A DNA stretch of 64,000 bases, taken from positions 62,001-126,000 of the forward strand of contig CAMCMB010000007.1 of assembly GCA_945875845.1 (NCBI GenBank), read 5' to 3'. Positions 1 through 64,000 of this stretch are shown here, one piece after another (positions within the stretch are counted from its first letter, which is position 1; each line of letters begins with the position of its first letter). This DNA comes from Pirellula staleyi DSM 6068. Lineage in GTDB: Bacteria; Planctomycetota; Planctomycetia; Pirellulales; Pirellulaceae. The translations under genes and the position numbers were made by a program. Below the pieces are notes generated by a model. The model made no database searches. It saw nothing but the letters and a program-made list of their open reading frames with translations, and was not told the origin of the DNA.

Positions 1-450
1 TGTCACCTGACGGGGAGCATAACGACTGTTGTAAAACTCGGACAGCATGAAATAGCGATGGTATCGCAATCGAGGCCAATCCAATTTCCTGTTCGGGAAA
101 AATCGAGTACTCGCGGAAGCCTCGGACTCTGTGAGTTCGACGTCCTTTTCTCTGGAAAGCGAACAACGGATCAAATGCCCAGGGCCGGGGTTGGGGGCGA
201 AGAAGAAATAGCCATGATCCAAATAGAGCCATTGCGAATAGGGCTTGGCCGTTTCGCCGAGCCAGCCGAAATCAGGCGCGACACCCAGCTCGCTGCGAGA
301 AAAAAAGCGAAGAGGCTCGGCGAGCACTCCCAAGAGATGCACCGCTGCCAAAACCAAACAAAGTCGTCGCAACCAGGTGGGACAGACGTTCGAACTCAGT
401 TCCGCAGGGAAATCGGGATTTGCGTCTTGGAAGTCTGGGGACGGCGGCAT
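1..450 (-). CDS. Conserved planctomycete membrane protein, 3' end cut by window
   Basis: An open frame runs without a stop from an ATG at 450 to the left edge of the window, giving 150 residues of a longer protein. One hydrophobic segment is visible at about residues 29-46 (LRRLCLVLAAVHLLGVLAE), followed by an aromatic-rich stretch with HGYFFFAPNPGPGHLI and later RYHRYFMLSEFYNSRY. The strong aromatic and Pro/Gly pattern is typical of a conserved protein, and I have the impression of related planctomycete hypothetical proteins, but I cannot name a function. The plus-strand frames over the same bases have no recognisable content. The start is chosen because upstream the frame has no better candidate. 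Confidence 0.7.
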   Translation of the reverse strand, partial: MPPSPDFQDANPDFPAELSSNVCPTWLRRLCLVLAAVHLLGVLAEPLRFFSRSELGVAPDFGWLGETAKPYSQWLYLDHGYFFFAPNPGPGHLIRCSLSREKDVELTESEASASTRFFPNRKLDWPRLRYHRYFMLSEFYNSRYAPRQVT

Positions 451-564
451 TTTGCTTTCAAGCAAAGTTGGTTGTGATTCTTTTGGGCGGTATTAAGTTT
501 AATGGATTTGAGTCGGTTGCAAAAACAACTCTTCGGCAATATACGAATCGGGAAACATCCATAA

Positions 565-594
565 AAAAAAGCGAACCGAATGGCCCGCTTTTTT
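565..594 (-). terminator. Probable intrinsic terminator after the small basic protein gene
   Basis: The bases form a hairpin with A/T arms: AAAAAAGCG at 565-573 pairs with CGCTTTTTT at 586-594, with an inner CC/GG pair around GAAT. On the minus strand the stem is followed by a long T run, 40 bases after the stop of the gene at 632. The A and T runs on both sides mean it could also act on plus-strand transcription. Confidence 0.6.
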
Positions 595-631
595 GAATGC
601 AAAGTTGGATAGGAACGTGGCCTCGTGGAGA

Positions 632-856
632 CTACTTCTTCTTTTTCTTCTTGTCGTCGGCTTCGTCCTCTTTCTTGACCTTCTTCTTTTTCTTCAAAGA
701 GATCTTCGGGACGCGTACTTTCGCCATTCCAAGCACGATACTACTGTCGGACCACTTGTCCAAATCTTGCAATCGTTTGACGCGTTCAGCACGAGTCATC
801 ACGTTTCGGCTCTTGATTGCCCCGGCGCGGACCTTCAAGCTCTTATCGAGAGTCAT
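632..856 (-). CDS. Small basic protein, TIGR04137-like (PVC bacteria)
   Basis: A 74-residue, strongly basic protein starting MTLDKSLKVRAGAIKSRNV and ending in an acidic/lysine tail (KKEDEADDKKKKKK). The N-terminal half (DKSLK, RNVMTRAERVKRLQD, KWSDSSIVLGMAKVRVP) matches my memory of the small basic protein family of Verrucomicrobia, Chlamydiae and Planctomycetes. Its function is not established; the charge suggests RNA or ribosome contact, which is inference. The frame is open further upstream, but the ATG at 856 has a good AGGAG about ten bases before it and gives the family-like start. Confidence 0.8.
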   Translation of the reverse strand: MTLDKSLKVRAGAIKSRNVMTRAERVKRLQDLDKWSDSSIVLGMAKVRVPKISLKKKKKVKKEDEADDKKKKKK

Positions 857-1103
857 AAAACCCAATTCTCCTAGCGACGACTGTACAAATGTTAATGTGC
901 GGGATCGAGATTCTAGCGACGGCTTGCTGGGAGGGCAAGCCAAAAACACGCAGAAACGACTCATTCTTGCCCTGATCTGTGACAAAAATCCATTTTTTGA
1001 ATTCCCGGAGGGCCCTCAGAATCCTATGCACGCAGTCTGGGGGGAGTTAATACCCGTGATGAGCAGCGTCCTTTCCAATTCGCGATGTCGTCCCTTGTTT
1101 GCT
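857..1103. other. Intergenic, no gene seen
   Basis: No gene is supported here. It separates two minus-strand genes and should hold the promoter of the small basic protein gene near 870-900; I see no convincing consensus boxes. Confidence 0.4.
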
Positions 1104-2720
1104 CTACCCTGCTGGCTTGACCTCCGGTGCTGGCTTGACCTCCGGTGCTGGCTTAGCTTCTTCTGCCGCTGGCACTTGGAAAGGACCATGGTCGGCAGCC
1201 ATGTGGAGAGCTATGTAGTATAAGCGTGCGGCCGAAGCGATTTTTTTGTAATTGATTTTGGACGGTTCGTCCGTCGCACGATGATAGTCCGGATGAAAGC
1301 CGCCAAACAAAAATGCGACGGATGTTCCTTTCTTGAAAAAATTGATCTGATCGCTTCTCCCAAAGACGCCTTCCTCGTCGTACTCAAAAGCCAAATTGAC
1401 AAATTTGTTCGCATCCAGGATCAATTGCTTAAGTGATTTGTCTCCCTTTTCGCTGCCGATGAGATGGAGAGAATTTTCATTCTCGCTTGCCAGTTCATCC
1501 TTTTTCTCTTCGTTGCGACCTACCATGTCAATGTTGAGCATGCAGACCATTTTCTCCAGGGGCAGGATGGGATGGTCGCAATAGTAGGCGGAACCAACCA
1601 AACCCATTTCCTCGGCTGCAAACCACATAAAGAGAACGCTGCGCTTGGGTTTGACTGGATTAGAAGCGATGGCTTTTGCGATGTTCAATAGAGCTGTCGA
1701 ACCCGAACCATTGTCATCCGCCCCAGGAAACATCGTTCCGCCCTGAATTCCTAAGTGGTCTAAGTGCGCGCCGATGACAATGTACTCGTCACGCAGGGCC
1801 GGATCCGAACCTTGCTGCCATGCAAGCACATTCGGAACGGCGGCTGGCTCTTCGCGGATACGCATCTGACACTTGACGTCCATTTCGATTGCGTGCACTT
1901 CAACGGAATCCTTTTCGCCAATCTTCAACCAGTCCGCTGACCCGCCGGTTGCATTCACAATCAACATTGCTGCGCTCTGCGAGATGGTTCCCGAGTTGCC
2001 GTTTTGGCCGCGACCGGCGCGTTGCAGCTGCGATGTCGATTGAGGTTCACCCGTGACGACCCGCAAGGTTGCCGCTGGGCGTTGACGTCCTAGAAGGAAT
2101 GACGCTCTACCTTCATTTTGCGTGTCGGTCACATAGACAACCATCTTGTCGCGTAGCACATTGTCCTCAAGCTTAGGAGCGTCACCCACCAACTTCACGA
2201 AAGCGATCTTTCCCGAAATCTCCGCCTGATTGGTGAATCGATCGAATCCAATATTCTTGTAGAAGGGGATGGACAGGTCAGTAGGGCCGATCAGCTTGGA
2301 CTGACTCAGATCAAGCGATTGACGTGACATAGGCAACATCTGAAAGTAGGTTCCTCCATCTCCCATAGGTTCCAAACCGAATTCAGCAGCCTTGCCAGCC
2401 ACCCAATGCGCAGCCCGAACGTAGCCAAGCTGCCCAGTGCCACGGCCTTCGAAGACCGGACCTGCCAAGATCGAAAGCCAAGCCTGGGACTGCTCTGCAG
2501 AGATAGAATCAAAACCGGTAACCAATGTTTCCGGCGGGGGCACAGCTCCATCGTATTGCGCGATTACAGGAGTCAGTTTCGCGAGTTGGACGATCGTTGC
2601 GACAACCAATGCGGAGAAAGTAAGTGTGCGAACCAAAATAATCGTCCCTTTGAATGTTGAAGCAAAAACGGGTATGTGCCGTAGAAAAGCGTTGCATGTG
2701 ACACGCGCGAATGTCGCCAA
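1104..2720 (-). CDS. Secreted M28-family metallopeptidase
   Basis: A 538-residue peptidase. A hydrophobic segment at about residues 28-55 ending near VIAQ looks like a signal peptide, so the enzyme is probably exported. The M28 catalytic domain is at about residues 290-505, with the usual di-zinc ligands: His319 in GAHLDHLG, Asp335 in GADDNGSG, Glu370/371 in FAAEEMG, Asp398 in LNIDMVG and His480 in HPDYHRATDE. The segment before it (about 150-285) is probably a PA-like insertion, a weak call. M28 enzymes act as aminopeptidases on peptides; the substrate cannot be told. The C-terminus carries a short PAPEVK repeat made by an 18-bp DNA repeat. It stands alone, with a repeat element upstream. 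Confidence 0.88.
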   Translation of the reverse strand: MATFARVTCNAFLRHIPVFASTFKGTIILVRTLTFSALVVATIVQLAKLTPVIAQYDGAVPPPETLVTGFDSISAEQSQAWLSILAGPVFEGRGTGQLGYVRAAHWVAGKAAEFGLEPMGDGGTYFQMLPMSRQSLDLSQSKLIGPTDLSIPFYKNIGFDRFTNQAEISGKIAFVKLVGDAPKLEDNVLRDKMVVYVTDTQNEGRASFLLGRQRPAATLRVVTGEPQSTSQLQRAGRGQNGNSGTISQSAAMLIVNATGGSADWLKIGEKDSVEVHAIEMDVKCQMRIREEPAAVPNVLAWQQGSDPALRDEYIVIGAHLDHLGIQGGTMFPGADDNGSGSTALLNIAKAIASNPVKPKRSVLFMWFAAEEMGLVGSAYYCDHPILPLEKMVCMLNIDMVGRNEEKKDELASENENSLHLIGSEKGDKSLKQLILDANKFVNLAFEYDEEGVFGRSDQINFFKKGTSVAFLFGGFHPDYHRATDEPSKINYKKIASAARLYYIALHMAADHGPFQVPAAEEAKPAPEVKPAPEVKPAG

Positions 2721-2802
2721 AAAACTCCGCTCTCAGTAGACAATATTCTGATTGCGAAATCCGATCGAGTTACAAAAATTACGAAAATTTGGAGACTTCT
2801 GA

Positions 2803-2982
2803 CCACCCGTGCCCGTAAGCGAGGTACCGACTGCCATCCCTCGCTCACCGGGCTGTGGCTTTAGTGAAGTCGTCATTGGGTAAGGGCGGTGTGACGGACT
2901 TCCAAGTCCGTCAATGGGGAATTCGACGGACTAGGAAGTCCGTCGTACCATTAAATCAAAAGCCCGTTACGCTTCGGGTTGC
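2803..2982 (+). mobile_element. 118-bp inverted-end element (copy 1) inside a larger palindrome
   Basis: The 118-bp core is 2849-2966. Its ends are degenerate versions of CGGCTTGTTGCTTTA and its complement. Inside are two hairpins built on ACGGACTT/AAGTCCGT, separated by AATGGGGAATTCG. Flanking four bases are TCAC (2845-2848) and TTAC (2967-2970), one mismatch apart. Outside lie palindromic arms (GTAAGCGAGG and CCTCGCTCAC on the left, TTACGCTTCGGGTTGCC on the right). Same element as at 17378, 29204 and 47818. No coding capacity. Confidence 0.8.
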
Positions 2983-3074
2983 CATAGCCTATCCGGGGGA
3001 GAACGCGACCTTTCGCGGAGCGATAGGCGACACTGTTGGATCGAGCGGTCCCTAACTTGACAAAATTGGGCGGA

Positions 3075-4745
3075 TTATCTCGATGTGAATTCGATGTTTC
3101 GCTGCTCGCTCAGCAGTTCGTCTTGGTGGATGCGAATCAAATCGCTTGAGTAACCATATTGCATGGGCCAGACTTTTTTTAGGGTGACATCCATTGTGGA
3201 ATCGATTTCGACGTTGGCCACAATCGTCGATTTGGAAGCCGTGGCTAAAAATTCACCGTCGCGGTATACGAGGTTGCCACGTCGAAACACCATCTTGGGT
3301 CTTGCGAACATGTGCTCTGGGTTTTGGCAGCGTTCGTAAACGACCACGTCGGCAAGTCCTCCATCGCTCAAGGATCCGCGATTGGAAAGCCCCAAAGCTC
3401 TCGCTGGCCCCAACCGTGTCATCTTGATGATCTCGTCGAGCGAATACTCTCGCTTGAGCGACGCCAGGGAACTCGTTCTTTGTACGTCCGCGTGCAACCG
3501 CTCAAAAATCGACATCCGAAAATCATAGCTCATCAAGAGATGAATCAAATGCGGGTAGGCCGTAAAAGGTGCGCCGTTGGGGTGGTCGGTAGTCAAGAAG
3601 ACTCGCAGTGGGTCTTCGATACGAAGAAACAGTTCGAGTCCGATGGCCCAAAGCAAGCTATGGACATACTGATCTTGACGGTATTTAAATGGCAACACGC
3701 CGCAGCCCGCTTGGCATTCTAAATCCTGAAAGATGGATTTCCGAGGACGCGCCAGTTTGCGATTTGCAAACTGATGCATCGTATCGCCCGACAGAGTCAC
3801 GGTTTGTCCAAATTGCATCTGGCCGACATCAATCGAAAGATTCGATTCCGCGTTCACTCGATCGGCTAACACTTTGGCTGCCGAACAATATCCATGTGGA
3901 CCCTCCGTGCCGTAACAATGAAATTGAGCATGGGTCAAATGCAGTCTACGTCCTTCGACGGCATCGATCGTCGCCATGGTGGAAGCGATGTTGCCGGCGA
4001 CACCTAAATTGCTGCAATGGACATGTAGTGGATGAGCCAGACAAAGCGACTCGACGGCATGCGATAAGGACTGCAGAATTTGGCGTGGCGTGATTGAAAA
4101 GTACCAGTGTTTCTCGTCAACATCCAAATGGCGTTGATTGAATTTGAACGCGTCGATTCCCCCTGCATTGACAACCTTGACCGCACAGCACTGATGTGCT
4201 CGTATCATCCACGCAACATAATCATTGATCTGCGATTGCGGTACGCCCTTGCTGATCCATTCCAGCAGGAGTCGATCATTCCCAAGCAACAAGAATCCAC
4301 CTGTATCGAGCCAAGGCGTATCCGCCATCTCAGCGTGGGCGTGGCGAGCATTTGCTGGCAACACCGCCGGTTCGAAACATGCCGTGTAGCCCATTTCAAG
4401 ATATCGCCTGCCGGTCTCCCAAGTTCCAGGAACGGGAGAACTGAGGGGTGCGATTTTCTTCCATTCCTTTTCTGTGCGTTCCGATTCCGTGCGTTCCGAT
4501 TGAGAACGACCGTGGCGCACCATCTCGGGCAACAAGAGTCTTGCGATGTTGACCTTTCCGCCACCAATGTGCGTATGCAAGTCGATTCCGCCCGCAACGA
4601 CGATGTGATTGCTTAGGTTGTATTCGGCATCCGAACGAGCATCCTTTGAAACAGAAAATATCGTATCCTGCACGAGATAGAGATCGCGAACTTCGGACTT
4701 GCTCACACCGTCAATGCATTCCCCTCCAACGAGACGTGTGATCAT
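3075..4745 (-). CDS. fhcA: Formylmethanofuran dehydrogenase subunit A-like / Fhc complex subunit A
   Basis: An amidohydrolase-fold protein of 556 residues. In bacteria with the tetrahydromethanopterin C1 pathway, the Fhc complex releases formate from formyl-carrier and this subunit carries the hydrolase site. Metal-ligand motifs are visible: HTH in GGIDLHTHIGGGK (residues 57 and 59), the lysine of CAVKVVNAGGIDAFKF, His in HPLHVHCSNLG and LTHAQFHCYG, and Asp in TTDHPNGAPFTAYPH. The ATG at 4745 overlaps the fhcB stop as ATGA, which favours it over the in-frame ATG at 4766. Subunits C and D are not in the window. Downstream is a repeat element and then an unrelated peptidase. Confidence 0.88.
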   Translation of the reverse strand: MITRLVGGECIDGVSKSEVRDLYLVQDTIFSVSKDARSDAEYNLSNHIVVAGGIDLHTHIGGGKVNIARLLLPEMVRHGRSQSERTESERTEKEWKKIAPLSSPVPGTWETGRRYLEMGYTACFEPAVLPANARHAHAEMADTPWLDTGGFLLLGNDRLLLEWISKGVPQSQINDYVAWMIRAHQCCAVKVVNAGGIDAFKFNQRHLDVDEKHWYFSITPRQILQSLSHAVESLCLAHPLHVHCSNLGVAGNIASTMATIDAVEGRRLHLTHAQFHCYGTEGPHGYCSAAKVLADRVNAESNLSIDVGQMQFGQTVTLSGDTMHQFANRKLARPRKSIFQDLECQAGCGVLPFKYRQDQYVHSLLWAIGLELFLRIEDPLRVFLTTDHPNGAPFTAYPHLIHLLMSYDFRMSIFERLHADVQRTSSLASLKREYSLDEIIKMTRLGPARALGLSNRGSLSDGGLADVVVYERCQNPEHMFARPKMVFRRGNLVYRDGEFLATASKSTIVANVEIDSTMDVTLKKVWPMQYGYSSDLIRIHQDELLSEQRNIEFTSR

Positions 4746-5926
4746 GGTGCAAGCCTTGCCAACCAATAGGCCGCAGGTCGCACTCGCGACTCGTCACACT
4801 CGTGCGATGGTGTCAAATGAGCAAGCAGCGTTTGATCTGCTCGAAAAATGTCTGCCGCGACTTCAGCACCTGCGACTGCTGTCGGGAATCTCACCGAGCC
4901 CGCAGTCAGCTCAATCGCATAAAATTTGCGATCCAACCCAAACTTCATTTTCGCACGAAATGGCTCTGTCGCAACGGTTTCGTCGATCGCAATTACGACC
5001 GAATCGCTGTCGAGATCACGGGACGCCGCAAGCCAGTTTTCATAGCTATGGGCATAGGTATCAAAGCTTGGAATACCATCTTGAAATCGGATACGTCCCG
5101 GGAAACCGGTCAACCATGTGCAAACTTGCTGGAATGTCCCGTCCAAGGAAGTCCAGGGGAGAGCAGCACAGCGTTTCGTTTCGTTTTGACTGGCAATCCA
5201 CTCCAGCAAGCGTTCGACCCATAAATCCGCTTGCTCGACAAACAGGCTTGCGGCGGACCATAGGACCGCGGTGTATTTTGCATTTTCTAGGGCAGTAAAA
5301 AGTTCGGATGTCATTCGATCTTGGGATGATTGAGCCATCGCGTTGGACCATTGCAGCAACGCGGACGGAACCGATTCGAGTTTGCAGGAAATGGACCAAG
5401 GTTGAAAACCCGCCGCCTGCCATGCCTTCATCGATTTGTCCGTGAATCCTCCGAGAAGCAGAACCGTCTTGCGTGACATGTTTTGGCCGTGCAACGCGTG
5501 GGGGATTCTCGGGCACGCGTCGAACAACGAATCGTCACCGATCACAATCAGCAGATCGGCATGATCGCGTGCCTCGGCCAGGGATACGGAGTTTATTCCA
5601 GCGCGTTGGATTGCTTGCACGTTTTTGAAAATGTGCCCAGCTTCGGCGCAGTCGATCGTTCCGTTTAGCTTCATCGCAAGGGCAACTGCGGCCCTTGCCG
5701 TTTGAACACTGGCGATGCGGCCCGTTATCAAAACACGTTTGGCAATTCCCAGCAACTCGATCGATGCAGCAAGTTCCATCTCTGGGTCAAGAACGGATTC
5801 GTTGAAGCTTGGGTCAAGCTGGGAACGGAACTTTGCCAATTGATTGAGCGACTTGTTCCTGAGTCCGCAATCGATCTCATTGAGGTCAGTTGCGTCACAA
5901 AGCAAAGAACAAAACGGGCAAATCAT
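4742..5926 (-). CDS. fhcB: Formylmethanofuran dehydrogenase subunit B-like / Fhc complex subunit B
   Basis: A 394-residue protein starting MICPFCSLLCDATDLNEIDC, the typical N-terminus of FwdB/FmdB relatives. Archaeal subunit B binds molybdopterin and an iron-sulfur cluster; bacterial FhcB is known as a shortened form thought to have lost that redox role, and the cysteines here are too few for a standard four-cysteine cluster. Segments such as RVLITGRIASVQTARAAVALA and HADLLIVIGDDSLFDACPRI fit the Rossmann-like core. Translationally coupled to fhcA by ATGA, and it starts only 3 bases after the leuB stop, so leuB-fhcB-fhcA are probably co-transcribed. Confidence 0.85.
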   Translation of the reverse strand: MICPFCSLLCDATDLNEIDCGLRNKSLNQLAKFRSQLDPSFNESVLDPEMELAASIELLGIAKRVLITGRIASVQTARAAVALAMKLNGTIDCAEAGHIFKNVQAIQRAGINSVSLAEARDHADLLIVIGDDSLFDACPRIPHALHGQNMSRKTVLLLGGFTDKSMKAWQAAGFQPWSISCKLESVPSALLQWSNAMAQSSQDRMTSELFTALENAKYTAVLWSAASLFVEQADLWVERLLEWIASQNETKRCAALPWTSLDGTFQQVCTWLTGFPGRIRFQDGIPSFDTYAHSYENWLAASRDLDSDSVVIAIDETVATEPFRAKMKFGLDRKFYAIELTAGSVRFPTAVAGAEVAADIFRADQTLLAHLTPSHECDESRVRPAAYWLARLAP

Positions 5927-5929
5927 CGC

Positions 5930-7009
5930 CTAAGCTACCAACGCTTGGAGGACATGATCGGTGATCTCAATCGTGCCGAGCGAAGGCTGGCCGCGACGAA
6001 CCAAGTCGGCGGTACGATGACCCGCGGCAAGCACACTTCGAACCGCTGTCTCGATTGCCATCGCCTCGTTTTCGAGACCCAAAGAATGCCTAAGCAGCAT
6101 GGCAGCAGCAAGAATGGTCGCAAGCGGATTCGCAATCCCTTTGCCTGCGATATCCGGTGCTGAACCATGAATGGGCTCATACAAACCTGGACCGGACGAC
6201 CCGAGCGAAGCACTTGGTAGCATACCCAGCGAGCCGGGGAGCATCGAAGCTTCATCGGTCAAAATGTCACCAAACATATTGCTCGTCACAACCACGTCAA
6301 AACTCGTTGGGCGGCTCAACAAATGCATGGCCATTGAATCCACCAAGACAACTTCATACTCGAGAGAAGGAAATTCCTCTTTCATGATCTTTGCGGAAAC
6401 CCGACGCCAAAGTCGCGATGCTTCCAGCACATTGGCCTTGTCGACCATGGTAAGTTTGTTGCGACGCTTCAAGGCCGCGCGAGCTGCCATGCGCACAATC
6501 CGTTCGACCTCGCTAGTCGTGTAAACCGCCGTGCTAAAGGCTCGCTGTTGTCCATCTGGGAGTTCCTCAAGACCGGACGCGCCAAAGTACAGACCGCCCG
6601 TAAGCTCTCGAAAGAACAGAATGTCCGTCCCCTCGATAATCTCTCGTTTCAACGGAGATGAGTCGAGCAGTTCTGCAAACGTAACGATGGGACGAAGATT
6701 CGCGAACAGGCCGAGCTCCTTGCGGATCTTGAGCAAGCCGGCTTCGGGACGGGTCTTGGCATTGGGATCGTCCCACTTTGGGCCGCCGACGGCACCGAGC
6801 AAGATCGCATCGGATGACTTGCAGGCAACAACCGTCGCGTCTGGCAAGGCGTCGCCCGTCTCATCGATGGCGATGCCTCCTATCAGGTGTTCGGAAAACT
6901 CGAATTGATGCCCAAACTTAGAGGCAATGGACTGAAGAACTCGAACCCCTTGCTGAACCACTTCGGGGCCAATGCCGTCTCCCGGCAAAAGAACGATCTT
7001 AGAATGCAA
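5930..7009 (-). CDS. leuB: 3-isopropylmalate dehydrogenase
   Basis: A 359-residue enzyme of the isocitrate/isopropylmalate dehydrogenase family, the NAD-dependent third step of leucine synthesis. Family marks are [12 protein letters not shown] at the N-terminus, GAVGGPKWD, the arginine-rich substrate site ([21 protein letters not shown]), [30 protein letters not shown], and the NAD/metal site [29 protein letters not shown] with [14 protein letters not shown]. Length is normal. It heads an apparent operon with the two C1-pathway genes fhcB and fhcA, an unusual partnership. Nothing visible upstream looks like a leucine-rich leader peptide. Confidence 0.95.
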
Positions 7010-7069
7010 AATGATGGCTCGTGAATGGGATGGGGGTTTGAGGCGAGGAACGAACAGATTTTGTCATCT

Positions 7070-7105
7070 GTTTTTCAAAAGAAAAAGCCCAGGGGTTGCC
7101 TGAGC
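7070..7105 (-). terminator. Intrinsic terminator between the IscA-like gene and leuB
   Basis: On the minus strand GCTCAGG and CCTGGGC form a stem around CAACC and run straight into a T-rich tract (TTTTTCTTTT). It lies about 300 bases after the IscA-like stop and 60 bases before the leuB start, so it ends upstream transcription or acts as a leuB attenuator; the sequence cannot decide. Confidence 0.5.
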
Positions 7106-7407
7106 CTGCTTGACGCGTTGAGTCACGACTAAGCTACGAACCTATTTGCAAAGGACAAAACAAAGTCGCTTGTTGCTCCCACGCTGTGAAAGAATTCTTT
7201 GGACATCACCGGTGGGCTCGCGACAAATGGTCATTGCTTTGTTAGCGAATGGTTCACATTCGCAGTGGAAGTCGCCAAGAGACTATCCTGAAAACAAGTG
7301 TTAGTGCCGCTTACTTTCTCGGAGCGAAAGGCGACGATAATCATTCACGTCCTCGACGCGGAGCGTCGAGGAACGAAGCGTGGATCGAACCGTGGCATTG
7401 CTGAGCT
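7106..7407. other. Intergenic with a strong hairpin, no gene seen
   Basis: Contains a perfect 9-bp inverted repeat at 7351-7371 (CCTCGACGC, GGA, GCGTCGAGG), 37 bases after the IscA-like stop; it has no T tract, so it may protect the mRNA 3' end rather than terminate. A segment near 7313-7336 resembles a short sequence also found near 3006 and 17315 (a GGAGCGAAAGGCGAC-like motif). No reading frame is convincing. Confidence 0.4.
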
Positions 7408-7737
7408 TTACTGGAACGACTTACCGCAACCGCAGGACTTGGTTGCGTTCGGGTTTTCGAATGTGAATCCTTGTCGTTCCAAGCTTTTGTGCCAACCAAT
7501 GACTGCACCATCCAAGAGCAATGCGCTCTTTTTGTCGACTACAACTTCCACACCGTGTTGGTTGTATCGGCTATCTTTTTCGTCATCGTACTTGTCGTCA
7601 AAGCTTAGGGAGTACTCAAAGCCGGAACAACCGCCTGCAACAACGCCGACCCGAACAAACGTGTCGGTTGCCAAGTTCCCTTCGGAATGGGCTCGCTTGA
7701 GTTCAAGAGCAGCCTCTTCTGTTACGTTTACCGCCAT
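7408..7737 (-). CDS. HesB/IscA/ErpA-type iron-sulfur assembly protein
   Basis: A 109-residue A-type carrier for Fe-S cluster assembly. The three conserved cysteines are present: Cys37 in VVAGGCSGFEY and Cys102 and Cys104 in the C-terminal SCGCGKSF. The rest (FVRVGV, YSLSFDD, VVVDKKSALLLDGAVIGW, FENPNATKSCGCG) is a normal family pattern and length. I cannot separate IscA from ErpA by sequence alone. It stands alone with its own downstream hairpin; no other isc or suf genes are near. Confidence 0.92.
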   Translation of the reverse strand: MAVNVTEEAALELKRAHSEGNLATDTFVRVGVVAGGCSGFEYSLSFDDKYDDEKDSRYNQHGVEVVVDKKSALLLDGAVIGWHKSLERQGFTFENPNATKSCGCGKSFQ

Positions 7738-7966
7738 CGAATTACCTCAAAACCATGTTATAAAAGGATTTGCGACTTGGATTCGAAGTTGAACCTGTCG
7801 TCGCCGATCACGTCAGTGTTAGATGCACTATAGTATGCCTGTCGAGTCGGACAGGGCAAGTCAAAATTGCCTTTGCATCATATGCTAATCCTGCTATTCT
7901 ATCGATGCCGATGTTGTCTGTGCATCGGACCAAATCGATTTTGAACCTCAAACCTTACGCAAAACC

Positions 7967-8065
7967 ATGACCAAGCCTCACCGAAAACTGAAAAAAGCCA
8001 ACCACGGACAACGTGCGGCCAACAGCAAAGCCCGCAAATCCAAACGACGTAAGGTCCGCACCTAA
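7967..8065 (+). CDS. 32-residue, very basic small protein
   Basis: A short frame starting ATG at 7967 and stopping TAA at 8063-8065, giving MTKPHRKLKKANHGQRAANS followed by KARKSKRRKVRT. Fourteen of 32 residues are Lys or Arg and none is acidic, as in small ribosome- or RNA-associated proteins. I believe similar basic micro-proteins occur in other planctomycetes but cannot check. The composition is far from random translation of this GC content, and no longer frame competes on either strand. It sits 77 bases before the FabZ-like gene. Confidence 0.55.
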   Translation: MTKPHRKLKKANHGQRAANSKARKSKRRKVRT

Positions 8066-8142
8066 CGAGCCTATTTTGACCTTAAATCGCGCGGAACGGT
8101 ATTTGCGGTGCCGCTAAGGACTTTTGATTCGGGAAATGGTCT

Positions 8143-8652
8143 GTGGTCTTAAAAGATTTCATCGTCGATCCAGATACACTCGACTTCGACAACGTCGTCG
8201 CGGACATAGAGCAGATCCGCAAGTACAACCCGCAACGTTTCGAAATGGAGCAGTTGACGGCGATTATTTTTGAAGATGCCGTTCGAGTTGCTTGTGTTGG
8301 ATACAAAGACGTGACCGACCAAGAATTTTGGGTTCGTGGACACATGCCGGGCATGCCGTTAATGCCTGGTGTGGTGATGCTCGAGGCTGCCGCCCAAGTT
8401 TGCTGCTATTGCTCTCACAAATACGGCTTGTTGGGCGATTCCATGGTGGGCTTCGGAGGGTTAGAGGAAGTTCGATTCCGCGATCCGGTGGTACCTGGCG
8501 ATCGTTTGATTGTGATGTGCGAACTACTCAAAGTTCGTAAGCCGCGGTTGATCGTCTGCCGATTTCAAGGGGTTGTCAAGCGAAACATCGTTGTCGAAGG
8601 AATCCTCAAGGGCATTCCAATTCCGGTCGAATATTTGGCTTCGAAAAAATAG
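8143..8652 (+). CDS. FabZ-like 3-hydroxyacyl-ACP dehydratase (hotdog fold)
   Basis: A 169-residue single-hotdog protein. The catalytic signature GHMPGMPLMPGVVMLEA holds the active-site His67 and Glu81 in the FabZ spacing. Further family marks are FGGLEEVRFRDPVVPGDRL and the strand pattern RLIVCRFQGVV. Dehydration of 3-hydroxyacyl-ACP in fatty acid synthesis is the family role, but planctomycetes carry several divergent paralogues, and this one has a longer N-terminus (about 50 residues before the hotdog), so its chain may be a special lipid. The start is GTG at 8143, since the nearby ATG at 8136 is out of frame. Confidence 0.82.
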   Translation: MVLKDFIVDPDTLDFDNVVADIEQIRKYNPQRFEMEQLTAIIFEDAVRVACVGYKDVTDQEFWVRGHMPGMPLMPGVVMLEAAAQVCCYCSHKYGLLGDSMVGFGGLEEVRFRDPVVPGDRLIVMCELLKVRKPRLIVCRFQGVVKRNIVVEGILKGIPIPVEYLASKK

Positions 8653-8936
8653 CCTCTTCCGCCATCTTGGCCATGACGAATGGATGGGAAAATCATTGGG
8701 AGAGCTAGGCTCCTGCCGAGCTATTTACGCAACAGTTCGGCAGAAGCCTCACCCCCCCGAGCAACGAATTGGTTGGGCAAAGCGAATGAAAACATGTTTG
8801 CTTGGTTACAAAGAAATAGCCTACCCCGCCATCTTGGCCATGTCGAATGGAAGGAACATCTTTGGGAGGGCGAGGCTCCTGCCGAGCTCACGACGCAATG
8901 GTTCGGCAGGAGCCTCACCCTCCCGAGCGCGTAATG
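8651..8936. repeat. Tandem pair of palindromic repeats (183-bp family, partial)
   Basis: Two copies about 167 bp apart, each starting AGCCT..CCGCCATCTTGGCCAT. The hairpin cores are at about 8698-8761 and 8864-8924: GGGAGGGCGAGGCTCCTGCC pairs with GGCAGGAGCCTCACCCTCCC in the second copy. The first copy also carries the tail with GAAAACATGTTT seen in the full-length copies at 19482 and 44719. The pair fills the space between two convergent genes and could end transcription from both sides. Confidence 0.75.
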
Positions 8937-8938
8937 GC

Positions 8939-9850
8939 CTAGGTCTCGGCGACATCGTTTGCTAGGCCTCTTAGTTCTTTCCAAAAGGTCACGTACTTGT
9001 CCCGATCCTTGACGTAGCTCTCATCGAAAACGGCTTTGCGAAGTTCATCGCGTTGCTGCACAAACTTCGATAAGTCGCGAGGATCGTCTGGTGAAAAGAT
9101 GGGGCAAGGTCGATCGTACACAATGGCAGCTCCTTGATCTCCTTCGTGGTAGAATCGTGAAAGCCCGATCACTCGATCCGCGACATAAATCGCTTCATTC
9201 AGTTCGTGTGTCACCATAAGAATGGTGTACTCTGGACGGCGGCCTTCTTTCTTGGCGATTAAGTTCTCTTGGTAGAAGCTGAGGAGCATCATTTGCAATT
9301 CTTCTCGCATGGCTTCATCCAACGCTCCGAACGGCTCATCAAGAAGTACAATTTTCGGGCGCATGATGAAGGCTTGTGCCACAGCCACACGCTGCTTCAT
9401 GCCACCGGACATCTCTCGCGGATATTTCCCGCATGCGTTGCCTAAGCCAACGCGGTGTAGGAACGCCTGAGCCTTGGCGTTTTGTTCTCTGCGTTTGGCA
9501 AAGAACTTACGCGTCGATAGCAACCGCATCCAAATCGTGGTCTCGTCGAGCTTGAGTCCAAAACTGACGTTTTGTTCTGCCGTCAAAAAGTCGTAGAGCG
9601 AATAGTTTTGGTAGACGATACCCACGTTTCGATTGGGGCCACGAACAGGTATGCCATCGGTAAGTATTTCGCCGGAGGTGGGCGCGTCGGTCCCCAAAAT
9701 CGCCTTGAGCAAGGTGCTTTTCCCGCAGCCACTGGGCCCCACCATGGCAACGATCTGGCCTGGCAACACTTGCAGATTAATGTTGTTGAGCACACGATAG
9801 GAACCAAAAACATGACTGAGCGATTTAATTTCTAATGCGTATTGGCTCAC
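8939..9850 (-). CDS. ABC transporter ATP-binding protein, NitT/TauT type
   Basis: An ATPase with all core motifs: Walker A GPSGCGKST, signature MSGGMKQRV, Walker B IVLLDEPFGALD and the switch His in MVTHELNEA. It is closest to nitrate/sulfonate/taurine importer ATPases. About 70 extra residues after the H-loop (YHEGDQGAAIVYDRPC onward) form a non-standard C-terminal extension. I place the start at the GTG at 9850 because this begins VSQYALEIKSLSHVF just as the fold starts and leaves a 23-base gap to the permease gene; an in-frame ATG at 9925 would overlap that gene. Substrate unknown: no substrate-binding protein is nearby. Confidence 0.88.
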   Translation of the reverse strand: MSQYALEIKSLSHVFGSYRVLNNINLQVLPGQIVAMVGPSGCGKSTLLKAILGTDAPTSGEILTDGIPVRGPNRNVGIVYQNYSLYDFLTAEQNVSFGLKLDETTIWMRLLSTRKFFAKRREQNAKAQAFLHRVGLGNACGKYPREMSGGMKQRVAVAQAFIMRPKIVLLDEPFGALDEAMREELQMMLLSFYQENLIAKKEGRRPEYTILMVTHELNEAIYVADRVIGLSRFYHEGDQGAAIVYDRPCPIFSPDDPRDLSKFVQQRDELRKAVFDESYVKDRDKYVTFWKELRGLANDVAET

Positions 9851-9873
9851 GGATTGGACCTTGAAAGGGATGG

Positions 9874-10683
9874 TTACTCGGCATACCAAGGACAAAGCGT
9901 ACGTCTCAGCGTTGCAAGACTCCATTCGGCAACCAAACCGATGATCGCAAGAATCGCCAAGTACACATAAACGACGCTCATATTTAAAATGCGAGACTGC
10001 ATGCGAATCTGATAGCCCAAGCCCGCATTGCCGACCACCATCTCGGCAGCCAGCAAAAAGACCATGGCAGGCCCAATCTGCAAGCGGATACTGTCGATGA
10101 CTTTGGGCAAGATCTGTTTCCAGATCACGTCGTAAATGATTTCAAATTCCGAGGCGCCAAGCGTATAGGCCTTGTTGATGCCTTCGTCCGTCACGTCTTG
10201 CCGAACCGCTTGGTAGATCGACTGCGTCATGGAAAAGAAGATACCTAACGCGACCATAGAAGCAAACATTTTTTGGTCGGTCCCTACCACGGCAAAGTAG
10301 ATCGGCATCATGGCAGTAGGCGGAATCTTCGATAGAAACATAACCACGGGACTTAACGGAGCCTCGATCCATCGGTAGGCACCCATCATGACTCCCACGA
10401 CGATGGACAGCCCGACCCCCGCGCTCATGCCGAGCGCCAACCGCCAAAGAGTGGCGCGTATATCGACCCAAAACATGGGGGGCTTTGGATTCTCAGGCAA
10501 GCCCTGAGGACGAAAGATTTGCCGGAGCCCCTCACTTAGTTTTTCAAACGACGGGATCGTCGTTTGCAAGGGGTTGATGCGAGTTTGACGGGCTGAAACA
10601 ATTTCGTAACAGGTTAAAAGTACGGCTATCCCACCGATGGAGAGCAGCCAAAAAAGCCAGTTGGGTACATTCCGTCGGATCAT
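9874..10683 (-). CDS. ABC transporter permease, NitT/TauT type
   Basis: A 269-residue inner-membrane permease with about six hydrophobic segments, starting with one at residues 9-25. The cytoplasmic loop that contacts the ATPase is visible in the segment AYTLGASEFEIIYDVIWKQI (the EAA-like region), followed by LPKVIDSIRLQIGPAMVFLLA. It belongs with the ATPase encoded next on the same strand. It overlaps the end of the DinB-like gene as ATGA, so the three genes form an operon. Without a binding protein in the window the substrate stays open. Confidence 0.88.
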   Translation of the reverse strand: MIRRNVPNWLFWLLSIGGIAVLLTCYEIVSARQTRINPLQTTIPSFEKLSEGLRQIFRPQGLPENPKPPMFWVDIRATLWRLALGMSAGVGLSIVVGVMMGAYRWIEAPLSPVVMFLSKIPPTAMMPIYFAVVGTDQKMFASMVALGIFFSMTQSIYQAVRQDVTDEGINKAYTLGASEFEIIYDVIWKQILPKVIDSIRLQIGPAMVFLLAAEMVVGNAGLGYQIRMQSRILNMSVVYVYLAILAIIGLVAEWSLATLRRTLCPWYAE

Positions 10684-11183
10684 ACGAGGTCACTCTTTGG
10701 CTCACGGTCAGAACTGCTGGCTGTTTCAAGATGCCGGCGTTTTTTGGCGATGAAAACCAAGTGATGCCGCAAATGTTCAATGTATTTATCCAACATGTGC
10801 TCAAGCGTCGTCTTCCCGCTTTCGGTATGAATGCCAGTTCGCAGGAAAGCAGAATCGGGCAAGGCTCGCAGTATCGTCGCAGTCATCATCCGGTTTTTTT
10901 GAAACATTTCGCAGGCAACAAAGGCGTTGAGTTGATCGGTACCCGGCAACAAGCAAAATGCAGTTTCGTCGTAGCCGCACAGTAGCGGGTTATCCATACA
11001 CGCGATTCGCTTGAGTCGATCGGATCCAATCAGATCGCTGTCCATCATGTGGATGGCAATTTGATGCAGCGTCCACGAACCGTCTGCTGGCTTGGCATGC
11101 AGGTGTGCATGGCTCAGCCCCGAGTAGGCGTTGGCCAACTCGGCACCACCTGCTGCATAAGACTCGATTTTGCTACGATCCAT
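10680..11183 (-). CDS. DinB-superfamily protein
   Basis: A 167-residue four-helix protein of the DinB/YfiT type. The likely metal-binding histidines are His45 in LHQIAIHMMDSD and the pair in YIEHLRHHLVFI near the C-terminus, the usual spacing. The N-terminal pattern (WTLHQIAIHMMDSDLIGSDRLKRI) is typical of these proteins. Members include thiol-dependent S-transferases and many unknowns; no specific reaction can be given. It is the first gene of the unit leading to the ABC permease and ATPase, with stop and start overlapping. That link suggests the transported compound or stress is shared, but this is inference. Confidence 0.78.
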   Translation of the reverse strand: MDRSKIESYAAGGAELANAYSGLSHAHLHAKPADGSWTLHQIAIHMMDSDLIGSDRLKRIACMDNPLLCGYDETAFCLLPGTDQLNAFVACEMFQKNRMMTATILRALPDSAFLRTGIHTESGKTTLEHMLDKYIEHLRHHLVFIAKKRRHLETASSSDREPKSDLV

Positions 11184-11511
11184 ATCCTGGTTCCTGGGGT
11201 ATTGAAAATGGAGACTAGTCCCCTATTGAACTCGATTTTAAGCGCTGCTTGCTCAACGCAGCCACTATCTTAGCACATCATCGCTACCCGAATTTGCTGC
11301 TACGAATTCCGTTTCCAATCCCCGACAGGTTTAAGCACGCAAATCGAGTAATTTTGGTAGCATATGTTACACCATCTGCCTCCCAACATTCCGAAGGGCG
11401 AGATTCCGAAGGGCGAGATTCCGAATGGCAAAAATCCCATCGTTTACGAGCAGTGCAAGGCTTGGGCCATGCTTGAAAATGTTCCGACAGATTCGCAATC
11501 AGGAAGACTCC
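11184..11511. other. Divergent intergenic region with a short tandem repeat
   Basis: Separates divergent genes and should hold both promoters; no clear consensus boxes seen. A 15-bp unit (ATTCCGAAGGGCGAG) is repeated two and a half times at about 11389-11427. An in-frame ATG at 11425 falls in the last unit but is not the likely start of the next gene. Confidence 0.45.
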
Positions 11512-12759
11512 ATGAAACTCGCCAGTTCACTCGGCCCTTCCAATGCAAAACGAGCCAGATCGCTCGCAGCCACTCTGATTTATGTTTCTCTCGTCGTAGG
11601 ATGCGAACGATCCATTCCTGTCGAACTGGACGCGTACCAATTACCGTTGACGGAGCAACAACCAAAATCACAACCGAACGATCGCGCCGTCAAATCCCAA
11701 TTGGTTGTCCCCACATCGAACATCTTGCGTGCAACCTCGGCAGTCGTTGACGTCCATACCCATTTCTTCGTCAAGGGCAAGCACGATCCAGAGCTGCTCA
11801 AGCAATACGTGGAAATGATGGATCGAAACCACATAGCCATTTCAGTTTCGCTGGACGGAACGCTTTTCTCCCGACTCGACGAGCATTGCAAATTTTTGTG
11901 GAGCGAATACAGGGACCGATTTGTGGTTTTTGCGAACATTGACTTCCGAGAAACGGGGACGGCTGAAATGCCGGAAACATGGGCTTGCAATCAACCTGGC
12001 TTCGTTCGTCGAATCGTCGAAAAACTGAAAGAATCCGCCAGCCAGGGACAAATATCCGGCCTAAAGTTCTTCAAGGATTTTGGCCTTCGATATCGCAACG
12101 CGGATGGCTCTCTCATCGCCATCGACGATCCAAGATGGGACCCAATCTGGGAAGCCTGTGGAGAACTAGGCTTGCCGGTTATTATGCACAGCGCAGACCC
12201 TGGCGCGTTCTTTGAAGCAGTAACTCCGAGCAATGAAAGGTTCGGGGAACTCAACGTCCATCCCGATTGGTCGTTTGCTGGTCCGCAATTCCCGACGAGA
12301 AAAGAACTGCATGACGCCAGGAATCGTGTCATTGCAAAACATACGACGACAACCTTTATCGCGGCCCACTTCGGTAATGATGCTGAAAATCTGGTTGAGC
12401 TTACGCAGTGGTTAGAGCTTTATCCAAATCTGGTCGTCGAGTTCGCCTCACGGATCAATGAATTGGGAAGACAACCCTATTCTTCCAAGCGATTCTTCGA
12501 AAAATACCAAGATCGAATCTTGTTCGGCACAGACGGACCCTGGCCAGAAGCACGCTTGCGGCTTTATTGGCGATTTCTTGAGACATACGATGAGTCCTTT
12601 CCCTATTCAGAAAAGGTCCCTCCCCCACAAGGAGATTGGCGCATTTACGGAATCGGATTGGACGCCGCCATTCTGGAAAAGATCTATCACACCAACGCGG
12701 CCCGAATCATACCGGGAATTCGAGAACGTTTGGGAAAATACAAAAGCGTTTCGCAGTAG
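11512..12759 (+). CDS. Lipoprotein amidohydrolase (Amidohydro_2-like)
   Basis: A 415-residue TIM-barrel hydrolase. The chosen ATG at 11512 has AGGA before it and gives a signal peptide ending in the lipobox LVVGC, so the protein is probably a lipoprotein. Metal-site motifs are VVDVHTHFF at the barrel start, a lysine-bearing strand GLKFFKDFG, PVIMHSADP, FIAAHFGNDAENL and the late Asp in ILFGTDGPWPE. This pattern fits the amidohydrolase-related family that includes decarboxylases and lactonases. The reaction cannot be told. The gene stands alone; a large hairpin follows. Confidence 0.85.
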   Translation: MKLASSLGPSNAKRARSLAATLIYVSLVVGCERSIPVELDAYQLPLTEQQPKSQPNDRAVKSQLVVPTSNILRATSAVVDVHTHFFVKGKHDPELLKQYVEMMDRNHIAISVSLDGTLFSRLDEHCKFLWSEYRDRFVVFANIDFRETGTAEMPETWACNQPGFVRRIVEKLKESASQGQISGLKFFKDFGLRYRNADGSLIAIDDPRWDPIWEACGELGLPVIMHSADPGAFFEAVTPSNERFGELNVHPDWSFAGPQFPTRKELHDARNRVIAKHTTTTFIAAHFGNDAENLVELTQWLELYPNLVVEFASRINELGRQPYSSKRFFEKYQDRILFGTDGPWPEARLRLYWRFLETYDESFPYSEKVPPPQGDWRIYGIGLDAAILEKIYHTNAARIIPGIRERLGKYKSVSQ

Positions 12760-12777
12760 AGGGCATTCAACGAAGCC

Positions 12778-12862
12778 TGCTTAGGATCACCGGACGGCTC
12801 GCGCCGTTCCGCTACCAAATTGTTAGCGGCGGGGCGCGAGCCCTCCGGTGATGACCCAAGCA
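12778..12862 (+). terminator. Large palindrome followed by T run, repeat-derived terminator
   Basis: Arms with the core ATCACCGGA (from 12786) and TCCGGTGAT (to 12852) extend outward to TGCTT and AAGCA and inward through GGCTCGCGCC. TTTTT follows directly on the plus strand. It lies 18 bases after the amidohydrolase stop. The core resembles the interior of the element inserted in hsdR at 32177-32310, so it is a member of a repeat family serving as a terminator. Confidence 0.6.
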
Positions 12863-13026
12863 TTTTTCCCAGCCTAGAAACGAAAGGCGACATAGAGAAC
12901 ACAGAACCGTGAACAATTTCCGGTTTTGGTTCAACCCTCCCGTCGCGATGGATGGGTCTCGGCCTATACTGAACAGGAGGCATTGACCAGTACTTGTTCC
13001 CTCGGTTCCCTCGAAATGATCTTGGC

Positions 13027-13809
13027 ATGATTTCGGCTACGAATTTGACAAAGCAGTTTAACGTGCGAGGTACACCGCTGATTGCTGTCAACAACCTTTC
13101 GTTCAATGTGTCGGACGGGGAAGTCTATGGACTTCTTGGCCCCAACGGAGCTGGCAAGACAACCACCTTGCGGATGGTGATGGGTTTGCTTGAGCCCGAC
13201 AGTGGACACGTCGAAATGTGCGGCATGCGATCGGATGGGCAAACCACCGAGATGCGTAAGCACATCGGTTTAATTTCCACCAATGACGGAGTCTACCCTT
13301 GGTTAACCGTGCGCGAAATGCTAATGTACTTCGCCGATCTCTACGCAGTCGATCTCCAGCAAGCCGGAGAGCGACTGGAGGAATTGGCGAGACTGCTCGA
13401 TATTGGGCGATTTCTGGATCAACGGTGCAGTACGCTCAGCACGGGTCAAAAGCAGCGAGTCACCCTAGCTCGCGGCCTGATGCATGATCCGCCCGTAATG
13501 TTGCTTGACGAACCCACCCGAGGTTTAGATGTTGTCGGGAGTCAAACCGTTTTTCGATTTATCGATCTGCTCAAGGAACGCGGCAAGTCGGTATTGCTAT
13601 CAACACACAGGCTTGATGAAGCCGAACGCGTCTGCGACCGATTTGGCTTGCTGCATCGCGGGAATTTGCAATTCGAAGGCACGCTTGAAGAGTTGCAAAA
13701 GCAGACGGGCAAACAACATTTGGTCGACATCTTCATTGGACTCCTCAGCGGCCACGCCGAGAGTGAATCAGTCGACGCTCCACAGATCGCCATCCCTTCT
13801 AACAAATAG
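13027..13809 (+). CDS. ABC transporter ATP-binding protein, NatA/ABC-2 type
   Basis: A 260-residue ATPase with Walker A GPNGAGKTT, signature STLSTGQKQRV, Walker B VMLLDEPTRGLD and STHRLDEAERVCDRFG around the switch His. The type matches drug or Na+ exporters of the NatA family. The ATG at 13027 begins MISATNLTKQFNVRG where the fold starts; an ATG at 12994 would add eleven unlikely residues. The permease starts 11 bases downstream and a membrane-fusion protein follows, so the three are probably one export system. Confidence 0.92.
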   Translation: MISATNLTKQFNVRGTPLIAVNNLSFNVSDGEVYGLLGPNGAGKTTTLRMVMGLLEPDSGHVEMCGMRSDGQTTEMRKHIGLISTNDGVYPWLTVREMLMYFADLYAVDLQQAGERLEELARLLDIGRFLDQRCSTLSTGQKQRVTLARGLMHDPPVMLLDEPTRGLDVVGSQTVFRFIDLLKERGKSVLLSTHRLDEAERVCDRFGLLHRGNLQFEGTLEELQKQTGKQHLVDIFIGLLSGHAESESVDAPQIAIPSNK

Positions 13810-13820
13810 TCGCAAGCTGC

Positions 13821-16046
13821 ATGAAAGAATATCTTAGCAACGGTCGGTTATGGCGACTCTGTCTCAAGGAATTGCGAGAAAGCCTTCGCGATCGACGTAC
13901 GATTATCACTCTGGTATTGATGCCGATCCTCGTTTATCCGCTATTGAGCATGGCGCTGCAACGTTTGATCGTGGGTGGCATCTCAAAAGCGGAACCGGAA
14001 AGCGCTTTTGTCGTCGGTACGCAAGACGAAGTGACCGCGCAACGAATTCAGGATCTGCTTTCAGAAGCAAACCGCATCAACAAGACTGGAATCCGTTCAC
14101 CCATTAAGATCACTCGGAGCGATGAACCGACTAAATCAACCGTTCCTTCCGAAGACAACACCAATGCGATTGCCGTTTCAGCCGACCACGTTGGGTTCAG
14201 CATTGCAATCGTCGAAAAAGTAAGCCTTTCTTCCGCGTTGCGCAATGCTCAAATTGACCTGGCCATTTCTAAAGTAGACGTAGAGTCGATAGCACTCGAG
14301 CGGGAGACAACTTCGTCCTATCAGGTCCAGGTGGAATTTCGACAAGGGGATCTGAGAAGCGAATCGGCTATGTCCGAGTTTCGACGAGCCATGCAACTGC
14401 TGAACGACAATCAGTTTGAGACCGTCCGCCAACGGTTGAACGCTCGCTTACCTGCGGTCGTTCAGATGAAAGCCAATGGGCTGGGTCAACGAATGGACCC
14501 AGCCGCATCCATCGCAGGCGTAATTCCGTTGGTCTTGATTCTCATGACAATCACGGGTGCCGTTTATCCCGCCATCGACCTAACAGCAGGTGAACGCGAA
14601 CGAGGAACGATGGAAGCCCTCATCGCGACACCTGCGCCTCGCTTTGCATTGCTATTGAGCAAGTACGTAGCGGTCGTCGTCGTCGCAATTTTGACAGCCC
14701 TTGCGAATCTGTTCGCCACTTGGATAACGCTTTCGTTTGGTGGACTTGGGCAAGCCATTTTTGGCAAGCAAGGATTCTCGCTTTGGATCTTGATTCAGAT
14801 ATTGCCGCTCTTGGCTATCTTTGCGGCATTTTTTAGCGCCATATTGTTGGCATTGTGTTCCTTTGCTCGCAGCTTCAAAGAAGCACAAGCGTATCTGATT
14901 CCCGTCATGCTTTTGTCCTTGGGACCGGGACTTGTGACGTTGATGCCCAATGTGCAGTTTACCACCTTACTTGGAATCGTTCCCTTGATCAACATACTAT
15001 TGCTCTCCCGTGACATCATGACGGGGCATTCCGAATTGTTGCCTGCTTTTGCGGCTGTCTTTTCCACCATCATTTATGCCGGTGCAACGTTGGTGATTGC
15101 GTCGCGATTGTTTGGGGCCGAGGCTGCTACCTCTGGATCGCAAGAGACATGGGCGGAATTGCTTGGTCGTCCAAAGACGACTCGATCGCTCCCAACCATG
15201 GGTGAACTGGCGATCTACCTGGCAATTCTGTTTCCCGTGTTCTTCATCACCTCCAACGTGGGTGGGATGTTGGAATTGGGAACCGAAGCAGCAATGTCCT
15301 TCAATGCCGTCCTCTTAGTCATACTCTTTATGTGTTTACCATCGGCCTATGCTTGGTATCGTCGGCTGAACTTCCCGACGACATTTCGATTTAAGTCGAT
15401 TTCCAATCCGCTCGACTCCAAAGGAATGCAAGTTGCAAGATCGATCGGTTTTTTTGTTTCGGTGCTCTTGTTGAGCTCAGGGCTTTGGATGGTCGCCTTC
15501 GAAACGTATTTGTTGTTTGAAAACTGGAGTTTAGCTTCGCAATTGACCGAGGAGCAGCGGACAAAGCTGAGAGATACATTCCTGCTGATTCCGTTTTGGC
15601 TGGTGCTGCTAACCGGGGCCGTCGTACCTGCGGTTGCGGAAGAGTTCTTCTTTCGAGGATTCGCCCTTTCCGCCTTTCGGTCGAAACTAGCACCCTTTCG
15701 AAGTGTTCTGTGCACATCCCTACTTTTCGGCCTTTTCCATGTCATCGGCGGGAATATTCTTTCCCTCGAAAAACTCCTGCCAACCATTATCTTGGGGTTA
15801 GCACTCGGGTTGGTAGCCATCAAAACCAATTCTCTCTGGCCTGGTATTTTGTTACACGCCCTCCATAACGGGCTCGTTTTCGGAATGTCCCGAATCGGAG
15901 AAACGGAGCTGACGAAATGGTTTGGCGCGGATACCAAGCATTTGCCCATGCTGTGGCTCGTGGGCGGTGGGCTTTCCATTATGGCCGGTATCACTTTATT
16001 ACTTATCGCAAGTCGACAAACGAGAACCTATGAAAACATTGCTTAG
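13821..16046 (+). CDS. ABC-2 permease fused to a CPBP intramembrane protease
   Basis: A 741-residue membrane protein in two parts. Residues 1 to about 440 are an ABC-2/NatB permease: one membrane segment near residue 25-45 (IITLVLMPILVYPLLSMAL), a large extracytoplasmic domain, then helices from about 230. Residues about 540-735 form a CPBP (Abi) domain with its glutamate pair in AEEFFFRG (about 607-608), FGLFHVIGG (about 638-646) and a later HALHNGLVFG. CPBP proteins act as prenyl-CAAX-type proteases or membrane enzymes. It pairs with the ATPase just upstream and overlaps the next gene by 17 bases. Confidence 0.9.
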   Translation: MKEYLSNGRLWRLCLKELRESLRDRRTIITLVLMPILVYPLLSMALQRLIVGGISKAEPESAFVVGTQDEVTAQRIQDLLSEANRINKTGIRSPIKITRSDEPTKSTVPSEDNTNAIAVSADHVGFSIAIVEKVSLSSALRNAQIDLAISKVDVESIALERETTSSYQVQVEFRQGDLRSESAMSEFRRAMQLLNDNQFETVRQRLNARLPAVVQMKANGLGQRMDPAASIAGVIPLVLILMTITGAVYPAIDLTAGERERGTMEALIATPAPRFALLLSKYVAVVVVAILTALANLFATWITLSFGGLGQAIFGKQGFSLWILIQILPLLAIFAAFFSAILLALCSFARSFKEAQAYLIPVMLLSLGPGLVTLMPNVQFTTLLGIVPLINILLLSRDIMTGHSELLPAFAAVFSTIIYAGATLVIASRLFGAEAATSGSQETWAELLGRPKTTRSLPTMGELAIYLAILFPVFFITSNVGGMLELGTEAAMSFNAVLLVILFMCLPSAYAWYRRLNFPTTFRFKSISNPLDSKGMQVARSIGFFVSVLLLSSGLWMVAFETYLLFENWSLASQLTEEQRTKLRDTFLLIPFWLVLLTGAVVPAVAEEFFFRGFALSAFRSKLAPFRSVLCTSLLFGLFHVIGGNILSLEKLLPTIILGLALGLVAIKTNSLWPGILLHALHNGLVFGMSRIGETELTKWFGADTKHLPMLWLVGGGLSIMAGITLLLIASRQTRTYENIA

Positions 16047-17289
16047 GGTGTTACTGGTGGCGGGAGTATTGGGGGCGATTGGATTCGCAGCGTACGGACC
16101 CGCGAAAGCGTATTTGGATGAACGTAACAAAATGAATTGGCGCACCCAAAGTGTCGTCAAAGGGAGCATCATTCAATCGGTCAACTCGACTGGAAAAGTA
16201 GAACCCATCCGACGAGTCAGTGTTGGCGCTTCGGTTAGCGGGCCGATCCTCGAATTGAAGGTAGACTACAACAGCCCTGTCAAGGAAGGGCAACTGATGG
16301 CTCGCATTGACGCTCGGCTTTACAACTCAAGCGTGGCTCGAGACCAAGCCCTGTTCAAAACACGCGAGGCCGAAGTGGCAAGAGCAGACGCCATGCTACA
16401 ACAGGCACTTAATGACGAACGGCGCGGCGGGGAATTAAAGAAGATTACGCGTGAATTTATTTCGGACGCAGAAATGGATCAGTTTCGCTTTATGCGCATG
16501 ACCCGAGATGCGGAGTTAATGGTTGCCAATGCCAACGTGGAGCAAGCCAAGGCCCAACTCGAAAACTCGCTAGCCAACTTGGCATTCACCGAAATTCTAG
16601 CGCCATGCGATGGCGTCGTGATCGAGAAAAAAATCGATATTGGTCAAACGCTTGCTTCGCAATTTCAAACCCCGGAGATGTTCGTCATCGCCCCAGAGAT
16701 GGAAAAGCGGATGCACATCTACGCCTCGGTCGACGAAGCAGACATCGGAATGATTCAAAAAGCCAAAATCGATAACGAAGTCGTCCGATTCACGGTCGAT
16801 GCCTACCCAGACGAACTCTTCGACCAAGGTAGGATCGTTCAAGTGCGAATGAGCAGTACCGAACAGCAAAACGTGATTACGTATCCGGTGATTGTCGAAA
16901 CCCCCAACAACGATTTGAAACTGATGCCAGGCATGACAGCCAACCTGTCCTTTCAAATCAATAAACGCGAGGGCATCCTCAAAGTCCCGAATTCGGCATT
17001 GCGATTTTATCCGCCCCGACTCCAAGTTCATGCGGAAGATCGTAAGATTCTCGATGGTGTCGAAGATCAAAAACAAGCGGTGACCGACACGGCCAAACAG
17101 ATGTCGGCCGACGAAAAAGCGGATGCGAGCAAGGCCAGGAACACTCGTTATGTCTGGATCGCAGAAGGAAATTTTTTGCGAGCCAAGCAAGTCCGCACCG
17201 GCATTTCGGACAATCGCTACACGGAACTTATCGAGGGCGAACTTGCCGACGGGGAAGAACTCATCATTGGAGAGAAACCCAAACAATAG
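16030..17289 (+). CDS. HlyD/MacA-type membrane-fusion protein
   Basis: A 419-residue periplasmic adaptor. The start at 16030 overlaps the permease stop and gives an N-terminal anchor (LLRVLLVAGVLGAIGFAAY). A lipoyl-like half (GKVEPIRRVSVGASVSGPI, VKEGQLMARID) is followed by a coiled-coil hairpin (about 95-180), the second lipoyl half (ILAPCDGVVIEKKIDIGQTL) and a beta-barrel domain with VRMSSTEQQNVITYPVIVE. These adaptors link an inner-membrane exporter to the outer membrane. The partner is presumably the ABC system immediately upstream; no MacB and no TolC homologue is encoded nearby. Confidence 0.9.
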   Translation: MKTLLRVLLVAGVLGAIGFAAYGPAKAYLDERNKMNWRTQSVVKGSIIQSVNSTGKVEPIRRVSVGASVSGPILELKVDYNSPVKEGQLMARIDARLYNSSVARDQALFKTREAEVARADAMLQQALNDERRGGELKKITREFISDAEMDQFRFMRMTRDAELMVANANVEQAKAQLENSLANLAFTEILAPCDGVVIEKKIDIGQTLASQFQTPEMFVIAPEMEKRMHIYASVDEADIGMIQKAKIDNEVVRFTVDAYPDELFDQGRIVQVRMSSTEQQNVITYPVIVETPNNDLKLMPGMTANLSFQINKREGILKVPNSALRFYPPRLQVHAEDRKILDGVEDQKQAVTDTAKQMSADEKADASKARNTRYVWIAEGNFLRAKQVRTGISDNRYTELIEGELADGEELIIGEKPKQ

Positions 17290-17360
17290 CGCCTAGAATG
17301 TGATTTTATCATCGTCGCCTCTCGCTCCGCGAAAGAGGCGTTCTGCGTCGGATTGGCTAT

Positions 17361-17543
17361 GGTAACCCGACGCGTAACGGCTTGTTGCTTTAATGGTACG
17401 ACGGACTTCCTAGTCCGTCGAATTCCCCATTGACGGACCTGGAAGTCCGTCGTACCGCCCTTACCCAATAACGACTTCACTAAAGCAACAAGCCGGTGAG
17501 CGAGGGATTGCAGTCGGCTCCTCGCTTATGGGCACGGGTTACC
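17361..17543 (-). mobile_element. 118-bp inverted-end element (copy 2) nested in a palindrome
   Basis: The core is 17378-17495 and reads opposite to copies 1 and 4. Inverted ends are CGGCTTGTTGCTTTA and its exact complement. The flanking four bases are GTAA (17374-17377) and GTGA (17496-17499). Outside, GGTAACCCG at 17361 pairs with CGGGTTACC ending at 17543, and the bases after the core form GCGAGG-loop-CCTCGC. It lies between convergent genes. Confidence 0.85.
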
Positions 17544-17548
17544 ATTGC

Positions 17549-17598
17549 GTGGCACGAGCGTTCCGCTCGTGAATCCATGGGCGAGACGCCCATGCCAC
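17549..17598. repeat. 50-bp double-hairpin palindrome
   Basis: Outer arms GTGGCA and TGCCAC enclose two hairpins: CACGAGCG-TTC-CGCTCGTG and CATGGGCG-AGA-CGCCCATG. The three-way-junction layout is that of a REP-like or cruciform repeat. Only one copy seen in this window. Confidence 0.65.
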
Positions 17599-17624
17599 TT
17601 TCGAAGACCCCGTGTCACATTCCA

Positions 17625-17682
17625 TCAAAGCAACAAGCCGGTAAGCGAGGGATTGCAGTCGACTCCTCGCTTACGCATGGGT
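17625..17682. repeat. Solo half of the nested palindrome/118-bp element
   Basis: Starts with CAAAGCAACAAGCCG, the right end of the 118-bp element, followed by GTAAGCGAGG and CCTCGCTTAC separated by GATTGCAGTCGACT. It matches the right junction of copy 2 (17481-17530) without the rest of the element. Confidence 0.65.
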
Positions 17683-17696
17683 TGTCAAGCTACAAC

Positions 17697-18140
17697 TTAT
17701 GGACTCTTTTCGATGATCAACGTTACAGGTCCGTCATTGACGAGTGAGACGCGCATGTCCGCTTGAAATACACCCTGTTGAGTTGGCACGCCTTTTGAGC
17801 TGATACTCTCACAAAAAAATGCATAAAGATCCTTAGCGATTTCGGGAGACGCAGCACCATCAAAACTTGGACGTCTCCCCCGAACGCAATCGCCATAGAG
17901 TGTGAATTGGCTAACAACCAACACCGAACCACCAACGTCGACGACACTCAAATTCATCTTGCCCATCGAGTCCGAAAATGCGCGTACTTTTACGCACCGA
18001 TCGGCGACATACTCCGCGATCTCGCGAGTATCGCCTTTTCCAACACCGAGTAGCACCAACCAACCGTGCTTGATCTCCCCAACGATTTGGCCATCCACTT
18101 CAACGCTACTGGACAGGACTCTTTGCAATACTGCTCTCAA
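17697..18140 (-). CDS. dtd: D-aminoacyl-tRNA deacylase
   Basis: A 147-residue protein that removes D-amino acids wrongly attached to tRNA. The two active-site motifs are present: SQFTLYGD (about 78-85) and NDGPVT near the C-terminus (family N-x-GPVT). The N-terminus MRAVLQRVLSSSVEVDG is standard. Length is normal. It lies on the same strand as rpsG and rpsL but behind a strong terminator, so it is probably transcribed separately. Confidence 0.95.
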   Translation of the reverse strand: MRAVLQRVLSSSVEVDGQIVGEIKHGWLVLLGVGKGDTREIAEYVADRCVKVRAFSDSMGKMNLSVVDVGGSVLVVSQFTLYGDCVRGRRPSFDGAASPEIAKDLYAFFCESISSKGVPTQQGVFQADMRVSLVNDGPVTLIIEKSP

Positions 18141-18158
18141 CGAATGCTCTCCTCACAC

Positions 18159-18190
18159 AAAAAAAGTCCTCTTGTTACCAAGAGGACTTT
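18159..18190 (-). terminator. Strong intrinsic terminator after rpsG
   Basis: A perfect 12-bp stem, AAAGTCCTCTTG (18163-18174) and CAAGAGGACTTT (18179-18190), closes over TTAC. Read on the minus strand the stem runs into seven T's. It lies about 30 bases after the rpsG stop and 20 bases before the dtd start. Confidence 0.85.
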
Positions 18191-18221
18191 CTGAATTTTC
18201 GAATTGGCGAAGCTTGAAAAC

Positions 18222-18692
18222 CTACCAAGCAAAGTGAGCGAAGGCTTTGTTCGCATCTGCCATTCGGTGAGTATTTTCTCGCTTGGTGATTGCGGTGCCT
18301 TCCTTGCGATAAGCTGCCATCAGTTCATCTGCAAGCTTCTGGTGGGTCGCGCGGCCTTTCTTGTCCCGAACAGCGGACAAGACCCATCGGAACGCCAAAC
18401 TTTGTTGACGGTTCTTGTTGACTTGCATCGGTACTTGGTAAGAAGCACCACCCACTCGTTTCGATCTCACCTCGATGTACGGTTTCACGTTTTCGATCGC
18501 TTGCTCGAACACTTCGATAGCAGGTCTATCTTTGATCTTTTCGGAGATCTCTTCGAGGGCACCGTAGAAGACACCTTGAGCGGTCGTCTTCTTGCCATCG
18601 TACATGAGGCAATTGATGAACTTTGAGGCCAACAACGAGTTGTGGCGTGGGTCAGGTCGCAGGCTAGTGCGGGAAGCAGTGATTTTGCCCAT
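18222..18692 (-). CDS. rpsG: 30S ribosomal protein S7
   Basis: A 156-residue primary 16S rRNA-binding protein of the small-subunit head. Normal length and standard motifs: [57 protein letters not shown] and the C-terminal [18 protein letters not shown]. It follows rpsL by 55 bases on the same strand. The usual fusA and tuf genes of the str operon do not follow; a strong terminator does. Confidence 0.98.
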
Positions 18693-18747
18693 AGTTTAGA
18701 AACGGATTGAGTCGTTGGAATCAGTGGAAATGAGGAGAGAAACTAAA

Positions 18748-19116
18748 CTAAGCCTTCTTGGCGCCATATCGGCTGCGAGACTGTTTACGACCAACGACAC
18801 CGAGTGTGTCGCGACTACCGCGAACCACCTGATAGCGAACACCTGGAAGATCGCGAACTCGGCCACCGCGTACCAAAACGATCGAGTGCTCCTGGAGGTT
18901 GTGGCCTTCACCCGGAATATAAACCGTTACTTCCTTGCCATTGCTCAAGCGAACACGCGTAATCTTCCGCAACGCGGAATTAGGCTTTTTCGGCGTCATC
19001 GTTCGAACTAACAAACAAACGCCCTGTTTTTGAGGGCACTGTTCCAGAACAGGGCTCTTTGTCCCTTTCCGCTGAACAACGCGATTCTTTCGGACCAATT
19101 GATTGATGGTTGGCAT
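18748..19116 (-). CDS. rpsL: 30S ribosomal protein S12
   Basis: A 122-residue protein of the decoding centre. The ATG at 19116 gives the canonical [15 protein letters not shown]; an ATG further upstream would add sixteen residues not found in the family. The decoding loop is [11 protein letters not shown] with the ancestral lysines, and [11 protein letters not shown] is intact, so no classical streptomycin-resistance change is visible. The gene follows tRNA-Leu by 66 bases and is followed by rpsG. Confidence 0.98.
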
Positions 19117-19182
19117 ACGTGATAAATATCTAGCGATCAAAGATGGGTGCAAAAACTCCCGCATTTATCAACAAACTGGCAA

Positions 19183-19267
19183 TACCAAAGGTGGGAATCG
19201 AACCCACACGTCTGTTAAGGACACTGGATTTTGAGTCCAGCGCGTCTGCCGATTCCGCCACTTTGGC
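19183..19267 (-). tRNA. tRNA-Leu (anticodon CAA)
   Basis: An 85-nt class II tRNA. Acceptor GCCAAAG pairs with CTTTGGT, with A as discriminator base; the 3' CCA is not encoded. The anticodon stem CTGGA/TCCAG carries the loop CTCAAAA, anticodon CAA for UUG. A variable arm (TGTCCTTAACAGACG) and a T-loop with GGTTCGATTCC are present. It lies just upstream of rpsL on the same strand. Confidence 0.96.
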
Positions 19268-19481
19268 GAGTAGGATCAGCCGTTGATAAACTAGGAATCC
19301 AAAGTTTACCGGTGAAAGGGGCAATTGGACAAGTCCAATGGAAGTTTTTAGATCAAATTCCTTGAATGATCCAAGGCTTGTTTCGACCCAGCGGCTACAT
19401 TTTTATGAGAAAGTGTTCCAAAATGGGGGGTAATGAATGCATTCTTCATTTTTGAAAAATCCAATTGCTCGCAATTTTATC

Positions 19482-19664
19482 GGGAGTGCGAGGCCACCCC
19501 TCTAAACATCTTTGCAATGACGGATGCATTGGAAACCAATGGGAGGGCGAGGCTCCTGCCGAGCTTACGACGCAATGGTTCGGCAGGAGCCTCACCCTCC
19601 CAAGCAAGGAATGGATTGGGCAAAGTCGAGGAAAACATGTTTCGAGGGGTGGCCTTGCCCTCCC
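19482..19664 (+). repeat. 183-bp palindromic repeat (full copy)
   Basis: Outer inverted ends GGGAGTGCGAGGCCACCCC and GGGGTGGCCTTGCCCTCCC enclose a central hairpin (GGGAGGGCGAGGCTCCTGCC with its near complement). A second full copy of the same 183-bp length lies in opposite orientation at 44719-44901. Between tRNA-Leu/rpsL and the divergent PSD1 gene; no coding capacity. The rest of 19268-19784 shows nothing else I can name. Confidence 0.8.
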
Positions 19665-19784
19665 GTTATTCCCAATGATTTTTTGACTCCAAGAGCGAGA
19701 CGGCCTCCAGTGCCAGCTCGGGGACGAATTGGGTTATAGTAGGACAGCGGCTTCGCCCGTTAATCCCTACTACCCGATAAATCC

Positions 19785-22700
19785 ATGATTGTCCTAGCAA
19801 AACGGAAGACCTTAACGGTTGTAGTTTTTTGGCTTTTGACTGCGATCGCGTGCTCTGCCGAAGATCTTACAGTGGACTTGTTTCATGAAGTGATGCCAAT
19901 CCTTCGCGAACGTTGCTGCTCGTGTCATGGAGCCCTTAAACAGGAGTCGGGGCTGCGTCTAGATACTGCATGGTTCGCAAAAAAAGGGGGCAGCAGCGGG
20001 GCCGCCATCATCCCCGAGGACTCACCTGCAAGCCCATTGATAGCTCGCGTTTCGACTACCGATGATAGCCTGCGAATGCCTCCCGAAGGCAAACCACTCT
20101 CAGTTGAACAAATTAGCCTGATTGTCCGATGGATCGAATCCGGCGCAATTTCGCCCGAGAACGAACAACCGGAACAGGACCCTCGCCAGCACTGGGCGTT
20201 TAAGATCCCCGAGCGCCCACCGGTGTCCGTTTTCGAGTCATCCGAAAAACAACTCTATACCAATCCGATCGACTTGTTCCTCGATCAACAACGCGAGGCA
20301 AAACACATTGCCGCCATGCCAACGACCGACAAAGCAACCTTGCTTCGCCGATTGCAACTGGATTTGGTTGGGTTGCCTCCGTCAGCGGACGAGTTAGCTT
20401 CGTTTTTGACGAACGACTCCGAGATTGCTTATGAGGAAGTGGTGGAACGGTTGCTGGCTTCCCCCCAGCACGGTGAACGCTGGGGCAGACATTGGATGGA
20501 CGTATGGCGTTATAGCGATTGGTATGGCCGTCGCTCTGTGCCCGATGTCATGAACAGTTATCCCATGATATGGCGATGGCGAGACTGGATTGTGCATTCG
20601 ATCAACGAAGACAAACCATACGATCGAATGGTAATCGCAATGTTGGCCGCCGATGAGTTGCTTCCAACCGAGGACCAGAACCAAGTGGCTACTGGCTATC
20701 TCGTGCGCAGTTGGTTCAAGTGGAACTACGAAACGTGGAAGAAAGACCTAGTCGAACACACGGGAAAAGCATTTCTCGGACTGACGCTCAACTGCTGTCA
20801 GTGCCACGATCACAAATACGATCCCTTCACACAGGAAGAGTATTTTCGATTTCGGGCGTTCTTTGAACCGCTGGAGTTGCGGCATGATCGCGTTCCTGAC
20901 GAAGCGGACCCAGGCCAATTCGAAAAATACGTGTACACCAAATCCTATGGACCCATCCAAAGCGGCATGGTGCGAGTCTTCGACGAAGTCTTGAACGCCG
21001 AAACGTTTATGTTCGCCAAGGGCGATTCGAGATTAAGAATCGAGGGCAAGCCTGCGGTGACTTCAGCCGCTCCTGCGGTGTTGGAGGGAGATCAAATACA
21101 AGCCTCACGTATTACGTTGCCGATCGAGGCCGCCTATCCGGGAATGAAAAAATTCATCCAAGCCGAAGAACGCAGCAAACGTTACCGCGTTTTGGCGCAA
21201 GCAGAATCCGAGCTAGCTCGAGCACGGTCTTCTTTCTCGGCAGAGCCATTCGGCCTCAGAGCCAAGTTGCACGAAACCGAAACCGCATTGACCTTGGCTC
21301 GTGAAGATGCCTTGCGTCACCTAACCGAGCGTGACAAAGCGAACTCAATGTTGGAGGGTACACAGTCCCTAACTCTCGACGCAACCACCGGGCGTCGAGC
21401 GCTTTCGCATTCGCTTCCAGGACTCGATTTGCTTTCGGAACAAGGGACCGTATCGTACCTTGTCCAATTGGTTGAGGATGGACATACCAACCTGCAGTTA
21501 GGCTTGGATATCGCAAAGGGAGCGACCGGCGGATTCGTTGCTTTCGATCACGGGAATATCAAGACTTACAAGCCAGGCGGATTCGACGAATTTGTAGCTG
21601 GATCGTATGATGTTTCCAAGGGTCAAAATCGATTCCACGTTTCGATGCGACTGGATTTCAAACGGAATCATTTTTTGCTCCGCGTGACTTCGTTACAGGA
21701 CAACGTTGTGGTTGTCGACGAAATTCCGGGCGCATTAAACGGATGGAAACCACAAACGGACGGTAAGCGTGGTTTGTTTATCGATTGCCGGCCTGGGACA
21801 CGAGTCCATTACGATGCGCTCACGTTCGCGCAGTCCGACGGGACGAAACTACTGACGTTCGACTTTGAGCCGCCTGCGTATAGGGACGGTCAAGATGTCG
21901 TTGATGCTGCGACAACAGTGGGTTCTGCGCCTTGGATGTTAACTGGATTTTGCCAGGCTCCTGCTACTTCGAAAGTGACATCTGCGGTTTCGTCTAATCC
22001 GGCCGTTCAAGCGGCAGTGGCACGTTGGTCCGAAGTTCAAAATGCAGTTCGCCTGCCATCGCTCAAAATCGCAGCAGCCGAAGCTCGCTGGACTGCGGCC
22101 AAGTTGGAAGCGAAGAGCATCGAACTTCGAATCGAAGCCGATGCGGTCCGCTATTCGTCCGGTTTGTTATCCGAAGACCGACAAGCGGAGTCGGAGGTGC
22201 GAGCTGTTATCCATGCAGCATGTCAACTCGAACGGGACGCGGCGCATGCAAACGCGACAGCGGACCTCACAACGGCGGATGAGGCTATCGCATCGGCTGA
22301 GATCGATAGCGTGGAAGCGGGGAAGTTGTCCGACAAGGCGGCAGTCGATTCCGCAAACAAGGCACTTCAAGCTGCAAGGAAAAAGCGAGCAGCCGCCGCG
22401 AGTGCGTTGGACATCGCCAATTCAAATCGGTTGAAAGAACCCGGCGAGTATACGCCCTTGTCCCCCAAATATCCGCAGGTTTCATCGGGACGCCGAGCTG
22501 CCTTGGCTCAATGGATCGCGAGTCGCAAAAACCCGCTCACAGCTCGCGTCGCCGTGAACCATATTTGGCTGCGACATTTCGGAAAAGCTCTTGTCGAGAC
22601 GACGCATGACTTCGGTCGCAACGGCAGCCAACCAACGCATCCGGAACTTCTCGATTGGCTGGCATGCGAACTTATGGATTCCGGCTGGTCGATGAAGCAC

Positions 22701-23372
22701 ATCCATCGACTGATCGTGACCAGTCAGGCCTATCGAATGACGAGCATGTTGCCTCGTTCGTCGGGTGAATTTCCCAACGAATTCCTGTTCGCAGATGCTG
22801 TGGATCCGGACAACACAACGTATTGGCGATTTCCAGCCACGAGAATGCAAGCCGAAGTGATACGCGACAGCCTTTTGCAGGTCGCCGGTGAACTCGATGC
22901 AACCATGGCGGGTCACGACATCGACCACAAGCTCGGCATGACGTCGCATCGCCGCAGTCTCTATTTCACTCATCATGGTGAGGAGAAGATGGAGTTTTTG
23001 GAACTGTTTGACGCAGCAAATGCCTGCGATTGTTATAAACGCTCTTCCTCGGTTCAACCTCAACAAGCGTTGGCATTGACCAACAGCGACCTGACAAAAA
23101 CGCTGAGTCGTCAGCTTGCAAAACGCCTTTGGAACCAGTCACTCAACGCAAGCGATCCTGACATTCAATTTGTGAAGCTCGCTTTCCTCCAAGTCCTGAA
23201 CCGAGAACCAAGAGAGCGTGAAAGCGCGGCTTCGATTCGTTTTCTAGAACAACAATCCGAAAGATTGATGCGATCGGATGCAACTGCCGCTAAAGTAGTT
23301 GGGGCGGATAGGTCTCGTGAAAATCTCGTTCACGCACTTATGAATCACAACGATTTTGTAACGGTACGATAG
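19785..23372 (+). CDS. PSD1 cytochrome-type protein with DUF1549 and DUF1553 domains
   Basis: A 1195-residue exported protein. A signal peptide (VVFWLLTAIACSAED) leads into a planctomycete cytochrome domain with the heme motif CCSCH at 44-48 and the typical RMPPEGKPLS. The DUF1549 part follows (NPIDLFLDQ..LRRLQLDLVGLPPS, then CCQCHDHKYDPFTQEEYF near 335, a second CxxCH). A long middle region with helical, Ala/Glu-rich stretches is followed by the C-terminal DUF1553 domain (WIASRKNPLTARVAVNHIW, HFGKALVETTHDFG, YRMTS). Such proteins are abundant in planctomycetes, always with a DUF1501 partner as here; their role is not established, probably surface or periplasmic redox or polymer breakdown. 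Confidence 0.93.
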   Translation: MIVLAKRKTLTVVVFWLLTAIACSAEDLTVDLFHEVMPILRERCCSCHGALKQESGLRLDTAWFAKKGGSSGAAIIPEDSPASPLIARVSTTDDSLRMPPEGKPLSVEQISLIVRWIESGAISPENEQPEQDPRQHWAFKIPERPPVSVFESSEKQLYTNPIDLFLDQQREAKHIAAMPTTDKATLLRRLQLDLVGLPPSADELASFLTNDSEIAYEEVVERLLASPQHGERWGRHWMDVWRYSDWYGRRSVPDVMNSYPMIWRWRDWIVHSINEDKPYDRMVIAMLAADELLPTEDQNQVATGYLVRSWFKWNYETWKKDLVEHTGKAFLGLTLNCCQCHDHKYDPFTQEEYFRFRAFFEPLELRHDRVPDEADPGQFEKYVYTKSYGPIQSGMVRVFDEVLNAETFMFAKGDSRLRIEGKPAVTSAAPAVLEGDQIQASRITLPIEAAYPGMKKFIQAEERSKRYRVLAQAESELARARSSFSAEPFGLRAKLHETETALTLAREDALRHLTERDKANSMLEGTQSLTLDATTGRRALSHSLPGLDLLSEQGTVSYLVQLVEDGHTNLQLGLDIAKGATGGFVAFDHGNIKTYKPGGFDEFVAGSYDVSKGQNRFHVSMRLDFKRNHFLLRVTSLQDNVVVVDEIPGALNGWKPQTDGKRGLFIDCRPGTRVHYDALTFAQSDGTKLLTFDFEPPAYRDGQDVVDAATTVGSAPWMLTGFCQAPATSKVTSAVSSNPAVQAAVARWSEVQNAVRLPSLKIAAAEARWTAAKLEAKSIELRIEADAVRYSSGLLSEDRQAESEVRAVIHAACQLERDAAHANATADLTTADEAIASAEIDSVEAGKLSDKAAVDSANKALQAARKKRAAAASALDIANSNRLKEPGEYTPLSPKYPQVSSGRRAALAQWIASRKNPLTARVAVNHIWLRHFGKALVETTHDFGRNGSQPTHPELLDWLACELMDSGWSMKHIHRLIVTSQAYRMTSMLPRSSGEFPNEFLFADAVDPDNTTYWRFPATRMQAEVIRDSLLQVAGELDATMAGHDIDHKLGMTSHRRSLYFTHHGEEKMEFLELFDAANACDCYKRSSSVQPQQALALTNSDLTKTLSRQLAKRLWNQSLNASDPDIQFVKLAFLQVLNREPRERESAASIRFLEQQSERLMRSDATAAKVVGADRSRENLVHALMNHNDFVTVR

Positions 23373-23396
23373 ACGCTCGGAACAAACGGCAAATAC

Positions 23397-24878
23397 ATGA
23401 CAGTTCCCAAAAACTCCTTTTGCGGTCGAACTCGTCGAACTTTTCTCAGCAACCTGGGAATGGGATTCGGCGGCATTGCCTTGAATTCGTTGCTCCAACA
23501 AGATGGTCTTGTTCGATCGGCGGAATCGAGCGGTCATGTGCGTCCAGATGGAAAGCCGCACTTTGCACCCAAGGCCAGGAATGTCATCTGGATCTTCCTT
23601 TCTGGCGGTGTGAGTCAGATGGAAACGTTTGATCCGAAACCGTTACTCAATGAGCTCAGCGGCAAAACCTATGATGAAACCAAACTTCCGAATCCGCAAA
23701 AGCTTCCCATCTTCTTGGAGCGATCACGATCCGTTGTCGGATTCGATCGCGAATTGCATTCCAAGATTTTCCCACTGCAGGTGGGGTTTAAGAAATACGG
23801 CGAGATAGGTCTTGAAGTAAGCGACTGGCTACCCCATCTGGCAAGCTGTTCCGATGACTTAGCAGTCGTTCGATCGATGTGGACCACGGACAACGATCAC
23901 GCAGCCGAGTTCCAGATGCATACCGGCCGGCACAAGCTTGACACGCCTGAGCCCGTGATTGGTTCGTGGCTGAACTACGGATTGGGGACACTCAATGAAA
24001 ACTTACCCCAGTTTGTCTTCTTGGGTGAATTCAAAGATCCTCGAGTCAAAGAGAACTTCGACGCTCATTATCTCGGCCCAACCTACGGCGGCGTCCAATT
24101 GCATTTGGATCCAGCCAATCCGTTGGCCTTCGGTAAACGGGCCGAAGATGTCAGTGCGATCGAGCAAAGGGGCGAGTTTGAGTTCCTGCAGCAATTGAAT
24201 CGAATGACAGCGGAGGAGTATCCTCACGATGCCCAGTTGCAGGCTCGAATCAATGCGTATGAACTAGCCTTCCGAATGCAGCAGTCGGTTCCAGACACCT
24301 TAAACTTTGCGGAGGAAACGCACGAGACCCAGCAGTTGTATGGGATCGACAATCCCACGACCGCCGTTTATGGACAACGCTGTTTAGCGGCGCGACGACT
24401 CGCCGAACGGGGCGTTCGATATACACTCGTTTATTTGAGCGACTACGGCGAGTGGGATTCGCATAGCGATCTTCAGAAAAACCATTCACGATCCTGCGAA
24501 CGAATCGACAAGCCGATTGCGGGATTGCTAAAGGACATGAAACGCCGGGGAATGTTCGACGACACGGTTGTTGTTTTCTCGACGGAGTTCGGTCGAACAC
24601 CAGGTGTCGAATTTGGGATGCTCAACAAAGCCGCCACAGGTCGTGACCATCATCCCCACGGCTTTACGATCTGGCTTGCGGGAGCAGGCATCCAACCGGG
24701 CGTTCACGGGGCCACCGATGAGCTTGGTTTCCACGCGATTGAGCACCCGCATTATGTGACAGACCTGCACGCCACCATTTATCACCTGCTCGGACTCGAT
24801 CCACGTCGGCTAGAGATTCCAGGCCGCAAGCGATTGGATATGGACTACGGGCAAGTGATACAAGAAATTCTAGCGTAG
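23397..24878 (+). CDS. DUF1501 family protein (partner of PSD1)
   Basis: A 493-residue sulfatase-like fold protein. The N-terminus RTRRTFLSNLGMGFGG looks like a twin-arginine export signal. Family motifs are VIWIFLSGGVSQMETFDPKP, DLAVVRSMWTTDNDHAAEFQMHTGR, FDDTVVVFSTEFGRTPG and GRDHHPHGFTIWLAGAGIQPG near the C-terminus. It starts 24 bases after the PSD1 stop, the usual operon. Function unknown; a hydrolase role is inferred only from the fold. Confidence 0.93.
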   Translation: MTVPKNSFCGRTRRTFLSNLGMGFGGIALNSLLQQDGLVRSAESSGHVRPDGKPHFAPKARNVIWIFLSGGVSQMETFDPKPLLNELSGKTYDETKLPNPQKLPIFLERSRSVVGFDRELHSKIFPLQVGFKKYGEIGLEVSDWLPHLASCSDDLAVVRSMWTTDNDHAAEFQMHTGRHKLDTPEPVIGSWLNYGLGTLNENLPQFVFLGEFKDPRVKENFDAHYLGPTYGGVQLHLDPANPLAFGKRAEDVSAIEQRGEFEFLQQLNRMTAEEYPHDAQLQARINAYELAFRMQQSVPDTLNFAEETHETQQLYGIDNPTTAVYGQRCLAARRLAERGVRYTLVYLSDYGEWDSHSDLQKNHSRSCERIDKPIAGLLKDMKRRGMFDDTVVVFSTEFGRTPGVEFGMLNKAATGRDHHPHGFTIWLAGAGIQPGVHGATDELGFHAIEHPHYVTDLHATIYHLLGLDPRRLEIPGRKRLDMDYGQVIQEILA

Positions 24879-24968
24879 TAAACCGAGTCAATTGCCTGCG
24901 ATATCATCGGTGGGGTGAGCAAGTTCCCTCGCACGCGACGTTCGGAACGGAAGCCCCCACGACACCCG

Positions 24969-27578
24969 TCATTTCTTTTTCGTTCGCTTGGCTTTTCGTT
25001 GTGTCGCACTCGCTTGGGAACGCTTGCTGATTTCGCTCGGCTGGGTCACCGCTTCAGGCTTCTTGCCAAACAAGTTTTCCCATAGTTCGGTCAGCGACTC
25101 GGGTGGCTTCGGCGCCTTTGGCTTTGGCCTGTCTTCTGTCGAAACGGCGTTGTTCGTCCGCGTTGGTTGCGGCGTGGTACCCTTGGCAAGTGTATTGAGG
25201 ATGTCATTCGCCGTGCTCTCGGGCAAATCCACCATCGATGCCTTTGGAGTAAAGCGTTTGATCAAGAAACGCTCAACCAAGGACCAGGTCGAAGAGGTGA
25301 TGAAATAGATACAGAGGCCGGCCGGCACCTTAAAGAACAAGACTCCCATCATGACAGTCATGACCATCATCATCTGCTGGGCCGTCCGCGTTTGCTCATC
25401 GGTTGCCTTGGGCATAAGGACCTTTTGCTGAACGATGAACAACGTAATCGTAACGATCGGAAGTATGTTCAAATACGGGCCAAACCAACCTGATCCTCGA
25501 CCTGCAATAAACTCAGGCATCCACGACTGCCAATCCATGAACATATCTGGCCCAGCAAGATTGGAGCACCAATCCCAACCAGGTATCAACGGTTGCTGAC
25601 GAAGTCCAACGTCAACCGACACACACCGATAAAGCCCAATCACAATCGGAAGTTGAATGAACGCTGGCAGGCAGCCTGCAAATTGATTGATGCCCGCTTT
25701 CTTCATCAGCATTTGCTGGGCGGCCATCATCTTGCGAGGATCTTCTTTTAAACCCTCTTTGAGTTTTGCTAAATGCGGCTGAACCGATTGCATCTTTTGC
25801 GCATTGAGGGCCATTTTTCGGCTCACCGGGAACATGCACGATCGAACCAACACCGTCAGCATGATGATCGCGATACCGAAGTTACCTGTTAGCCAGTAGA
25901 ACGCATGCAATATCCAACCGAGTCGCTTCGCAAAGAAACCGAAAATATGCCAACCATATTCAATGGCTTCATCGAGCTTGTAGGCAGACAGCAGTTCTGG
26001 ATCCTTGGGGCCGGCAAAAATTTGATAGTCGAGTTTCCATTCCCCGCCCGCTGGAATGGTGTTGACATCGGTTTCAAACCAGAAGCCCACGTTGGTTGCT
26101 TGCTGCTTGGACGAAGGCAGTTTGATTAGATCCGTAAACACCGAGTTATGCACTATCGCTTTGCCACGCATTAGGTTGCTCATCGCTCCGGCGTCGCTCG
26201 TTCCGGGCAGCATGGCCGCCGTAAACGATTGCGTATCCAACCCAATGTAGTTCACACTGCGTTTGGCGAGATTGTCCGCACGGCCGAACAAAGGTGTATC
26301 TGGATCCGACGGAAAACTGATCGCATGGGACACAATGCTTCGTGTGGTAAAGAGCGAATGGCTTTTGAAACCATCGCTGACGATGATATCTCGAGCCCCA
26401 GCCGCATTGAAGAAGAACGGTGAGATCTTGGTAGGGTACCACCAGCCCTCCAGCGAGATTCCGTTCAACCCCTCCTGCCGAATGGACACGCTGTGCGGTT
26501 GATCGTCCAGATTTCGGACAATCGTCGTTAGTTCGATGTGATGTTTGCGAACTTTCGGATCCCGAGGGCGATCCGTCGATGTCGTCGTCGGTAGAAGTCG
26601 ATATTGCTTGACTAACTCCAGGTTGGCTTTCACCCCAGAAAGTTTCAAATACTCTTGCAATGAAATGGTATACTCAACGCCCATCCCATCCGCCATGTCA
26701 AGTTTCTTGACGTTCCAATTTCCCGTGAGAGTCTTTTCGAGTCCGGGAATCGAGTGTTCCCCCTCCTCAATCGATACTTTATCAATGGAAGCCAGCGTCG
26801 TGGCACAGGAAGCGACGGGATCGTTGCCGTTGACCTGCTCCGATTTGAAATCGTCTTCGGCGCGGAGGACGTCAAGCGGGCGCTCCGTCAACGTGCAGAC
26901 AAATGTGAGTCGTTTCCCGGGTGCATTGGTTTGTTCGGAATCCGCATCCCGTGGGGTCGAATCTCGCTGCACTTTCAGCTCGATGGAGCGACCGGCAGGC
27001 TGGTTGCTCAAGCGTTTGTCGAGCTTGAATAGCAAGGGCGAACCAGACAAATCATCCCAGCCGACGATTTTGTCCCCTACCTGAAGTCCAACCAAGGTAG
27101 CATCCTCAGTGCAAACCGCTTCTGCGGCCGCCGACCCCTTTGGAACCGACTTGACATTCAAGGAAACCGCAGTTTCCTCTAACGCCAGATAGCCAAGGTA
27201 TCCTTCACGCTCCTTGGCTCGAAGCGATCGATAGTCGAATTTACCAGGGACTTTTTGCGACACGAGTTCCACGCGTTCGATGGAAGCACCGCGATTGTCC
27301 AACGTCACCAAAAACGGATACTCGTCTTTCGCGTCCATGCTGCCCAAGGTAGACCGCTCGCGAGGCGGCTCCAGTGGCAAAACGAAATTAGGATCCTCTT
27401 TGACCAACCGTTCAGCCGTCTCTCTTGCCTCTTTCAGCTTCTTGGACTTGGCTTCCTCTGCAAGCTCGGCTTGCTTTTCTTGTTCTACACGTGCAAGTTC
27501 TTTGTTTCGTTGCATGCTGTTGAAAAGCAGGAACATCGAAACGCAGATAAGTAACCACGCAATTAATTTTCTGTCCAC
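24969..27578 (-). CDS. yidC: Membrane protein insertase YidC, with PDZ-like insertion
   Basis: At 869 residues it is much longer than most YidC proteins (about 550). After an N-terminal membrane segment (LIAWLLICVSMFLLF) comes a coiled stretch and the periplasmic P1 domain. At about 126-205 there is a PDZ-like segment (GYLGYLALEE..NVKSV..GSAAAEA..VGLQVGDKIVGWDDL). The conserved C-terminal insertase follows from about 575 (LTGNFGIAIIMLTVLVRSCMFP, QMLMKKAGINQFAGCLPAFIQLP, and late membrane segments ending in ITSSTWSLVERFLIKRF). The basic tail (RKAKRTKKK) could touch ribosomes. Neighbouring rpmH/rnpA are absent. Confidence 0.95.
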   Translation of the reverse strand: MDRKLIAWLLICVSMFLLFNSMQRNKELARVEQEKQAELAEEAKSKKLKEARETAERLVKEDPNFVLPLEPPRERSTLGSMDAKDEYPFLVTLDNRGASIERVELVSQKVPGKFDYRSLRAKEREGYLGYLALEETAVSLNVKSVPKGSAAAEAVCTEDATLVGLQVGDKIVGWDDLSGSPLLFKLDKRLSNQPAGRSIELKVQRDSTPRDADSEQTNAPGKRLTFVCTLTERPLDVLRAEDDFKSEQVNGNDPVASCATTLASIDKVSIEEGEHSIPGLEKTLTGNWNVKKLDMADGMGVEYTISLQEYLKLSGVKANLELVKQYRLLPTTTSTDRPRDPKVRKHHIELTTIVRNLDDQPHSVSIRQEGLNGISLEGWWYPTKISPFFFNAAGARDIIVSDGFKSHSLFTTRSIVSHAISFPSDPDTPLFGRADNLAKRSVNYIGLDTQSFTAAMLPGTSDAGAMSNLMRGKAIVHNSVFTDLIKLPSSKQQATNVGFWFETDVNTIPAGGEWKLDYQIFAGPKDPELLSAYKLDEAIEYGWHIFGFFAKRLGWILHAFYWLTGNFGIAIIMLTVLVRSCMFPVSRKMALNAQKMQSVQPHLAKLKEGLKEDPRKMMAAQQMLMKKAGINQFAGCLPAFIQLPIVIGLYRCVSVDVGLRQQPLIPGWDWCSNLAGPDMFMDWQSWMPEFIAGRGSGWFGPYLNILPIVTITLFIVQQKVLMPKATDEQTRTAQQMMMVMTVMMGVLFFKVPAGLCIYFITSSTWSLVERFLIKRFTPKASMVDLPESTANDILNTLAKGTTPQPTRTNNAVSTEDRPKPKAPKPPESLTELWENLFGKKPEAVTQPSEISKRSQASATQRKAKRTKKK

Positions 27579-27719
27579 GAATCGGTCGCTCGCCTAAGGG
27601 GCATCAGTTCCGGAATTAACATTAAGTCCAGAATTGTCAGCAACTTAGGGCTTTTTGGCTAGTGCAATTGAGGGGTCAAGCAGTCGAAAGAAAGTCTTAT
27701 CGTCCTGTTGCGAAAAGTC

Positions 27720-29096
27720 TTAGAACAGCTCTTTGATCTCGCGGTATCCGAAGTCCACCAACGGAAATGGTCGGCCAGCAGGACCCGGTAAGTGGCTTTC
27801 GAGATTCAGGCCCAGCGAATGAAAGATGGTGGCCACAACTTCGGGTGGCTCGGTCGGTCGATCGACCGGTACCGCCCCGATTGGATCGCTCGCTCCAACA
27901 ATGCGCCCTCCTTGCACACCGCCGCCAGCAAAATACACGGAAAAACACTGTGGCCAGTGATCGCGGCCACCCGCCGGGTTGACCTTGGGGGTACGGCCAA
28001 ACTCCGCCAAATTGCAGACCATCGTATCGTCTAGCATTCCTCGCTGTTGCAAATCCTCGATCAAAGCCGAATATCCTTGGTCGTACATCGGAGCCACGAC
28101 ATTCTTCATGCCCTCGATCGAAGTGAAGGGTTTGCTGCCGTGGATGTCCCAACTGATTTCGTCGAAAACCGTTAGAAACGTGTTGATCGTTACGAACCGC
28201 ACACCCGCTTCCACCAGCCTACGCGCAAGCAAACAGCATTGGCCGAATCGGTGCATTCCGTATCGTTCGCGGACCGATTCGGGTTCTTGACTCAAATCAA
28301 AAGCGTTCCGAGCTTCAGGGCTCGTCATGAGCCGATAGGCCGACTGGAAGTTGTCGTCCATCATCTTTGCGGATTCGCTCGCTTCGAAATTCTTGACTGT
28401 CGAGTCGACCACATCACGCATCCGGCGTCGACGATCGATACGAGCTGTGCCGATGGAATCGGGAGGCAAAAGGTCCGGTACCTTGAAGTCTTTTTTCGAT
28501 GGGTCCGCCATGAGCGCAAACGGATCTTGGGCCTTGCCCAGAAAGCCTCCAGCTTGCCCATTAGGTAAGTTCCCACCACCACGCCCCATCGTCTCAGGTA
28601 ACACCACGTGCGGTGGGAGATCCGATCGGCGACCGAGCATATAGCTGGCAACCGAACCGACGTGCGGCGTATTGACGCCACCCGCAAATTGTCTCCCTGT
28701 TTGCATAATCTGCCAACCGGCGTCGTGAACCGCTGCACCTCGGTGGAAACACGAACGCACGATCGAGAATTTGTCTGCAATTTTGGCATGCAACGGAAGA
28801 ATCTCGGAAATCTGAACACCGCTAGCGTTCGTCGGAATTGGCTGAAACGGGCCGCGAATTTCCGACGGTGCGTCCGGCTTCATGTCGAACGTGTCGAGTT
28901 GGCTCGGCGCGCCGAGATTGAAGATCATAATGGCGGACCGTTTGCTCTTGCTCGGATCGACCTTGCCCGCCTCTACGGCAGCAAGATACTGGGGCAATCC
29001 AAGTCCAATTGCTCCAAGCGTACCTGCTTGAAGGAAATCGCGACGGTGGATTCCATCGCAAGTTTGAGACGACCCTTTTCCAACAAACGTTAACAT
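27720..29096 (-). CDS. DUF1501 family protein (stand-alone)
   Basis: A second DUF1501 protein, about 458 residues from the ATG at 29096, which gives MLTFVGKGSSQTCDGIHRRD, a start I expect for this subfamily; an upstream in-frame ATG at 29159 is possible. The twin-arginine-like signal is RRDFLQAGTLGAIGLGLPQ. Motifs: IMIFNLGAPSQLDTFDMKPDAP, KFSIVRSCFHRGAAVHDAG, MLDDTMVCNLAEFGRTPKVN and GGRDHWPQCFSVYFAGGGV. No PSD1 gene is adjacent. Function unknown. Confidence 0.9.
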   Translation of the reverse strand: MLTFVGKGSSQTCDGIHRRDFLQAGTLGAIGLGLPQYLAAVEAGKVDPSKSKRSAIMIFNLGAPSQLDTFDMKPDAPSEIRGPFQPIPTNASGVQISEILPLHAKIADKFSIVRSCFHRGAAVHDAGWQIMQTGRQFAGGVNTPHVGSVASYMLGRRSDLPPHVVLPETMGRGGGNLPNGQAGGFLGKAQDPFALMADPSKKDFKVPDLLPPDSIGTARIDRRRRMRDVVDSTVKNFEASESAKMMDDNFQSAYRLMTSPEARNAFDLSQEPESVRERYGMHRFGQCCLLARRLVEAGVRFVTINTFLTVFDEISWDIHGSKPFTSIEGMKNVVAPMYDQGYSALIEDLQQRGMLDDTMVCNLAEFGRTPKVNPAGGRDHWPQCFSVYFAGGGVQGGRIVGASDPIGAVPVDRPTEPPEVVATIFHSLGLNLESHLPGPAGRPFPLVDFGYREIKELF

Positions 29097-29184
29097 GGCG
29101 ACAACCGCTCCATTCATCCAAGTTCGAAAAAATCTTTGTGACAATTCAAAGTATAACACGGATCAAACGCCGCCAAACAACCTG

Positions 29185-29340
29185 ATCAGCCGGAACGCGC
29201 TAACGGCTTGTTACTTTATTGGTACGACGGACTTCCTAGTCCGTCGAATTCCCCATTTACGGACTTGGAAATCCATCGTACTGCCCTTACCCAATAACGA
29301 CTTCACTAAAGCAACAAGCCGCTAACGCCCTGCGGCTGAT
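29185..29340 (-). mobile_element. 118-bp inverted-end element (copy 3) nested in a palindrome
   Basis: The core is 29204-29321, read in the same orientation as copy 2. Ends are CGGCTTGTTACTTTA and TAAAGCAACAAGCCG. CTAA stands directly on both sides (29200-29203 and 29322-29325), a perfect 4-bp direct repeat. Outside, ATCAGCCG and CGGCTGAT form the arms of an enclosing palindrome of different sequence from copies 1, 2 and 4. Confidence 0.85.
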
Positions 29341-29354
29341 ATCGAATGCAGCCC

Positions 29355-31499
29355 CTAGGGTTCGATCAGGACCTCCATTGGTAAGCTTTGGATCTCTCGT
29401 CCATCTGCCCTTTTGCACATCGCTTGTAGTCGCACTGGGCCGAAACCCAGCTGATTCGGCAACAACTCCAACGTCGAACTTCCGGCAGCAATCGTCCCGA
29501 CAACCTCCGCATCATGCAAAATGCGAACTTCTCCAGTGGATGGGTTATTCTCAACTTCCAGCGATAACGTCTTTTCGTCGGAATACCGCCATTGCGCAGG
29601 TCCCTTAAGTACCAATTGTTCGCTCGCTTCGCCGCAAGAGACCCAACAGGAATTTTCGAATCGATTTTCAAGAGGCTGTCTAGCGATAGCAACCAACCTG
29701 ACTTCGTGAGCACCAGTTTCCGATGCATTGAATACAATTCGAAGTTGTGGTTCGAACGGGGTTCGATTCCTGAGCACGCCATCCAAGAGCAATTGCAGTA
29801 ACTCAGGCTCAGTCGAGTTTTCGGACGTGTCGACGTCCAGTTTCACTAGCAAGGGTTGCTTATCCGACACGGACTCGCTAGATGGCGTAGCCGCGAATCG
29901 AGGCGGCTTACAGTAGGGTTGGCACAACGGGTCGCCAATAATAAGCAATTGATAGGGACAAGTTACCGAACTATAGAACGCCTCCGCAGCAGTCAGCCCA
30001 TCCACATAATGGACATGAATCATTGGATGCGGAAACTTGTTTTGAATGGAGTAAGGCTCGGTGACCGCTCCACTGCTGGCTGCGGCTCCAAAGCGTAAGA
30101 ACTCGGTCGCTTTGGTCTGAGAATTACTCGTCATGGCACCTCCCAAGCTAGTCAGGTTGTCTGCGATGGCACCCGGAAGGAATGTACAGCCACTTTCGGC
30201 CCACGAAAATTGTGGCGTACCGATCATCAGCCCCGAACACTGATCCCCTTTCGGGGGCAAACTACGTGCGACAACGCGCGCCTTCATGCCGCGCGCGGTG
30301 AGGTTGCGTATCGCCAGTTCAAAGTTACTCTGTCGCGACGTGGTCCGAACGTCATCCGTCTTGGAGTAAACAAAGGAACCTTGCGGGTAAGTATAGTCGG
30401 CACCGATAGACGTCTGAAGATTCCGAAGCGATTCGGGCCTCGTCAGTCCAAGATCGAGAGTGACGGCAAGCACCATGGACATCATATACGACACACCGAA
30501 CTTGGGATCTTTGACTCCAAGCGTATTTTGTGTGTAGAAGTTACGCGCGTCGAAGCCGCGGCTCGGAAGATACTCAAAAGGTTGATCCTCGCAACGTTGG
30601 ATGATCCGCTTAAAGTCTTTGTTTTCTAGGAGAGCTGCAAACGAAGGATCCTTTGTGAATTGATCGCGGTACGACCAGCCAGCTCGAATCACTTGCTCGA
30701 TGCGCTTGATCGCGACCGGTTCATTGCCTGCGAGAGCCCATTGCTGAGCGGACAAATACAGCATCGGATAGGTCAGCTCTTTGTCGATGGGCAGCATGAT
30801 CGACTCGATGAATTTGGCTGCCTCCTCGTGTTTCGATTCTTTGATAAGTGCACCAAGTTCGTCTGCTTGTTCCGCCGAACTGAAGATAGGTGTCAAGAGT
30901 CGCGAAGCGGGTCGGGCGGCGAAAAAATTGCTTTCGAATCCTATGTACGCCGGGTTTTTGGCCAGCACCATGCGATAAAGATAAGTAAGGCCGTTGATGG
31001 AGCCAACGGGAGTCAAGTAGGGGGACCTGTTTTTAATGGCTGCGAGATCGGACTGGATATCGATTGCCGTCGGAAAATCGGCCGAGTAAGCGATGCCTTG
31101 AATATGGTTGGCAAGGCCTCGTGAATCAATTTCTTTGAGAATCGGTATCAATATCAGTTCGCGAAACTGGTCGACGGTGATTTGATCGGAGTTTGGGACA
31201 TTCGACAAAACGATGACATTGCGGCTTGGGATGTTTCGTGCAACGGAATAATGATTAGCGACGGTCCGGGAATTGAGGGAATCCGCGTTGACCACCACGA
31301 CCCAGTTGCAGGCGGACGCTCCCGCCCAACCTTTTTCTGAGGGGCAGCAGGCGATTGCCAAAACAATCGGGAAAAAAAGAAAGCGGACAAAAAGAGGCCC
31401 GTTTACCAAACAATGGAGCGATCCCTTGCGTTTTGGGAGTTTTTCCAGGCCGAAAAGCGAATCGCGTGAAAAATGAACCATTGGACCGAACCCCTTCAA
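29355..31499 (-). CDS. TIGR03790-family exported protein
   Basis: A 714-residue protein with a signal peptide (VRFLFFPIVLAIACCPSEKGWA). The first part shows the family pattern VVVVNADSLNSRTVANHYSVARNIPSRNVIVLS and HIQGIAYSADFP. The middle has TPR-like helices (LYLSAQQWALAGNEPVAIKRIEQV), and LLIIGDPLCQPY near residue 530 is typical of the C-terminal half. The end is beta-rich. Function unknown; related proteins are common in planctomycetes and Verrucomicrobia. An ATG six codons further on may be the real start. Confidence 0.78.
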   Translation of the reverse strand: MKGFGPMVHFSRDSLFGLEKLPKRKGSLHCLVNGPLFVRFLFFPIVLAIACCPSEKGWAGASACNWVVVVNADSLNSRTVANHYSVARNIPSRNVIVLSNVPNSDQITVDQFRELILIPILKEIDSRGLANHIQGIAYSADFPTAIDIQSDLAAIKNRSPYLTPVGSINGLTYLYRMVLAKNPAYIGFESNFFAARPASRLLTPIFSSAEQADELGALIKESKHEEAAKFIESIMLPIDKELTYPMLYLSAQQWALAGNEPVAIKRIEQVIRAGWSYRDQFTKDPSFAALLENKDFKRIIQRCEDQPFEYLPSRGFDARNFYTQNTLGVKDPKFGVSYMMSMVLAVTLDLGLTRPESLRNLQTSIGADYTYPQGSFVYSKTDDVRTTSRQSNFELAIRNLTARGMKARVVARSLPPKGDQCSGLMIGTPQFSWAESGCTFLPGAIADNLTSLGGAMTSNSQTKATEFLRFGAAASSGAVTEPYSIQNKFPHPMIHVHYVDGLTAAEAFYSSVTCPYQLLIIGDPLCQPYCKPPRFAATPSSESVSDKQPLLVKLDVDTSENSTEPELLQLLLDGVLRNRTPFEPQLRIVFNASETGAHEVRLVAIARQPLENRFENSCWVSCGEASEQLVLKGPAQWRYSDEKTLSLEVENNPSTGEVRILHDAEVVGTIAAGSSTLELLPNQLGFGPVRLQAMCKRADGREIQSLPMEVLIEP

Positions 31500-31581
31500 A
31501 AATTTGGTGACCTTGATACCATCATGTTAAGCACAGCGGCGGAATTTCGGTATCACCCAAAGGTGAGTCGTGTGGAAATTT

Positions 31582-31654
31582 GAGAGCGTAGCTCAGTCGG
31601 TAGAGCAAAGGACTTTTAATCCTTGGGTCGAGAGTTCAAGTCTCTCCGCTCTCA
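31582..31654 (+). tRNA. tRNA-Lys (anticodon TTT)
   Basis: Acceptor GAGAGCG pairs with CGCTCTC, discriminator A; no encoded CCA. D arm GCTC/GAGC, anticodon stem AAGGA/TCCTT with loop CTTTTAA, anticodon TTT, T stem GAGAG/CTCTC with loop TTCAAGT. All positions are regular for a 73-nt tRNA-Lys. Confidence 0.97.
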
Positions 31655-31662
31655 TTGCACCT

Positions 31663-31708
31663 AAACCCTGGTTTTTTAAGGTTTTTCCTTGAGAAACCAG
31701 GGTTTTTT
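31663..31708 (+). terminator. Intrinsic terminator after tRNA-Lys
   Basis: CCCTGGTTT and AAACCAGGG form a stem over about 20 bases and six T's follow. It begins 9 bases after the tRNA. The left edge of the restriction-modification remnant lies about 80 bases further on. Confidence 0.8.
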
Positions 31709-31791
31709 CGTGTCCGAATGGGTCGATCCGAACTGCCTCACTTCCGAAGTCGACTGTTGCCAGTACAACGTGGAAATCCGAAGCTGGATGT

Positions 31792-33889
31792 TTATCGCTG
31801 TTCGCGCAACGATTCATACAGCTCTGCCGGTCCCAACAGGATCGCCTTCAAGCCCTTGCGGACTGCTTCGGAACTAAGCGCTTGACTGCTCATCAGGTTA
31901 TGAGCATCTAGGGCTTCCATGATGGCGTTCCTCAGCGAATTATCAAGGTCTGGGGAGTTGGCGAATTGCTCCTTGCTGTTGTTGAGCGCTTGCTGAATCA
32001 ATACCTTGGACTCGTGCAACTTGCCTCGAATAACGTTGTTCACGTACACCAGCTTGTCGTTGTCTGTCAGCTCCCCTTTAAAAAGGTCGTTTACCTTTTC
32101 GATGATCTCGTTCAACTAAGCCTTTTGCTTCTCTTGAACGGAGCCGCTGCCGGCAGCGGTGATCGGAGCTAGCGCTCAATGGCACTCACTTTCGGTTCGA
32201 ACCAATGTTTTCGTAGCGGAGCGGCGCGAGCCGCCCGGTGAATATCCAAGTGATTTGCCTACGGTCACCGGACAGCTTGCGCTGTTCCGCTACAAAGTGA
32301 GTGCCATCTGGCTAGCGCTGGGAATTCACCCCCTGGCAACTTCAATTGCGGTTTGCCTTGGCTCTTTAAGTTGTGGTGGGTCAGCATCATGCTCGACAAG
32401 TCGACGCCGTCGCGTTCTCGTCCGAATTTCAGCAACGGAATCAGCCTCTTGAAGAAGATCGAGCGCTTTTCGATGTCCGTGTTTCCGTAATCGAAGATCT
32501 GCGATAGGAACGCATAGAGCCGATGGAATGTTCCCATGTCTGCTCGGAATAGGAGCAACACGTCCATCTGGTCTTTCGCGGCAGCAGCAGCTTTGGTGTC
32601 TTTATTGGTTGTAGCAGCTTTGAATTCTGTACGTGCTGCTTTGAATTGCTTGAGAAGCCTATCAGCAACCGGGGCGATAGCGGCTTCTAGCTGGGCTTGT
32701 TTCGAGTCCGGATTGAGCTCCACGAAAACAACGCGGTTGACTTCGAACTCGTCGTAGAAACCCATTGAATCGATTTTGGACCGTAGATCCAACACGATGT
32801 TCGGATCGGTGATGCCTGATAGTGTTGCCGTCGTGTAGTACGTCTTGAACGCTGCTAGGATTTCTTCGGGCTCGTTGACGAAATCTAGAACATAAGTTGA
32901 TCAAAGCCGGTTTGTAATTTGTTGGCGACCAACAGTATTTGATACTCGTCTTCTTTGAACGCTTCACGAATATCGCGACCCTTTAAATTCGGGTGTCCTG
33001 GTCCTTCGGCGAGAACGGCGGCTTGAAGTTTGCGAGTCACGTCGAGTTGATGGTATCGAGGAAAGATATAGCTCTCGATCTGTTTCTTCTTGTTCTTCTT
33101 GGCAACGACGTATCGCCCGATGATCTCAAGCCAACTCGTTCGCTCCCAGACCTGTTCCCAAAGGTATGCCGTCCGATGTCCGAGCGGATTGACTGGATTG
33201 CCCGCAGCGCCATTGTCGCCCAGGTTGAAGGGCAAGAACGCAGTCTTAGCACCCTCGAGTTTCGTCGTCATGTGGACTTTGCTATTGCTGACCGCAAAGT
33301 GCACTAATGCTCCAAATGGGAAAGAAAGCAACGGTTCTGGATTCTGTCCTTTTGGCGATGGGTTGCGATCGAGTCGGAATTGGTCGATTGCGTCTTGGAT
33401 GCCCTGCGTGAAGTCGGTTTTCAGCTCGACGGTTGCAATGGGCAGCCCATTAAGGAACAGGACCAAGTCAATACTGTTTTCATTGTGCAGAGAGTAACGA
33501 ACTTGCCGAACAATACGCAATTGGTTCGCAGCGTAGCGAGTCATGATTAGCGGATTGATCTCAAGAGCCGGCTTGACTTGCATCATGGACAGTTTGTTAC
33601 GTTGTCCCAGCATTTCGAAACCATTGCGAAGCACGTCAAGCGTCCCGCGTTGGTTGATCGAGTCCCGCAATCGGCTAACGATCACTTCACCAGCGTTAGC
33701 GCCATGGCTCTTGGTGGCAGCCTCCCAAGCGTCCGGTTGCGATTCCTGGAGCCAGTCAATGACGTCGTCAGGAAACAGTGCCCGAGCCCGATCGTATCGG
33801 CTCGCATCGCCAACGGCATAGAGCCAACCGTGGTTCACAAGGTGCTCGCAGATGGCGTTTTCGAAATTGATTTCGGTGTGGATGGTCAT
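31792..33889 (-). pseudogene. hsdR: Type I restriction enzyme R subunit, inactivated
   Basis: Read from 33889 downward. An intact HSDR_N nuclease domain (residues 1-295; catalytic pattern IDLVLFLNGLPIATVELK) runs into YHQLDVTRKLQ, then jumps near 32992 to PNLKGRDIREAFKEDEYQIL, so the helicase motor with its Walker A motif is deleted. After LQTGFDQ (about 32886) a second deletion and frameshift lead to LDFVNEPEEILAAFKTYYTT and the C-terminal helical region (32265-32880). A 134-bp element splits the C-terminal part at 32177-32310, and the sequence resumes as ITAAGSGSVQEKQKA, stop (TAG), LNEIIEKVNDLFKGELTD to 31792. The pieces follow the usual HsdR order. No R subunit activity is possible. Confidence 0.9.
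32177..32310. mobile_element. 134-bp element with inverted ends and 9-bp target duplication, inside hsdR
   Basis: Ends are CAATGGCACTCACTTT (32177) and, read inward from the other side, CAGATGGCACTCACTTT (to 32310). GCTAGCGCT stands directly on both sides (32168-32176 and 32311-32319). Removing the element and one copy of the nine bases rejoins the hsdR frame as GEFPALAPITAAGSG. The interior is a large palindrome (CGGAGCGGCGCGAGCCGCCC and TCACCGGACAGC..GTTCCGCTAC) with no reading frame for a transposase, so a transposase elsewhere must have moved it. Confidence 0.88.
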
Positions 33890-33937
33890 TTGGAAAGTCC
33901 GGGCGATCCGTACAGAATTTGTTTGTTAATTCAACAT

Positions 33938-34047
33938 GGAGCTACCCAGGTTTGCGGCTGGAGCTACCCAGGTTTGCGGCTGGAGCTACCTAGGTTTGCG
34001 ATTGGAGCTACCTAGGTTTGTGGCTGGAGCTCCCTAGGTTTGCGACC
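33938..34047. repeat. Array of five 22-bp repeats
   Basis: Five direct units without spacers; plus-strand unit GGAGCTACCCAGGTTTGCGGCT and close variants. The minus-strand unit CTGGGTAGCTCCAGCCGCAAAC is the same family as the 21-bp units at 35703-35868. It lies 48 bases upstream of the hsdR pseudogene. The 22-bp period does not fit codons. Confidence 0.85.
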
Positions 34048-34063
34048 CATCAATGTGTTTCAG

Positions 34064-34324
34064 CTAAGTTGCTCTGCTTGTTCCGATTCGTGATTGTTTT
34101 GTTACACACAACAACAAAAATCGGAAGCAAGCCATGAACTTGCCAAGCTGATTCAACGTGTCCTGTTTTCTTTGTGACTTAGCTGCACCGTACAACAACT
34201 CGGCAGCGACAATCGAAAAAATGCATTTCTCCTGGGCTGAAACTGAATTGAATCGATTCAATAAGTTATCGCTGCGTCCCTGGAGGAAACGAATGCATAC
34301 ATTGGTGTCTAATAGGTACATCAC
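34064..34324 (-). pseudogene. VapC-like PIN toxin, C-terminally truncated
   Basis: Starts MMYLLDTNVCIRFLQGRSDN, the PIN-domain opening with the first catalytic Asp, and has the Glu of IVAAELLYGAAKS. Normal VapC proteins have about 130 residues with two further acidic residues in the C-terminal half; here only 86 remain and the end (FMACFRFLLLCVTKQSRIGT) departs from the family pattern. The RNase site is therefore incomplete. The start overlaps the antitoxin-like gene as ATGA, the usual coupling. Confidence 0.72.
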
Positions 34325-34572
34325 GTCATTTCCAGGCGCGAGTCACACTCTCCTTGAGCCGTTCGCTCCGGAAAGTCTGGGATCGAACCGAAGAATTCGA
34401 CTGCCGACTGGTTATTGTTGTCAGGCGCTGGACTTTCCGACTCCTCCGTCCCGGAGTTACTTGGCGGACTGTCCATTGCCAAGAAGATAACTTCGGTTTT
34501 TCGATTGCGCAATTCTGGCGGTACCTCAATCACATTGGCAAGATGCTCATGAATTTGTCGAATAGCGATCAT
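34321..34572 (-). CDS. VapB-like antitoxin
   Basis: An 83-residue protein from the ATG at 34572 (MIAIRQIHEHLANVIEVPPE). The N-terminal part with IEVPPELRNRKTEVIFL fits antitoxin-type DNA-binding/dimerisation regions, and the C-terminal AVEFFGSIPDFPERTAQGEC is a toxin-neutralising tail I have seen in PIN-linked antitoxins. It directly precedes and overlaps the truncated VapC-like gene. Its partner being broken, it may be a relic. Confidence 0.62.
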   Translation of the reverse strand: MIAIRQIHEHLANVIEVPPELRNRKTEVIFLAMDSPPSNSGTEESESPAPDNNNQSAVEFFGSIPDFPERTAQGECDSRLEMT

Positions 34573-34647
34573 TGAACATCTCTCCATGGACAGGTTGCGA
34601 GCTTGACTGAATTTAGCCAAGTATACACCGACAGCAGCAAAACCGAA

Positions 34648-34750
34648 TCATGAACGCTCAGTTTCGAGCAACCCTCGCACATCGATCTTGCCGGTGACGG
34701 CGGCGAAGATCAGGGCGGTCGGGCGTTCTTGCAAAAGTTCCATGTGCAGC
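34648..34750 (-). pseudogene. HsdS specificity subunit, C-terminal remnant
   Basis: The minus strand reads MELLQERPTALIFAAVTGKI, DVRGLLETERS, stop at 34648. This is the typical end of type I specificity subunits (LL.ER..ALI.AAVTGKIDVR). An in-frame stop lies five codons upstream and nothing of the target-recognition domains remains. It sits between the antitoxin-like gene and the pRiA4b-type gene, within the dismantled type I system. Confidence 0.72.
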
Positions 34751-34751
34751 G

Positions 34752-35165
34752 TTATTCATCGTCGTCGTCGGAGGGATACTGAACAGGCTTTGTTCCCGAT
34801 TCACTTTCCACTCGCGGATAGGTAACTCCAGGCAAGGCTTGCTGGGGGCTTTTTCGAGTCTTCGATATTTTGAAGACCCATTCGTCTCCCCAATCAAACA
34901 GGTAGAACAAAGATTGCTTTTCGGGCAGAGGAAACATATCCTTTACGGTTTTCGTATCGATGGACTCGTCGTCGTCGTGAAAATACTCACGAGTCCGGCT
35001 ACGGTCGGTACGGGACAAGAAGAAGCTGAAAGAGTGATCGTTCTCAAAGCCAACAGCCATTTGAATTGCATCGTGAAGCTCTGCTAGCGTCGATGCTTCG
35101 TCCAACTCGATGTTGGCGGTCCAGTCATCCTCGCAGTATCTGCCACGCACGAGAGTTACTTTCAT
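34752..35165 (-). CDS. Plasmid pRiA4b ORF-3-like protein
   Basis: A 137-residue protein from the ATG at 35165 (an ATG four codons earlier is also possible). The pattern LDEASTLAELHDAIQMAVGF, SFSFFLSR, and FYLFDWGDEWVFKIS matches the PF07929-type domain found on plasmids and in IS-associated passenger genes. The acidic tail ends in YPSDDDDE. Function unknown. It appears intact within the decayed restriction region. Confidence 0.75.
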   Translation of the reverse strand: MKVTLVRGRYCEDDWTANIELDEASTLAELHDAIQMAVGFENDHSFSFFLSRTDRSRTREYFHDDDESIDTKTVKDMFPLPEKQSLFYLFDWGDEWVFKISKTRKSPQQALPGVTYPRVESESGTKPVQYPSDDDDE

Positions 35166-35182
35166 TGTCGCAATCATAGTAG

Positions 35183-35437
35183 GTCAAGTGTCCCCAGTTG
35201 GTTGATCGAGTCCCGCAAACGGCTAATGATCACTTCACCAGCGTTAACGCCATGACTTTTGGTGGCAGCCTCCCAAGCGTCCGGTTGCGATTCTTTGAGC
35301 CCGGCAATGACGTCGTCAGGAAACAGCGCCCGAGCCCGATTGTATCGGCTAGCATCGCCATCGGCATAAAGTCAACCGTGGTTTGCAAGATGATCGCAGA
35401 AGTCGTTTTCGGAGTTGATTTCCGTGTGGATGGTCAT
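35183..35437 (-). pseudogene. Second hsdR 5' end, broken copy
   Basis: The 255 bases closely match 33635-33889, the 5' end of the hsdR pseudogene. The minus strand begins MTIHTEINSENDFCDHLANHG and then meets a TGA where the other copy has Trp (HGWLYAVGDASR). The match ends abruptly near 35183, just before the pRiA4b-type gene. Two related hsdR genes or a duplication stood here. Confidence 0.85.
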
Positions 35438-35702
35438 TTGGGAAGTTCAGGCTTTAGCGGGCAGTATTTTTTTTAATTCCATTTGAATCCATCAAATAAC
35501 CGTCAAATAAGGTTTTCCGCCATAAATTCATTGCAGGAAACGACTTGCGATTCTTCTTTCGGAAACAACACTCTGTTGTATCGCATTCTATCAAATAGGT
35601 TTTTGTTGGTTTGTGAATCGTCTGTGCGCCACAAACAGGTTTGTGAGTGGCAAAGAGCGAAAAACGAGTCACAAATAGCTTGGTGCCATTCGCTTCGCAT
35701 TT
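35438..35702. other. Intergenic, no gene seen
   Basis: A/T-richer than its surroundings, between the broken hsdR copy and the repeat array. Short frames exist on both strands but none shows a known domain or a reliable start. Probably further debris of the accessory region. Confidence 0.35.
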
Positions 35703-35868
35703 AGCCGACAACCCAGATTTGATTGGCATCTCCCCAGGTTTGCCATAGTAAGCTACCCTGGTTTGACGGCGAGCTCCCCAGTTTTTTTATCGAACTTGGT
35801 GGATTTGCCATCGAGCTTAGTGGATTTGCCATCGAGCTCCCTAGATTTGCTGTCGAGCTCCCTAGGCG
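35703..35868. repeat. Degenerate array of 21-bp repeats
   Basis: About seven units on the minus strand such as CTAGGGAGCTCGATGGCAAA(T) and CTGGGGAGCTCGCCGTCAAA(C), mostly 21 bp, one 23 bp. The same family as the 22-bp array at 33938. A minus-strand frame reads through it as LGSSMANP-like heptads, so some versions could be translated, but I see no family that supports a gene. The stretch 35869-36172 holds nothing else I can name. Confidence 0.75.
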
Positions 35869-36172
35869 CCACGCAGGAGATCGGCAACGGACCAAATGAA
35901 GGACGAAAGGTTGGGTTGATTCATCGAGATTCCAGGCAAGTGGCAGGGGCACGGATGCCCAGTATACTTGATTCCTGAAACTTGCAGATGTGCCTGAATA
36001 ATCCATCGAGGGGATCGTGTTCAGCGCAACGAAGCGGCTTGCAAGCGAAGCGTCCCTACTGCCATCCAGAACTGTCGCTGGGGCTTCTCGAACAAGGGAT
36101 TAAGTTCCGGCTAATCGCCAAGTCGATCTTCCCATTCGCTCGATTTCGAGCCTTCACAGGCCCGCTCGAAAG

Positions 36173-36562
36173 TTAATATCCCGCTAGTTTTCTGGCTTGT
36201 CTCTCAAAGTCGTTGTCCAAATAAGCATCCTTGCCGTGAAGCCAATGCCACAAGCTATTGATCGCGTACGCTGGCAAAAACAAAGGTCCCCACCACACGT
36301 ATTGGCGCACATGGATCCACTCATGCTCAAACGTCTCGTCGAATCGCTTTCGGTCGATGGCTAATATCGCATGCCCAAACGTCATCGCGGCCGCGCCTCC
36401 CTGTATGGGTACTCGACTCAATATTCTTTGGATTCCAGGGCCGTAGATCCCAATCGTACCGCGTCGAAAAACAACCGTTCGTTCTCCAAGGAACGGCAAA
36501 AACCCAATTGCGCTGCCGATTAAGGTGCACGGCAGCGGCCACAAATAAATAAGGAATCGCAT
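36173..36562 (-). CDS. Membrane protein with HEXXH motif
   Basis: A 129-residue protein. The ATG at 36562 overlaps the stop of the upstream ligase gene as TAATG. N-terminal hydrophobic segment (FLIYLWPLPCTLIGSAIGFLP), then MTFGHAILAIDRKRFDETFE, HEWIHVRQYVWWGPLFLPAY and a C-terminal DNDFERQARK. HEWIH fits the zinc-protease HEXXH pattern; FERQA could supply a third ligand. It resembles a widespread uncharacterised family. Coupling to the OleC-like gene suggests a lipid-related role, which is inference. Confidence 0.72.
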   Translation of the reverse strand: MRFLIYLWPLPCTLIGSAIGFLPFLGERTVVFRRGTIGIYGPGIQRILSRVPIQGGAAAMTFGHAILAIDRKRFDETFEHEWIHVRQYVWWGPLFLPAYAINSLWHWLHGKDAYLDNDFERQARKLAGY

Positions 36563-38226
36563 TATCGTGAATAGCGTTGATTGGCCCACACCGTCAGTTT
36601 CTCGCGGAAAATTTTGGAGTTATGCCGAATATCGGTTGGAAGCTTTTTGGGATAAACGACGATGCGATCGATGTTCTGACCTCGCGGATTCGCGGCGAGT
36701 AACTTGAGCACTTCCTCCACCAGTTGCTTGTGACTGCACGTTACCTTGTTCAAGCGGCGAGGCCAAGGCTCAACGATCACCATGGGTGTTTGGTCCGTTC
36801 GCGGGCCAAAACCAATCAAGGCAGACCGATACACGGCTGGGTGCGTGTTGACGATCGCCTCGATCGATTCGGTGTGCAAGATACCCGAAGCCGTGATCAA
36901 GCGATGGGTCTTGCGACCGCAAAACCAAAACCGGTCTTGTTCATCCAAATAACCGACATCTCCCATGCGATGCCAAACAACATCTCCCTCTTGAACCTTG
37001 TGAATGGCATTTTGGTCGCATCGCGTCACATACTCGCGAGAAACGACAGATCCACTCACTATCAGTTCGCCAATCGAACCCGTTGGCAAAACGTTCGCTT
37101 CCTGCAACTGAGAGATGGGATGCTCTGAGATTTCAATCACTCGCCACTGGATACCCGAAAAGCGATTCCCGACACAAGTTCCCGCGCCCTGTGATGTTGC
37201 GAGTGAGGTCTCGTGGAGAACCGTTCGCGACTCAATCGAAGCGATCGGCAATGCCTCGGTTGCTCCGTAAGGTGTGTGCATGCAACCGTCGGGATGCATG
37301 GAATCCCGCATTTGTTTGAGAACCCTCGGAGGTACGGGAGCACCGGCCGAAAGTACCAATCGCAAAGATGGAACCTTTCGTCCCGATTCTTGACAAAAGC
37401 TACCCACCTTGGTCCAAAGCGCGGGCGATCCGAACGATTGATTGATTTGCCACTGATCGATGGCATCGAGCAACCGAACAGGATCTACGTCGGCTGGTCG
37501 AATGGGATTCATGTCGGGCAAAACCGTTGTTGTTCCCATGACTGCGTTAAACAGTCCAAACAATGGGAAGCAACTTAAGTCGATACCGCCTGGTTGGATC
37601 CTGTAGTGTTCGGCCACTTGATCGATTTGAGCGTTGAACGTGCGATGCGTGTAGAGCACTCCCTTGGGTGGTCCCGTGCTGCCGGTCGTGAAAATGATGG
37701 CAGCTGGATCATCCAACTCGGTTTTGGGGAGGCGGAATTCGCTGGGAGACATTTTTTCAAGCTGAACCAACGTGGGCGAAGGCATGCCGATCCATCTGCG
37801 TCCGGCCGTAACATTGAGCTTTGCGTTCGGGAACTTGGATGCAGAGCACTTCAAAATCGCATGTGCCAATGGGATTGCAATGAACCCATCGGGTTGAGTT
37901 GCAGCTAGGCAGTCAATCAGATTTTTGCGACCCATGCCTGGATCGATCAGGACGAGCGTGGCTCCGGACTTGAGAACGGCGAAGACCAACGCTATGAAGT
38001 CCTCACCGAACCTTACTAGCAATCCAATGCGTTTACCTGGTCCGATACCCATGCTTTGCAAGCCGGCTGCGATCGAAGAGGAACGTCGATCTAAATCCCC
38101 CATAGAAATCGTCTCGTACGAACGATGGTCGCGTTGCCGATGCGAGCCAAGCGGGGTTGCAATCGCACAGCGATCCGGAGCCAAAGTCGCTTGACTCGTC
38201 AGTCTTGCTCCAACGTTTGCGCTCAT
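36562..38226 (-). CDS. OleC-like AMP-forming ligase (fatty acid CoA ligase family)
   Basis: A 554-residue adenylate-forming enzyme. The ATP/AMP motif is FTTGSTGPPKGVLYTH (about 179-194), later YGATEA, GDVGYLDEQDRFWFCGRK and a C-terminal lysine region HNSKIFREKL. The stretch GATLVLIDPGMGRKNLIDCL with PDGFIAIPLAH is characteristic of OleC, which makes a beta-lactone from a beta-hydroxy acid in long-chain olefin synthesis. OleA, OleB and OleD are not in the window, so the pathway is incomplete here and another acyl-activating role is possible. Followed by the overlapping HEXXH membrane-protein gene. Confidence 0.8.
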   Translation of the reverse strand: MSANVGARLTSQATLAPDRCAIATPLGSHRQRDHRSYETISMGDLDRRSSSIAAGLQSMGIGPGKRIGLLVRFGEDFIALVFAVLKSGATLVLIDPGMGRKNLIDCLAATQPDGFIAIPLAHAILKCSASKFPNAKLNVTAGRRWIGMPSPTLVQLEKMSPSEFRLPKTELDDPAAIIFTTGSTGPPKGVLYTHRTFNAQIDQVAEHYRIQPGGIDLSCFPLFGLFNAVMGTTTVLPDMNPIRPADVDPVRLLDAIDQWQINQSFGSPALWTKVGSFCQESGRKVPSLRLVLSAGAPVPPRVLKQMRDSMHPDGCMHTPYGATEALPIASIESRTVLHETSLATSQGAGTCVGNRFSGIQWRVIEISEHPISQLQEANVLPTGSIGELIVSGSVVSREYVTRCDQNAIHKVQEGDVVWHRMGDVGYLDEQDRFWFCGRKTHRLITASGILHTESIEAIVNTHPAVYRSALIGFGPRTDQTPMVIVEPWPRRLNKVTCSHKQLVEEVLKLLAANPRGQNIDRIVVYPKKLPTDIRHNSKIFREKLTVWANQRYSR

Positions 38227-38265
38227 ATTTATCTGGTGATCCGGCTCGAGTTTTTGCTTGTTTTT

Positions 38266-38940
38266 TTACTTAATCTGAATCGAGATTTCTTGCATGTCGA
38301 GGGGACGCAGTGTTTCTTTGTCGAAAGCAATCGACAGCGAGGTCTCCTTAAACTTAGGTGGCCCAAAGCCTCGTTTTGGATTTTGCGAAAAACCATAGAG
38401 CTCCGTCGGAATACCAAAGGAGTTCTTATCCAATTTCGAATTTTCGTTCTCGTCGTGATAGGCACTGATGGAGATGTTGAATTCGAGCGAGTCAGTGTCT
38501 AGGCGTTGCGCAAGGGGTAAATCGAGATTCACATTCCACTCTGCTTGGGAATCGATGATTTCTAGCGAGGCTTTTGCCAAAGCATGTTCTGGGTCGTTGA
38601 AATGAACAGCACTGCCGTACAACGCGACTCGGCAGGCGCCTGTATCCTTTTTGAATCCAGTAATGCGAACTCGCATTGCGAGCGAGCAACTGTCGACACG
38701 TTTGGACTCCGCCTCGCGCTCCGATGGCGACTCCACTGGGAGGCTTGCGGGGTCTGCATTTTGAACAGTCGATGCCGTCGAAGGATTCGACGGCATGTTG
38801 CGAGGCGAATCGCATCCGAGCGGTTGCATGAGCCAAAAGAGCACGATCGCGAAATGGGCAATCGATTTGGGTAGAGATGAGGTTGCGAAAGGAGTGGATG
38901 GGGACTGAGGGGTTCGCTCGCTACACATGAACAAAAACAT
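38266..38940 (-). CDS. DUF2141-like predicted lipoprotein
   Basis: A 224-residue protein. A hydrophobic segment ending in FWLMQPLGC looks like a lipobox at about residue 43. The C-terminal domain has the DUF2141 pattern: RVRITGFKKDTGACRVALYG, SAYHDENENSKLDKNSFGIP and YGFSQNPKRGFGPPKFKE. The aspartate/asparagine-rich DENENSKLDKN suggests calcium binding. Function unknown. It ends 39 bases before the ligase gene starts on the same strand and its start abuts the stop of the VWA gene. Confidence 0.8.
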   Translation of the reverse strand: MFLFMCSERTPQSPSTPFATSSLPKSIAHFAIVLFWLMQPLGCDSPRNMPSNPSTASTVQNADPASLPVESPSEREAESKRVDSCSLAMRVRITGFKKDTGACRVALYGSAVHFNDPEHALAKASLEIIDSQAEWNVNLDLPLAQRLDTDSLEFNISISAYHDENENSKLDKNSFGIPTELYGFSQNPKRGFGPPKFKETSLSIAFDKETLRPLDMQEISIQIK

Positions 38941-40953
38941 TCAAATAAAGACACGGCGATTAAAGACGATCCATTCGACAACCAGCAAAGCTAAACCCAG
39001 CAGTAGAATCCATCGCCATATTTCTTGGCGGGCCTGAACCAAGGCGCCTGAGGCAGCAACCTTTTCAAAACCCATTTTTACGGAGTCTGCTACCGCCAAA
39101 TTGCTCTCCCTGGTTGAAAACAAATTGACGCAAAACGTCTCGACGGGTCGCTCGAATCCCTCTGCAAAAACTTGGTACGTTCCCGGAACATCGGTTCCTG
39201 TAAAGTTGTAGCGACTCTCGTCGCCTCGCTTCAGTTCTGTCTTCTCACCATTCGGTGCAATCACCTGAAAGTTTTGGAATCGGTTCGAAAGCAGCAAACC
39301 TATTGGCCAGCCAGGTTGGACTGTCGGCGCCGAAGATTCCGTGATGCCACCCCCCAAGTACTCGACAGCAGAATAGACAAAGACAGGGAAGCTCCGTTTG
39401 ATACCCCAGTCGGTGTTGATCGAGGAACCCTCGCTGGTAGCTTGCACGATCGAAAAGCCCAAAACGGCATCCTGAAAGGGTCCGCGAGGTGCAACGCTCA
39501 AAATCGGGCCAATGTCCGCTGACATCAAGACAACGCCGGATTCAGGTGGAGTCACCGTCCTGGCTTCCACAATACTGACCGCTCCCATTTCCAAATATTG
39601 CGTGATCGTGTTCGACCTGTTGACGTCAAGCACCACCACGGGTCCTTCCAGTTGGCCGAATCGCCATTGATTTTTGTCGGTTGCATCTCCAGGACTGGTA
39701 GCTGGGGCAGCAGGAAACGGAGGGATACTGCCGATGAACATCGTATTGCTGGCTGGCATTTCCTTGGGTGTGCATTGATCAAATAGGATCAGATCGAAAG
39801 TGGCGTCTGCCGTCGCGGTTAGGTATGCGGGAGCCGTCATGAACGAGGGCGGTTCGATACGGACGGTTGCGACCAGTTGAACGCGAGGCGTTTGCAGGGC
39901 TGTTTCCAGAGCGTTGTTGCCTGGCGTGATGAGCAGTACATTGATGGGTCGTGCCGGGCGTATGGCTGCGTATGCGGTATTGTCAACGGCAAGGCTATCT
40001 GGGTAGTCGAGCTGAAGTTTGAGTTGACCTTGCTCCACCTCGCTCAATTCAAACAAAAGCCCCGATTCTTGTCCCGCCGCAATGCTTCCCGTGGAGGCGT
40101 CCAGAAGTTGTCCATCCAGTTCGAGCGACGCGCTAAACTCCACCGTTTCGTCGCTGCTGTTCACGATGCGAGCAAAGGCCTCCAGTTGTCCGTTTTTATC
40201 GTCATTGCGTTGAACGGCGAAACTGACGATGCCAAGGTTGGCAGCCTTGGGTTCGCCAATGGGTAGATACTCGAGCTTCAGTTTGCCCAGGTCAAAATCA
40301 CCTAGGTCGCCAAAGGCCCCGTCGCTGAGCAAGTAGACGGTCGCCGGAATGGCTTCCGCGACCATGATATCGTTCAAATTATCAAAGCTAGAGCGGCCCG
40401 GGTTGGCGAGTCCAGCGGCCGCCCTCAATGCTTCGCCGACATCGGTCGCATGGGACGTTGGCTCAATGGAGTTGACCGCGCTGAGCAATCGGTTGCGATC
40501 GTTGGTAAAACCTTGTCGAACATCCGCTCGATCGGAAAACGCAATGACCATTCCGACATCATCGCCCTGCGTGTCCGAGAGAAGCTCTTTCACTTTTTTC
40601 TTGGCCATTTCAAGTCGGGAGGGTTGGACATCCGTCGCTTGCATACTTGCCGAATTGTCGATGATGTAGATGCGTCGTTCACCGACACGGTTTTGGCCGC
40701 TCCAACCTGGTCGCAAGCAAGCCAAAGCAATGAGCGCCAGGAACAGCAATTGCAAATAGAGAAGCAAGTTTTTTCGAAGGCGTTGCCAAAGACTATTGAC
40801 GTGAATGTCTTCCATCGCCATCTTCCAAAGAAGCGTGCTGGGAACTGCGAGTTCGCGGCGTTTCAGCTTGAGAAAGTAAAGGCTTAGAACGGCAGGTGGA
40901 ATGGCCATCATGAGCAGCCATTGCATAGGGCTCAACGCGCTGATCCAATTCAT
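38941..40953 (-). CDS. BatA-type membrane protein with VWA domain
   Basis: A 670-residue protein. N-terminal aerotolerance-regulator (BatA) region with membrane segments at about 9-28 and 62-80 and the motif LKLKRRELAVPSTLLWK, then a von Willebrand A domain with its metal site starting DNSASM (99-104) and TDVGEALRAAAG. A long beta-rich extracytoplasmic part follows, with a last membrane segment near 648-666. Such proteins work with MoxR ATPases and DUF58 proteins, perhaps as chaperones; the DUF58 gene overlaps it by ATGA, but no moxR is in the window. Confidence 0.88.
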   Translation of the reverse strand: MNWISALSPMQWLLMMAIPPAVLSLYFLKLKRRELAVPSTLLWKMAMEDIHVNSLWQRLRKNLLLYLQLLFLALIALACLRPGWSGQNRVGERRIYIIDNSASMQATDVQPSRLEMAKKKVKELLSDTQGDDVGMVIAFSDRADVRQGFTNDRNRLLSAVNSIEPTSHATDVGEALRAAAGLANPGRSSFDNLNDIMVAEAIPATVYLLSDGAFGDLGDFDLGKLKLEYLPIGEPKAANLGIVSFAVQRNDDKNGQLEAFARIVNSSDETVEFSASLELDGQLLDASTGSIAAGQESGLLFELSEVEQGQLKLQLDYPDSLAVDNTAYAAIRPARPINVLLITPGNNALETALQTPRVQLVATVRIEPPSFMTAPAYLTATADATFDLILFDQCTPKEMPASNTMFIGSIPPFPAAPATSPGDATDKNQWRFGQLEGPVVVLDVNRSNTITQYLEMGAVSIVEARTVTPPESGVVLMSADIGPILSVAPRGPFQDAVLGFSIVQATSEGSSINTDWGIKRSFPVFVYSAVEYLGGGITESSAPTVQPGWPIGLLLSNRFQNFQVIAPNGEKTELKRGDESRYNFTGTDVPGTYQVFAEGFERPVETFCVNLFSTRESNLAVADSVKMGFEKVAASGALVQARQEIWRWILLLGLALLVVEWIVFNRRVFI

Positions 40954-41861
40954 CGCACAAGCCCTCGACTACGCAAATACTCGTTGACCAAGATGTCCGC
41001 GGCTTGATCGCTCCTGGCTGGAACGTAGGCGATGGCTCGCTTGTTGCAAAACGTTTTCGCGGTCTCGATGAAGCCAGCTAACGTTTGTTGGTACCGATTC
41101 AATAGGGATGCAGAGATAGATACTTCGCGGCGATCACCGTCTTCACAGTCCACCAGTTTCAAATCGCCTTGAACGGACGGAGAGAGCTCTTCGGGGCTGA
41201 GCAGATGAATCAAGAAAACATCCATTTCGCGGGCGACCAGCATACGCATAGCGGATTCATATCCGGACTTGTTCATTAAATCGGATATGACAACAACAAT
41301 TCCTTTTCCGGTGTTCTTTAAACAGAATCGCTTGATCGATTCCTCCATGGTCGGCGACTGTTCAGCGCATGGCAGCGCCTCAAGGTGGCTTAGAAGTCGG
41401 TATGCGGAGGATTTTCCTCGCATGACTACCGGACTGCCGGAAGTCGCAAAACTGGAAACGGAGACGCGATCGCCACGGCAAAGACCAATGTAGGCAAGAC
41501 TGGCGGCGATTTGCTTGGCCACAAACAACTTGGTCGGGTCGCCGAAATCCATCGAAGCGGAATCGTCGATGATCGTAAAAAAATGGAGGTCTTCTTCCTC
41601 GAGAAAGATCTTCAGATAGAGTCGATCCATCCGAGCGAACAGGTTCCAATCGATGAAACGCAAATCGTCGCCGGACACATAATTGCGAAAGTCAGCAAAC
41701 TCAACGCTCTGCCCTTTTCGCTTGCTGCGTCGCTCCCCCTTCATGCGGCCGCGAAAGATCTTGCGGCTCACCAATTCCATGCGTTCCAACTTGCTCATCA
41801 TCTCGCCCGTGAGGAGCTTAGAGGAGAGCTTGGCGGATCTGGTCAGGGAACTTTCAGCCAT
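40950..41861 (-). CDS. DUF58 domain protein
   Basis: A 303-residue protein from the ATG at 41861 (an ATG at 41912 is also in frame). DUF58 marks are GRMKGERRSKRKGQSVEFADFRNY and GDDLRFIDWNLFARMDRLYLKIF, followed by a VWA-like fold with IIDDSASMDFGD and VVVISDLMNKSGY. These are adaptor proteins that usually sit in moxR-DUF58-BatA operons. It is coupled by ATGA to the BatA-type gene and is divergent from clpB. Confidence 0.88.
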   Translation of the reverse strand: MAESSLTRSAKLSSKLLTGEMMSKLERMELVSRKIFRGRMKGERRSKRKGQSVEFADFRNYVSGDDLRFIDWNLFARMDRLYLKIFLEEEDLHFFTIIDDSASMDFGDPTKLFVAKQIAASLAYIGLCRGDRVSVSSFATSGSPVVMRGKSSAYRLLSHLEALPCAEQSPTMEESIKRFCLKNTGKGIVVVISDLMNKSGYESAMRMLVAREMDVFLIHLLSPEELSPSVQGDLKLVDCEDGDRREVSISASLLNRYQQTLAGFIETAKTFCNKRAIAYVPARSDQAADILVNEYLRSRGLVR

Positions 41862-42053
41862 GGAGTGCACAAAGGTTAAGGTTTTTGGAAGCTTCGGACA
41901 CAATTCTAGCAAAAAATGACCCAGTTCGCACTATCCAACATGTGCCTACACGTCGCGCACTGCGTTAAACGGCCATGGCTAGGCGTTTGGCGCACCATTT
42001 GCAACCTTCTGTTTTTCCGTTTTTCAACTGCCAATTCGACCCTGGAGATACCG

Positions 42054-44693
42054 ATGTCTTTTCGCATGGATAAACTGACAATTAAAGGGCAGGAATCGAT
42101 CGTGGAAGCTCAATCGATGGCTTCCGCTGCCGGTAATCCAGAAATCGAAGGATTGCACGTCTTTGCCGCATTGCTCAAGGATAACGAGGGGGTCGTCGTG
42201 CCTCTGCTTAAGAAAATCGGAGCACCGCTCGACAAACTCCAGTCCACCACCATCGCCGAGCTGAAGAGACTGCCTCGAAGCACCGGCGGTCGTCAGCCGA
42301 CGATTAGCCCAACGCTGCAAAAAGCACTTGAGGCAGCTGCATCCGCTGCGGAGGCGATGAAGGATGAATTTGTTAGCACAGAGCATTTGCTCTTGGGGCT
42401 ATGCAGGACGGAAAACAAAGCCAGCGGATTGTTGAAGCTCCTGGGGGTTGCAGAAGCCGATATCCTGACCGCCTTGCAAAGTGTTCGAGGTAGCGCTCGG
42501 GTCACCGATCAAAACCCAGAAGGGAAATTTCAAGCTCTTGAAAAGTATGGTATCGACCTTGTTGCCCTCGCAACGAAGAACAAGCTCGACCCGGTCATTG
42601 GGCGCGACAACGAAATCCGACGCGTCATTCAAGTTCTCTCTCGACGCACGAAGAATAACCCCGTCCTCATCGGCGAGCCCGGAGTTGGAAAAACCGCAAT
42701 CGCCGAAGGACTAGCCCAGCGTATTGTCCAAGGGGATGTTCCACAGACGTTGAAGAACCGGCGTGTCATTTCGCTTGATATGGGTGCTCTCATCGCGGGT
42801 ACCAAATTTCGCGGCGAGTTCGAGGAGCGGCTTAAAGCGGTCATTCGCGAAGTCAAAGATGCTGAGGGAGAAGTCATCCTCTTTATCGATGAGTTGCACA
42901 CCGTCATCGGCGCTGGAGCGGCCGAAGGTTCGAGCGATGCAGCCAATTTGCTTAAGCCCGAGCTTGCTCGCGGGCAGTTGCGATGCGTGGGCGCCACCAC
43001 CCTCAATGAATACCGTAAACACATCGAAAAAGATGCTGCACTCGAACGTCGCTTTCAACCGGTCTACGTAGGCGAGCCGAGCGTCGAAGATACGATCACG
43101 ATTCTGCGAGGTCTCAAGGCGCGTTACGAGGCCCACCACGGGGTCAAGATCCGAGATGCGGCCCTCGTGGAAGCAGCCAAGCTGTCGAATCGCTACATCA
43201 CTGAGCGATTCCTCCCGGATAAAGCGATCGATTTGGTCGACGAAGCATCTGCCCGCATTGCCATGGAACGCGATAGCGTCCCTACCGAAATCGATACGCT
43301 GCAACGCCGCTTGCGGCAATTGGAACTCGCTCAACGCCAGCTCAATGACGAATCCGATGATTCTACGGAAGACGCGTTGGAGGACGTTGAACAAGAAATG
43401 GCAAAGATCCAACGAGAGCTAGCAAGTCTTCGTGAGCAGTGGGAGTCGGAAAAACTCGGGCTATCCGGTGTCGGCTCTGTTCGCCGTTCACTTGAGAAAG
43501 CCGAAGGAGAATTTCGTCGGCTCGATTCACTCATCAAGGAGCAACAATCCACGGGTGCAGGCGTCAAGGAATCCGATTACCAAAAACTTTTTGAACTCGA
43601 TCAACAGCAACGCAAGCTTCGCGAGCAAATCGAAACCGAAGAAGAGGTTGAGACGAAGTCGAGTACGGAACCCGGCAAGACGCGACTGCTCCGAACAGAG
43701 GTGACCGCAGATGAGATCGCGACCGTTGTGAGTTCCTGGACGGGGGTTCCCGTGAATCGGATGCTGGAAACCGAACGAGCGAAGTTGTTGGTGATGGAAG
43801 AACGTTTGCATCAGCGAGTCATCGGCCAAAACAAAGCGGTCGAAGCGATCAGCAATGCGGTGCGTAGAAGTCGCAGCGGAATGCAAGATCGCCATCGACC
43901 GATCGGATCCTTCTTGTTCTTGGGGCCGACGGGAGTGGGTAAGACCGAACTTTGCAAAGCCCTCGCGGAGGTCTTGTTTGACGACGACACATCGATGGTC
44001 CGAATCGACATGAGCGAGTTTGGCGAAAAGCACAACGTGAGCCGATTGGTCGGGGCACCTCCCGGCTACGTCGGATACGAAGAAGGGGGCCAATTGACCG
44101 AAGCGGTTCGACGTCGACCCTACAGCGTTATCTTGCTGGATGAAATTGAAAAGGCCCACACGGATGTCTTCAACATCCTTTTGCAAGTGCTCGACGATGG
44201 TCGACTGACGGATGGCCAAAACCGAACGGTCGATTTTACGAACACAGTGGTCGTCATGACCAGCAACATCGGTAGTAAAATGATCCAACGCGTCGCAGAC
44301 GAGGGTGGGTCCGAAGACGATATGGAGCAAGCGGTTCAAGAATCGCTCAAGCTAAAATTCTTGCCCGAATTCCTCAATCGAATCGACGAGACGATCATCT
44401 TCGAACCACTCAAAAAAGATCAAATCCGAAAGATCGTGAGCTTGCAGGTTCGCAAACTCGAAGAAATGCTTGCCGAGAACCATTACAAACTGAACATCAC
44501 AGAAAAAGCCATCGATGCGATCAGCAACGAAGGCTACGACCCAGTTTATGGTGCTAGGCCACTCAAGAGAGTTATCCAACGTCGGCTTCAAAACAAGATC
44601 GCGTCGGAACTGCTCAAGCGCGAAGAGAACGAAGGAGGCAGTATTCATGTGGATTTTGTGGACGACGAATTCCAAATCGCCTCCCATCCCTAG
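42054..44693 (+). CDS. clpB: ATP-dependent disaggregase ClpB
   Basis: An 879-residue Hsp100 chaperone that works with DnaK to rescue aggregated proteins. The ATG at 42054 has GGAG before it and gives [16 protein letters not shown]. Order: N-terminal Clp repeats (1-150), AAA1 with Walker A GEPGVGKT (about 207-214), the long coiled-coil M domain (about 400-530) that marks ClpB rather than ClpA/C, and AAA2 with GPTGVGKTE (about 623-631) and the sensor MTSNIGS. Complete. I found no CIRCE element upstream. Confidence 0.97.
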
Positions 44694-44718
44694 AGCAACC
44701 CCGTGAAAGGACTCGCTC

Positions 44719-44901
44719 GGGAGGGTGAGGCCTGTCCGGTGAACATGTTTTCCTCGACTTTGCCCAATCCATTCCTTGCTTGGGAGGGTGAGGCTCCTGC
44801 CGAACCATTGCGTATTAAGCTCGGCAGGAGCCTCGCCCTCCCGCTGGTTTCCAATGCATTCGCCATTGCAAAGATGTTTAGAGGGGTGGCCACGCTCTCC
44901 C
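44719..44901 (-). repeat. 183-bp palindromic repeat (full copy, inverted)
   Basis: The same 183-bp element as at 19482-19664, in the other orientation: GGGAGGGTGAGGCC at one end and GGCCACGCTCTCCC at the other, with the central hairpin at 44781-44841. It begins 26 bases after the clpB stop and lies between convergent genes, where its stems could end transcription. Confidence 0.8.
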
Positions 44902-44944
44902 ACTGAGTTCCGCTGGTTCGACATGGGGAAAGATGGATTCAGTA

Positions 44945-45970
44945 CTATCTCACCAACGACACGTTCGCATCACCGCCAACGAGCCGCTCTACTTCGGCAC
45001 GATTGATGAATGGCAAATCGCCCGGGATACTATATTTGAGTCTAGCTGTGGCTATCGCCCAGCATAGCGAACGATCGAGATCGGGCTTGTCCAGCCAAGC
45101 GGACAAAAAGCCTGCTGAGAATGCATCGCCCCCTCCAAGGCGACCGACGGGCTCGACCGGTTTGCACGCTTGGAAAAACGACTGCGTCGAATTGCTTGCC
45201 ATGGCGCCACGTTCTCCAAGCGTCATCACAGTAGGCCTACCCGCTCGCATGCTCAACAGTTGGCCCATAACCAACTCGTCGCTTTGACGGTTATCCAATC
45301 CCCAAAGATTGACCGCATCGCGGCGTGGCAGAAATACCAGATCCGCAGTCTCGAAAAGGGACTGGCTGTAAACTTGTGCTGAGGAAGCGGAGCAAAGAAG
45401 CGTTCGATGGTTCACGTCAAAGCTCACTTGCCAACCGGCCGCGCGAGCAAGTCGGACAGCATGTCCGATCAACTCCCGACCGCTATCGCTCAACCAGAGC
45501 GAGATGCCCGTGACATGAAGCCATTGCGACCTGCCTACCTCAAAGATTCCGGTCGGCAATTCGGACGGAACAAATCGCGAAAAGGCGGAGTTCGCTCGAT
45601 CGTAAATGACGTGGCTGCTGCGCGGCGGAGAGCCTGTTTCGAGGAAATACAAACCCACTCGATCTTGGTCGGTCCAAACGACGTGCTGCGTATCCACGCC
45701 CTGCGCTGCGATAGCTCTGGCAATCCGATGCCCCAAGTGGTTGTCGGTCAACCGCGAAATCCATGCCACACGCTTGCCCAATCGCGCAAGCCCAACGGCG
45801 GTATTGGATTCGCTTCCGCCCACATGCACTTGAAGCGATTCCGCTTGCTCCAATCGCAAGAAGGCGTCCGGAGTCAATCGCAGCATCGTCTCGCCAATCG
45901 TTACGACATCGTAGTCGCGCTGCACCTTGGGTTGATTTGCTGCCTCTTTCTCGCTTTCACTTGCACTCAT
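44945..45970 (-). CDS. PfkB-family sugar kinase, probably 2-keto-3-deoxygluconate kinase
   Basis: A 341-residue ribokinase-fold enzyme. The ATG at 45970 overlaps the end of the aldolase gene by 14 bases. Family motifs: VGGSESNTAVGLARLG near the N-terminus, SFDVNHRTLLC, and the catalytic GGGDAFSAGF. Neighbouring KDPG aldolase makes KDG kinase the likely role (KDG plus ATP gives KDPG), a step of Entner-Doudoroff-type sugar acid breakdown. Substrate choice by sequence alone is not certain. Confidence 0.86.
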   Translation of the reverse strand: MSASESEKEAANQPKVQRDYDVVTIGETMLRLTPDAFLRLEQAESLQVHVGGSESNTAVGLARLGKRVAWISRLTDNHLGHRIARAIAAQGVDTQHVVWTDQDRVGLYFLETGSPPRSSHVIYDRANSAFSRFVPSELPTGIFEVGRSQWLHVTGISLWLSDSGRELIGHAVRLARAAGWQVSFDVNHRTLLCSASSAQVYSQSLFETADLVFLPRRDAVNLWGLDNRQSDELVMGQLLSMRAGRPTVMTLGERGAMASNSTQSFFQACKPVEPVGRLGGGDAFSAGFLSAWLDKPDLDRSLCWAIATARLKYSIPGDLPFINRAEVERLVGGDANVSLVR

Positions 45971-46613
45971 CGGTAAGCTCCATTTGGCAAGCAGCCACGT
46001 ATTGCTGTGCCACTTTTGCGACCGTGTTCCAGTCCTTGTTTTGAAGTGCGATTGGGTCAAGTAATTGACCGCCAATACCAACGGCCACAGCCCCGGCTTC
46101 CAAGTACTGAGCAATGTTTTTCAAATCGACACCTCCGGTTGGCATGAGTTTCAAATAGGGCATGGGCGCGAGCACATCACGAATATAACTTGGGCCGAGA
46201 GCACGGGCTGGAAAGACTTTGATGATGTCCGCCCCAGCATCCCAAGCCAATGCGATTTCGGTTGGCGTAAACGCGCCCGGACAAACCGCGACCTTGTTTT
46301 GCTTGCAATATTCGATAATAGGCACAGACAAGATCGGAGAAACGAGGAATTGAGCGCCGAAATCGATCGCGATCTTGGCTTCTTTGAGCGATCGAACCGA
46401 CCCAAGCCCGATGACCGCGTTGCCATCGCGAATCGCTGGATTCGTTTCCCGAATCGACTTGATTACGGACGGGGACTCGGGATTGGTGAGGGTAAACTCC
46501 AATGCCCGTATTCCCGCTCCGATCAGCGTATCGGCGATTTGGGCGGCCGCAGACAAATCGTCGAGACGTAGGATTGCGACAAGCCGAGATTGAAAAATAA
46601 GTTGTTGGGTCAT
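45957..46613 (-). CDS. eda: KDPG/KHG aldolase
   Basis: A 218-residue class I aldolase splitting 2-keto-3-deoxy-6-phosphogluconate into pyruvate and glyceraldehyde 3-phosphate. The Schiff-base lysine is Lys132 in GADIIKVFPA; Glu39 in ALEFTLTNPE and the phosphate loop MPTGGVDL are present. The ATG at 46613 gives MTQQLIFQSRLVAILRLDD. It is coupled to the sugar kinase downstream. Confidence 0.9.
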   Translation of the reverse strand: MTQQLIFQSRLVAILRLDDLSAAAQIADTLIGAGIRALEFTLTNPESPSVIKSIRETNPAIRDGNAVIGLGSVRSLKEAKIAIDFGAQFLVSPILSVPIIEYCKQNKVAVCPGAFTPTEIALAWDAGADIIKVFPARALGPSYIRDVLAPMPYLKLMPTGGVDLKNIAQYLEAGAVAVGIGGQLLDPIALQNKDWNTVAKVAQQYVAACQMELTDECK

Positions 46614-46763
46614 AAGCAAAAAATGGATTGCTAGCAAGCAAGTTTAGGAAAGATTTGCTGATTGTATCGATTGTACTGGCCGATACCATCAGTATTAGGA
46701 GTCGACCTCATCACACGGGCAATCGATCCATTGGATTTGCGTGCAAGCAAAACTTAAGGGCGC

Positions 46764-47705
46764 ATGGAAATGAAATCAGTCGTAGTTGGATGGATGTTTG
46801 GTTTGGGGCTACTTTTGAGCCACGTCGGATGTTGTTCGGTGCGCATGATGGGTGAGGGATGCGGCGCGGCGAATTGCGGAGGCGGATGCAGTGCAGGCTG
46901 CGATACAATGGACTTTGGCGATCGAGTGGTGCCGTTTGCTGGTTTCGGCAATCGCATCGCTAATCATATCCGAAGCAAGAATTGCAGTTCGGGTTGTGGC
47001 GAGATCTATTGGGACGAACAGATCAACGAACCGCCGGTTTGCGATCCATGCGGACACGATGGAGAGTTCACGGGCGATTCGTGCAGAAGCTGCCCAACGA
47101 CACTTCGGCGACTGCGAAACCTTTGGAACCACCAACGCTTTCAACCGTCGAACTGTGATTCTTGTTCGTCGTGCGGTGGCGACGCTGGTTTTTCAGGTGC
47201 AAGCACTTGTTCAAACTGTTCCTCTGGGGGCAGCGAAAACGATTCCATGCACATGAATTTGGAACCATCCCAGCCGGAACCAATCCAGTCGGAACCAATC
47301 CAGTCGGAACCAATCCAGTCGGTCCCAACACGGTCGGTCCCAACACGGTCGATTCACATTCCTCCGATGCAAACTCCTTCAATGCAGTCGAATCCATCCC
47401 GCCGCAGCGTTGCACCTCAAAACGATTCAAGTCGCGCTCAGCCGACGCCCGCCGATCGTAGTCTACGAGAGGCTCCACCGGTGTTAAGAAATACACCTGC
47501 TCCGGTTCCGGATCCAAATGCCATGGTTCGCCCTTCCTTGCAAAAGGGGCAGACCGCCGGCTCAGATACAACCAATCAGAAACCGTCGGTCCATTCGCAC
47601 CGAGCGATCAATTCGCAGCAAGCGGTGAAAGCAAAGCCCGTAGCGGGCAAAGCGAGCCAAAGCGTGCAGGGTAAACCTCGATTAGCGGCGAACCCTCGTC
47701 CGTAG
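46764..47705 (+). CDS. Cysteine-rich predicted lipoprotein, planctomycete type
   Basis: A 313-residue protein. A signal peptide ends in LLLSHVGCC, a lipobox. The first half has some 25 cysteines, with GEGCGAANCGGGCSAGC and a stretch CGEIYWDEQINEPPVCDPCG that I recognise as a recurrent planctomycete motif. The second half is low-complexity (Pro/Ser/Gln), with EPIQS repeated three times from a 15-bp DNA repeat at about 47276-47320. Probably a disulfide-linked cell-surface protein; function unknown. A 23-base direct repeat straddles the stop codon. Confidence 0.7.
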   Translation: MEMKSVVVGWMFGLGLLLSHVGCCSVRMMGEGCGAANCGGGCSAGCDTMDFGDRVVPFAGFGNRIANHIRSKNCSSGCGEIYWDEQINEPPVCDPCGHDGEFTGDSCRSCPTTLRRLRNLWNHQRFQPSNCDSCSSCGGDAGFSGASTCSNCSSGGSENDSMHMNLEPSQPEPIQSEPIQSEPIQSVPTRSVPTRSIHIPPMQTPSMQSNPSRRSVAPQNDSSRAQPTPADRSLREAPPVLRNTPAPVPDPNAMVRPSLQKGQTAGSDTTNQKPSVHSHRAINSQQAVKAKPVAGKASQSVQGKPRLAANPRP

Positions 47706-47803
47706 GCAAAGACGAACCCTCGTCCGTAGGCAAAACAGCGTCGCCTTTTGATTCGCAAAAGTTGCGTTCATGACGGATCTTTTGCGGAGAGCTGTGATTT
47801 CAT

Positions 47804-47963
47804 AACCCGACGCGTGACGGCTTGTTGATTTAGTGAAGTCGTTATTGGGTAAGGGAGGTACGACGGACTTCCAAGTCCGTCAATGGGAAATTCGACGGAC
47901 TAGGAAGTCCGTCGTACCATTAAAGCAACAAGCCGGTGAGCGAGCTCGCTTACGCGTCGGGTT
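47804..47963 (+). mobile_element. 118-bp inverted-end element (copy 4) nested in a palindrome
   Basis: The core is 47818-47935. GTGA stands directly on both sides (47814-47817 and 47936-47939), a perfect 4-bp direct repeat. Outside, AACCCGACGCGT (47804) and ACGCGTCGGGTT (to 47963) are exact complements. Without the core and one GTGA, the remaining 38 bases form an almost perfect palindrome, so the element looks inserted in an older repeat. Confidence 0.88.
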
Positions 47964-48052
47964 TTCAAACTGTCGCCAAAAAAGGGTTAACCTTACCCTT
48001 CCTCGCAACCCTTGGGTTGTGCAATGCCGAGGAAAACATGGTACCGTGAGTG

Positions 48053-48088
<36 letters not shown>

Positions 48089-48135
48089 TCCTGTTTCTTC
48101 GTCGCAACCATTCCAACCCGAACTACACGATTCCC

Positions 48136-50142
48136 ATGAGCTTAGTCGTTTTGCCAACCGTTTGCGCTCTGGATTGTCCCGACGCATGTGCGTTGAATAT
48201 CACAGTGGATGGTAACAAAGTTACACATCTGGCGGGCAATCCCGATCATCCCATCACCAAGGGATTTGCTTGCGTCAAGATGGCACGGTATCCGGAAAGA
48301 CAGGAACAATCGGACCGGCTATTGCATCCCATGCGACGCATCGGTCGCAAAGGAGAAGGGAGATTCGAACCTATCTCCTGGGAAATTGCGTTGGACGAAA
48401 TTGCCCAGCGGCTTCGCGGTATCCTTGCCCAACACGGGCCGCAGTCCATTCTGCCCTATGCTTATGGTGGCACGATGGGTGTCTTGGAAGGCCAAGCACC
48501 GTTAGCGTTCTTTCGAAGTATCGGTGCCCTCGAACTGGATCAAACCATTTGCGCTACTACCGGTAGTGCGGCTTGGGAAGCGAATTATGGGCCAAATAAG
48601 CTTGGGACCGATCCAGAGGACTTAGTTCACTCCAAGTTCATCGTGCTGTGGGGTATCAATGCGCTTCGAAGCAATTCGCACCTCGCGCCGGCGATCAAGG
48701 CGGCAAGAAAGAATGGCTGCCAAGTTCTGCATATCGACCCCTTCCGAAACGAGACCTCGCGATTCGCGGACATGCATTGGCAGATCAAGGTGGGTACCGA
48801 TGCCGCATTAGCGCTTGCGATAGGGAATGAAATCTTCCAAAAGAATTGGCACGACGAGTCTTATTTGGCGACGCACGCGATCGGAGTCGAGGAGTATCGG
48901 CGGGCATGCAGCGAATGGCCGCTCGAACGCGCGGCATCCTACTGCGACTTGCCGTTGGAAGACCTACGGAAAATGGTGCGGCATTTCGCGCTGAGCGGTG
49001 CTTCGTACATTAAGGTGGGCTATGGCATGACCCGCAATGAAGGGGGTGGGAATGCTCTTCGGGCGATTACGCTCTTGCCTGCCTTGATTGGAGCATGGAA
49101 AACCCAAGGTGCTGGCGCTTGCCTATCTACCAGCGGCGCCTTTGGATTGAACACATCGCGCGTTCGCGGTGACCATTTGCTCAGGCCGGGAGTCCGCCAT
49201 GTCAACATGACGTTGCTCGCTTCGGAGCTCGACCCCGCCACATCCAGCGTTCGAGGGCTGTTCGTATTCAACAGCAATCCAGCAGCCGTAGCACCCGATT
49301 CGTCGCGCATCCGAGCGGGACTCTTGAACGAGAATTTGTTTACCGTTGTGTTGGAGCACTTTCAAACCGACACCGCGGACTACGCGGACTACGTTTTGCC
49401 TGCGACGACTTTTCTGGAACATACCGACGTTTACACGTCGTATGGGCACTACTATTTGCAGTATTCCGAGCCGGTTGTTCCGCCGCGTGGGGAGGCAAAA
49501 TCAAATCGTTGGTTTTTTGCGGAGCTGGCCAAACGATTGGGACTCGCCGACGCTTGTTTGTATTGGCAACCTCTTGAGATTGTCGAGGAGCTATTGCGTT
49601 CGGAAAACCCGTTTCTGGACGGGATCACCGCGGAAAAGCTGGTGCGTGAACGCAGCATCAAGCTTCGATTACCTACGCCATTCCTGCCTTATTCACAGGG
49701 AAGCAACTTCTCGGATCGCAAAATCCGATTCTCACCTGCACCGCAACAGATTGAGTTTGACGTTCAGCCCAGCCAACAATATCCGTTGCGATTGATCTCG
49801 CCCCCAGGCCCTTTCATTCTCAATACTTCGATGGGAAACGTTCCAAGTGTGATCAAGTTGGCGGGGGGGGAACCTCAAGTCATCCTCAACCCGTTCGATG
49901 CAAAACCGCTGGGTATTGAGAATGGAGATCGCGTAGAAGTCACAAGCCCCAACGGTAGCATTCTGCGGAAAGCCATTGTCAGCGACGATGCAAAGCCAGG
50001 TGTGCTGGTTGCGCTAGGTCAATGGTGGCCTAAATTATCTCCGGACGGCAAGGGGCTAAACGACATCACCGACGAACGTCTAACGGATTTAGGTGGCGGT
50101 AGTACATTTGGCAACCCGGTAGTCCGCGTGACGCGAGCTTAG
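48136..50142 (+). CDS. Molybdopterin-dependent oxidoreductase with [4Fe-4S] site
   Basis: A 668-residue enzyme of the DMSO reductase superfamily. The N-terminal cluster motif is Cys10-x3-Cys14-x3-Cys18-x27-Cys46 (VCALDCPDACALN, GFACVK). Family segments follow: PYAYGGTMGVLEG, ICATTGSAAWEANYG near the expected metal-ligand position, VLWGINALRSNSH, VLHIDPFRNET, and a C-terminal cofactor domain with LNPFDAKPLGIENGDRVEV. No twin-arginine signal is seen, so it is probably cytoplasmic. Substrate unknown (formate-, thiosulfate- or biotin-sulfoxide-type relatives). It lies 323 bases before the complex III cluster but may be independent. Confidence 0.85.
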   Translation: MSLVVLPTVCALDCPDACALNITVDGNKVTHLAGNPDHPITKGFACVKMARYPERQEQSDRLLHPMRRIGRKGEGRFEPISWEIALDEIAQRLRGILAQHGPQSILPYAYGGTMGVLEGQAPLAFFRSIGALELDQTICATTGSAAWEANYGPNKLGTDPEDLVHSKFIVLWGINALRSNSHLAPAIKAARKNGCQVLHIDPFRNETSRFADMHWQIKVGTDAALALAIGNEIFQKNWHDESYLATHAIGVEEYRRACSEWPLERAASYCDLPLEDLRKMVRHFALSGASYIKVGYGMTRNEGGGNALRAITLLPALIGAWKTQGAGACLSTSGAFGLNTSRVRGDHLLRPGVRHVNMTLLASELDPATSSVRGLFVFNSNPAAVAPDSSRIRAGLLNENLFTVVLEHFQTDTADYADYVLPATTFLEHTDVYTSYGHYYLQYSEPVVPPRGEAKSNRWFFAELAKRLGLADACLYWQPLEIVEELLRSENPFLDGITAEKLVRERSIKLRLPTPFLPYSQGSNFSDRKIRFSPAPQQIEFDVQPSQQYPLRLISPPGPFILNTSMGNVPSVIKLAGGEPQVILNPFDAKPLGIENGDRVEVTSPNGSILRKAIVSDDAKPGVLVALGQWWPKLSPDGKGLNDITDERLTDLGGGSTFGNPVVRVTRA

Positions 50143-50465
50143 TTTGCGAGGGGCAAAATAGCGTCGCGTTTTGCTCCGCAAAGGAGGCAAGTCGCTGACG
50201 TGGCGACTTGAGCCAAACCCAACTGGGCCGATGTTCACGGGCCAAGCGGTCTAGGGCTGCGACTATTTGTCCCAATGCCTCTTTCGTAGTCAATTTGCCA
50301 ATAATACGGTTAGGATTCGGTCGAAAGAAACATCCCGGCCGACGGCAACTTTTCTCAGGCTACCTTCCACCAATGTCCTGAAGTAAGTAAACTCTTCGGA
50401 AACTCAAATGCGATCGGCACGTCGGTGCTCGTAATTGCCTAAAAGAATTGACTCTTTAATCCATC
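50143..50465. other. Intergenic, hairpin and probable promoter of the complex III cluster
   Basis: A perfect 8-bp inverted repeat, CAAGTCGC and GCGACTTG, lies at 50188-50210, 46 bases after the upstream stop; no T tract follows. The rest should hold the main promoter for actA onward. No clear boxes or operator seen. Confidence 0.45.
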
Positions 50466-51179
50466 ATGCAACGATTTCTGTTCCCACGTTGGACCAACAA
50501 ATTCCTGGCTTTGCTAGGAGTATTGGGTGCTGCCGGAGGTGCTTATGCCGGCGTGTTATTTTTGGGTGTGACGAGTCCTGTCACCCTCAATACGGGTTAT
50601 CGCCCCGAGCAGCCGGTGCCGTTTAGCCATGCTCTGCATGCCGGCCAGCTCAAGATGGATTGTCGCTACTGCCACAACTCAGTTGACAAATCCGCTCACT
50701 CATCCATTCCGGCCACGCAAACGTGTATTAATTGCCACAGTCCCAAAACGGCTGCGGGCGCGCCCACTTTGTCGGCCATTCACTCGGATAGCTTGAAACT
50801 CAAGCCGATCCATGAAAGTTGGCGGACGGGCGAGTCGGTTGACTGGATTCGCATTCACCGACTTCCGGATTTTGTCTATTTCAACCATTCGGCACACGTG
50901 AATCGTGGCGTTTCGTGCGTCACTTGCCACGGCCGTGTCGATCAAATGGAAATCGTTTACCAAGCCAAAGATCAATCGATGACCTGGTGTATCGATTGCC
51001 ACCGAAACCCGGAACCACACCTTCGACCACTTGATCAGATTACCAATCTGGCTTGGCATGCGGGTGATGATGACGATTCGGACGCTGAAATCAAAGCGAA
51101 GCAACTTGAGCTCGGCCAAAAGCTCAAAGCAGAAAACAATATCAATCCTCAAGCAAACTGTGCGGTCTGCCACCGATGA
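50466..51179 (+). CDS. actA: Alternative complex III subunit A, pentaheme cytochrome c
   Basis: A 237-residue cytochrome with one N-terminal membrane segment (LALLGVLGAAGGAYAGVLFLG) and five CxxCH heme sites: 66-70, 87-91, 151-155, 175-179 and 232-236. Alternative complex III is a quinol:electron-carrier oxidoreductase that stands in for the bc1 complex. Subunit A passes electrons in its periplasmic hemes. Its stop overlaps the actB start as ATGA, the first coupling of a long operon. Confidence 0.93.
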   Translation: MQRFLFPRWTNKFLALLGVLGAAGGAYAGVLFLGVTSPVTLNTGYRPEQPVPFSHALHAGQLKMDCRYCHNSVDKSAHSSIPATQTCINCHSPKTAAGAPTLSAIHSDSLKLKPIHESWRTGESVDWIRIHRLPDFVYFNHSAHVNRGVSCVTCHGRVDQMEIVYQAKDQSMTWCIDCHRNPEPHLRPLDQITNLAWHAGDDDDSDAEIKAKQLELGQKLKAENNINPQANCAVCHR

Positions 51180-54100
51180 GCCAATCTGGTACCGATCACC
51201 AAAAACGCTACTTTCGTAGCATGGACGAATTGCAACAAACCCCTGAGTTTGAGCATTTCTTGACTCGTGAGTTTCCACAAGCTGCGTCGGAATTCCCTGA
51301 GGGGGTCTCACGTCGGCGTTGGCTTCAAATGATGAGTGCTTCGCTCGCTTTGGGCGGTTTAGCGGGTTGCCGTTACAACCGCGAAGAGGTTGCTGCGTTC
51401 GTCGTTCGCCCGGAAGGTCGCATTCCAGGTCTCCCCGAGTATTTCGCAACCAATTTCGAATGGGCTGGGCGGGCCGTTCATGCCTTGGTGACCAACCTCG
51501 AAGGGCGCCCAGTCAAGGTGGATGGCAACGCGGATCACCCCGCGTACTCCAAAAGCCAGCCAACTGAGTTTAAACCCAACGCCAAGCTGCGGTCTGCTGG
51601 AACTGACGCGATCACCCAGGCCTCGATCTTGTCGCTCTACGATCAGGATCGAATTGCGGGTGTTTTGAATCGCAAATCGGCAGGACAAGCCCCAGAACGC
51701 TACACCAAAGTTGACAAAAAAGGGGATCCAGATGATCGAAAGAATGCACTAGCGAGCTGGGACGCTTTTTCAAGTTATGTTGTCGCTCAACGAGCTGCAA
51801 TTGCTGCGTCCGAAGGGGCTGGACTTGCCATTCTGTTCGAGCCGAGCCGAAGTCCTTCGTTTCGACGCGTGCTAGCGGAAGTCAAAAAGAAGTATCCAAA
51901 AGTAACTTTGGTTCGCTATGAATCGATCTTCAGCGGCAAAGTCGCTGGGGCAATCGACGCTGCTGGGGCGGGTAAGGCTTCCATGGTTTACGATCTGGAT
52001 TCTGCCAAAGTAATCGTTTCGCTTGATGCAGACTTGCTTGGTTCAGATGCGAACGCCGTCCATTACTCCCGACAGTTCACGAACCATCGTTCGCCAACCG
52101 GCCCCTGGATGAATCGTTTGTATTGCGTCGAAGCTCAGTACTCGATCACGGGTTCCTCGGCCGATTTCCGTTTGGCTCTTCAATCGTCGCAGATTCCAAT
52201 CCTTCTTCGAAAAATCGAGGAAGCGATCGACGCCGAGAAGTCCGTTGCCGACGTAGAAGAACAAGTTCCATACAACAAGTTAAGCGACGAGGACAAGGTG
52301 CAGCGGGTGATCGATGCGATCGCTACGGATTTGCTGGCCAACAAGGGCACCGGGTTGCTAGCGGTCGGATCGCATCACGAACAGAGTACGCAACTTGCTG
52401 CCATTCGAATCAATGCAAAGTTAGGTAACGTTGGAAAGACGTTGAAGCTTTACGACATACCCAACGAACTTGCGGACCTGGAGTCGATCAAGCTAAACGA
52501 TTTTGTTGCGAATCACAAAGAATTTAAGTCCCTTTGGATTTTGCCTCCCAACCCCGTTTTTAGCGTGGCCGGAGATATTGCATTGTCGGATGCGATTGCG
52601 GCCATCGGCGATGTTGTTTATTTGTCGAACTATGACGACGAAACGGCTGAATATTGTGCTTGGACGGTCCCGTCAACACATCCGTTCGAGGCTTGGGGCG
52701 ATGTTCGGGCCGCAGATGGCGTTTACAGCATCGGTCAACCGATGATTTCGCCCCTGTTGGTTGGCAGCAAGTCACCCATCGAATTCCTGTCAATTATGGC
52801 CGATTTGCCGGAAATTGACGGTGAGAAAATTGTCATGGAGTCCGCAAAACAAGTGTTGGGTGGAACGCTCAGTGATCGTCAATGGAAGGAAGCCCTTCAT
52901 ATTGGTTTCATGGCGGGTACCGAATCCAAGGAGTTTACGGGCGAGCTCAAGTCACAAGCGAAGTCCCTCAGTGGTGGTGGCTTGACGACAAATCCGAATG
53001 AGTTGCCCGATGGTGAGATTCGGCTGGAGCTGGACCCATCCGATTTAGAAGTCGTTTTGCATGCGAGCGAGACGGTATACGACGGGCGGCTTTCGAACAA
53101 CGGATGGCTGCAAGAACTGCCGCAATCGATAACCAAGTTGACTTGGGATAACGCAGCGATTTGCAGCATTGGAACGGCACGCAAGCTCGGTTTGGCGCAT
53201 GGCGAACTCGTCTCGCTCAAGCAAGGAGATTCGGACGCGAGGGTGAAACTGCCCGTTTTCATTGTGCCTGGACATGCGGAGGGCTCCTTCACTGTCAATA
53301 TCGGATACGGTCGGTCCAAAGAAAAGGGTGGCGTCATTGCAGGCGCTGTCGGGACGAACGTCGCGTCGTTTCGGCGTTGGAATCAAGCGTCGATCTACAA
53401 AGGGATCGAAGCGATCGGAACTAGTGTAGCCTACCCCTTAGCAACAACCCAGGATCACTTCGCTATCCAAGACGAATTGGGGATGCGAGAAATTGCGAAC
53501 CGAGCTCCACAGATTGTTCGCGAAGGAACGCTCGATGAATACATCAAAGATGCGAGTTTCACCGGTAAGGTCGTCGAATCGCACTTCGACAACAAGTCGC
53601 TTTGGGCAGAACCCCGAGTGGACGAAAATCACAAATGGGGAATGACGGTCGACTTGAACAAGTGCACCGGATGCAATGCCTGTGTGATTGCCTGCCAATC
53701 CGAAAACAACGTGCCCATCGTGGGCAAGGAACAAGTGATTCGTGGACGCGAAATGCATTGGTTGCGAATTGATCGCTACTTCCAATGCGATTTTGAAACG
53801 ACCAAAGATGGCGGTTCGTTCCGGGATCCAGTAGACCCGACGATTGTCACCCAGCCGATGGCGTGTGCTCATTGCGAGACGGCGCCTTGCGAGGAAGTCT
53901 GCCCAGTTGCAGCGACGGTGCATACCGAAGAAGGCATCAATGCCATGGCCTACAACCGCTGCATCGGAACTCGCTACTGTGGCAACAATTGCCCGTACAA
54001 AGTGCGGCGTTTCAATTACTTTAATTACAACACCGAGTATGGATACTTCTACGGCTGGCAAGATAATCGAGAAAAAGCCTCTCAAAAGCTGCAGTCGCTT

Positions 54101-54505
54101 GTGTTAAATCCAGAAGTCACCGTTCGCGGTCGCGGAGTGATGGAAAAGTGTACTTACTGTATTCAACGAGTACAGAACGGCAAAATCCAGTCTCGCACCA
54201 AGGGCGATGGTCGACTTCACGACGGCGATGTTCGAACGGCTTGCCAGGATGCTTGCCCGAGTCAGGCAATTATCTTTGGTGACTTGAACGACAAGACGAG
54301 TCGAGTTTTTCAATCGCAAAATGATTCGCGAGCCTACGCAGTTCTTGAGGAACTGAACATCAAGCCTCGCACGCTCTATCTATCCCGCATTCGCAACGTT
54401 CCAAAGCGATTGCTTACTGCCACACAAATAAATCCAAAGCGCCCCGGTGGACATCACGGGGGAGAACATTCTCATGAATCGGGTGAACATGGCCACGGTA
54501 GCTAG
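51176..54505 (+). CDS. actB: Alternative complex III subunit B, molybdopterin-like and iron-sulfur
   Basis: A 1109-residue protein joining a molybdoenzyme-like part (no cofactor expected in this family) and an iron-sulfur part. A twin-arginine-type signal [21 protein letters not shown] is near residue 42-62. The cluster-binding cysteines lie in [18 protein letters not shown] (about 829), [18 protein letters not shown] (about 896), [16 protein letters not shown] (about 932) and CTYC...CQDACPSQA (about 991-1026). The C-terminus is His/Gly-rich. It overlaps actC. Confidence 0.94.
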
Positions 54506-55925
54506 TAACTTTAACCCTCGAGAAATCGACAACACTGCCGATATTCCTGGCCGTAGAGCCCAACTGGTTACAGGTAATCAGACGTATAGCTCTATCACCA
54601 ATATGGTTTGTCGTGTTGCGGAAGATCCTCAGCCATTGCTTTGGTATGTGCTGTTTGGTTTTTCGTCGCTAACAGCCGTCATGTTTCTATCGTTGATAGG
54701 TTACTTGATTTTGAACGGCGTTGGGATCTGGGGAAATATGAACCCGGTCTTTTGGGCTTGGCCGATTGTAAACTTCGTGTTCTGGGTCGGTATCGCTCAC
54801 GCAGGTACTCTCATTTCCGCCATTTTGTTTTTGTTCCGTCAGAACTGGCGAACAAGTATTAACCGCGCTTCCGAGGCGATGACCATCTTTGCGGTGGTTT
54901 GCGCCGGGATTTATCCAGGGATTCACGTGGGTCGAGCGTGGTTGGCGTTCTGGTTGTTGCCTTATCCAAGCTTGAACCTATGGATGTGGCCACAATTCCG
55001 CAGTCCGCTTTTGTGGGACGTTTTCGCGGTCGGGACGTACGCATCGACTTCGTTGGTTTTCTGGTACATGGGAATGATTCCGGACATTGCAACGTATCGC
55101 GATCGTAGCAAATCGCCACTTCGCCGTATGGTCTATGGGCTTCTGTGCCTTGGGTGGACCGGCTCATCGAGGCATTGGTTGGTTTACGAAAAGGCATACA
55201 CTTTGTTGGCAGCGTTGGCTGCACCGCTGGTTTTGTCCGTTCATACCGTGGTTAGTTTTGACTTCGCGGTCTCTCAAGTTGCCGGATGGCACACAACTAT
55301 TTTCCCGCCGTACTTCGTGGCTGGTGCGATCTTCAGCGGTTTTGCGATGGTGGTAACTTTGCTTGTGCCGTCCCGTGCGATTTACAAGCTCGAGAATTTG
55401 ATCACCCTTCGTCACTTGGAAAACATGAATAAAATCATCCTTGCAACGGGCACGCTTGTCGGTCTGGCGTATGCTACTGAGGCATATATTGCTTGGTATA
55501 GCATGAACCAGTACGAGGGATTTACGTTTCTCAATCGCCAGTTTGGCCCGTATTGGTGGGCGTATTGGACGATGGTTTCCTGCAACGTAATTTCGCCTCA
55601 GTTGTTCTGGTTTAAGAAGCTGCGGACGTCCCTATTCTGGATGGTTGTCATCTGCGTTTTTGTGAACATTGGAATGTGGTTCGAGCGATTCGTCATCACG
55701 GTCACTTCCTTGAGTCGGGATTTCTTGCCAAGCTCATGGGGGTATTTCCGACCGACTATGTACGACGGACTGATGTTGTTCGGCAGCTTTGGAATTTTTA
55801 TGAGCTTGTATTTGCTGTTCTGCCGCTTCCTGCCCATCATCGCGATGTCGGAAGTCAAAGGAATCCTTTCCATTGCGAACCACGAAGCACACGCTCATGA
55901 TGAATCGCACGGGCAAGCGCATTAA
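54489..55925 (+). CDS. actC: Alternative complex III subunit C, NrfD-like membrane protein
   Basis: About 478 residues with some ten membrane helices, NrfD/PsrC type, the site of quinol oxidation together with subunit B. The ATG at 54489 ([15 protein letters not shown]) overlaps the actB end by 17 bases; upstream ATGs at 54447 and 54474 are also in frame. Features are [39 protein letters not shown] and [15 protein letters not shown]. The His-rich tail ends HDESHGQAH. Confidence 0.93.
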
Positions 55926-55939
55926 CAACGGATAAAACG

Positions 55940-55963
55940 CGAGCCATCGAAGACAATGGCTCG
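55940..55963. promoter_or_regulatory. Hairpin in the actC-actD gap
   Basis: A perfect 8-bp inverted repeat, CGAGCCAT and ATGGCTCG, 14 bases after the actC stop, without a T run. Possibly an mRNA-processing or stability stem that sets the ratio between the complex III subunits. Confidence 0.4.
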
Positions 55964-56014
55964 ATTGAAACACTTTGAAACACCAAGCAAAGCATTCGCA
56001 AACCAAACAAAACC

Positions 56015-57445
56015 ATGAGTGAGCACAAGCCACGCAAGTCCAACGAAGTAAAGATGCCCAAGGCTTTCGGCTGGATGGCTGAGTATGCAGACGAACAGAA
56101 CTTGCTCGTTGCGGCTCGCAAAGTGCGAGACTCAGGCTACACGCAGACGGACGCGTTTACGCCGTTTCCGGTACACGGCATCGATGAAGCTCTGGGAATC
56201 AAGCCAACCATTTTGCCATTCATCGTGCTTTGTGCTGGGTTTACCGGCCTGATCACGGCTTTGCTGATGCAGTGGTGGACCAATGGAGTCGATTACAAAT
56301 ACATAATTTCGGGAAAGCCGTTCGGTATCACGCCAGCGTCGATCCCGGTGGCCTTTGAATTGACCATTTTGTTCTCCGCCTTCACAACGTTTTTGGGAAT
56401 GATTTTCCTAAATAAACTGCCGCGATTCAGCAATCCCGTCTTCACGAATCCCAGGTTCGATCGAGCTACTGATGATCGCTTTTTCTTGTACGTAAATGCG
56501 GCAGACAAGTACTACAATCGCGAGTCTGTTAAGGAACTGTTGGCGGGCACCCACCCAGATTCGCTCGACGAAGTCTTGGATGATAGCACACCAAGCACCT
56601 TGCCTCGCCCAATCGTACTTGGTGCATTGCTGCTAGTTCTGACCGGCTTGATACCAGCCATGATTGTGTTGAACATGCGAGCCAGTTTCAGCACTTTGCC
56701 TAGGCTGCACGTTTTCTTCGACATGGACTTCCAGCCTAAGAAGAAAGCGCAACAGACCACCACGGTTTTCGCGGACGGTCGATCGATGCGACCCCAAGTC
56801 AAGGGAACGGTCGGTCGAGGCCAGTTGACTGAGCAAGATCCATTTTACCTGGGCTACGATCCATCGAAACTGTCGGCGGACGATGCATTCACCAATGTGA
56901 AGTATGTCTCGGCCAATGCGAGCCAAGATCCAGCCTCGAAAGACCCAGCGAGCACCGCTGTCCCAGCAACACCCGCTCAGACGGCACCCCCTCAGGGCGC
57001 AGCGACACCGGCCCCGGTTTTGAACCTGCCATGGGTAGACAAGTTGCCTGCAAGCATCGTGGAAGAAGGCAACATTGAAGCCAACATGAAACTGGGTAAG
57101 CTCAAGTTTGAAACGTACTGCGCAGCCTGTCATGGTTATGGAGGATTTGGAGATGGGTTGGTTCACAAACGAGCCGATGCTTTGGCACAAGGGTATTGGT
57201 TGCCACCGACCTCCATGCACATAGATCGCGTACGAGCTCAACCCGTTGGTCAGATATTCCACACGATTACCAAGGGCCAAGGAAAAATGTCGTCCTACGC
57301 ATCGTCCTTGAATCCCGCGGAACGCTGGGCAGTTGTTCTGTATGTGAAAGCACTTCAACGGTCCAGAAATGCAAACATTGAAGACGTTCCAGTCGATTCG
57401 AGATCGGCACTAGACAACGAACTCAACGCCGAACCGACAAAGTAG
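56015..57445 (+). CDS. Alternative complex III subunits D and E fused (DUF3341 plus cytochrome c)
   Basis: A 476-residue protein. The first 175 residues are the ActD (DUF3341) domain: KAFGWMAEYADEQNLLVAAR, two membrane helices, and FFLYVNAADKYYN. A third helix near 206-226 is followed by a Pro/Ala linker and a cytochrome c domain with CAACH at about 369-373 and a likely Met ligand in QGKMSSYASSL. Usually ActD and ActE are separate genes; here they are one chain. The cytochrome probably passes electrons on to the oxidase. Confidence 0.93.
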   Translation: MSEHKPRKSNEVKMPKAFGWMAEYADEQNLLVAARKVRDSGYTQTDAFTPFPVHGIDEALGIKPTILPFIVLCAGFTGLITALLMQWWTNGVDYKYIISGKPFGITPASIPVAFELTILFSAFTTFLGMIFLNKLPRFSNPVFTNPRFDRATDDRFFLYVNAADKYYNRESVKELLAGTHPDSLDEVLDDSTPSTLPRPIVLGALLLVLTGLIPAMIVLNMRASFSTLPRLHVFFDMDFQPKKKAQQTTTVFADGRSMRPQVKGTVGRGQLTEQDPFYLGYDPSKLSADDAFTNVKYVSANASQDPASKDPASTAVPATPAQTAPPQGAATPAPVLNLPWVDKLPASIVEEGNIEANMKLGKLKFETYCAACHGYGGFGDGLVHKRADALAQGYWLPPTSMHIDRVRAQPVGQIFHTITKGQGKMSSYASSLNPAERWAVVLYVKALQRSRNANIEDVPVDSRSALDNELNAEPTK

Positions 57446-57518
57446 GTCGGTGGGTTGGAATCGGAATAAGTCGAATTGAAACAAAACCATTGGTAACTAG
57501 CGGCTGCAAAAAAGCGAA

Positions 57519-58760
57519 ATGAACCTGAACTACGAAAAAGCCTCAATTGAATTACCAGCATCCTGGAAGGCGCTGACGCCAGTCTTGGCGTTCGCGGGTG
57601 TGTCGTGCCTGATTGTCGGCGCGTTTTGTTTTCTTTTCCTTGCTCCTTCGGTGGAAGGGGACAAAACGCTCGCGTTTAGGTATTTGACGCATTCGTATTT
57701 GGCCAATTTCATTTACATTTTGACGTTTGCGATAGGGGCATTGTTCTTCATCTTGATTCAGTTTTTGACTCGAGCTGGTTGGAGTTCCTCCATCCGACGC
57801 TTGGCTGAGATCATGATGATGATGATTCCGTACCTTTCCGTACTGTTTGTTCCCGTCCTCGCGTTGTTGTTTGTGAACAGTGCTGAACTGTACGAGTGGA
57901 ATGCAAAAGAAGCACCCAATAGCGTCATCGCAGCCAAAACGAAGGTCTTTTTGTTCAAAGAGTTTTTCGCGATTCGTTCCGTCCTTTATTTTGCGATTTG
58001 GACGATGATTGCAACTTGGTTTTTCCGAATCAGCCGGGCTCAGGATGAGTCGGGTGACACCGATTTGTCATTGGTCCGTCAAAAATGGGCCGGTCCGATG
58101 ATCATGTTGTTCGCATTGACTCTGTCGTTCGCGGCTTTTGATTGGGTGATGAGTATCGACGCGGATTGGTATAGCACCATTTTTGGTGTTTACCTGTTTG
58201 CGGGAAGCATGATGGCATTCTTTGGGATGATGGTGATTATCAGTATTTCCTTGCAGAATGCAGGCAAGATGCAGAAATGGATCACGGTCGAACATTTCCA
58301 CGACATGGGCAAGTTTATGTTTGGCTTTGTGATGTTTTGGTCTTACATTGCATTTTCGCAGCTCGTCCTGATTTGGTACGCCAACATTCCGGAAGAAACG
58401 TTTTGGTACGACGTTCGATTGAAGGATAATTGGCAGTATCTTTCTTATGGTTTAATCGCATTTCACTTTGCCATTCCTTTTTTGGGCCTGATCAGTCGTC
58501 ACGTTCGACGGCACCGAACCGGACTATTGTTCTGGTCGATTTGGATTTTGGTGGCACACTGGTTAGATATGACGTTTTTGATTTTGCCGAACGCTGGACC
58601 CGCGACAACCTTTCCGTTGATTGGTCACCTATTTGGCGGCGTCGGTATGCTTTGTATTTTTGCGGCATTGTTCATACTTCGCGCTTCGGGTGTACCGTTG
58701 GTTGCAATGCGAGATCCTCGTTTACCTGAAGCGATGAAGTATGCGAATCCAATCCTCTAG
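57519..58760 (+). CDS. actF: Alternative complex III subunit F, NrfD-like
   Basis: A 413-residue membrane protein with about ten helices, a shorter relative of ActC. Segments such as TRAGWSSSIRRLAEIMMMMIPY, FDWVMSIDADWYSTIFGVYLFAG, WSYIAFSQLVLIWYANIPEE and WLDMTFLILPNAGP are typical for this subunit. It completes the membrane part of complex III. The gene lies 73 bases after the fused D-E gene and 47 before the small unknown gene. Confidence 0.93.
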   Translation: MNLNYEKASIELPASWKALTPVLAFAGVSCLIVGAFCFLFLAPSVEGDKTLAFRYLTHSYLANFIYILTFAIGALFFILIQFLTRAGWSSSIRRLAEIMMMMIPYLSVLFVPVLALLFVNSAELYEWNAKEAPNSVIAAKTKVFLFKEFFAIRSVLYFAIWTMIATWFFRISRAQDESGDTDLSLVRQKWAGPMIMLFALTLSFAAFDWVMSIDADWYSTIFGVYLFAGSMMAFFGMMVIISISLQNAGKMQKWITVEHFHDMGKFMFGFVMFWSYIAFSQLVLIWYANIPEETFWYDVRLKDNWQYLSYGLIAFHFAIPFLGLISRHVRRHRTGLLFWSIWILVAHWLDMTFLILPNAGPATTFPLIGHLFGGVGMLCIFAALFILRASGVPLVAMRDPRLPEAMKYANPIL

Positions 58761-58807
58761 TAGTCCATTCCAGGGGCAACTTTTCATCCGGTTTACTTGA
58801 AAAAATC

Positions 58808-59179
58808 ATGGCACGATACGACGATTTAAATACCAAAATGATTGCCTATGCGGCCGTGCTGAGCATCGTCGTCTTGGTCATCATTTTGCAAGGAACGCAG
58901 GCTCTTTGCTACAACATGGTGAATTCTGTGGTTTCCGTAAAGGAAAGCAACAAATCTGATCAAGCGTTGGTCAAGAAGAGTGAACAGTTGAGTGCACTTA
59001 ACGGTTTTAAGAGTGCCTTGGTCATCGATGAAGCAGCGGAGCCCCCCAAGAAGGGCGAACAGCAAGCGATGAAAAAGGTGATCCGGATCCCGATTGAAGA
59101 GGCTCAAAAATTGTTGATCCGCGAGTTGGCGATCGCAAGTCCTGACTCAGGGAATACGACTCCTGACTCAGGGAAATAG
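58808..59179 (+). CDS. Small membrane protein of unknown function in the respiratory operon
   Basis: A 123-residue protein with one N-terminal membrane helix (AYAAVLSIVVLVIILQG), a short soluble part with KKVIRIPIEEAQKLLIREL, and a C-terminal direct repeat (SPDSGN, TPDSGK). The location, between actF and the SCO1 gene on the same strand, points to a role in assembly or stability of complex III or the oxidase, but that is inference. I do not recognise the family. Confidence 0.72.
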   Translation: MARYDDLNTKMIAYAAVLSIVVLVIILQGTQALCYNMVNSVVSVKESNKSDQALVKKSEQLSALNGFKSALVIDEAAEPPKKGEQQAMKKVIRIPIEEAQKLLIRELAIASPDSGNTTPDSGK

Positions 59180-59237
59180 ACGGCTCTCAAAATAGACTGA
59201 CGAACGCAGAGATGCGTTCACACCCATACCGAATCCA

Positions 59238-60086
59238 ATGACACCTGTATTCACGAAACTAGTTGAAATCCTTTTGGCAGCCCTTGTTTGCCTGTCAGCG
59301 GTTTCGTGTGCTTTCGCCAGCGATGATGCGGTTCCAGAGCGACTCAGCGGCGTCTCGATCGATGAGATGCTGGATGCGGAGATTCCGCTGGATACCAAAT
59401 TCATGGATGAGCGTGGCGGTCAGACGAGCTTTGGTGATCTGTTGAAAGATGGACTGCCGTTGCTCTTGACGTTGAATTATAGCGACTGCCCGGGACTTTG
59501 TGTTGCTCAATTGAATGGGTTGACCAAAGGCATCAACGATATTGGGTCACTTGATTTGGGGAAGGATTTTAAAATGGTTTCCCTGAGCATCAATCCCCGG
59601 GAACAACAAGAGCGAGCGGCATCCACCAAGAAGAAATACTCCGAAGGTCTTGCGGATCACCACAACGCAAAGGGTTGGAGTTTCCTGATTGGGAACGAAG
59701 CGGACATACAAAAGGTATCCGAAGCAGTCGGATTCAACTATACGTACGATGCAAAGCACAATCGGTACAATCATGCCGCCGCAGCCATTTTGGTATCGCC
59801 GAAAGGGCATGTAACGAGGTACCTGTACGAGGTAGGTTTCACGGGGGAAACGCTCAAAATGGCGTTGGTGGAAGCAGGTCAGGGAAAAATCGGCAGCAGT
59901 TTAGATGCTTTTGTCCTTTGGTGTTATCACTACGATGCGAATGAAAACCGATATTCTGCCAGCGCGAGGACGATCCTATCGATCGCGGCTGGCTTGTTTT
60001 TGACAATAGGTGTTGCTGCCTCGCTCCCATTTTGGCTTTCACGCAGACGAGCGGCAACCGCCATGGTCCATGTGCCAAACACTTAG
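59238..60086 (+). CDS. SCO1/SenC-type copper chaperone, C-terminally anchored
   Basis: A 282-residue protein with a signal peptide (VEILLAALVCLSAVSCAFAS) and a thioredoxin-fold domain. The copper ligands are the CPGLC pair (about 84-88, in NYSDCPGLCVAQL) and a late His in YNHAAAAILVSP. It delivers copper to the CuA centre of oxidase subunit II. An extra C-terminal membrane segment (ILSIAAGLFLTIGVAASLPFWL) is present, as in related proteins beside complex III. The coxB gene starts 6 bases later. Confidence 0.9.
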   Translation: MTPVFTKLVEILLAALVCLSAVSCAFASDDAVPERLSGVSIDEMLDAEIPLDTKFMDERGGQTSFGDLLKDGLPLLLTLNYSDCPGLCVAQLNGLTKGINDIGSLDLGKDFKMVSLSINPREQQERAASTKKKYSEGLADHHNAKGWSFLIGNEADIQKVSEAVGFNYTYDAKHNRYNHAAAAILVSPKGHVTRYLYEVGFTGETLKMALVEAGQGKIGSSLDAFVLWCYHYDANENRYSASARTILSIAAGLFLTIGVAASLPFWLSRRRAATAMVHVPNT

Positions 60087-60092
60087 GACTCA

Positions 60093-61124
60093 ATGAGACG
60101 AAACCCCACAATGATGAACCCTTCGATACAATTTAATCCGATGACACCAACATTTCTGGCAGACGTAAACGAGACATTTTGGTTTCCAAAGCAAGCGTCG
60201 ACGTTTGCTCCCAAGATCGATTTTCTTTACGACGCGATCGTATGGATAAGCGTCCTTTTTTTCATTCCCATCGTGATTGCCATGATTTACTTCATGGTCA
60301 AGTATCGTCAGCGGCCGGGATACAAGGGGTCCCCTGAAGCGCTCCACAACACCGTACTCGAAGTAACCTGGAGCGTTGTACCAACCTTCATCGTCGTTTG
60401 GATCTTCTGGGAAGGGATGGTTGGCTATCTCGACATGATGCGACTGCCTGTCGATACTGAGGATGTGAAGGTTACAGCGAAGAAGTGGGTTTGGAGTTTC
60501 AAGTACAAAAACGGTGCCGAAAGCGATAAACTGTATTTGCAATTAGGTCGCGATTCGAAAATGATCATGCGTTCAGATGACGTTTTGCACAGCTTTTTTA
60601 TTCCGGCGTTTCGTGCAAAGCGGGATGTTGTGCCTGGACGCTACAATTACATGTGGTTTCAACCGACGGTGGAGGGCACTTTCGACCTCTTTTGCACCGA
60701 ATACTGCGGTGACAATCACAGTGGTATGATCACGAAGGCGATCGTTTTAAACTCAGAGGATTACGAGAAGACCCTGACCGAACTTGCGAAGGAACCAGAA
60801 GACATCGTCGCACGCGGGAAGTGGCTTTATGAGCGAAAAGCTTGTAAGGGCTGTCATTACGCTGGTGCAGAGGGAGCACAGGGACCAGGGCCTTCGTACA
60901 ATGGTTCTTGGGGCAAATCGGTACCGCTCGCGGCGGGCGGCGAAGCGACGTTTGACGAGAATTACGTTAGCGAATCCATTTTGAATCCGATTGCAAAAGC
61001 CCGAAAGGGTTACGAAAACGCTTCCGCAATGCCCTCGTATAAGGGACAATTGAAAGAGGATCAAATTGAAGCGTTATGTGCGTTCATCAAATCACTTCAG
61101 ACAGCCGAACTTCCTAAAAAGTAG
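60093..61124 (+). CDS. coxB: Cytochrome c oxidase subunit II fused to cytochrome c (caa3 type)
   Basis: A 343-residue protein. Two membrane helices ([20 protein letters not shown] and [18 protein letters not shown]) are followed by the CuA cupredoxin domain with [10 protein letters not shown] and the ligand stretch [12 protein letters not shown] (about 202-213). A cytochrome c domain follows with CKGCH (about 251-255) and a likely Met in [10 protein letters not shown]. The fused heme marks a caa3 oxidase fed directly by a donor such as the heme of the complex III D-E protein. Confidence 0.95.
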
Positions 61125-61174
61125 TTTGTCGTCGGCCAAATATAGTCAAATTTTCACTGACAGGGAAAAGAATC

Positions 61175-62854
61175 ATGAGTGTTGTTACTAAACCAGTGAC
61201 AATGCCAGCCCCAAGTTTCGAGGCGGGCACGGAAGACAATTACCTAACGCATACGACGGGTTTTTTGAGTTGGGCGTTGACACTTGACCACAAGCGGATT
61301 GGCTTGATGTATTTGGCAGGTGTCATGGCATCTTTCGCTGGCGGCGGCGTTCTTGCCTTGCTGATTCGGCTCCACTTGTGGAATCCGAATATCGACAAGA
61401 CGCAGGCTTTGTTTTCCAATCAAGTCTATAACCAGATATTCACCTTGCACGGTGCAATCATGGTTTTCCTGTTCATCATTCCAAGCATACCGGCGGCCCT
61501 GGGGAATTTTTTACTCCCCATCATGCTTGGGACAAAAGATGTGGCCTTTCCAAGGCTCAACCTTGGTAGTTTTTACCTCTGGATATGCGGCGCAGCCTTC
61601 TTTTTGTTCTCGCTATTCGCGACCGGCTTGGACACCGGATGGACGTTTTACACTCCCTACAGCATCGAGTCGCGTGGGCCTGTTGTGGCTGCGACGATGG
61701 GTGTATTTGTTCTCGGATTTAGTTCGATTTTCACGGGTTTGAACTTTATCGTAACCATCAACACCATGCGACCGCCCGGCATGACCTGGTTCCGCATGCC
61801 GCTCTTTTTGTGGGCAACTTACGCCACGGCGATCATCCAAGTGCTTGCGACGCCAGTTCTCGGAATCACTGTGCTACTTCTTGCGGCTGAACGCGTTTTG
61901 GGGATTGGAATTTTCGATCCTAAGCTAAATGGCGATCCCGTCACGTTTCAGCATTTTTTCTGGTTCTACTCGCACCCTGCCGTTTACATTATGATTTTGC
62001 CCGCCATGGGGATCATCAGTGAACTGATGAGCGTCCACAGCCACAAGGGCATTTTCGGGTATCGAATGATTGCTTACAGTTCTGTCGCAATTGCGTTGTT
62101 CGGTTTCCTCGTTTGGGGACACCACATGTTTACCAGCGGTATGGCTGACGTCACGACGATCGTTTTCAGCGCTCTGACGTTTACGGTTTCCATCCCATCT
62201 GCGATCAAAGTCTTTAATTGGATCGGCACGATGTACCAGGGAACTGTTTCTTTGAACACGCCGATGCTATACGCGCTAGCGTTTATTTTCTTGTTCACGA
62301 TAGGTGGCTTGACTGGTCTGTTCCTAGGGGCCTTGTCCGTGGACCTGCACTTGCACGACACCTATTTCGTTGTTGCCCACTTCCACTACGTGATGATGGG
62401 TGGAACATTGGTTGCGTTCCTTGGAGGGCTTTTCCATTGGTGGCCAAAAATGACCGGCAAAATGTTCAATGATTTTGCAGGAATTGTTTCGGCTGCGATC
62501 GTCTTCGTTGGTTTTAATCTGACCTTCTTGCCACAGTTCGTTCTGGGAACGCGCGGTATGCCTCGTCGTTACGCGAGTTACGTAGAGGAGTTTCAAGATT
62601 TGCACCGGTTATCGACTATAGGTGCTATGATGCTTGGGGCGGGTCTATTAGTGGCTGGTTTGACGCTGTTGCATTCCTTGTTCTACGGCAAGAAGGCTCC
62701 GATGAATCCTTGGGGCGGTGCGACGCTCGAATGGGAATGCCAGACGCCACCACCTCACGACAATTTCAGCACGCCTCCAACGGTAGGCGACCCATACGAT
62801 TTTTCGAATATCGAATACGATCCGAAAACAGGTGGCTACTTCAAGAAGAAGTAG
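61175..62854 (+). CDS. coxA: Cytochrome c oxidase subunit I, A2-type
   Basis: A 559-residue heme-copper oxidase with twelve helices. Heme and CuB ligands are in [24 protein letters not shown] (Tyr265, Ser266, His267), WGHHMF and [18 protein letters not shown]. The YSHPAVY segment, without the Glu of GHPEVYI, marks A2-type oxidases such as those of Thermus and Rhodothermus, whose D-channel ends in a Tyr-Ser pair. It reduces oxygen to water and pumps protons. Confidence 0.96.
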
Positions 62855-62891
62855 TAGTAGCCTCAAGACGCAACTTTGCAATCGATGGTTT

Positions 62892-62926
62892 TGGACTGGT
62901 CCTTTTGGGTCAGTCCAGAGCTTTTT
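62892..62926 (+). terminator. Possible attenuating stem between coxA and coxC
   Basis: TGGACTG and CAGTCCA pair, with an inner CC/GG, and GAGCTTTTTG follows. As coxC continues the cluster, this may be a partial terminator that lowers downstream expression. Confidence 0.4.
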
Positions 62927-62954
62927 GAACTCCTCAAAACTTACCAATTGAACT

Positions 62955-64000
62955 ATGACTACCACGGTAGCCCACGACACGTCAGCAAACCATCAAGTTG
63001 AAGGCCATGAACATCCCTCATGGTTGGCACACCATTTCGATGATGAACAGCAGCAATTTGACGCGGGTAAGATGGGGATGTGGCTGTTCCTAGTTACCGA
63101 AGTTCTATTCTTCAGTGGAATGTTTTGCGCGTACGCCCTTTACAGGAACCGCAACCCTGAGGTGTTCGAGTTTTGCTCTCGGTTTCTAAACGAAAAGCTT
63201 GGAGCCATAAATACTGGTGTCTTGCTTTTTAGTTCGCTGACGATGGCATGGGCGGTTCGATCCTCGCAATTGAGAGAGACGAAAACACTGATCGGGATGC
63301 TCGGTGCGACTTTAGGTTGCGCCGCAATTTTCTTAGGGGTGAAAGCGGTTGAGTACAGCCACAAATGGGGTCTGGGTCTCTTTCCAGGTAAGTTTTTTCA
63401 GTCGCAGTTAGAGCATCCTGTCCATACCGACAACAACTACCTTTGGAATTTGTCCATAGTACCAATGATTTTGCTGGTTTGCTTTGCTCTTTACTACGCG
63501 TATGGTGTGATCATTGCGAGCAAGTTTCATCAACGAGTTGCGGGTCCTCTTGTCATTGCAGCCTTATGTTTTTTTGGCGGTGTGGGACTTGGAACGTTTT
63601 TGGAATCGGAAGAACACGAAGAGGGCAGTCCAGTAACGCACAACGCGACCGGCGAGCATGCCGCGCATGCTGATCATGATCATGAACATGATCATGCTCA
63701 AGAGCACGCTGTGGCGGAGAGCGTCAAGCCAGCTATTAATTTCGTGGCGGTAGACTCAACCGGCATGCATGACGATGTTGCGGTTACGCCCGCCGAGCTT
63801 GTAACTCCGGTTTCCGCAGTGAACCAAAAAGGCATGGCAGGCCTATTTTTCAGTATCTACTATTGCATGACGGGTGTTCATGCGGTCCACATTCTCGGTG
63901 GAATGGCAGTCCTGACTTGGTTGATTGTGAAAGCCGCGAGATTTGAATTCCATTCCAAGTACTTTGGACCGGTGGACAATGTCGGTCTTTACTGGCACTT
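62955..64000 (+). CDS. coxC: Cytochrome c oxidase subunit III, 3' end cut by window, with His-rich insertion
   Basis: The frame opens at the ATG 62955 (MTTTVAHDTSANHQVEGHEH) and stays open to the window edge. Subunit III marks are AGKMGMWLFLVTEVLFFSGMF, LTMAWAVRSSQL, FLGVKAVEYSHKW, and FFSIYYCMTGVHAVHILGGM near the end. Between the fourth and fifth helices lies an insertion of about 80 residues beginning LESEEHEEGSPVTHN and holding HAAHADHDHEHDHAQEHAV, which is very unusual and may bind metal. Found by reading the frame directly. Confidence 0.88.
   Translation, partial: MTTTVAHDTSANHQVEGHEHPSWLAHHFDDEQQQFDAGKMGMWLFLVTEVLFFSGMFCAYALYRNRNPEVFEFCSRFLNEKLGAINTGVLLFSSLTMAWAVRSSQLRETKTLIGMLGATLGCAAIFLGVKAVEYSHKWGLGLFPGKFFQSQLEHPVHTDNNYLWNLSIVPMILLVCFALYYAYGVIIASKFHQRVAGPLVIAALCFFGGVGLGTFLESEEHEEGSPVTHNATGEHAAHADHDHEHDHAQEHAVAESVKPAINFVAVDSTGMHDDVAVTPAELVTPVSAVNQKGMAGLFFSIYYCMTGVHAVHILGGMAVLTWLIVKAARFEFHSKYFGPVDNVGLYWH

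Follow-up and report, generated by a model that had tools for sequence, protein, structure and literature searches.

What kind of element sits four times in 64 kb, always at the same length, between the arms of another palindrome? The window (the whole 64-kb stretch of the Pirellula staleyi DSM 6068 assembly analysed here) contains four such copies, which the sequence-only reading had described as a non-autonomous element entering REP-like palindromes with a 4-bp duplication. The counts of flanks and rejoined sites presented below support this description. A gene-less element of about 118 bases appears to occupy roughly 250 sites of the host genome, mostly within other palindromic repeats, and the window copies are members of a large MITE (miniature inverted-repeat element) family.

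Each copy measures 118 bp at the coordinates first reported and carries the interior called type A: copies 1 (2849..2966) and 4 (47818..47935) lie on the minus strand, copies 2 (17378..17495) and 3 (29204..29321) on the plus strand. The 15-bp ends had been described as shared by all four; this holds for copy 2, the query of the host-genome search, in which both are exact, but the other three copies deviate. Indeed, the left end of copies 3 and 4 is one base off the sequence originally given, while copy 1, whose region has an inverted match to that of copy 2, has 3 mismatches at the left end and more than 3 at the right. Its ends are decayed, and copy 1 escapes the end criteria of the later family scans. 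The flanking 4-mers are all present as initially noted: TCAC (2845..2848) with TTAC (2967-2970) around copy 1, GTAA (17374..17377) with GTGA (17496-17499) around copy 2, and the duplications CTAA (29200..29203 and 29322-29325) and GTGA (47814..47817 and 47936-47939) around copies 3 and 4.

Copies 1, 2 and 4 interrupt the host palindrome REP1, at 2814..2980 (arms 2814-2848 and 2967-2980), 17364..17540 (arms 17364-17377 and 17496-17540) and 47804..47963 (arms 47804-47817 and 47936-47963), respectively. As had been proposed, taking out the core and one 4-mer restores this palindrome: in copy 4 the arm is 25 bp long with 22 paired, and the inner arms pair perfectly over 11 bp in copy 1 and over 9 bp in copy 2. 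Copy 3 occupies a CTAA site of another palindrome (29184..29340; arms 29184-29203 and 29322-29340), and its rejoined target, absent from the earlier account, is also palindromic, with 8-bp arms (ATCAGCCG...CGGCTGAT). A lone element end with 1 mismatch (17626..17640, minus strand) adjoins another REP1 copy (17641 on) and is probably a half-decayed neighbour element. The window had been said to hold no transposase, and a Pfam scan of 38 of its 62 listed ORFs returned nothing convincing; the weak TniB and IstB matches of a ClpB-like protein come from its ATPase domain.

The extent of the family was assessed on a host sample of 1.604 Mb, picked by contig order and covering about 23% of the genome. 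It contains 59 elements of 100-140 bp, 54 of which are exactly 118 bp long, and extrapolation from this sample gives a genome-wide copy number of about 258. The search for the core across the genome found at least 44 near-full-length matches in the host, with 40 of 336 candidates scored. Chance or an assembly artefact was ruled out, as the paired-ends pattern matches 104 host positions and the same pattern read backwards none. Among 553 end detections (duplicates included), 16 distinct ends had no partner (up to 4 mismatches, 60-420 bp). The copies are short, non-coding, numerous and dispersed, with 15-bp terminal inverted repeats and a 4-bp target duplication, the features by which MITEs are recognised. 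Furthermore, only one of the 59 elements lies by more than half inside a stop-free 200-aa frame, against 988 of 1180 random 118-mers.

Left and right 4-mers are the same in 35 of the 59 elements and differ by at most one base in 47, whereas shuffled pairing yields a mean of 7.8 identical pairs and a maximum of 17 (2000 shuffles); the remaining 12 elements show not even a near-match. Identical flanks at other lengths are almost absent (k=3 in one element, k=5 in none). Where GTAA or GTGA stands on both sides, the sides agree in 18 of 22 sites (Fisher P 0.007), which is not expected from a 4-mer carried by the donor. Coherently, with one 4-mer dropped, the rejoined site matches uninterrupted host sequence in 34 of 52 cases, and in none of the 52 when both are kept; the empty palindromes that the sequence-only reading had called for thus exist as paralogous copies, chiefly of REP1. 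An orthologous empty site was sought at 29204 and not found: the two nearest genomes have both flanking genes, but the intervening sequence has diverged too far to align.

Among 47 rejoined targets, 23 are REP1 (AACCCGACGC-GTRA-GCGAGG), 14 are CTAR sites (classed by the 4-mer alone), mostly in a second palindrome, and 10 are other sequences, several of which are REP1 variants by eye. The target rule first suggested, (N)T(A/G)A, has to be broadened, since GTRA in one palindrome is joined by CTAR, and elements of other hosts are flanked by TTGC, GCGA, TGGC and TGAA duplications. Empty versions of the second palindrome were looked for with a regular expression, which gave no match; a looser scan gave 12 matches, 10 of them judged to be filled sites, so that few uninterrupted copies were seen.

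The discrete 118-bp element, its 4-bp duplication, its choice of target, its insertion into itself and its siting outside long frames are supported directly. The self-insertions comprise three cases of 240 bp (118 + 118 + 4), together with an unfilled 118-bp host element. We consider it likely, with a probability of roughly 0.8, that the element is a MITE moved in trans by a DDE-type transposase through a 4-bp staggered cut, mainly in REP-like palindromes. The element is bounded by the 15-bp terminal inverted repeats (S)GGCTTGTTGMTTTA; an enzyme most likely supplied in trans would paste it into a cut made mainly at GTRA or CTAR inside such palindromes, and the 4-bp duplication would result. 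It is the enzyme class, the action in trans and the recognition of the ends rather than the interior that we infer here. IS5-type elements use YTAR targets, and the 4-bp YTAR duplication seen here resembles IS5 in this respect; the IS903 end also looks similar to that of the element.

A transposase gene with matching ends, which had been suggested as a check, was not found in partial searches. The host sample contained no pair of lone ends at 140-4000 bp around a frame of more than 76 codons, and the stretches of genome G190 (395 kb) none beyond 400 bp. The DDE_Tnp_1 profile (PF01609) identified 11 loci in four genomes and DDE_Tnp_1_2 (PF13586) four matches in ten element-bearing genomes, in neither case with an element end within 2 mismatches nearby. 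DDE_Tnp_1_5 (PF13737) had no match in the same ten genomes, and this profile was also silent in all controls, so its absence is not implied. Pairing of ends up to 3-4 kb in the fetched loci found no autonomous parent: the pairs encountered were nested, joined ends of neighbouring elements or enclosed no large frame of their own, and further pairs measured 156 and 362 bp (both in L370), 356 bp (L183) and 796 bp (L093, with a poor left end). In 37 stretches of viral contigs bearing the 16-base end, no end pair was found at 100-140 bp; the few pairs of 185-2869 bp had 3-4 mismatches, and these matches were taken for chance.

Bacterial MITEs such as QMITE2 of Coxiella burnetii are likewise short, gene-less and bounded by terminal inverted repeats and direct repeats, and QMITE2 holds a GTAG palindrome by which IS1111 targets it (PMC10969869). 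The duplications there are of 7-9 bp, and this review describes elements that vary widely in size, whereas the present family has 4 bp, a nearly fixed length and, in relatives, unrelated interiors behind the same ends. Entry at a fixed point within a REP is shared with ISPsy8, ISPa11, ISPpu9/10 and ISRm22, with repeats of 3, 0, 2 and 6 bp, and ISRm22 enters on the axis of its palindrome, which to some extent recalls the CTAG class of the present family (Tobes and Pareja 2006, PMC1525189). Unlike these insertion sequences, the element is gene-less, has a 4-bp repeat, uses more than one target palindrome family and reaches some 250 copies. Among literature titles, none concerned such an element in planctomycetes.

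Could REP and core instead form one composite palindrome, similar to a BIME, spread jointly by recombination or copying, with the 4-bp repeats as a by-product of REP symmetry? The regions of copies 1 and 2 (2805-3006 and 17338-17539) share an inverted 202-bp match of 90% that spans the core and 84 bp outside it, and a tandem array of three element copies with palindromes in between exists, so that part of the REP association is due to co-duplication. REP1 left sites are also mostly occupied, with 46 filled against 26 uninterrupted, 13 of the latter having the other arm filled by our count. Nevertheless, we hold this explanation to be improbable, as elements occupy either REP1 arm, a second palindrome and further sites, comparable REP positions are taken in another genus by elements with a different interior, some lie within other elements, and the uninterrupted sequence returns only when one 4-mer is removed. 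Even less credible is movement by a REP-associated tyrosine transposase (RAYT; HuH, Y1) that takes a folded single strand beside a GTRA-like foot, the right 4-mer travelling along. Whole elements do fold as long hairpins (z -3.6 to -15.0 for 16 representatives, mononucleotide shuffles, values partly due simply to the paired ends). However, Y1 enzymes are not known to produce a target duplication, and the 4-mers vary widely yet agree pairwise, as target duplication predicts. Moreover, among 19 PF01797 (Y1) loci of the host, each taken with about 1.5 kb on either side, no gene is bracketed by element ends, and a single locus, L073, contains an element, which lies about 1.3 kb from the match. At another of the 19, L070, a 180-aa Y1-like ORF (weak against NCBIfam REP_Tyr_transpos, 21.5 bits, cut-off 80) has REP1 palindromes on both sides; the RAYT arrangement of REPs flanking a Y1 gene is thus found for the target palindrome, not for the element. 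According to PMC6006769, 11 of 24 class-3 Y1 proteins come from Planctomycetes, but the class 3 foot is CnGA rather than GTRA. REPINs and BIMEs are hairpin-forming palindrome doublets thought to be spread by an external enzyme (PMC6006769, PMC3733652; see also PMC3116915), and the type-A interior resembles such a doublet, here enclosed by 15-bp terminal inverted repeats with target duplication and with no element-flanked RAYT gene among those loci. Among REPs, PMC3733652 distinguishes a CGTC class with no known transposase, to which type A is similar by the CGTC letters only.

The origin of the interiors is a further matter. Elements in two other genera of the host's family keep these ends and are mostly 116-119 bp long, yet the interior of some is unrelated, in many cases a palindrome placed against one end. 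In related species, close relatives of the type-A interior occur without element ends, which indicates that interior and frame (ends and length) are separable; in the host no free-standing type-A doublet was found, all 34 matches having one or two element ends (up to 5 mismatches). The frame is common to elements with unrelated interiors, which makes the inner palindrome a separable module. It is conceivable, albeit doubtful, that the copies are internal-deletion derivatives of one insertion sequence, with inherited length and interiors that merely diverged fast. Within one host the elements are indeed mostly alike in interior and length (a CGTC hairpin in 56 of 59), and the bases adjoining the end are shared across interior types. 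Conversely, the parent element did not appear in the searched loci, and some interiors resemble end-less palindromes (CGTC-type doublets in related species, REP1 in the host). Internal deletion is compatible with the MITE explanation and touches its modular part only.

Only tentatively do we extend the MITE explanation to a cassette-like mini-transposon with a constrained frame, exchanged interiors, fold-dependent machinery and an unlinked enzyme, as one joint reading. The ends and a length near 118 bp would be under constraint, while, from genus to genus, the inner palindrome would be swapped for one of an unrelated REP family. The strand would form a single long hairpin in which the palindrome abuts one end and a spacer of 11-32 nt separates it from the other; the machinery would need the fold, not the sequence, and the enzyme would be a chromosomal gene without element ends, as RAYTs are for REPs. 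The family suggests how one set of transposon ends can carry different palindromic repeat families, a point relevant to the long-standing problem of the origin of REPs and their relatives. It also illustrates self-nesting clearly: one favoured landing site belongs to the type of palindrome that some members hold in their interior, and an insertion can thereby supply further sites. A narrow length distribution shared by elements with unrelated interiors would suggest that transposition imposes a physical requirement, testable at the bench. The length is not absolute, as a 74-bp deletion form with CTTG/CTTG repeats occurs at L083, and at L095 an element with two doublets reaches 200 bp.

The four gene-less 118-bp elements with 15-bp terminal inverted repeats reported by the sequence-only reading (2849-2966, 17378-17495, 29204-29321, and 47818-47935) were present as stated, apart from corrections to their end sequences and decay, and all of them are intergenic, lying between long ORFs taken as genes. 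Their abundance in the host genome (7.0 Mb, 149 contigs) was estimated on a sample taken in contig order and not chosen by hits. This sample comprised 78 stretches (the window, contig C1, and parts of C2-C10 and C12) and covered 1.604 Mb, or 23% of the genome. Loci L093-L095, selected for holding matches, were excluded; three stretches of C3, first chosen by hits, were kept because 160 of the 174 kb of this contig were then covered. The sample contained 59 elements with inverted ends 100-140 bp apart (54 of 118 bp, three of 117, one of 123, and one of 127), which extrapolates to ~258 copies per genome. The decayed first window copy escapes the inverted-end criterion, and the sample count is therefore too low. 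The CGTC hairpin, whose doublet characterizes the interior of the window elements (type A), occurred in 56 of the 59 elements and matched the whole host genome 585 times at ≤1 mismatch (reversed control, 0). At two hairpins per element, this agrees with the extrapolated number.

Then, we compared the flanks of these elements. The flanking 4-mers were identical in 35/59 cases and differed by at most one mismatch in 47/59, versus a mean of 7.8 identical pairs among shuffled partners (maximum 17 in 2000); at other lengths, agreement was found for one 3-mer, no 5-mer, and one 6-mer. In a larger, non-random set, which included the 21 contigs retrieved by a length-limited pattern and comprised 104 elements between 105 and 130 bp long, the 4-mers were identical in 61/104 cases and within one mismatch in 81/104. 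Among the 64 host elements of this set, 52 had 4-mers matching at ≤1 mismatch and were rejoined in silico and compared, without gaps, to the fetched host DNA. With one 4-mer dropped, 34/52 matched unbroken host sequence across the junction, versus 0/52 with both kept; such a comparison of empty and filled sites had been proposed as a check by the earlier reading. Three nested elements of 240 bp (118 + 118 + 4) were also found, as was an unfilled 118-bp host element, and their lengths follow the same arithmetic as a 4-bp duplication.

The 47 sample elements with matching 4-mers were rejoined and their targets classed by a simple rule, in which CTAR was assigned from the 4-mer alone: 23 fell in the palindrome REP1 (AACCCGACGC-GTRA-GCGAGG, either arm), 14 in CTAR, and 10 in other sites, several of which appear by eye to be REP1 variants. 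A second palindrome, ACCGGACG-CTAG-CGCGTTCCGG in one or the other orientation, accounts for many, though not all, of the CTAG rows. Considering REP1 left sites, 46 were filled and 26 uninterrupted, and in 13 of those 26 the other arm was filled. The rejoined targets of the rejoining test folded more stably than random C1 70-mers (median −11.7 vs −7.1 kcal/mol; Mann-Whitney P 2e-11), a loose control because random C1 pieces are mostly coding. Matching 4-mers, rejoined junctions, and REP1 targets bear out the proposal of a non-autonomous element inserting into REP-like palindromes, and we consider it well supported that the elements are a family of MITEs making genuine 4-bp duplications in REP-like palindromes (probability around 0.8). 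Only 1/59 elements lay mostly within a stop-free frame of 200 aa, versus 988/1180 random pieces; target preference or selection can explain this avoidance of long frames.

In the search for an autonomous parent, the host sample yielded three lone-end pairs of 140-4000 bp, with a longest frame of 76 codons, and no lone-end pair >400 bp occurred in the stretches read of G190, an element-bearing genome of another genus. No element end within 2 mismatches was found near 11 DDE_Tnp_1 and 4 DDE_Tnp_1_2 matches, and no transposase with these ends emerged from the minor part of each genome that was read. At one of 19 Y1 loci of the host, L070, REP1 palindromes, not the element, flank a 180-aa Y1-like ORF (225-767) on either side; the ORF that follows it (819-1349) is presumably macrodomain-like. 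The 180-aa protein has a weak Y1 family score. By eye, it shows a Y....Q motif resembling the class-3 Y1 proteins of PMC6006769, 11/24 of which come from Planctomycetes, although the foot ascribed there to class 3 is a different one. This suggests two layers: REP1 would be spread by its own Y1 enzyme, and its copies would then serve as a landing site for the element.

The core matched in 14/60 genomes, host included; among the matches listed, it was near full length outside the host only in the same-genus G002, G014, and G016, and the remaining matches were to the hairpin pair. The two-ends pattern (80-140 bp apart) was found in 9/296 genomes, host included, at 114-127 bp in every place among the matches listed. 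Of 146 genomes searched with an end-only pattern, two matched: the host and one representing a third genus, G133. The two 117-bp elements of G133 have their own interior and occupy REP-like sites, where the repeats are TTGC and GCGA. Named element-bearing records comprise Rhodopirellula maiorica SM1, Pirellula and Rubripirellula MAGs, one Planctomycetaceae MAG, and one groundwater Planctomycetales MAG. When spacings of 30-3000 bp were allowed, 41/45 neighbouring-end pairs lay at 118 bp in host loci (hit-chosen ones included) and 63/67 at 116-119 bp in G190, where 52 pairs were at 117 bp. The interiors clustered into 12 types, which visual comparison condensed to roughly eight unrelated kinds of palindrome. 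Per type, the most frequent length was 117-121 bp, except in two small types (114-115 and 122 bp), and individual members ranged from 110 to 123 bp. Members retrieved by a search restricted to 114-123 bp were not counted for the length claim, which rests on the two-ends pattern (296 genomes), the 30-3000-bp pairing, and the contig-order sample, each within its range.

The 16 cluster representatives had more stable folds than their mononucleotide shuffles (z −3.6 to −15.0), an effect partly due to the paired ends by themselves. In 9/16, a 51-72-nt interior palindrome starts ≤7 nt from one end and leaves 11-32 nt before the other, by a criterion chosen after the folds were seen and with several of the nine related; the other seven depart from it, one being palindromic throughout. 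Past the end and adjoining bases, the spacer could not be aligned over the full range of types. With ends allowed ≤5 mismatches, an element end accompanied every type-A doublet in 447 kb of host sequence (34/34 matches) and in 395 kb of G190 (43/43). Free-standing close kin of the doublet occurred at 17 loci, some overlapping (G004, G007, G009, G013, G019, G023, G024, G025, G034, and G035), with no end at ≤3 mismatches within 150 bp and only scattered 4-5-mismatch ends; around 1500-1700 of L036 (G013), GTACGACGGACTTCCAGTCCGTCG-type palindromes form a tandem array without element ends. Therefore, palindrome and frame (shared ends and length) can be separable. A 200-bp element with GTGA/GTAA flanks (L095, 12316-12515) carries two palindrome doublets in tandem.

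REP-targeting elements (PMC1525189) and palindrome-bearing MITEs (PMC10969869) are already described. The apparent novelty is that, in several genera, frame and length stay constant while the enclosed palindromes are unrelated, and that this is combined with self-nesting. That the element requires this length and fold is somewhat less likely than not.

Other repeats were observed in the window. A palindromic repeat with TCGGCAGGAGCCTC arms, at most 184 nt long, is dispersed over 8664-8937, 19482-19665, and 44718-44901 (91% identity between two inverted copies); at L083, a similar repeat contains an element shortened by deletion to 74 bp. A 275-nt direct repeat (33630-33904 and 35178-35452, 88%) adjoins a 22-bp tandem array of TGGAGCTACCCAGGTTTGCGGC (33937-34046). 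Lastly, a 33-nt inverted repeat (12787-12819 and 32209-32241, 91%) is perhaps a further REP family.
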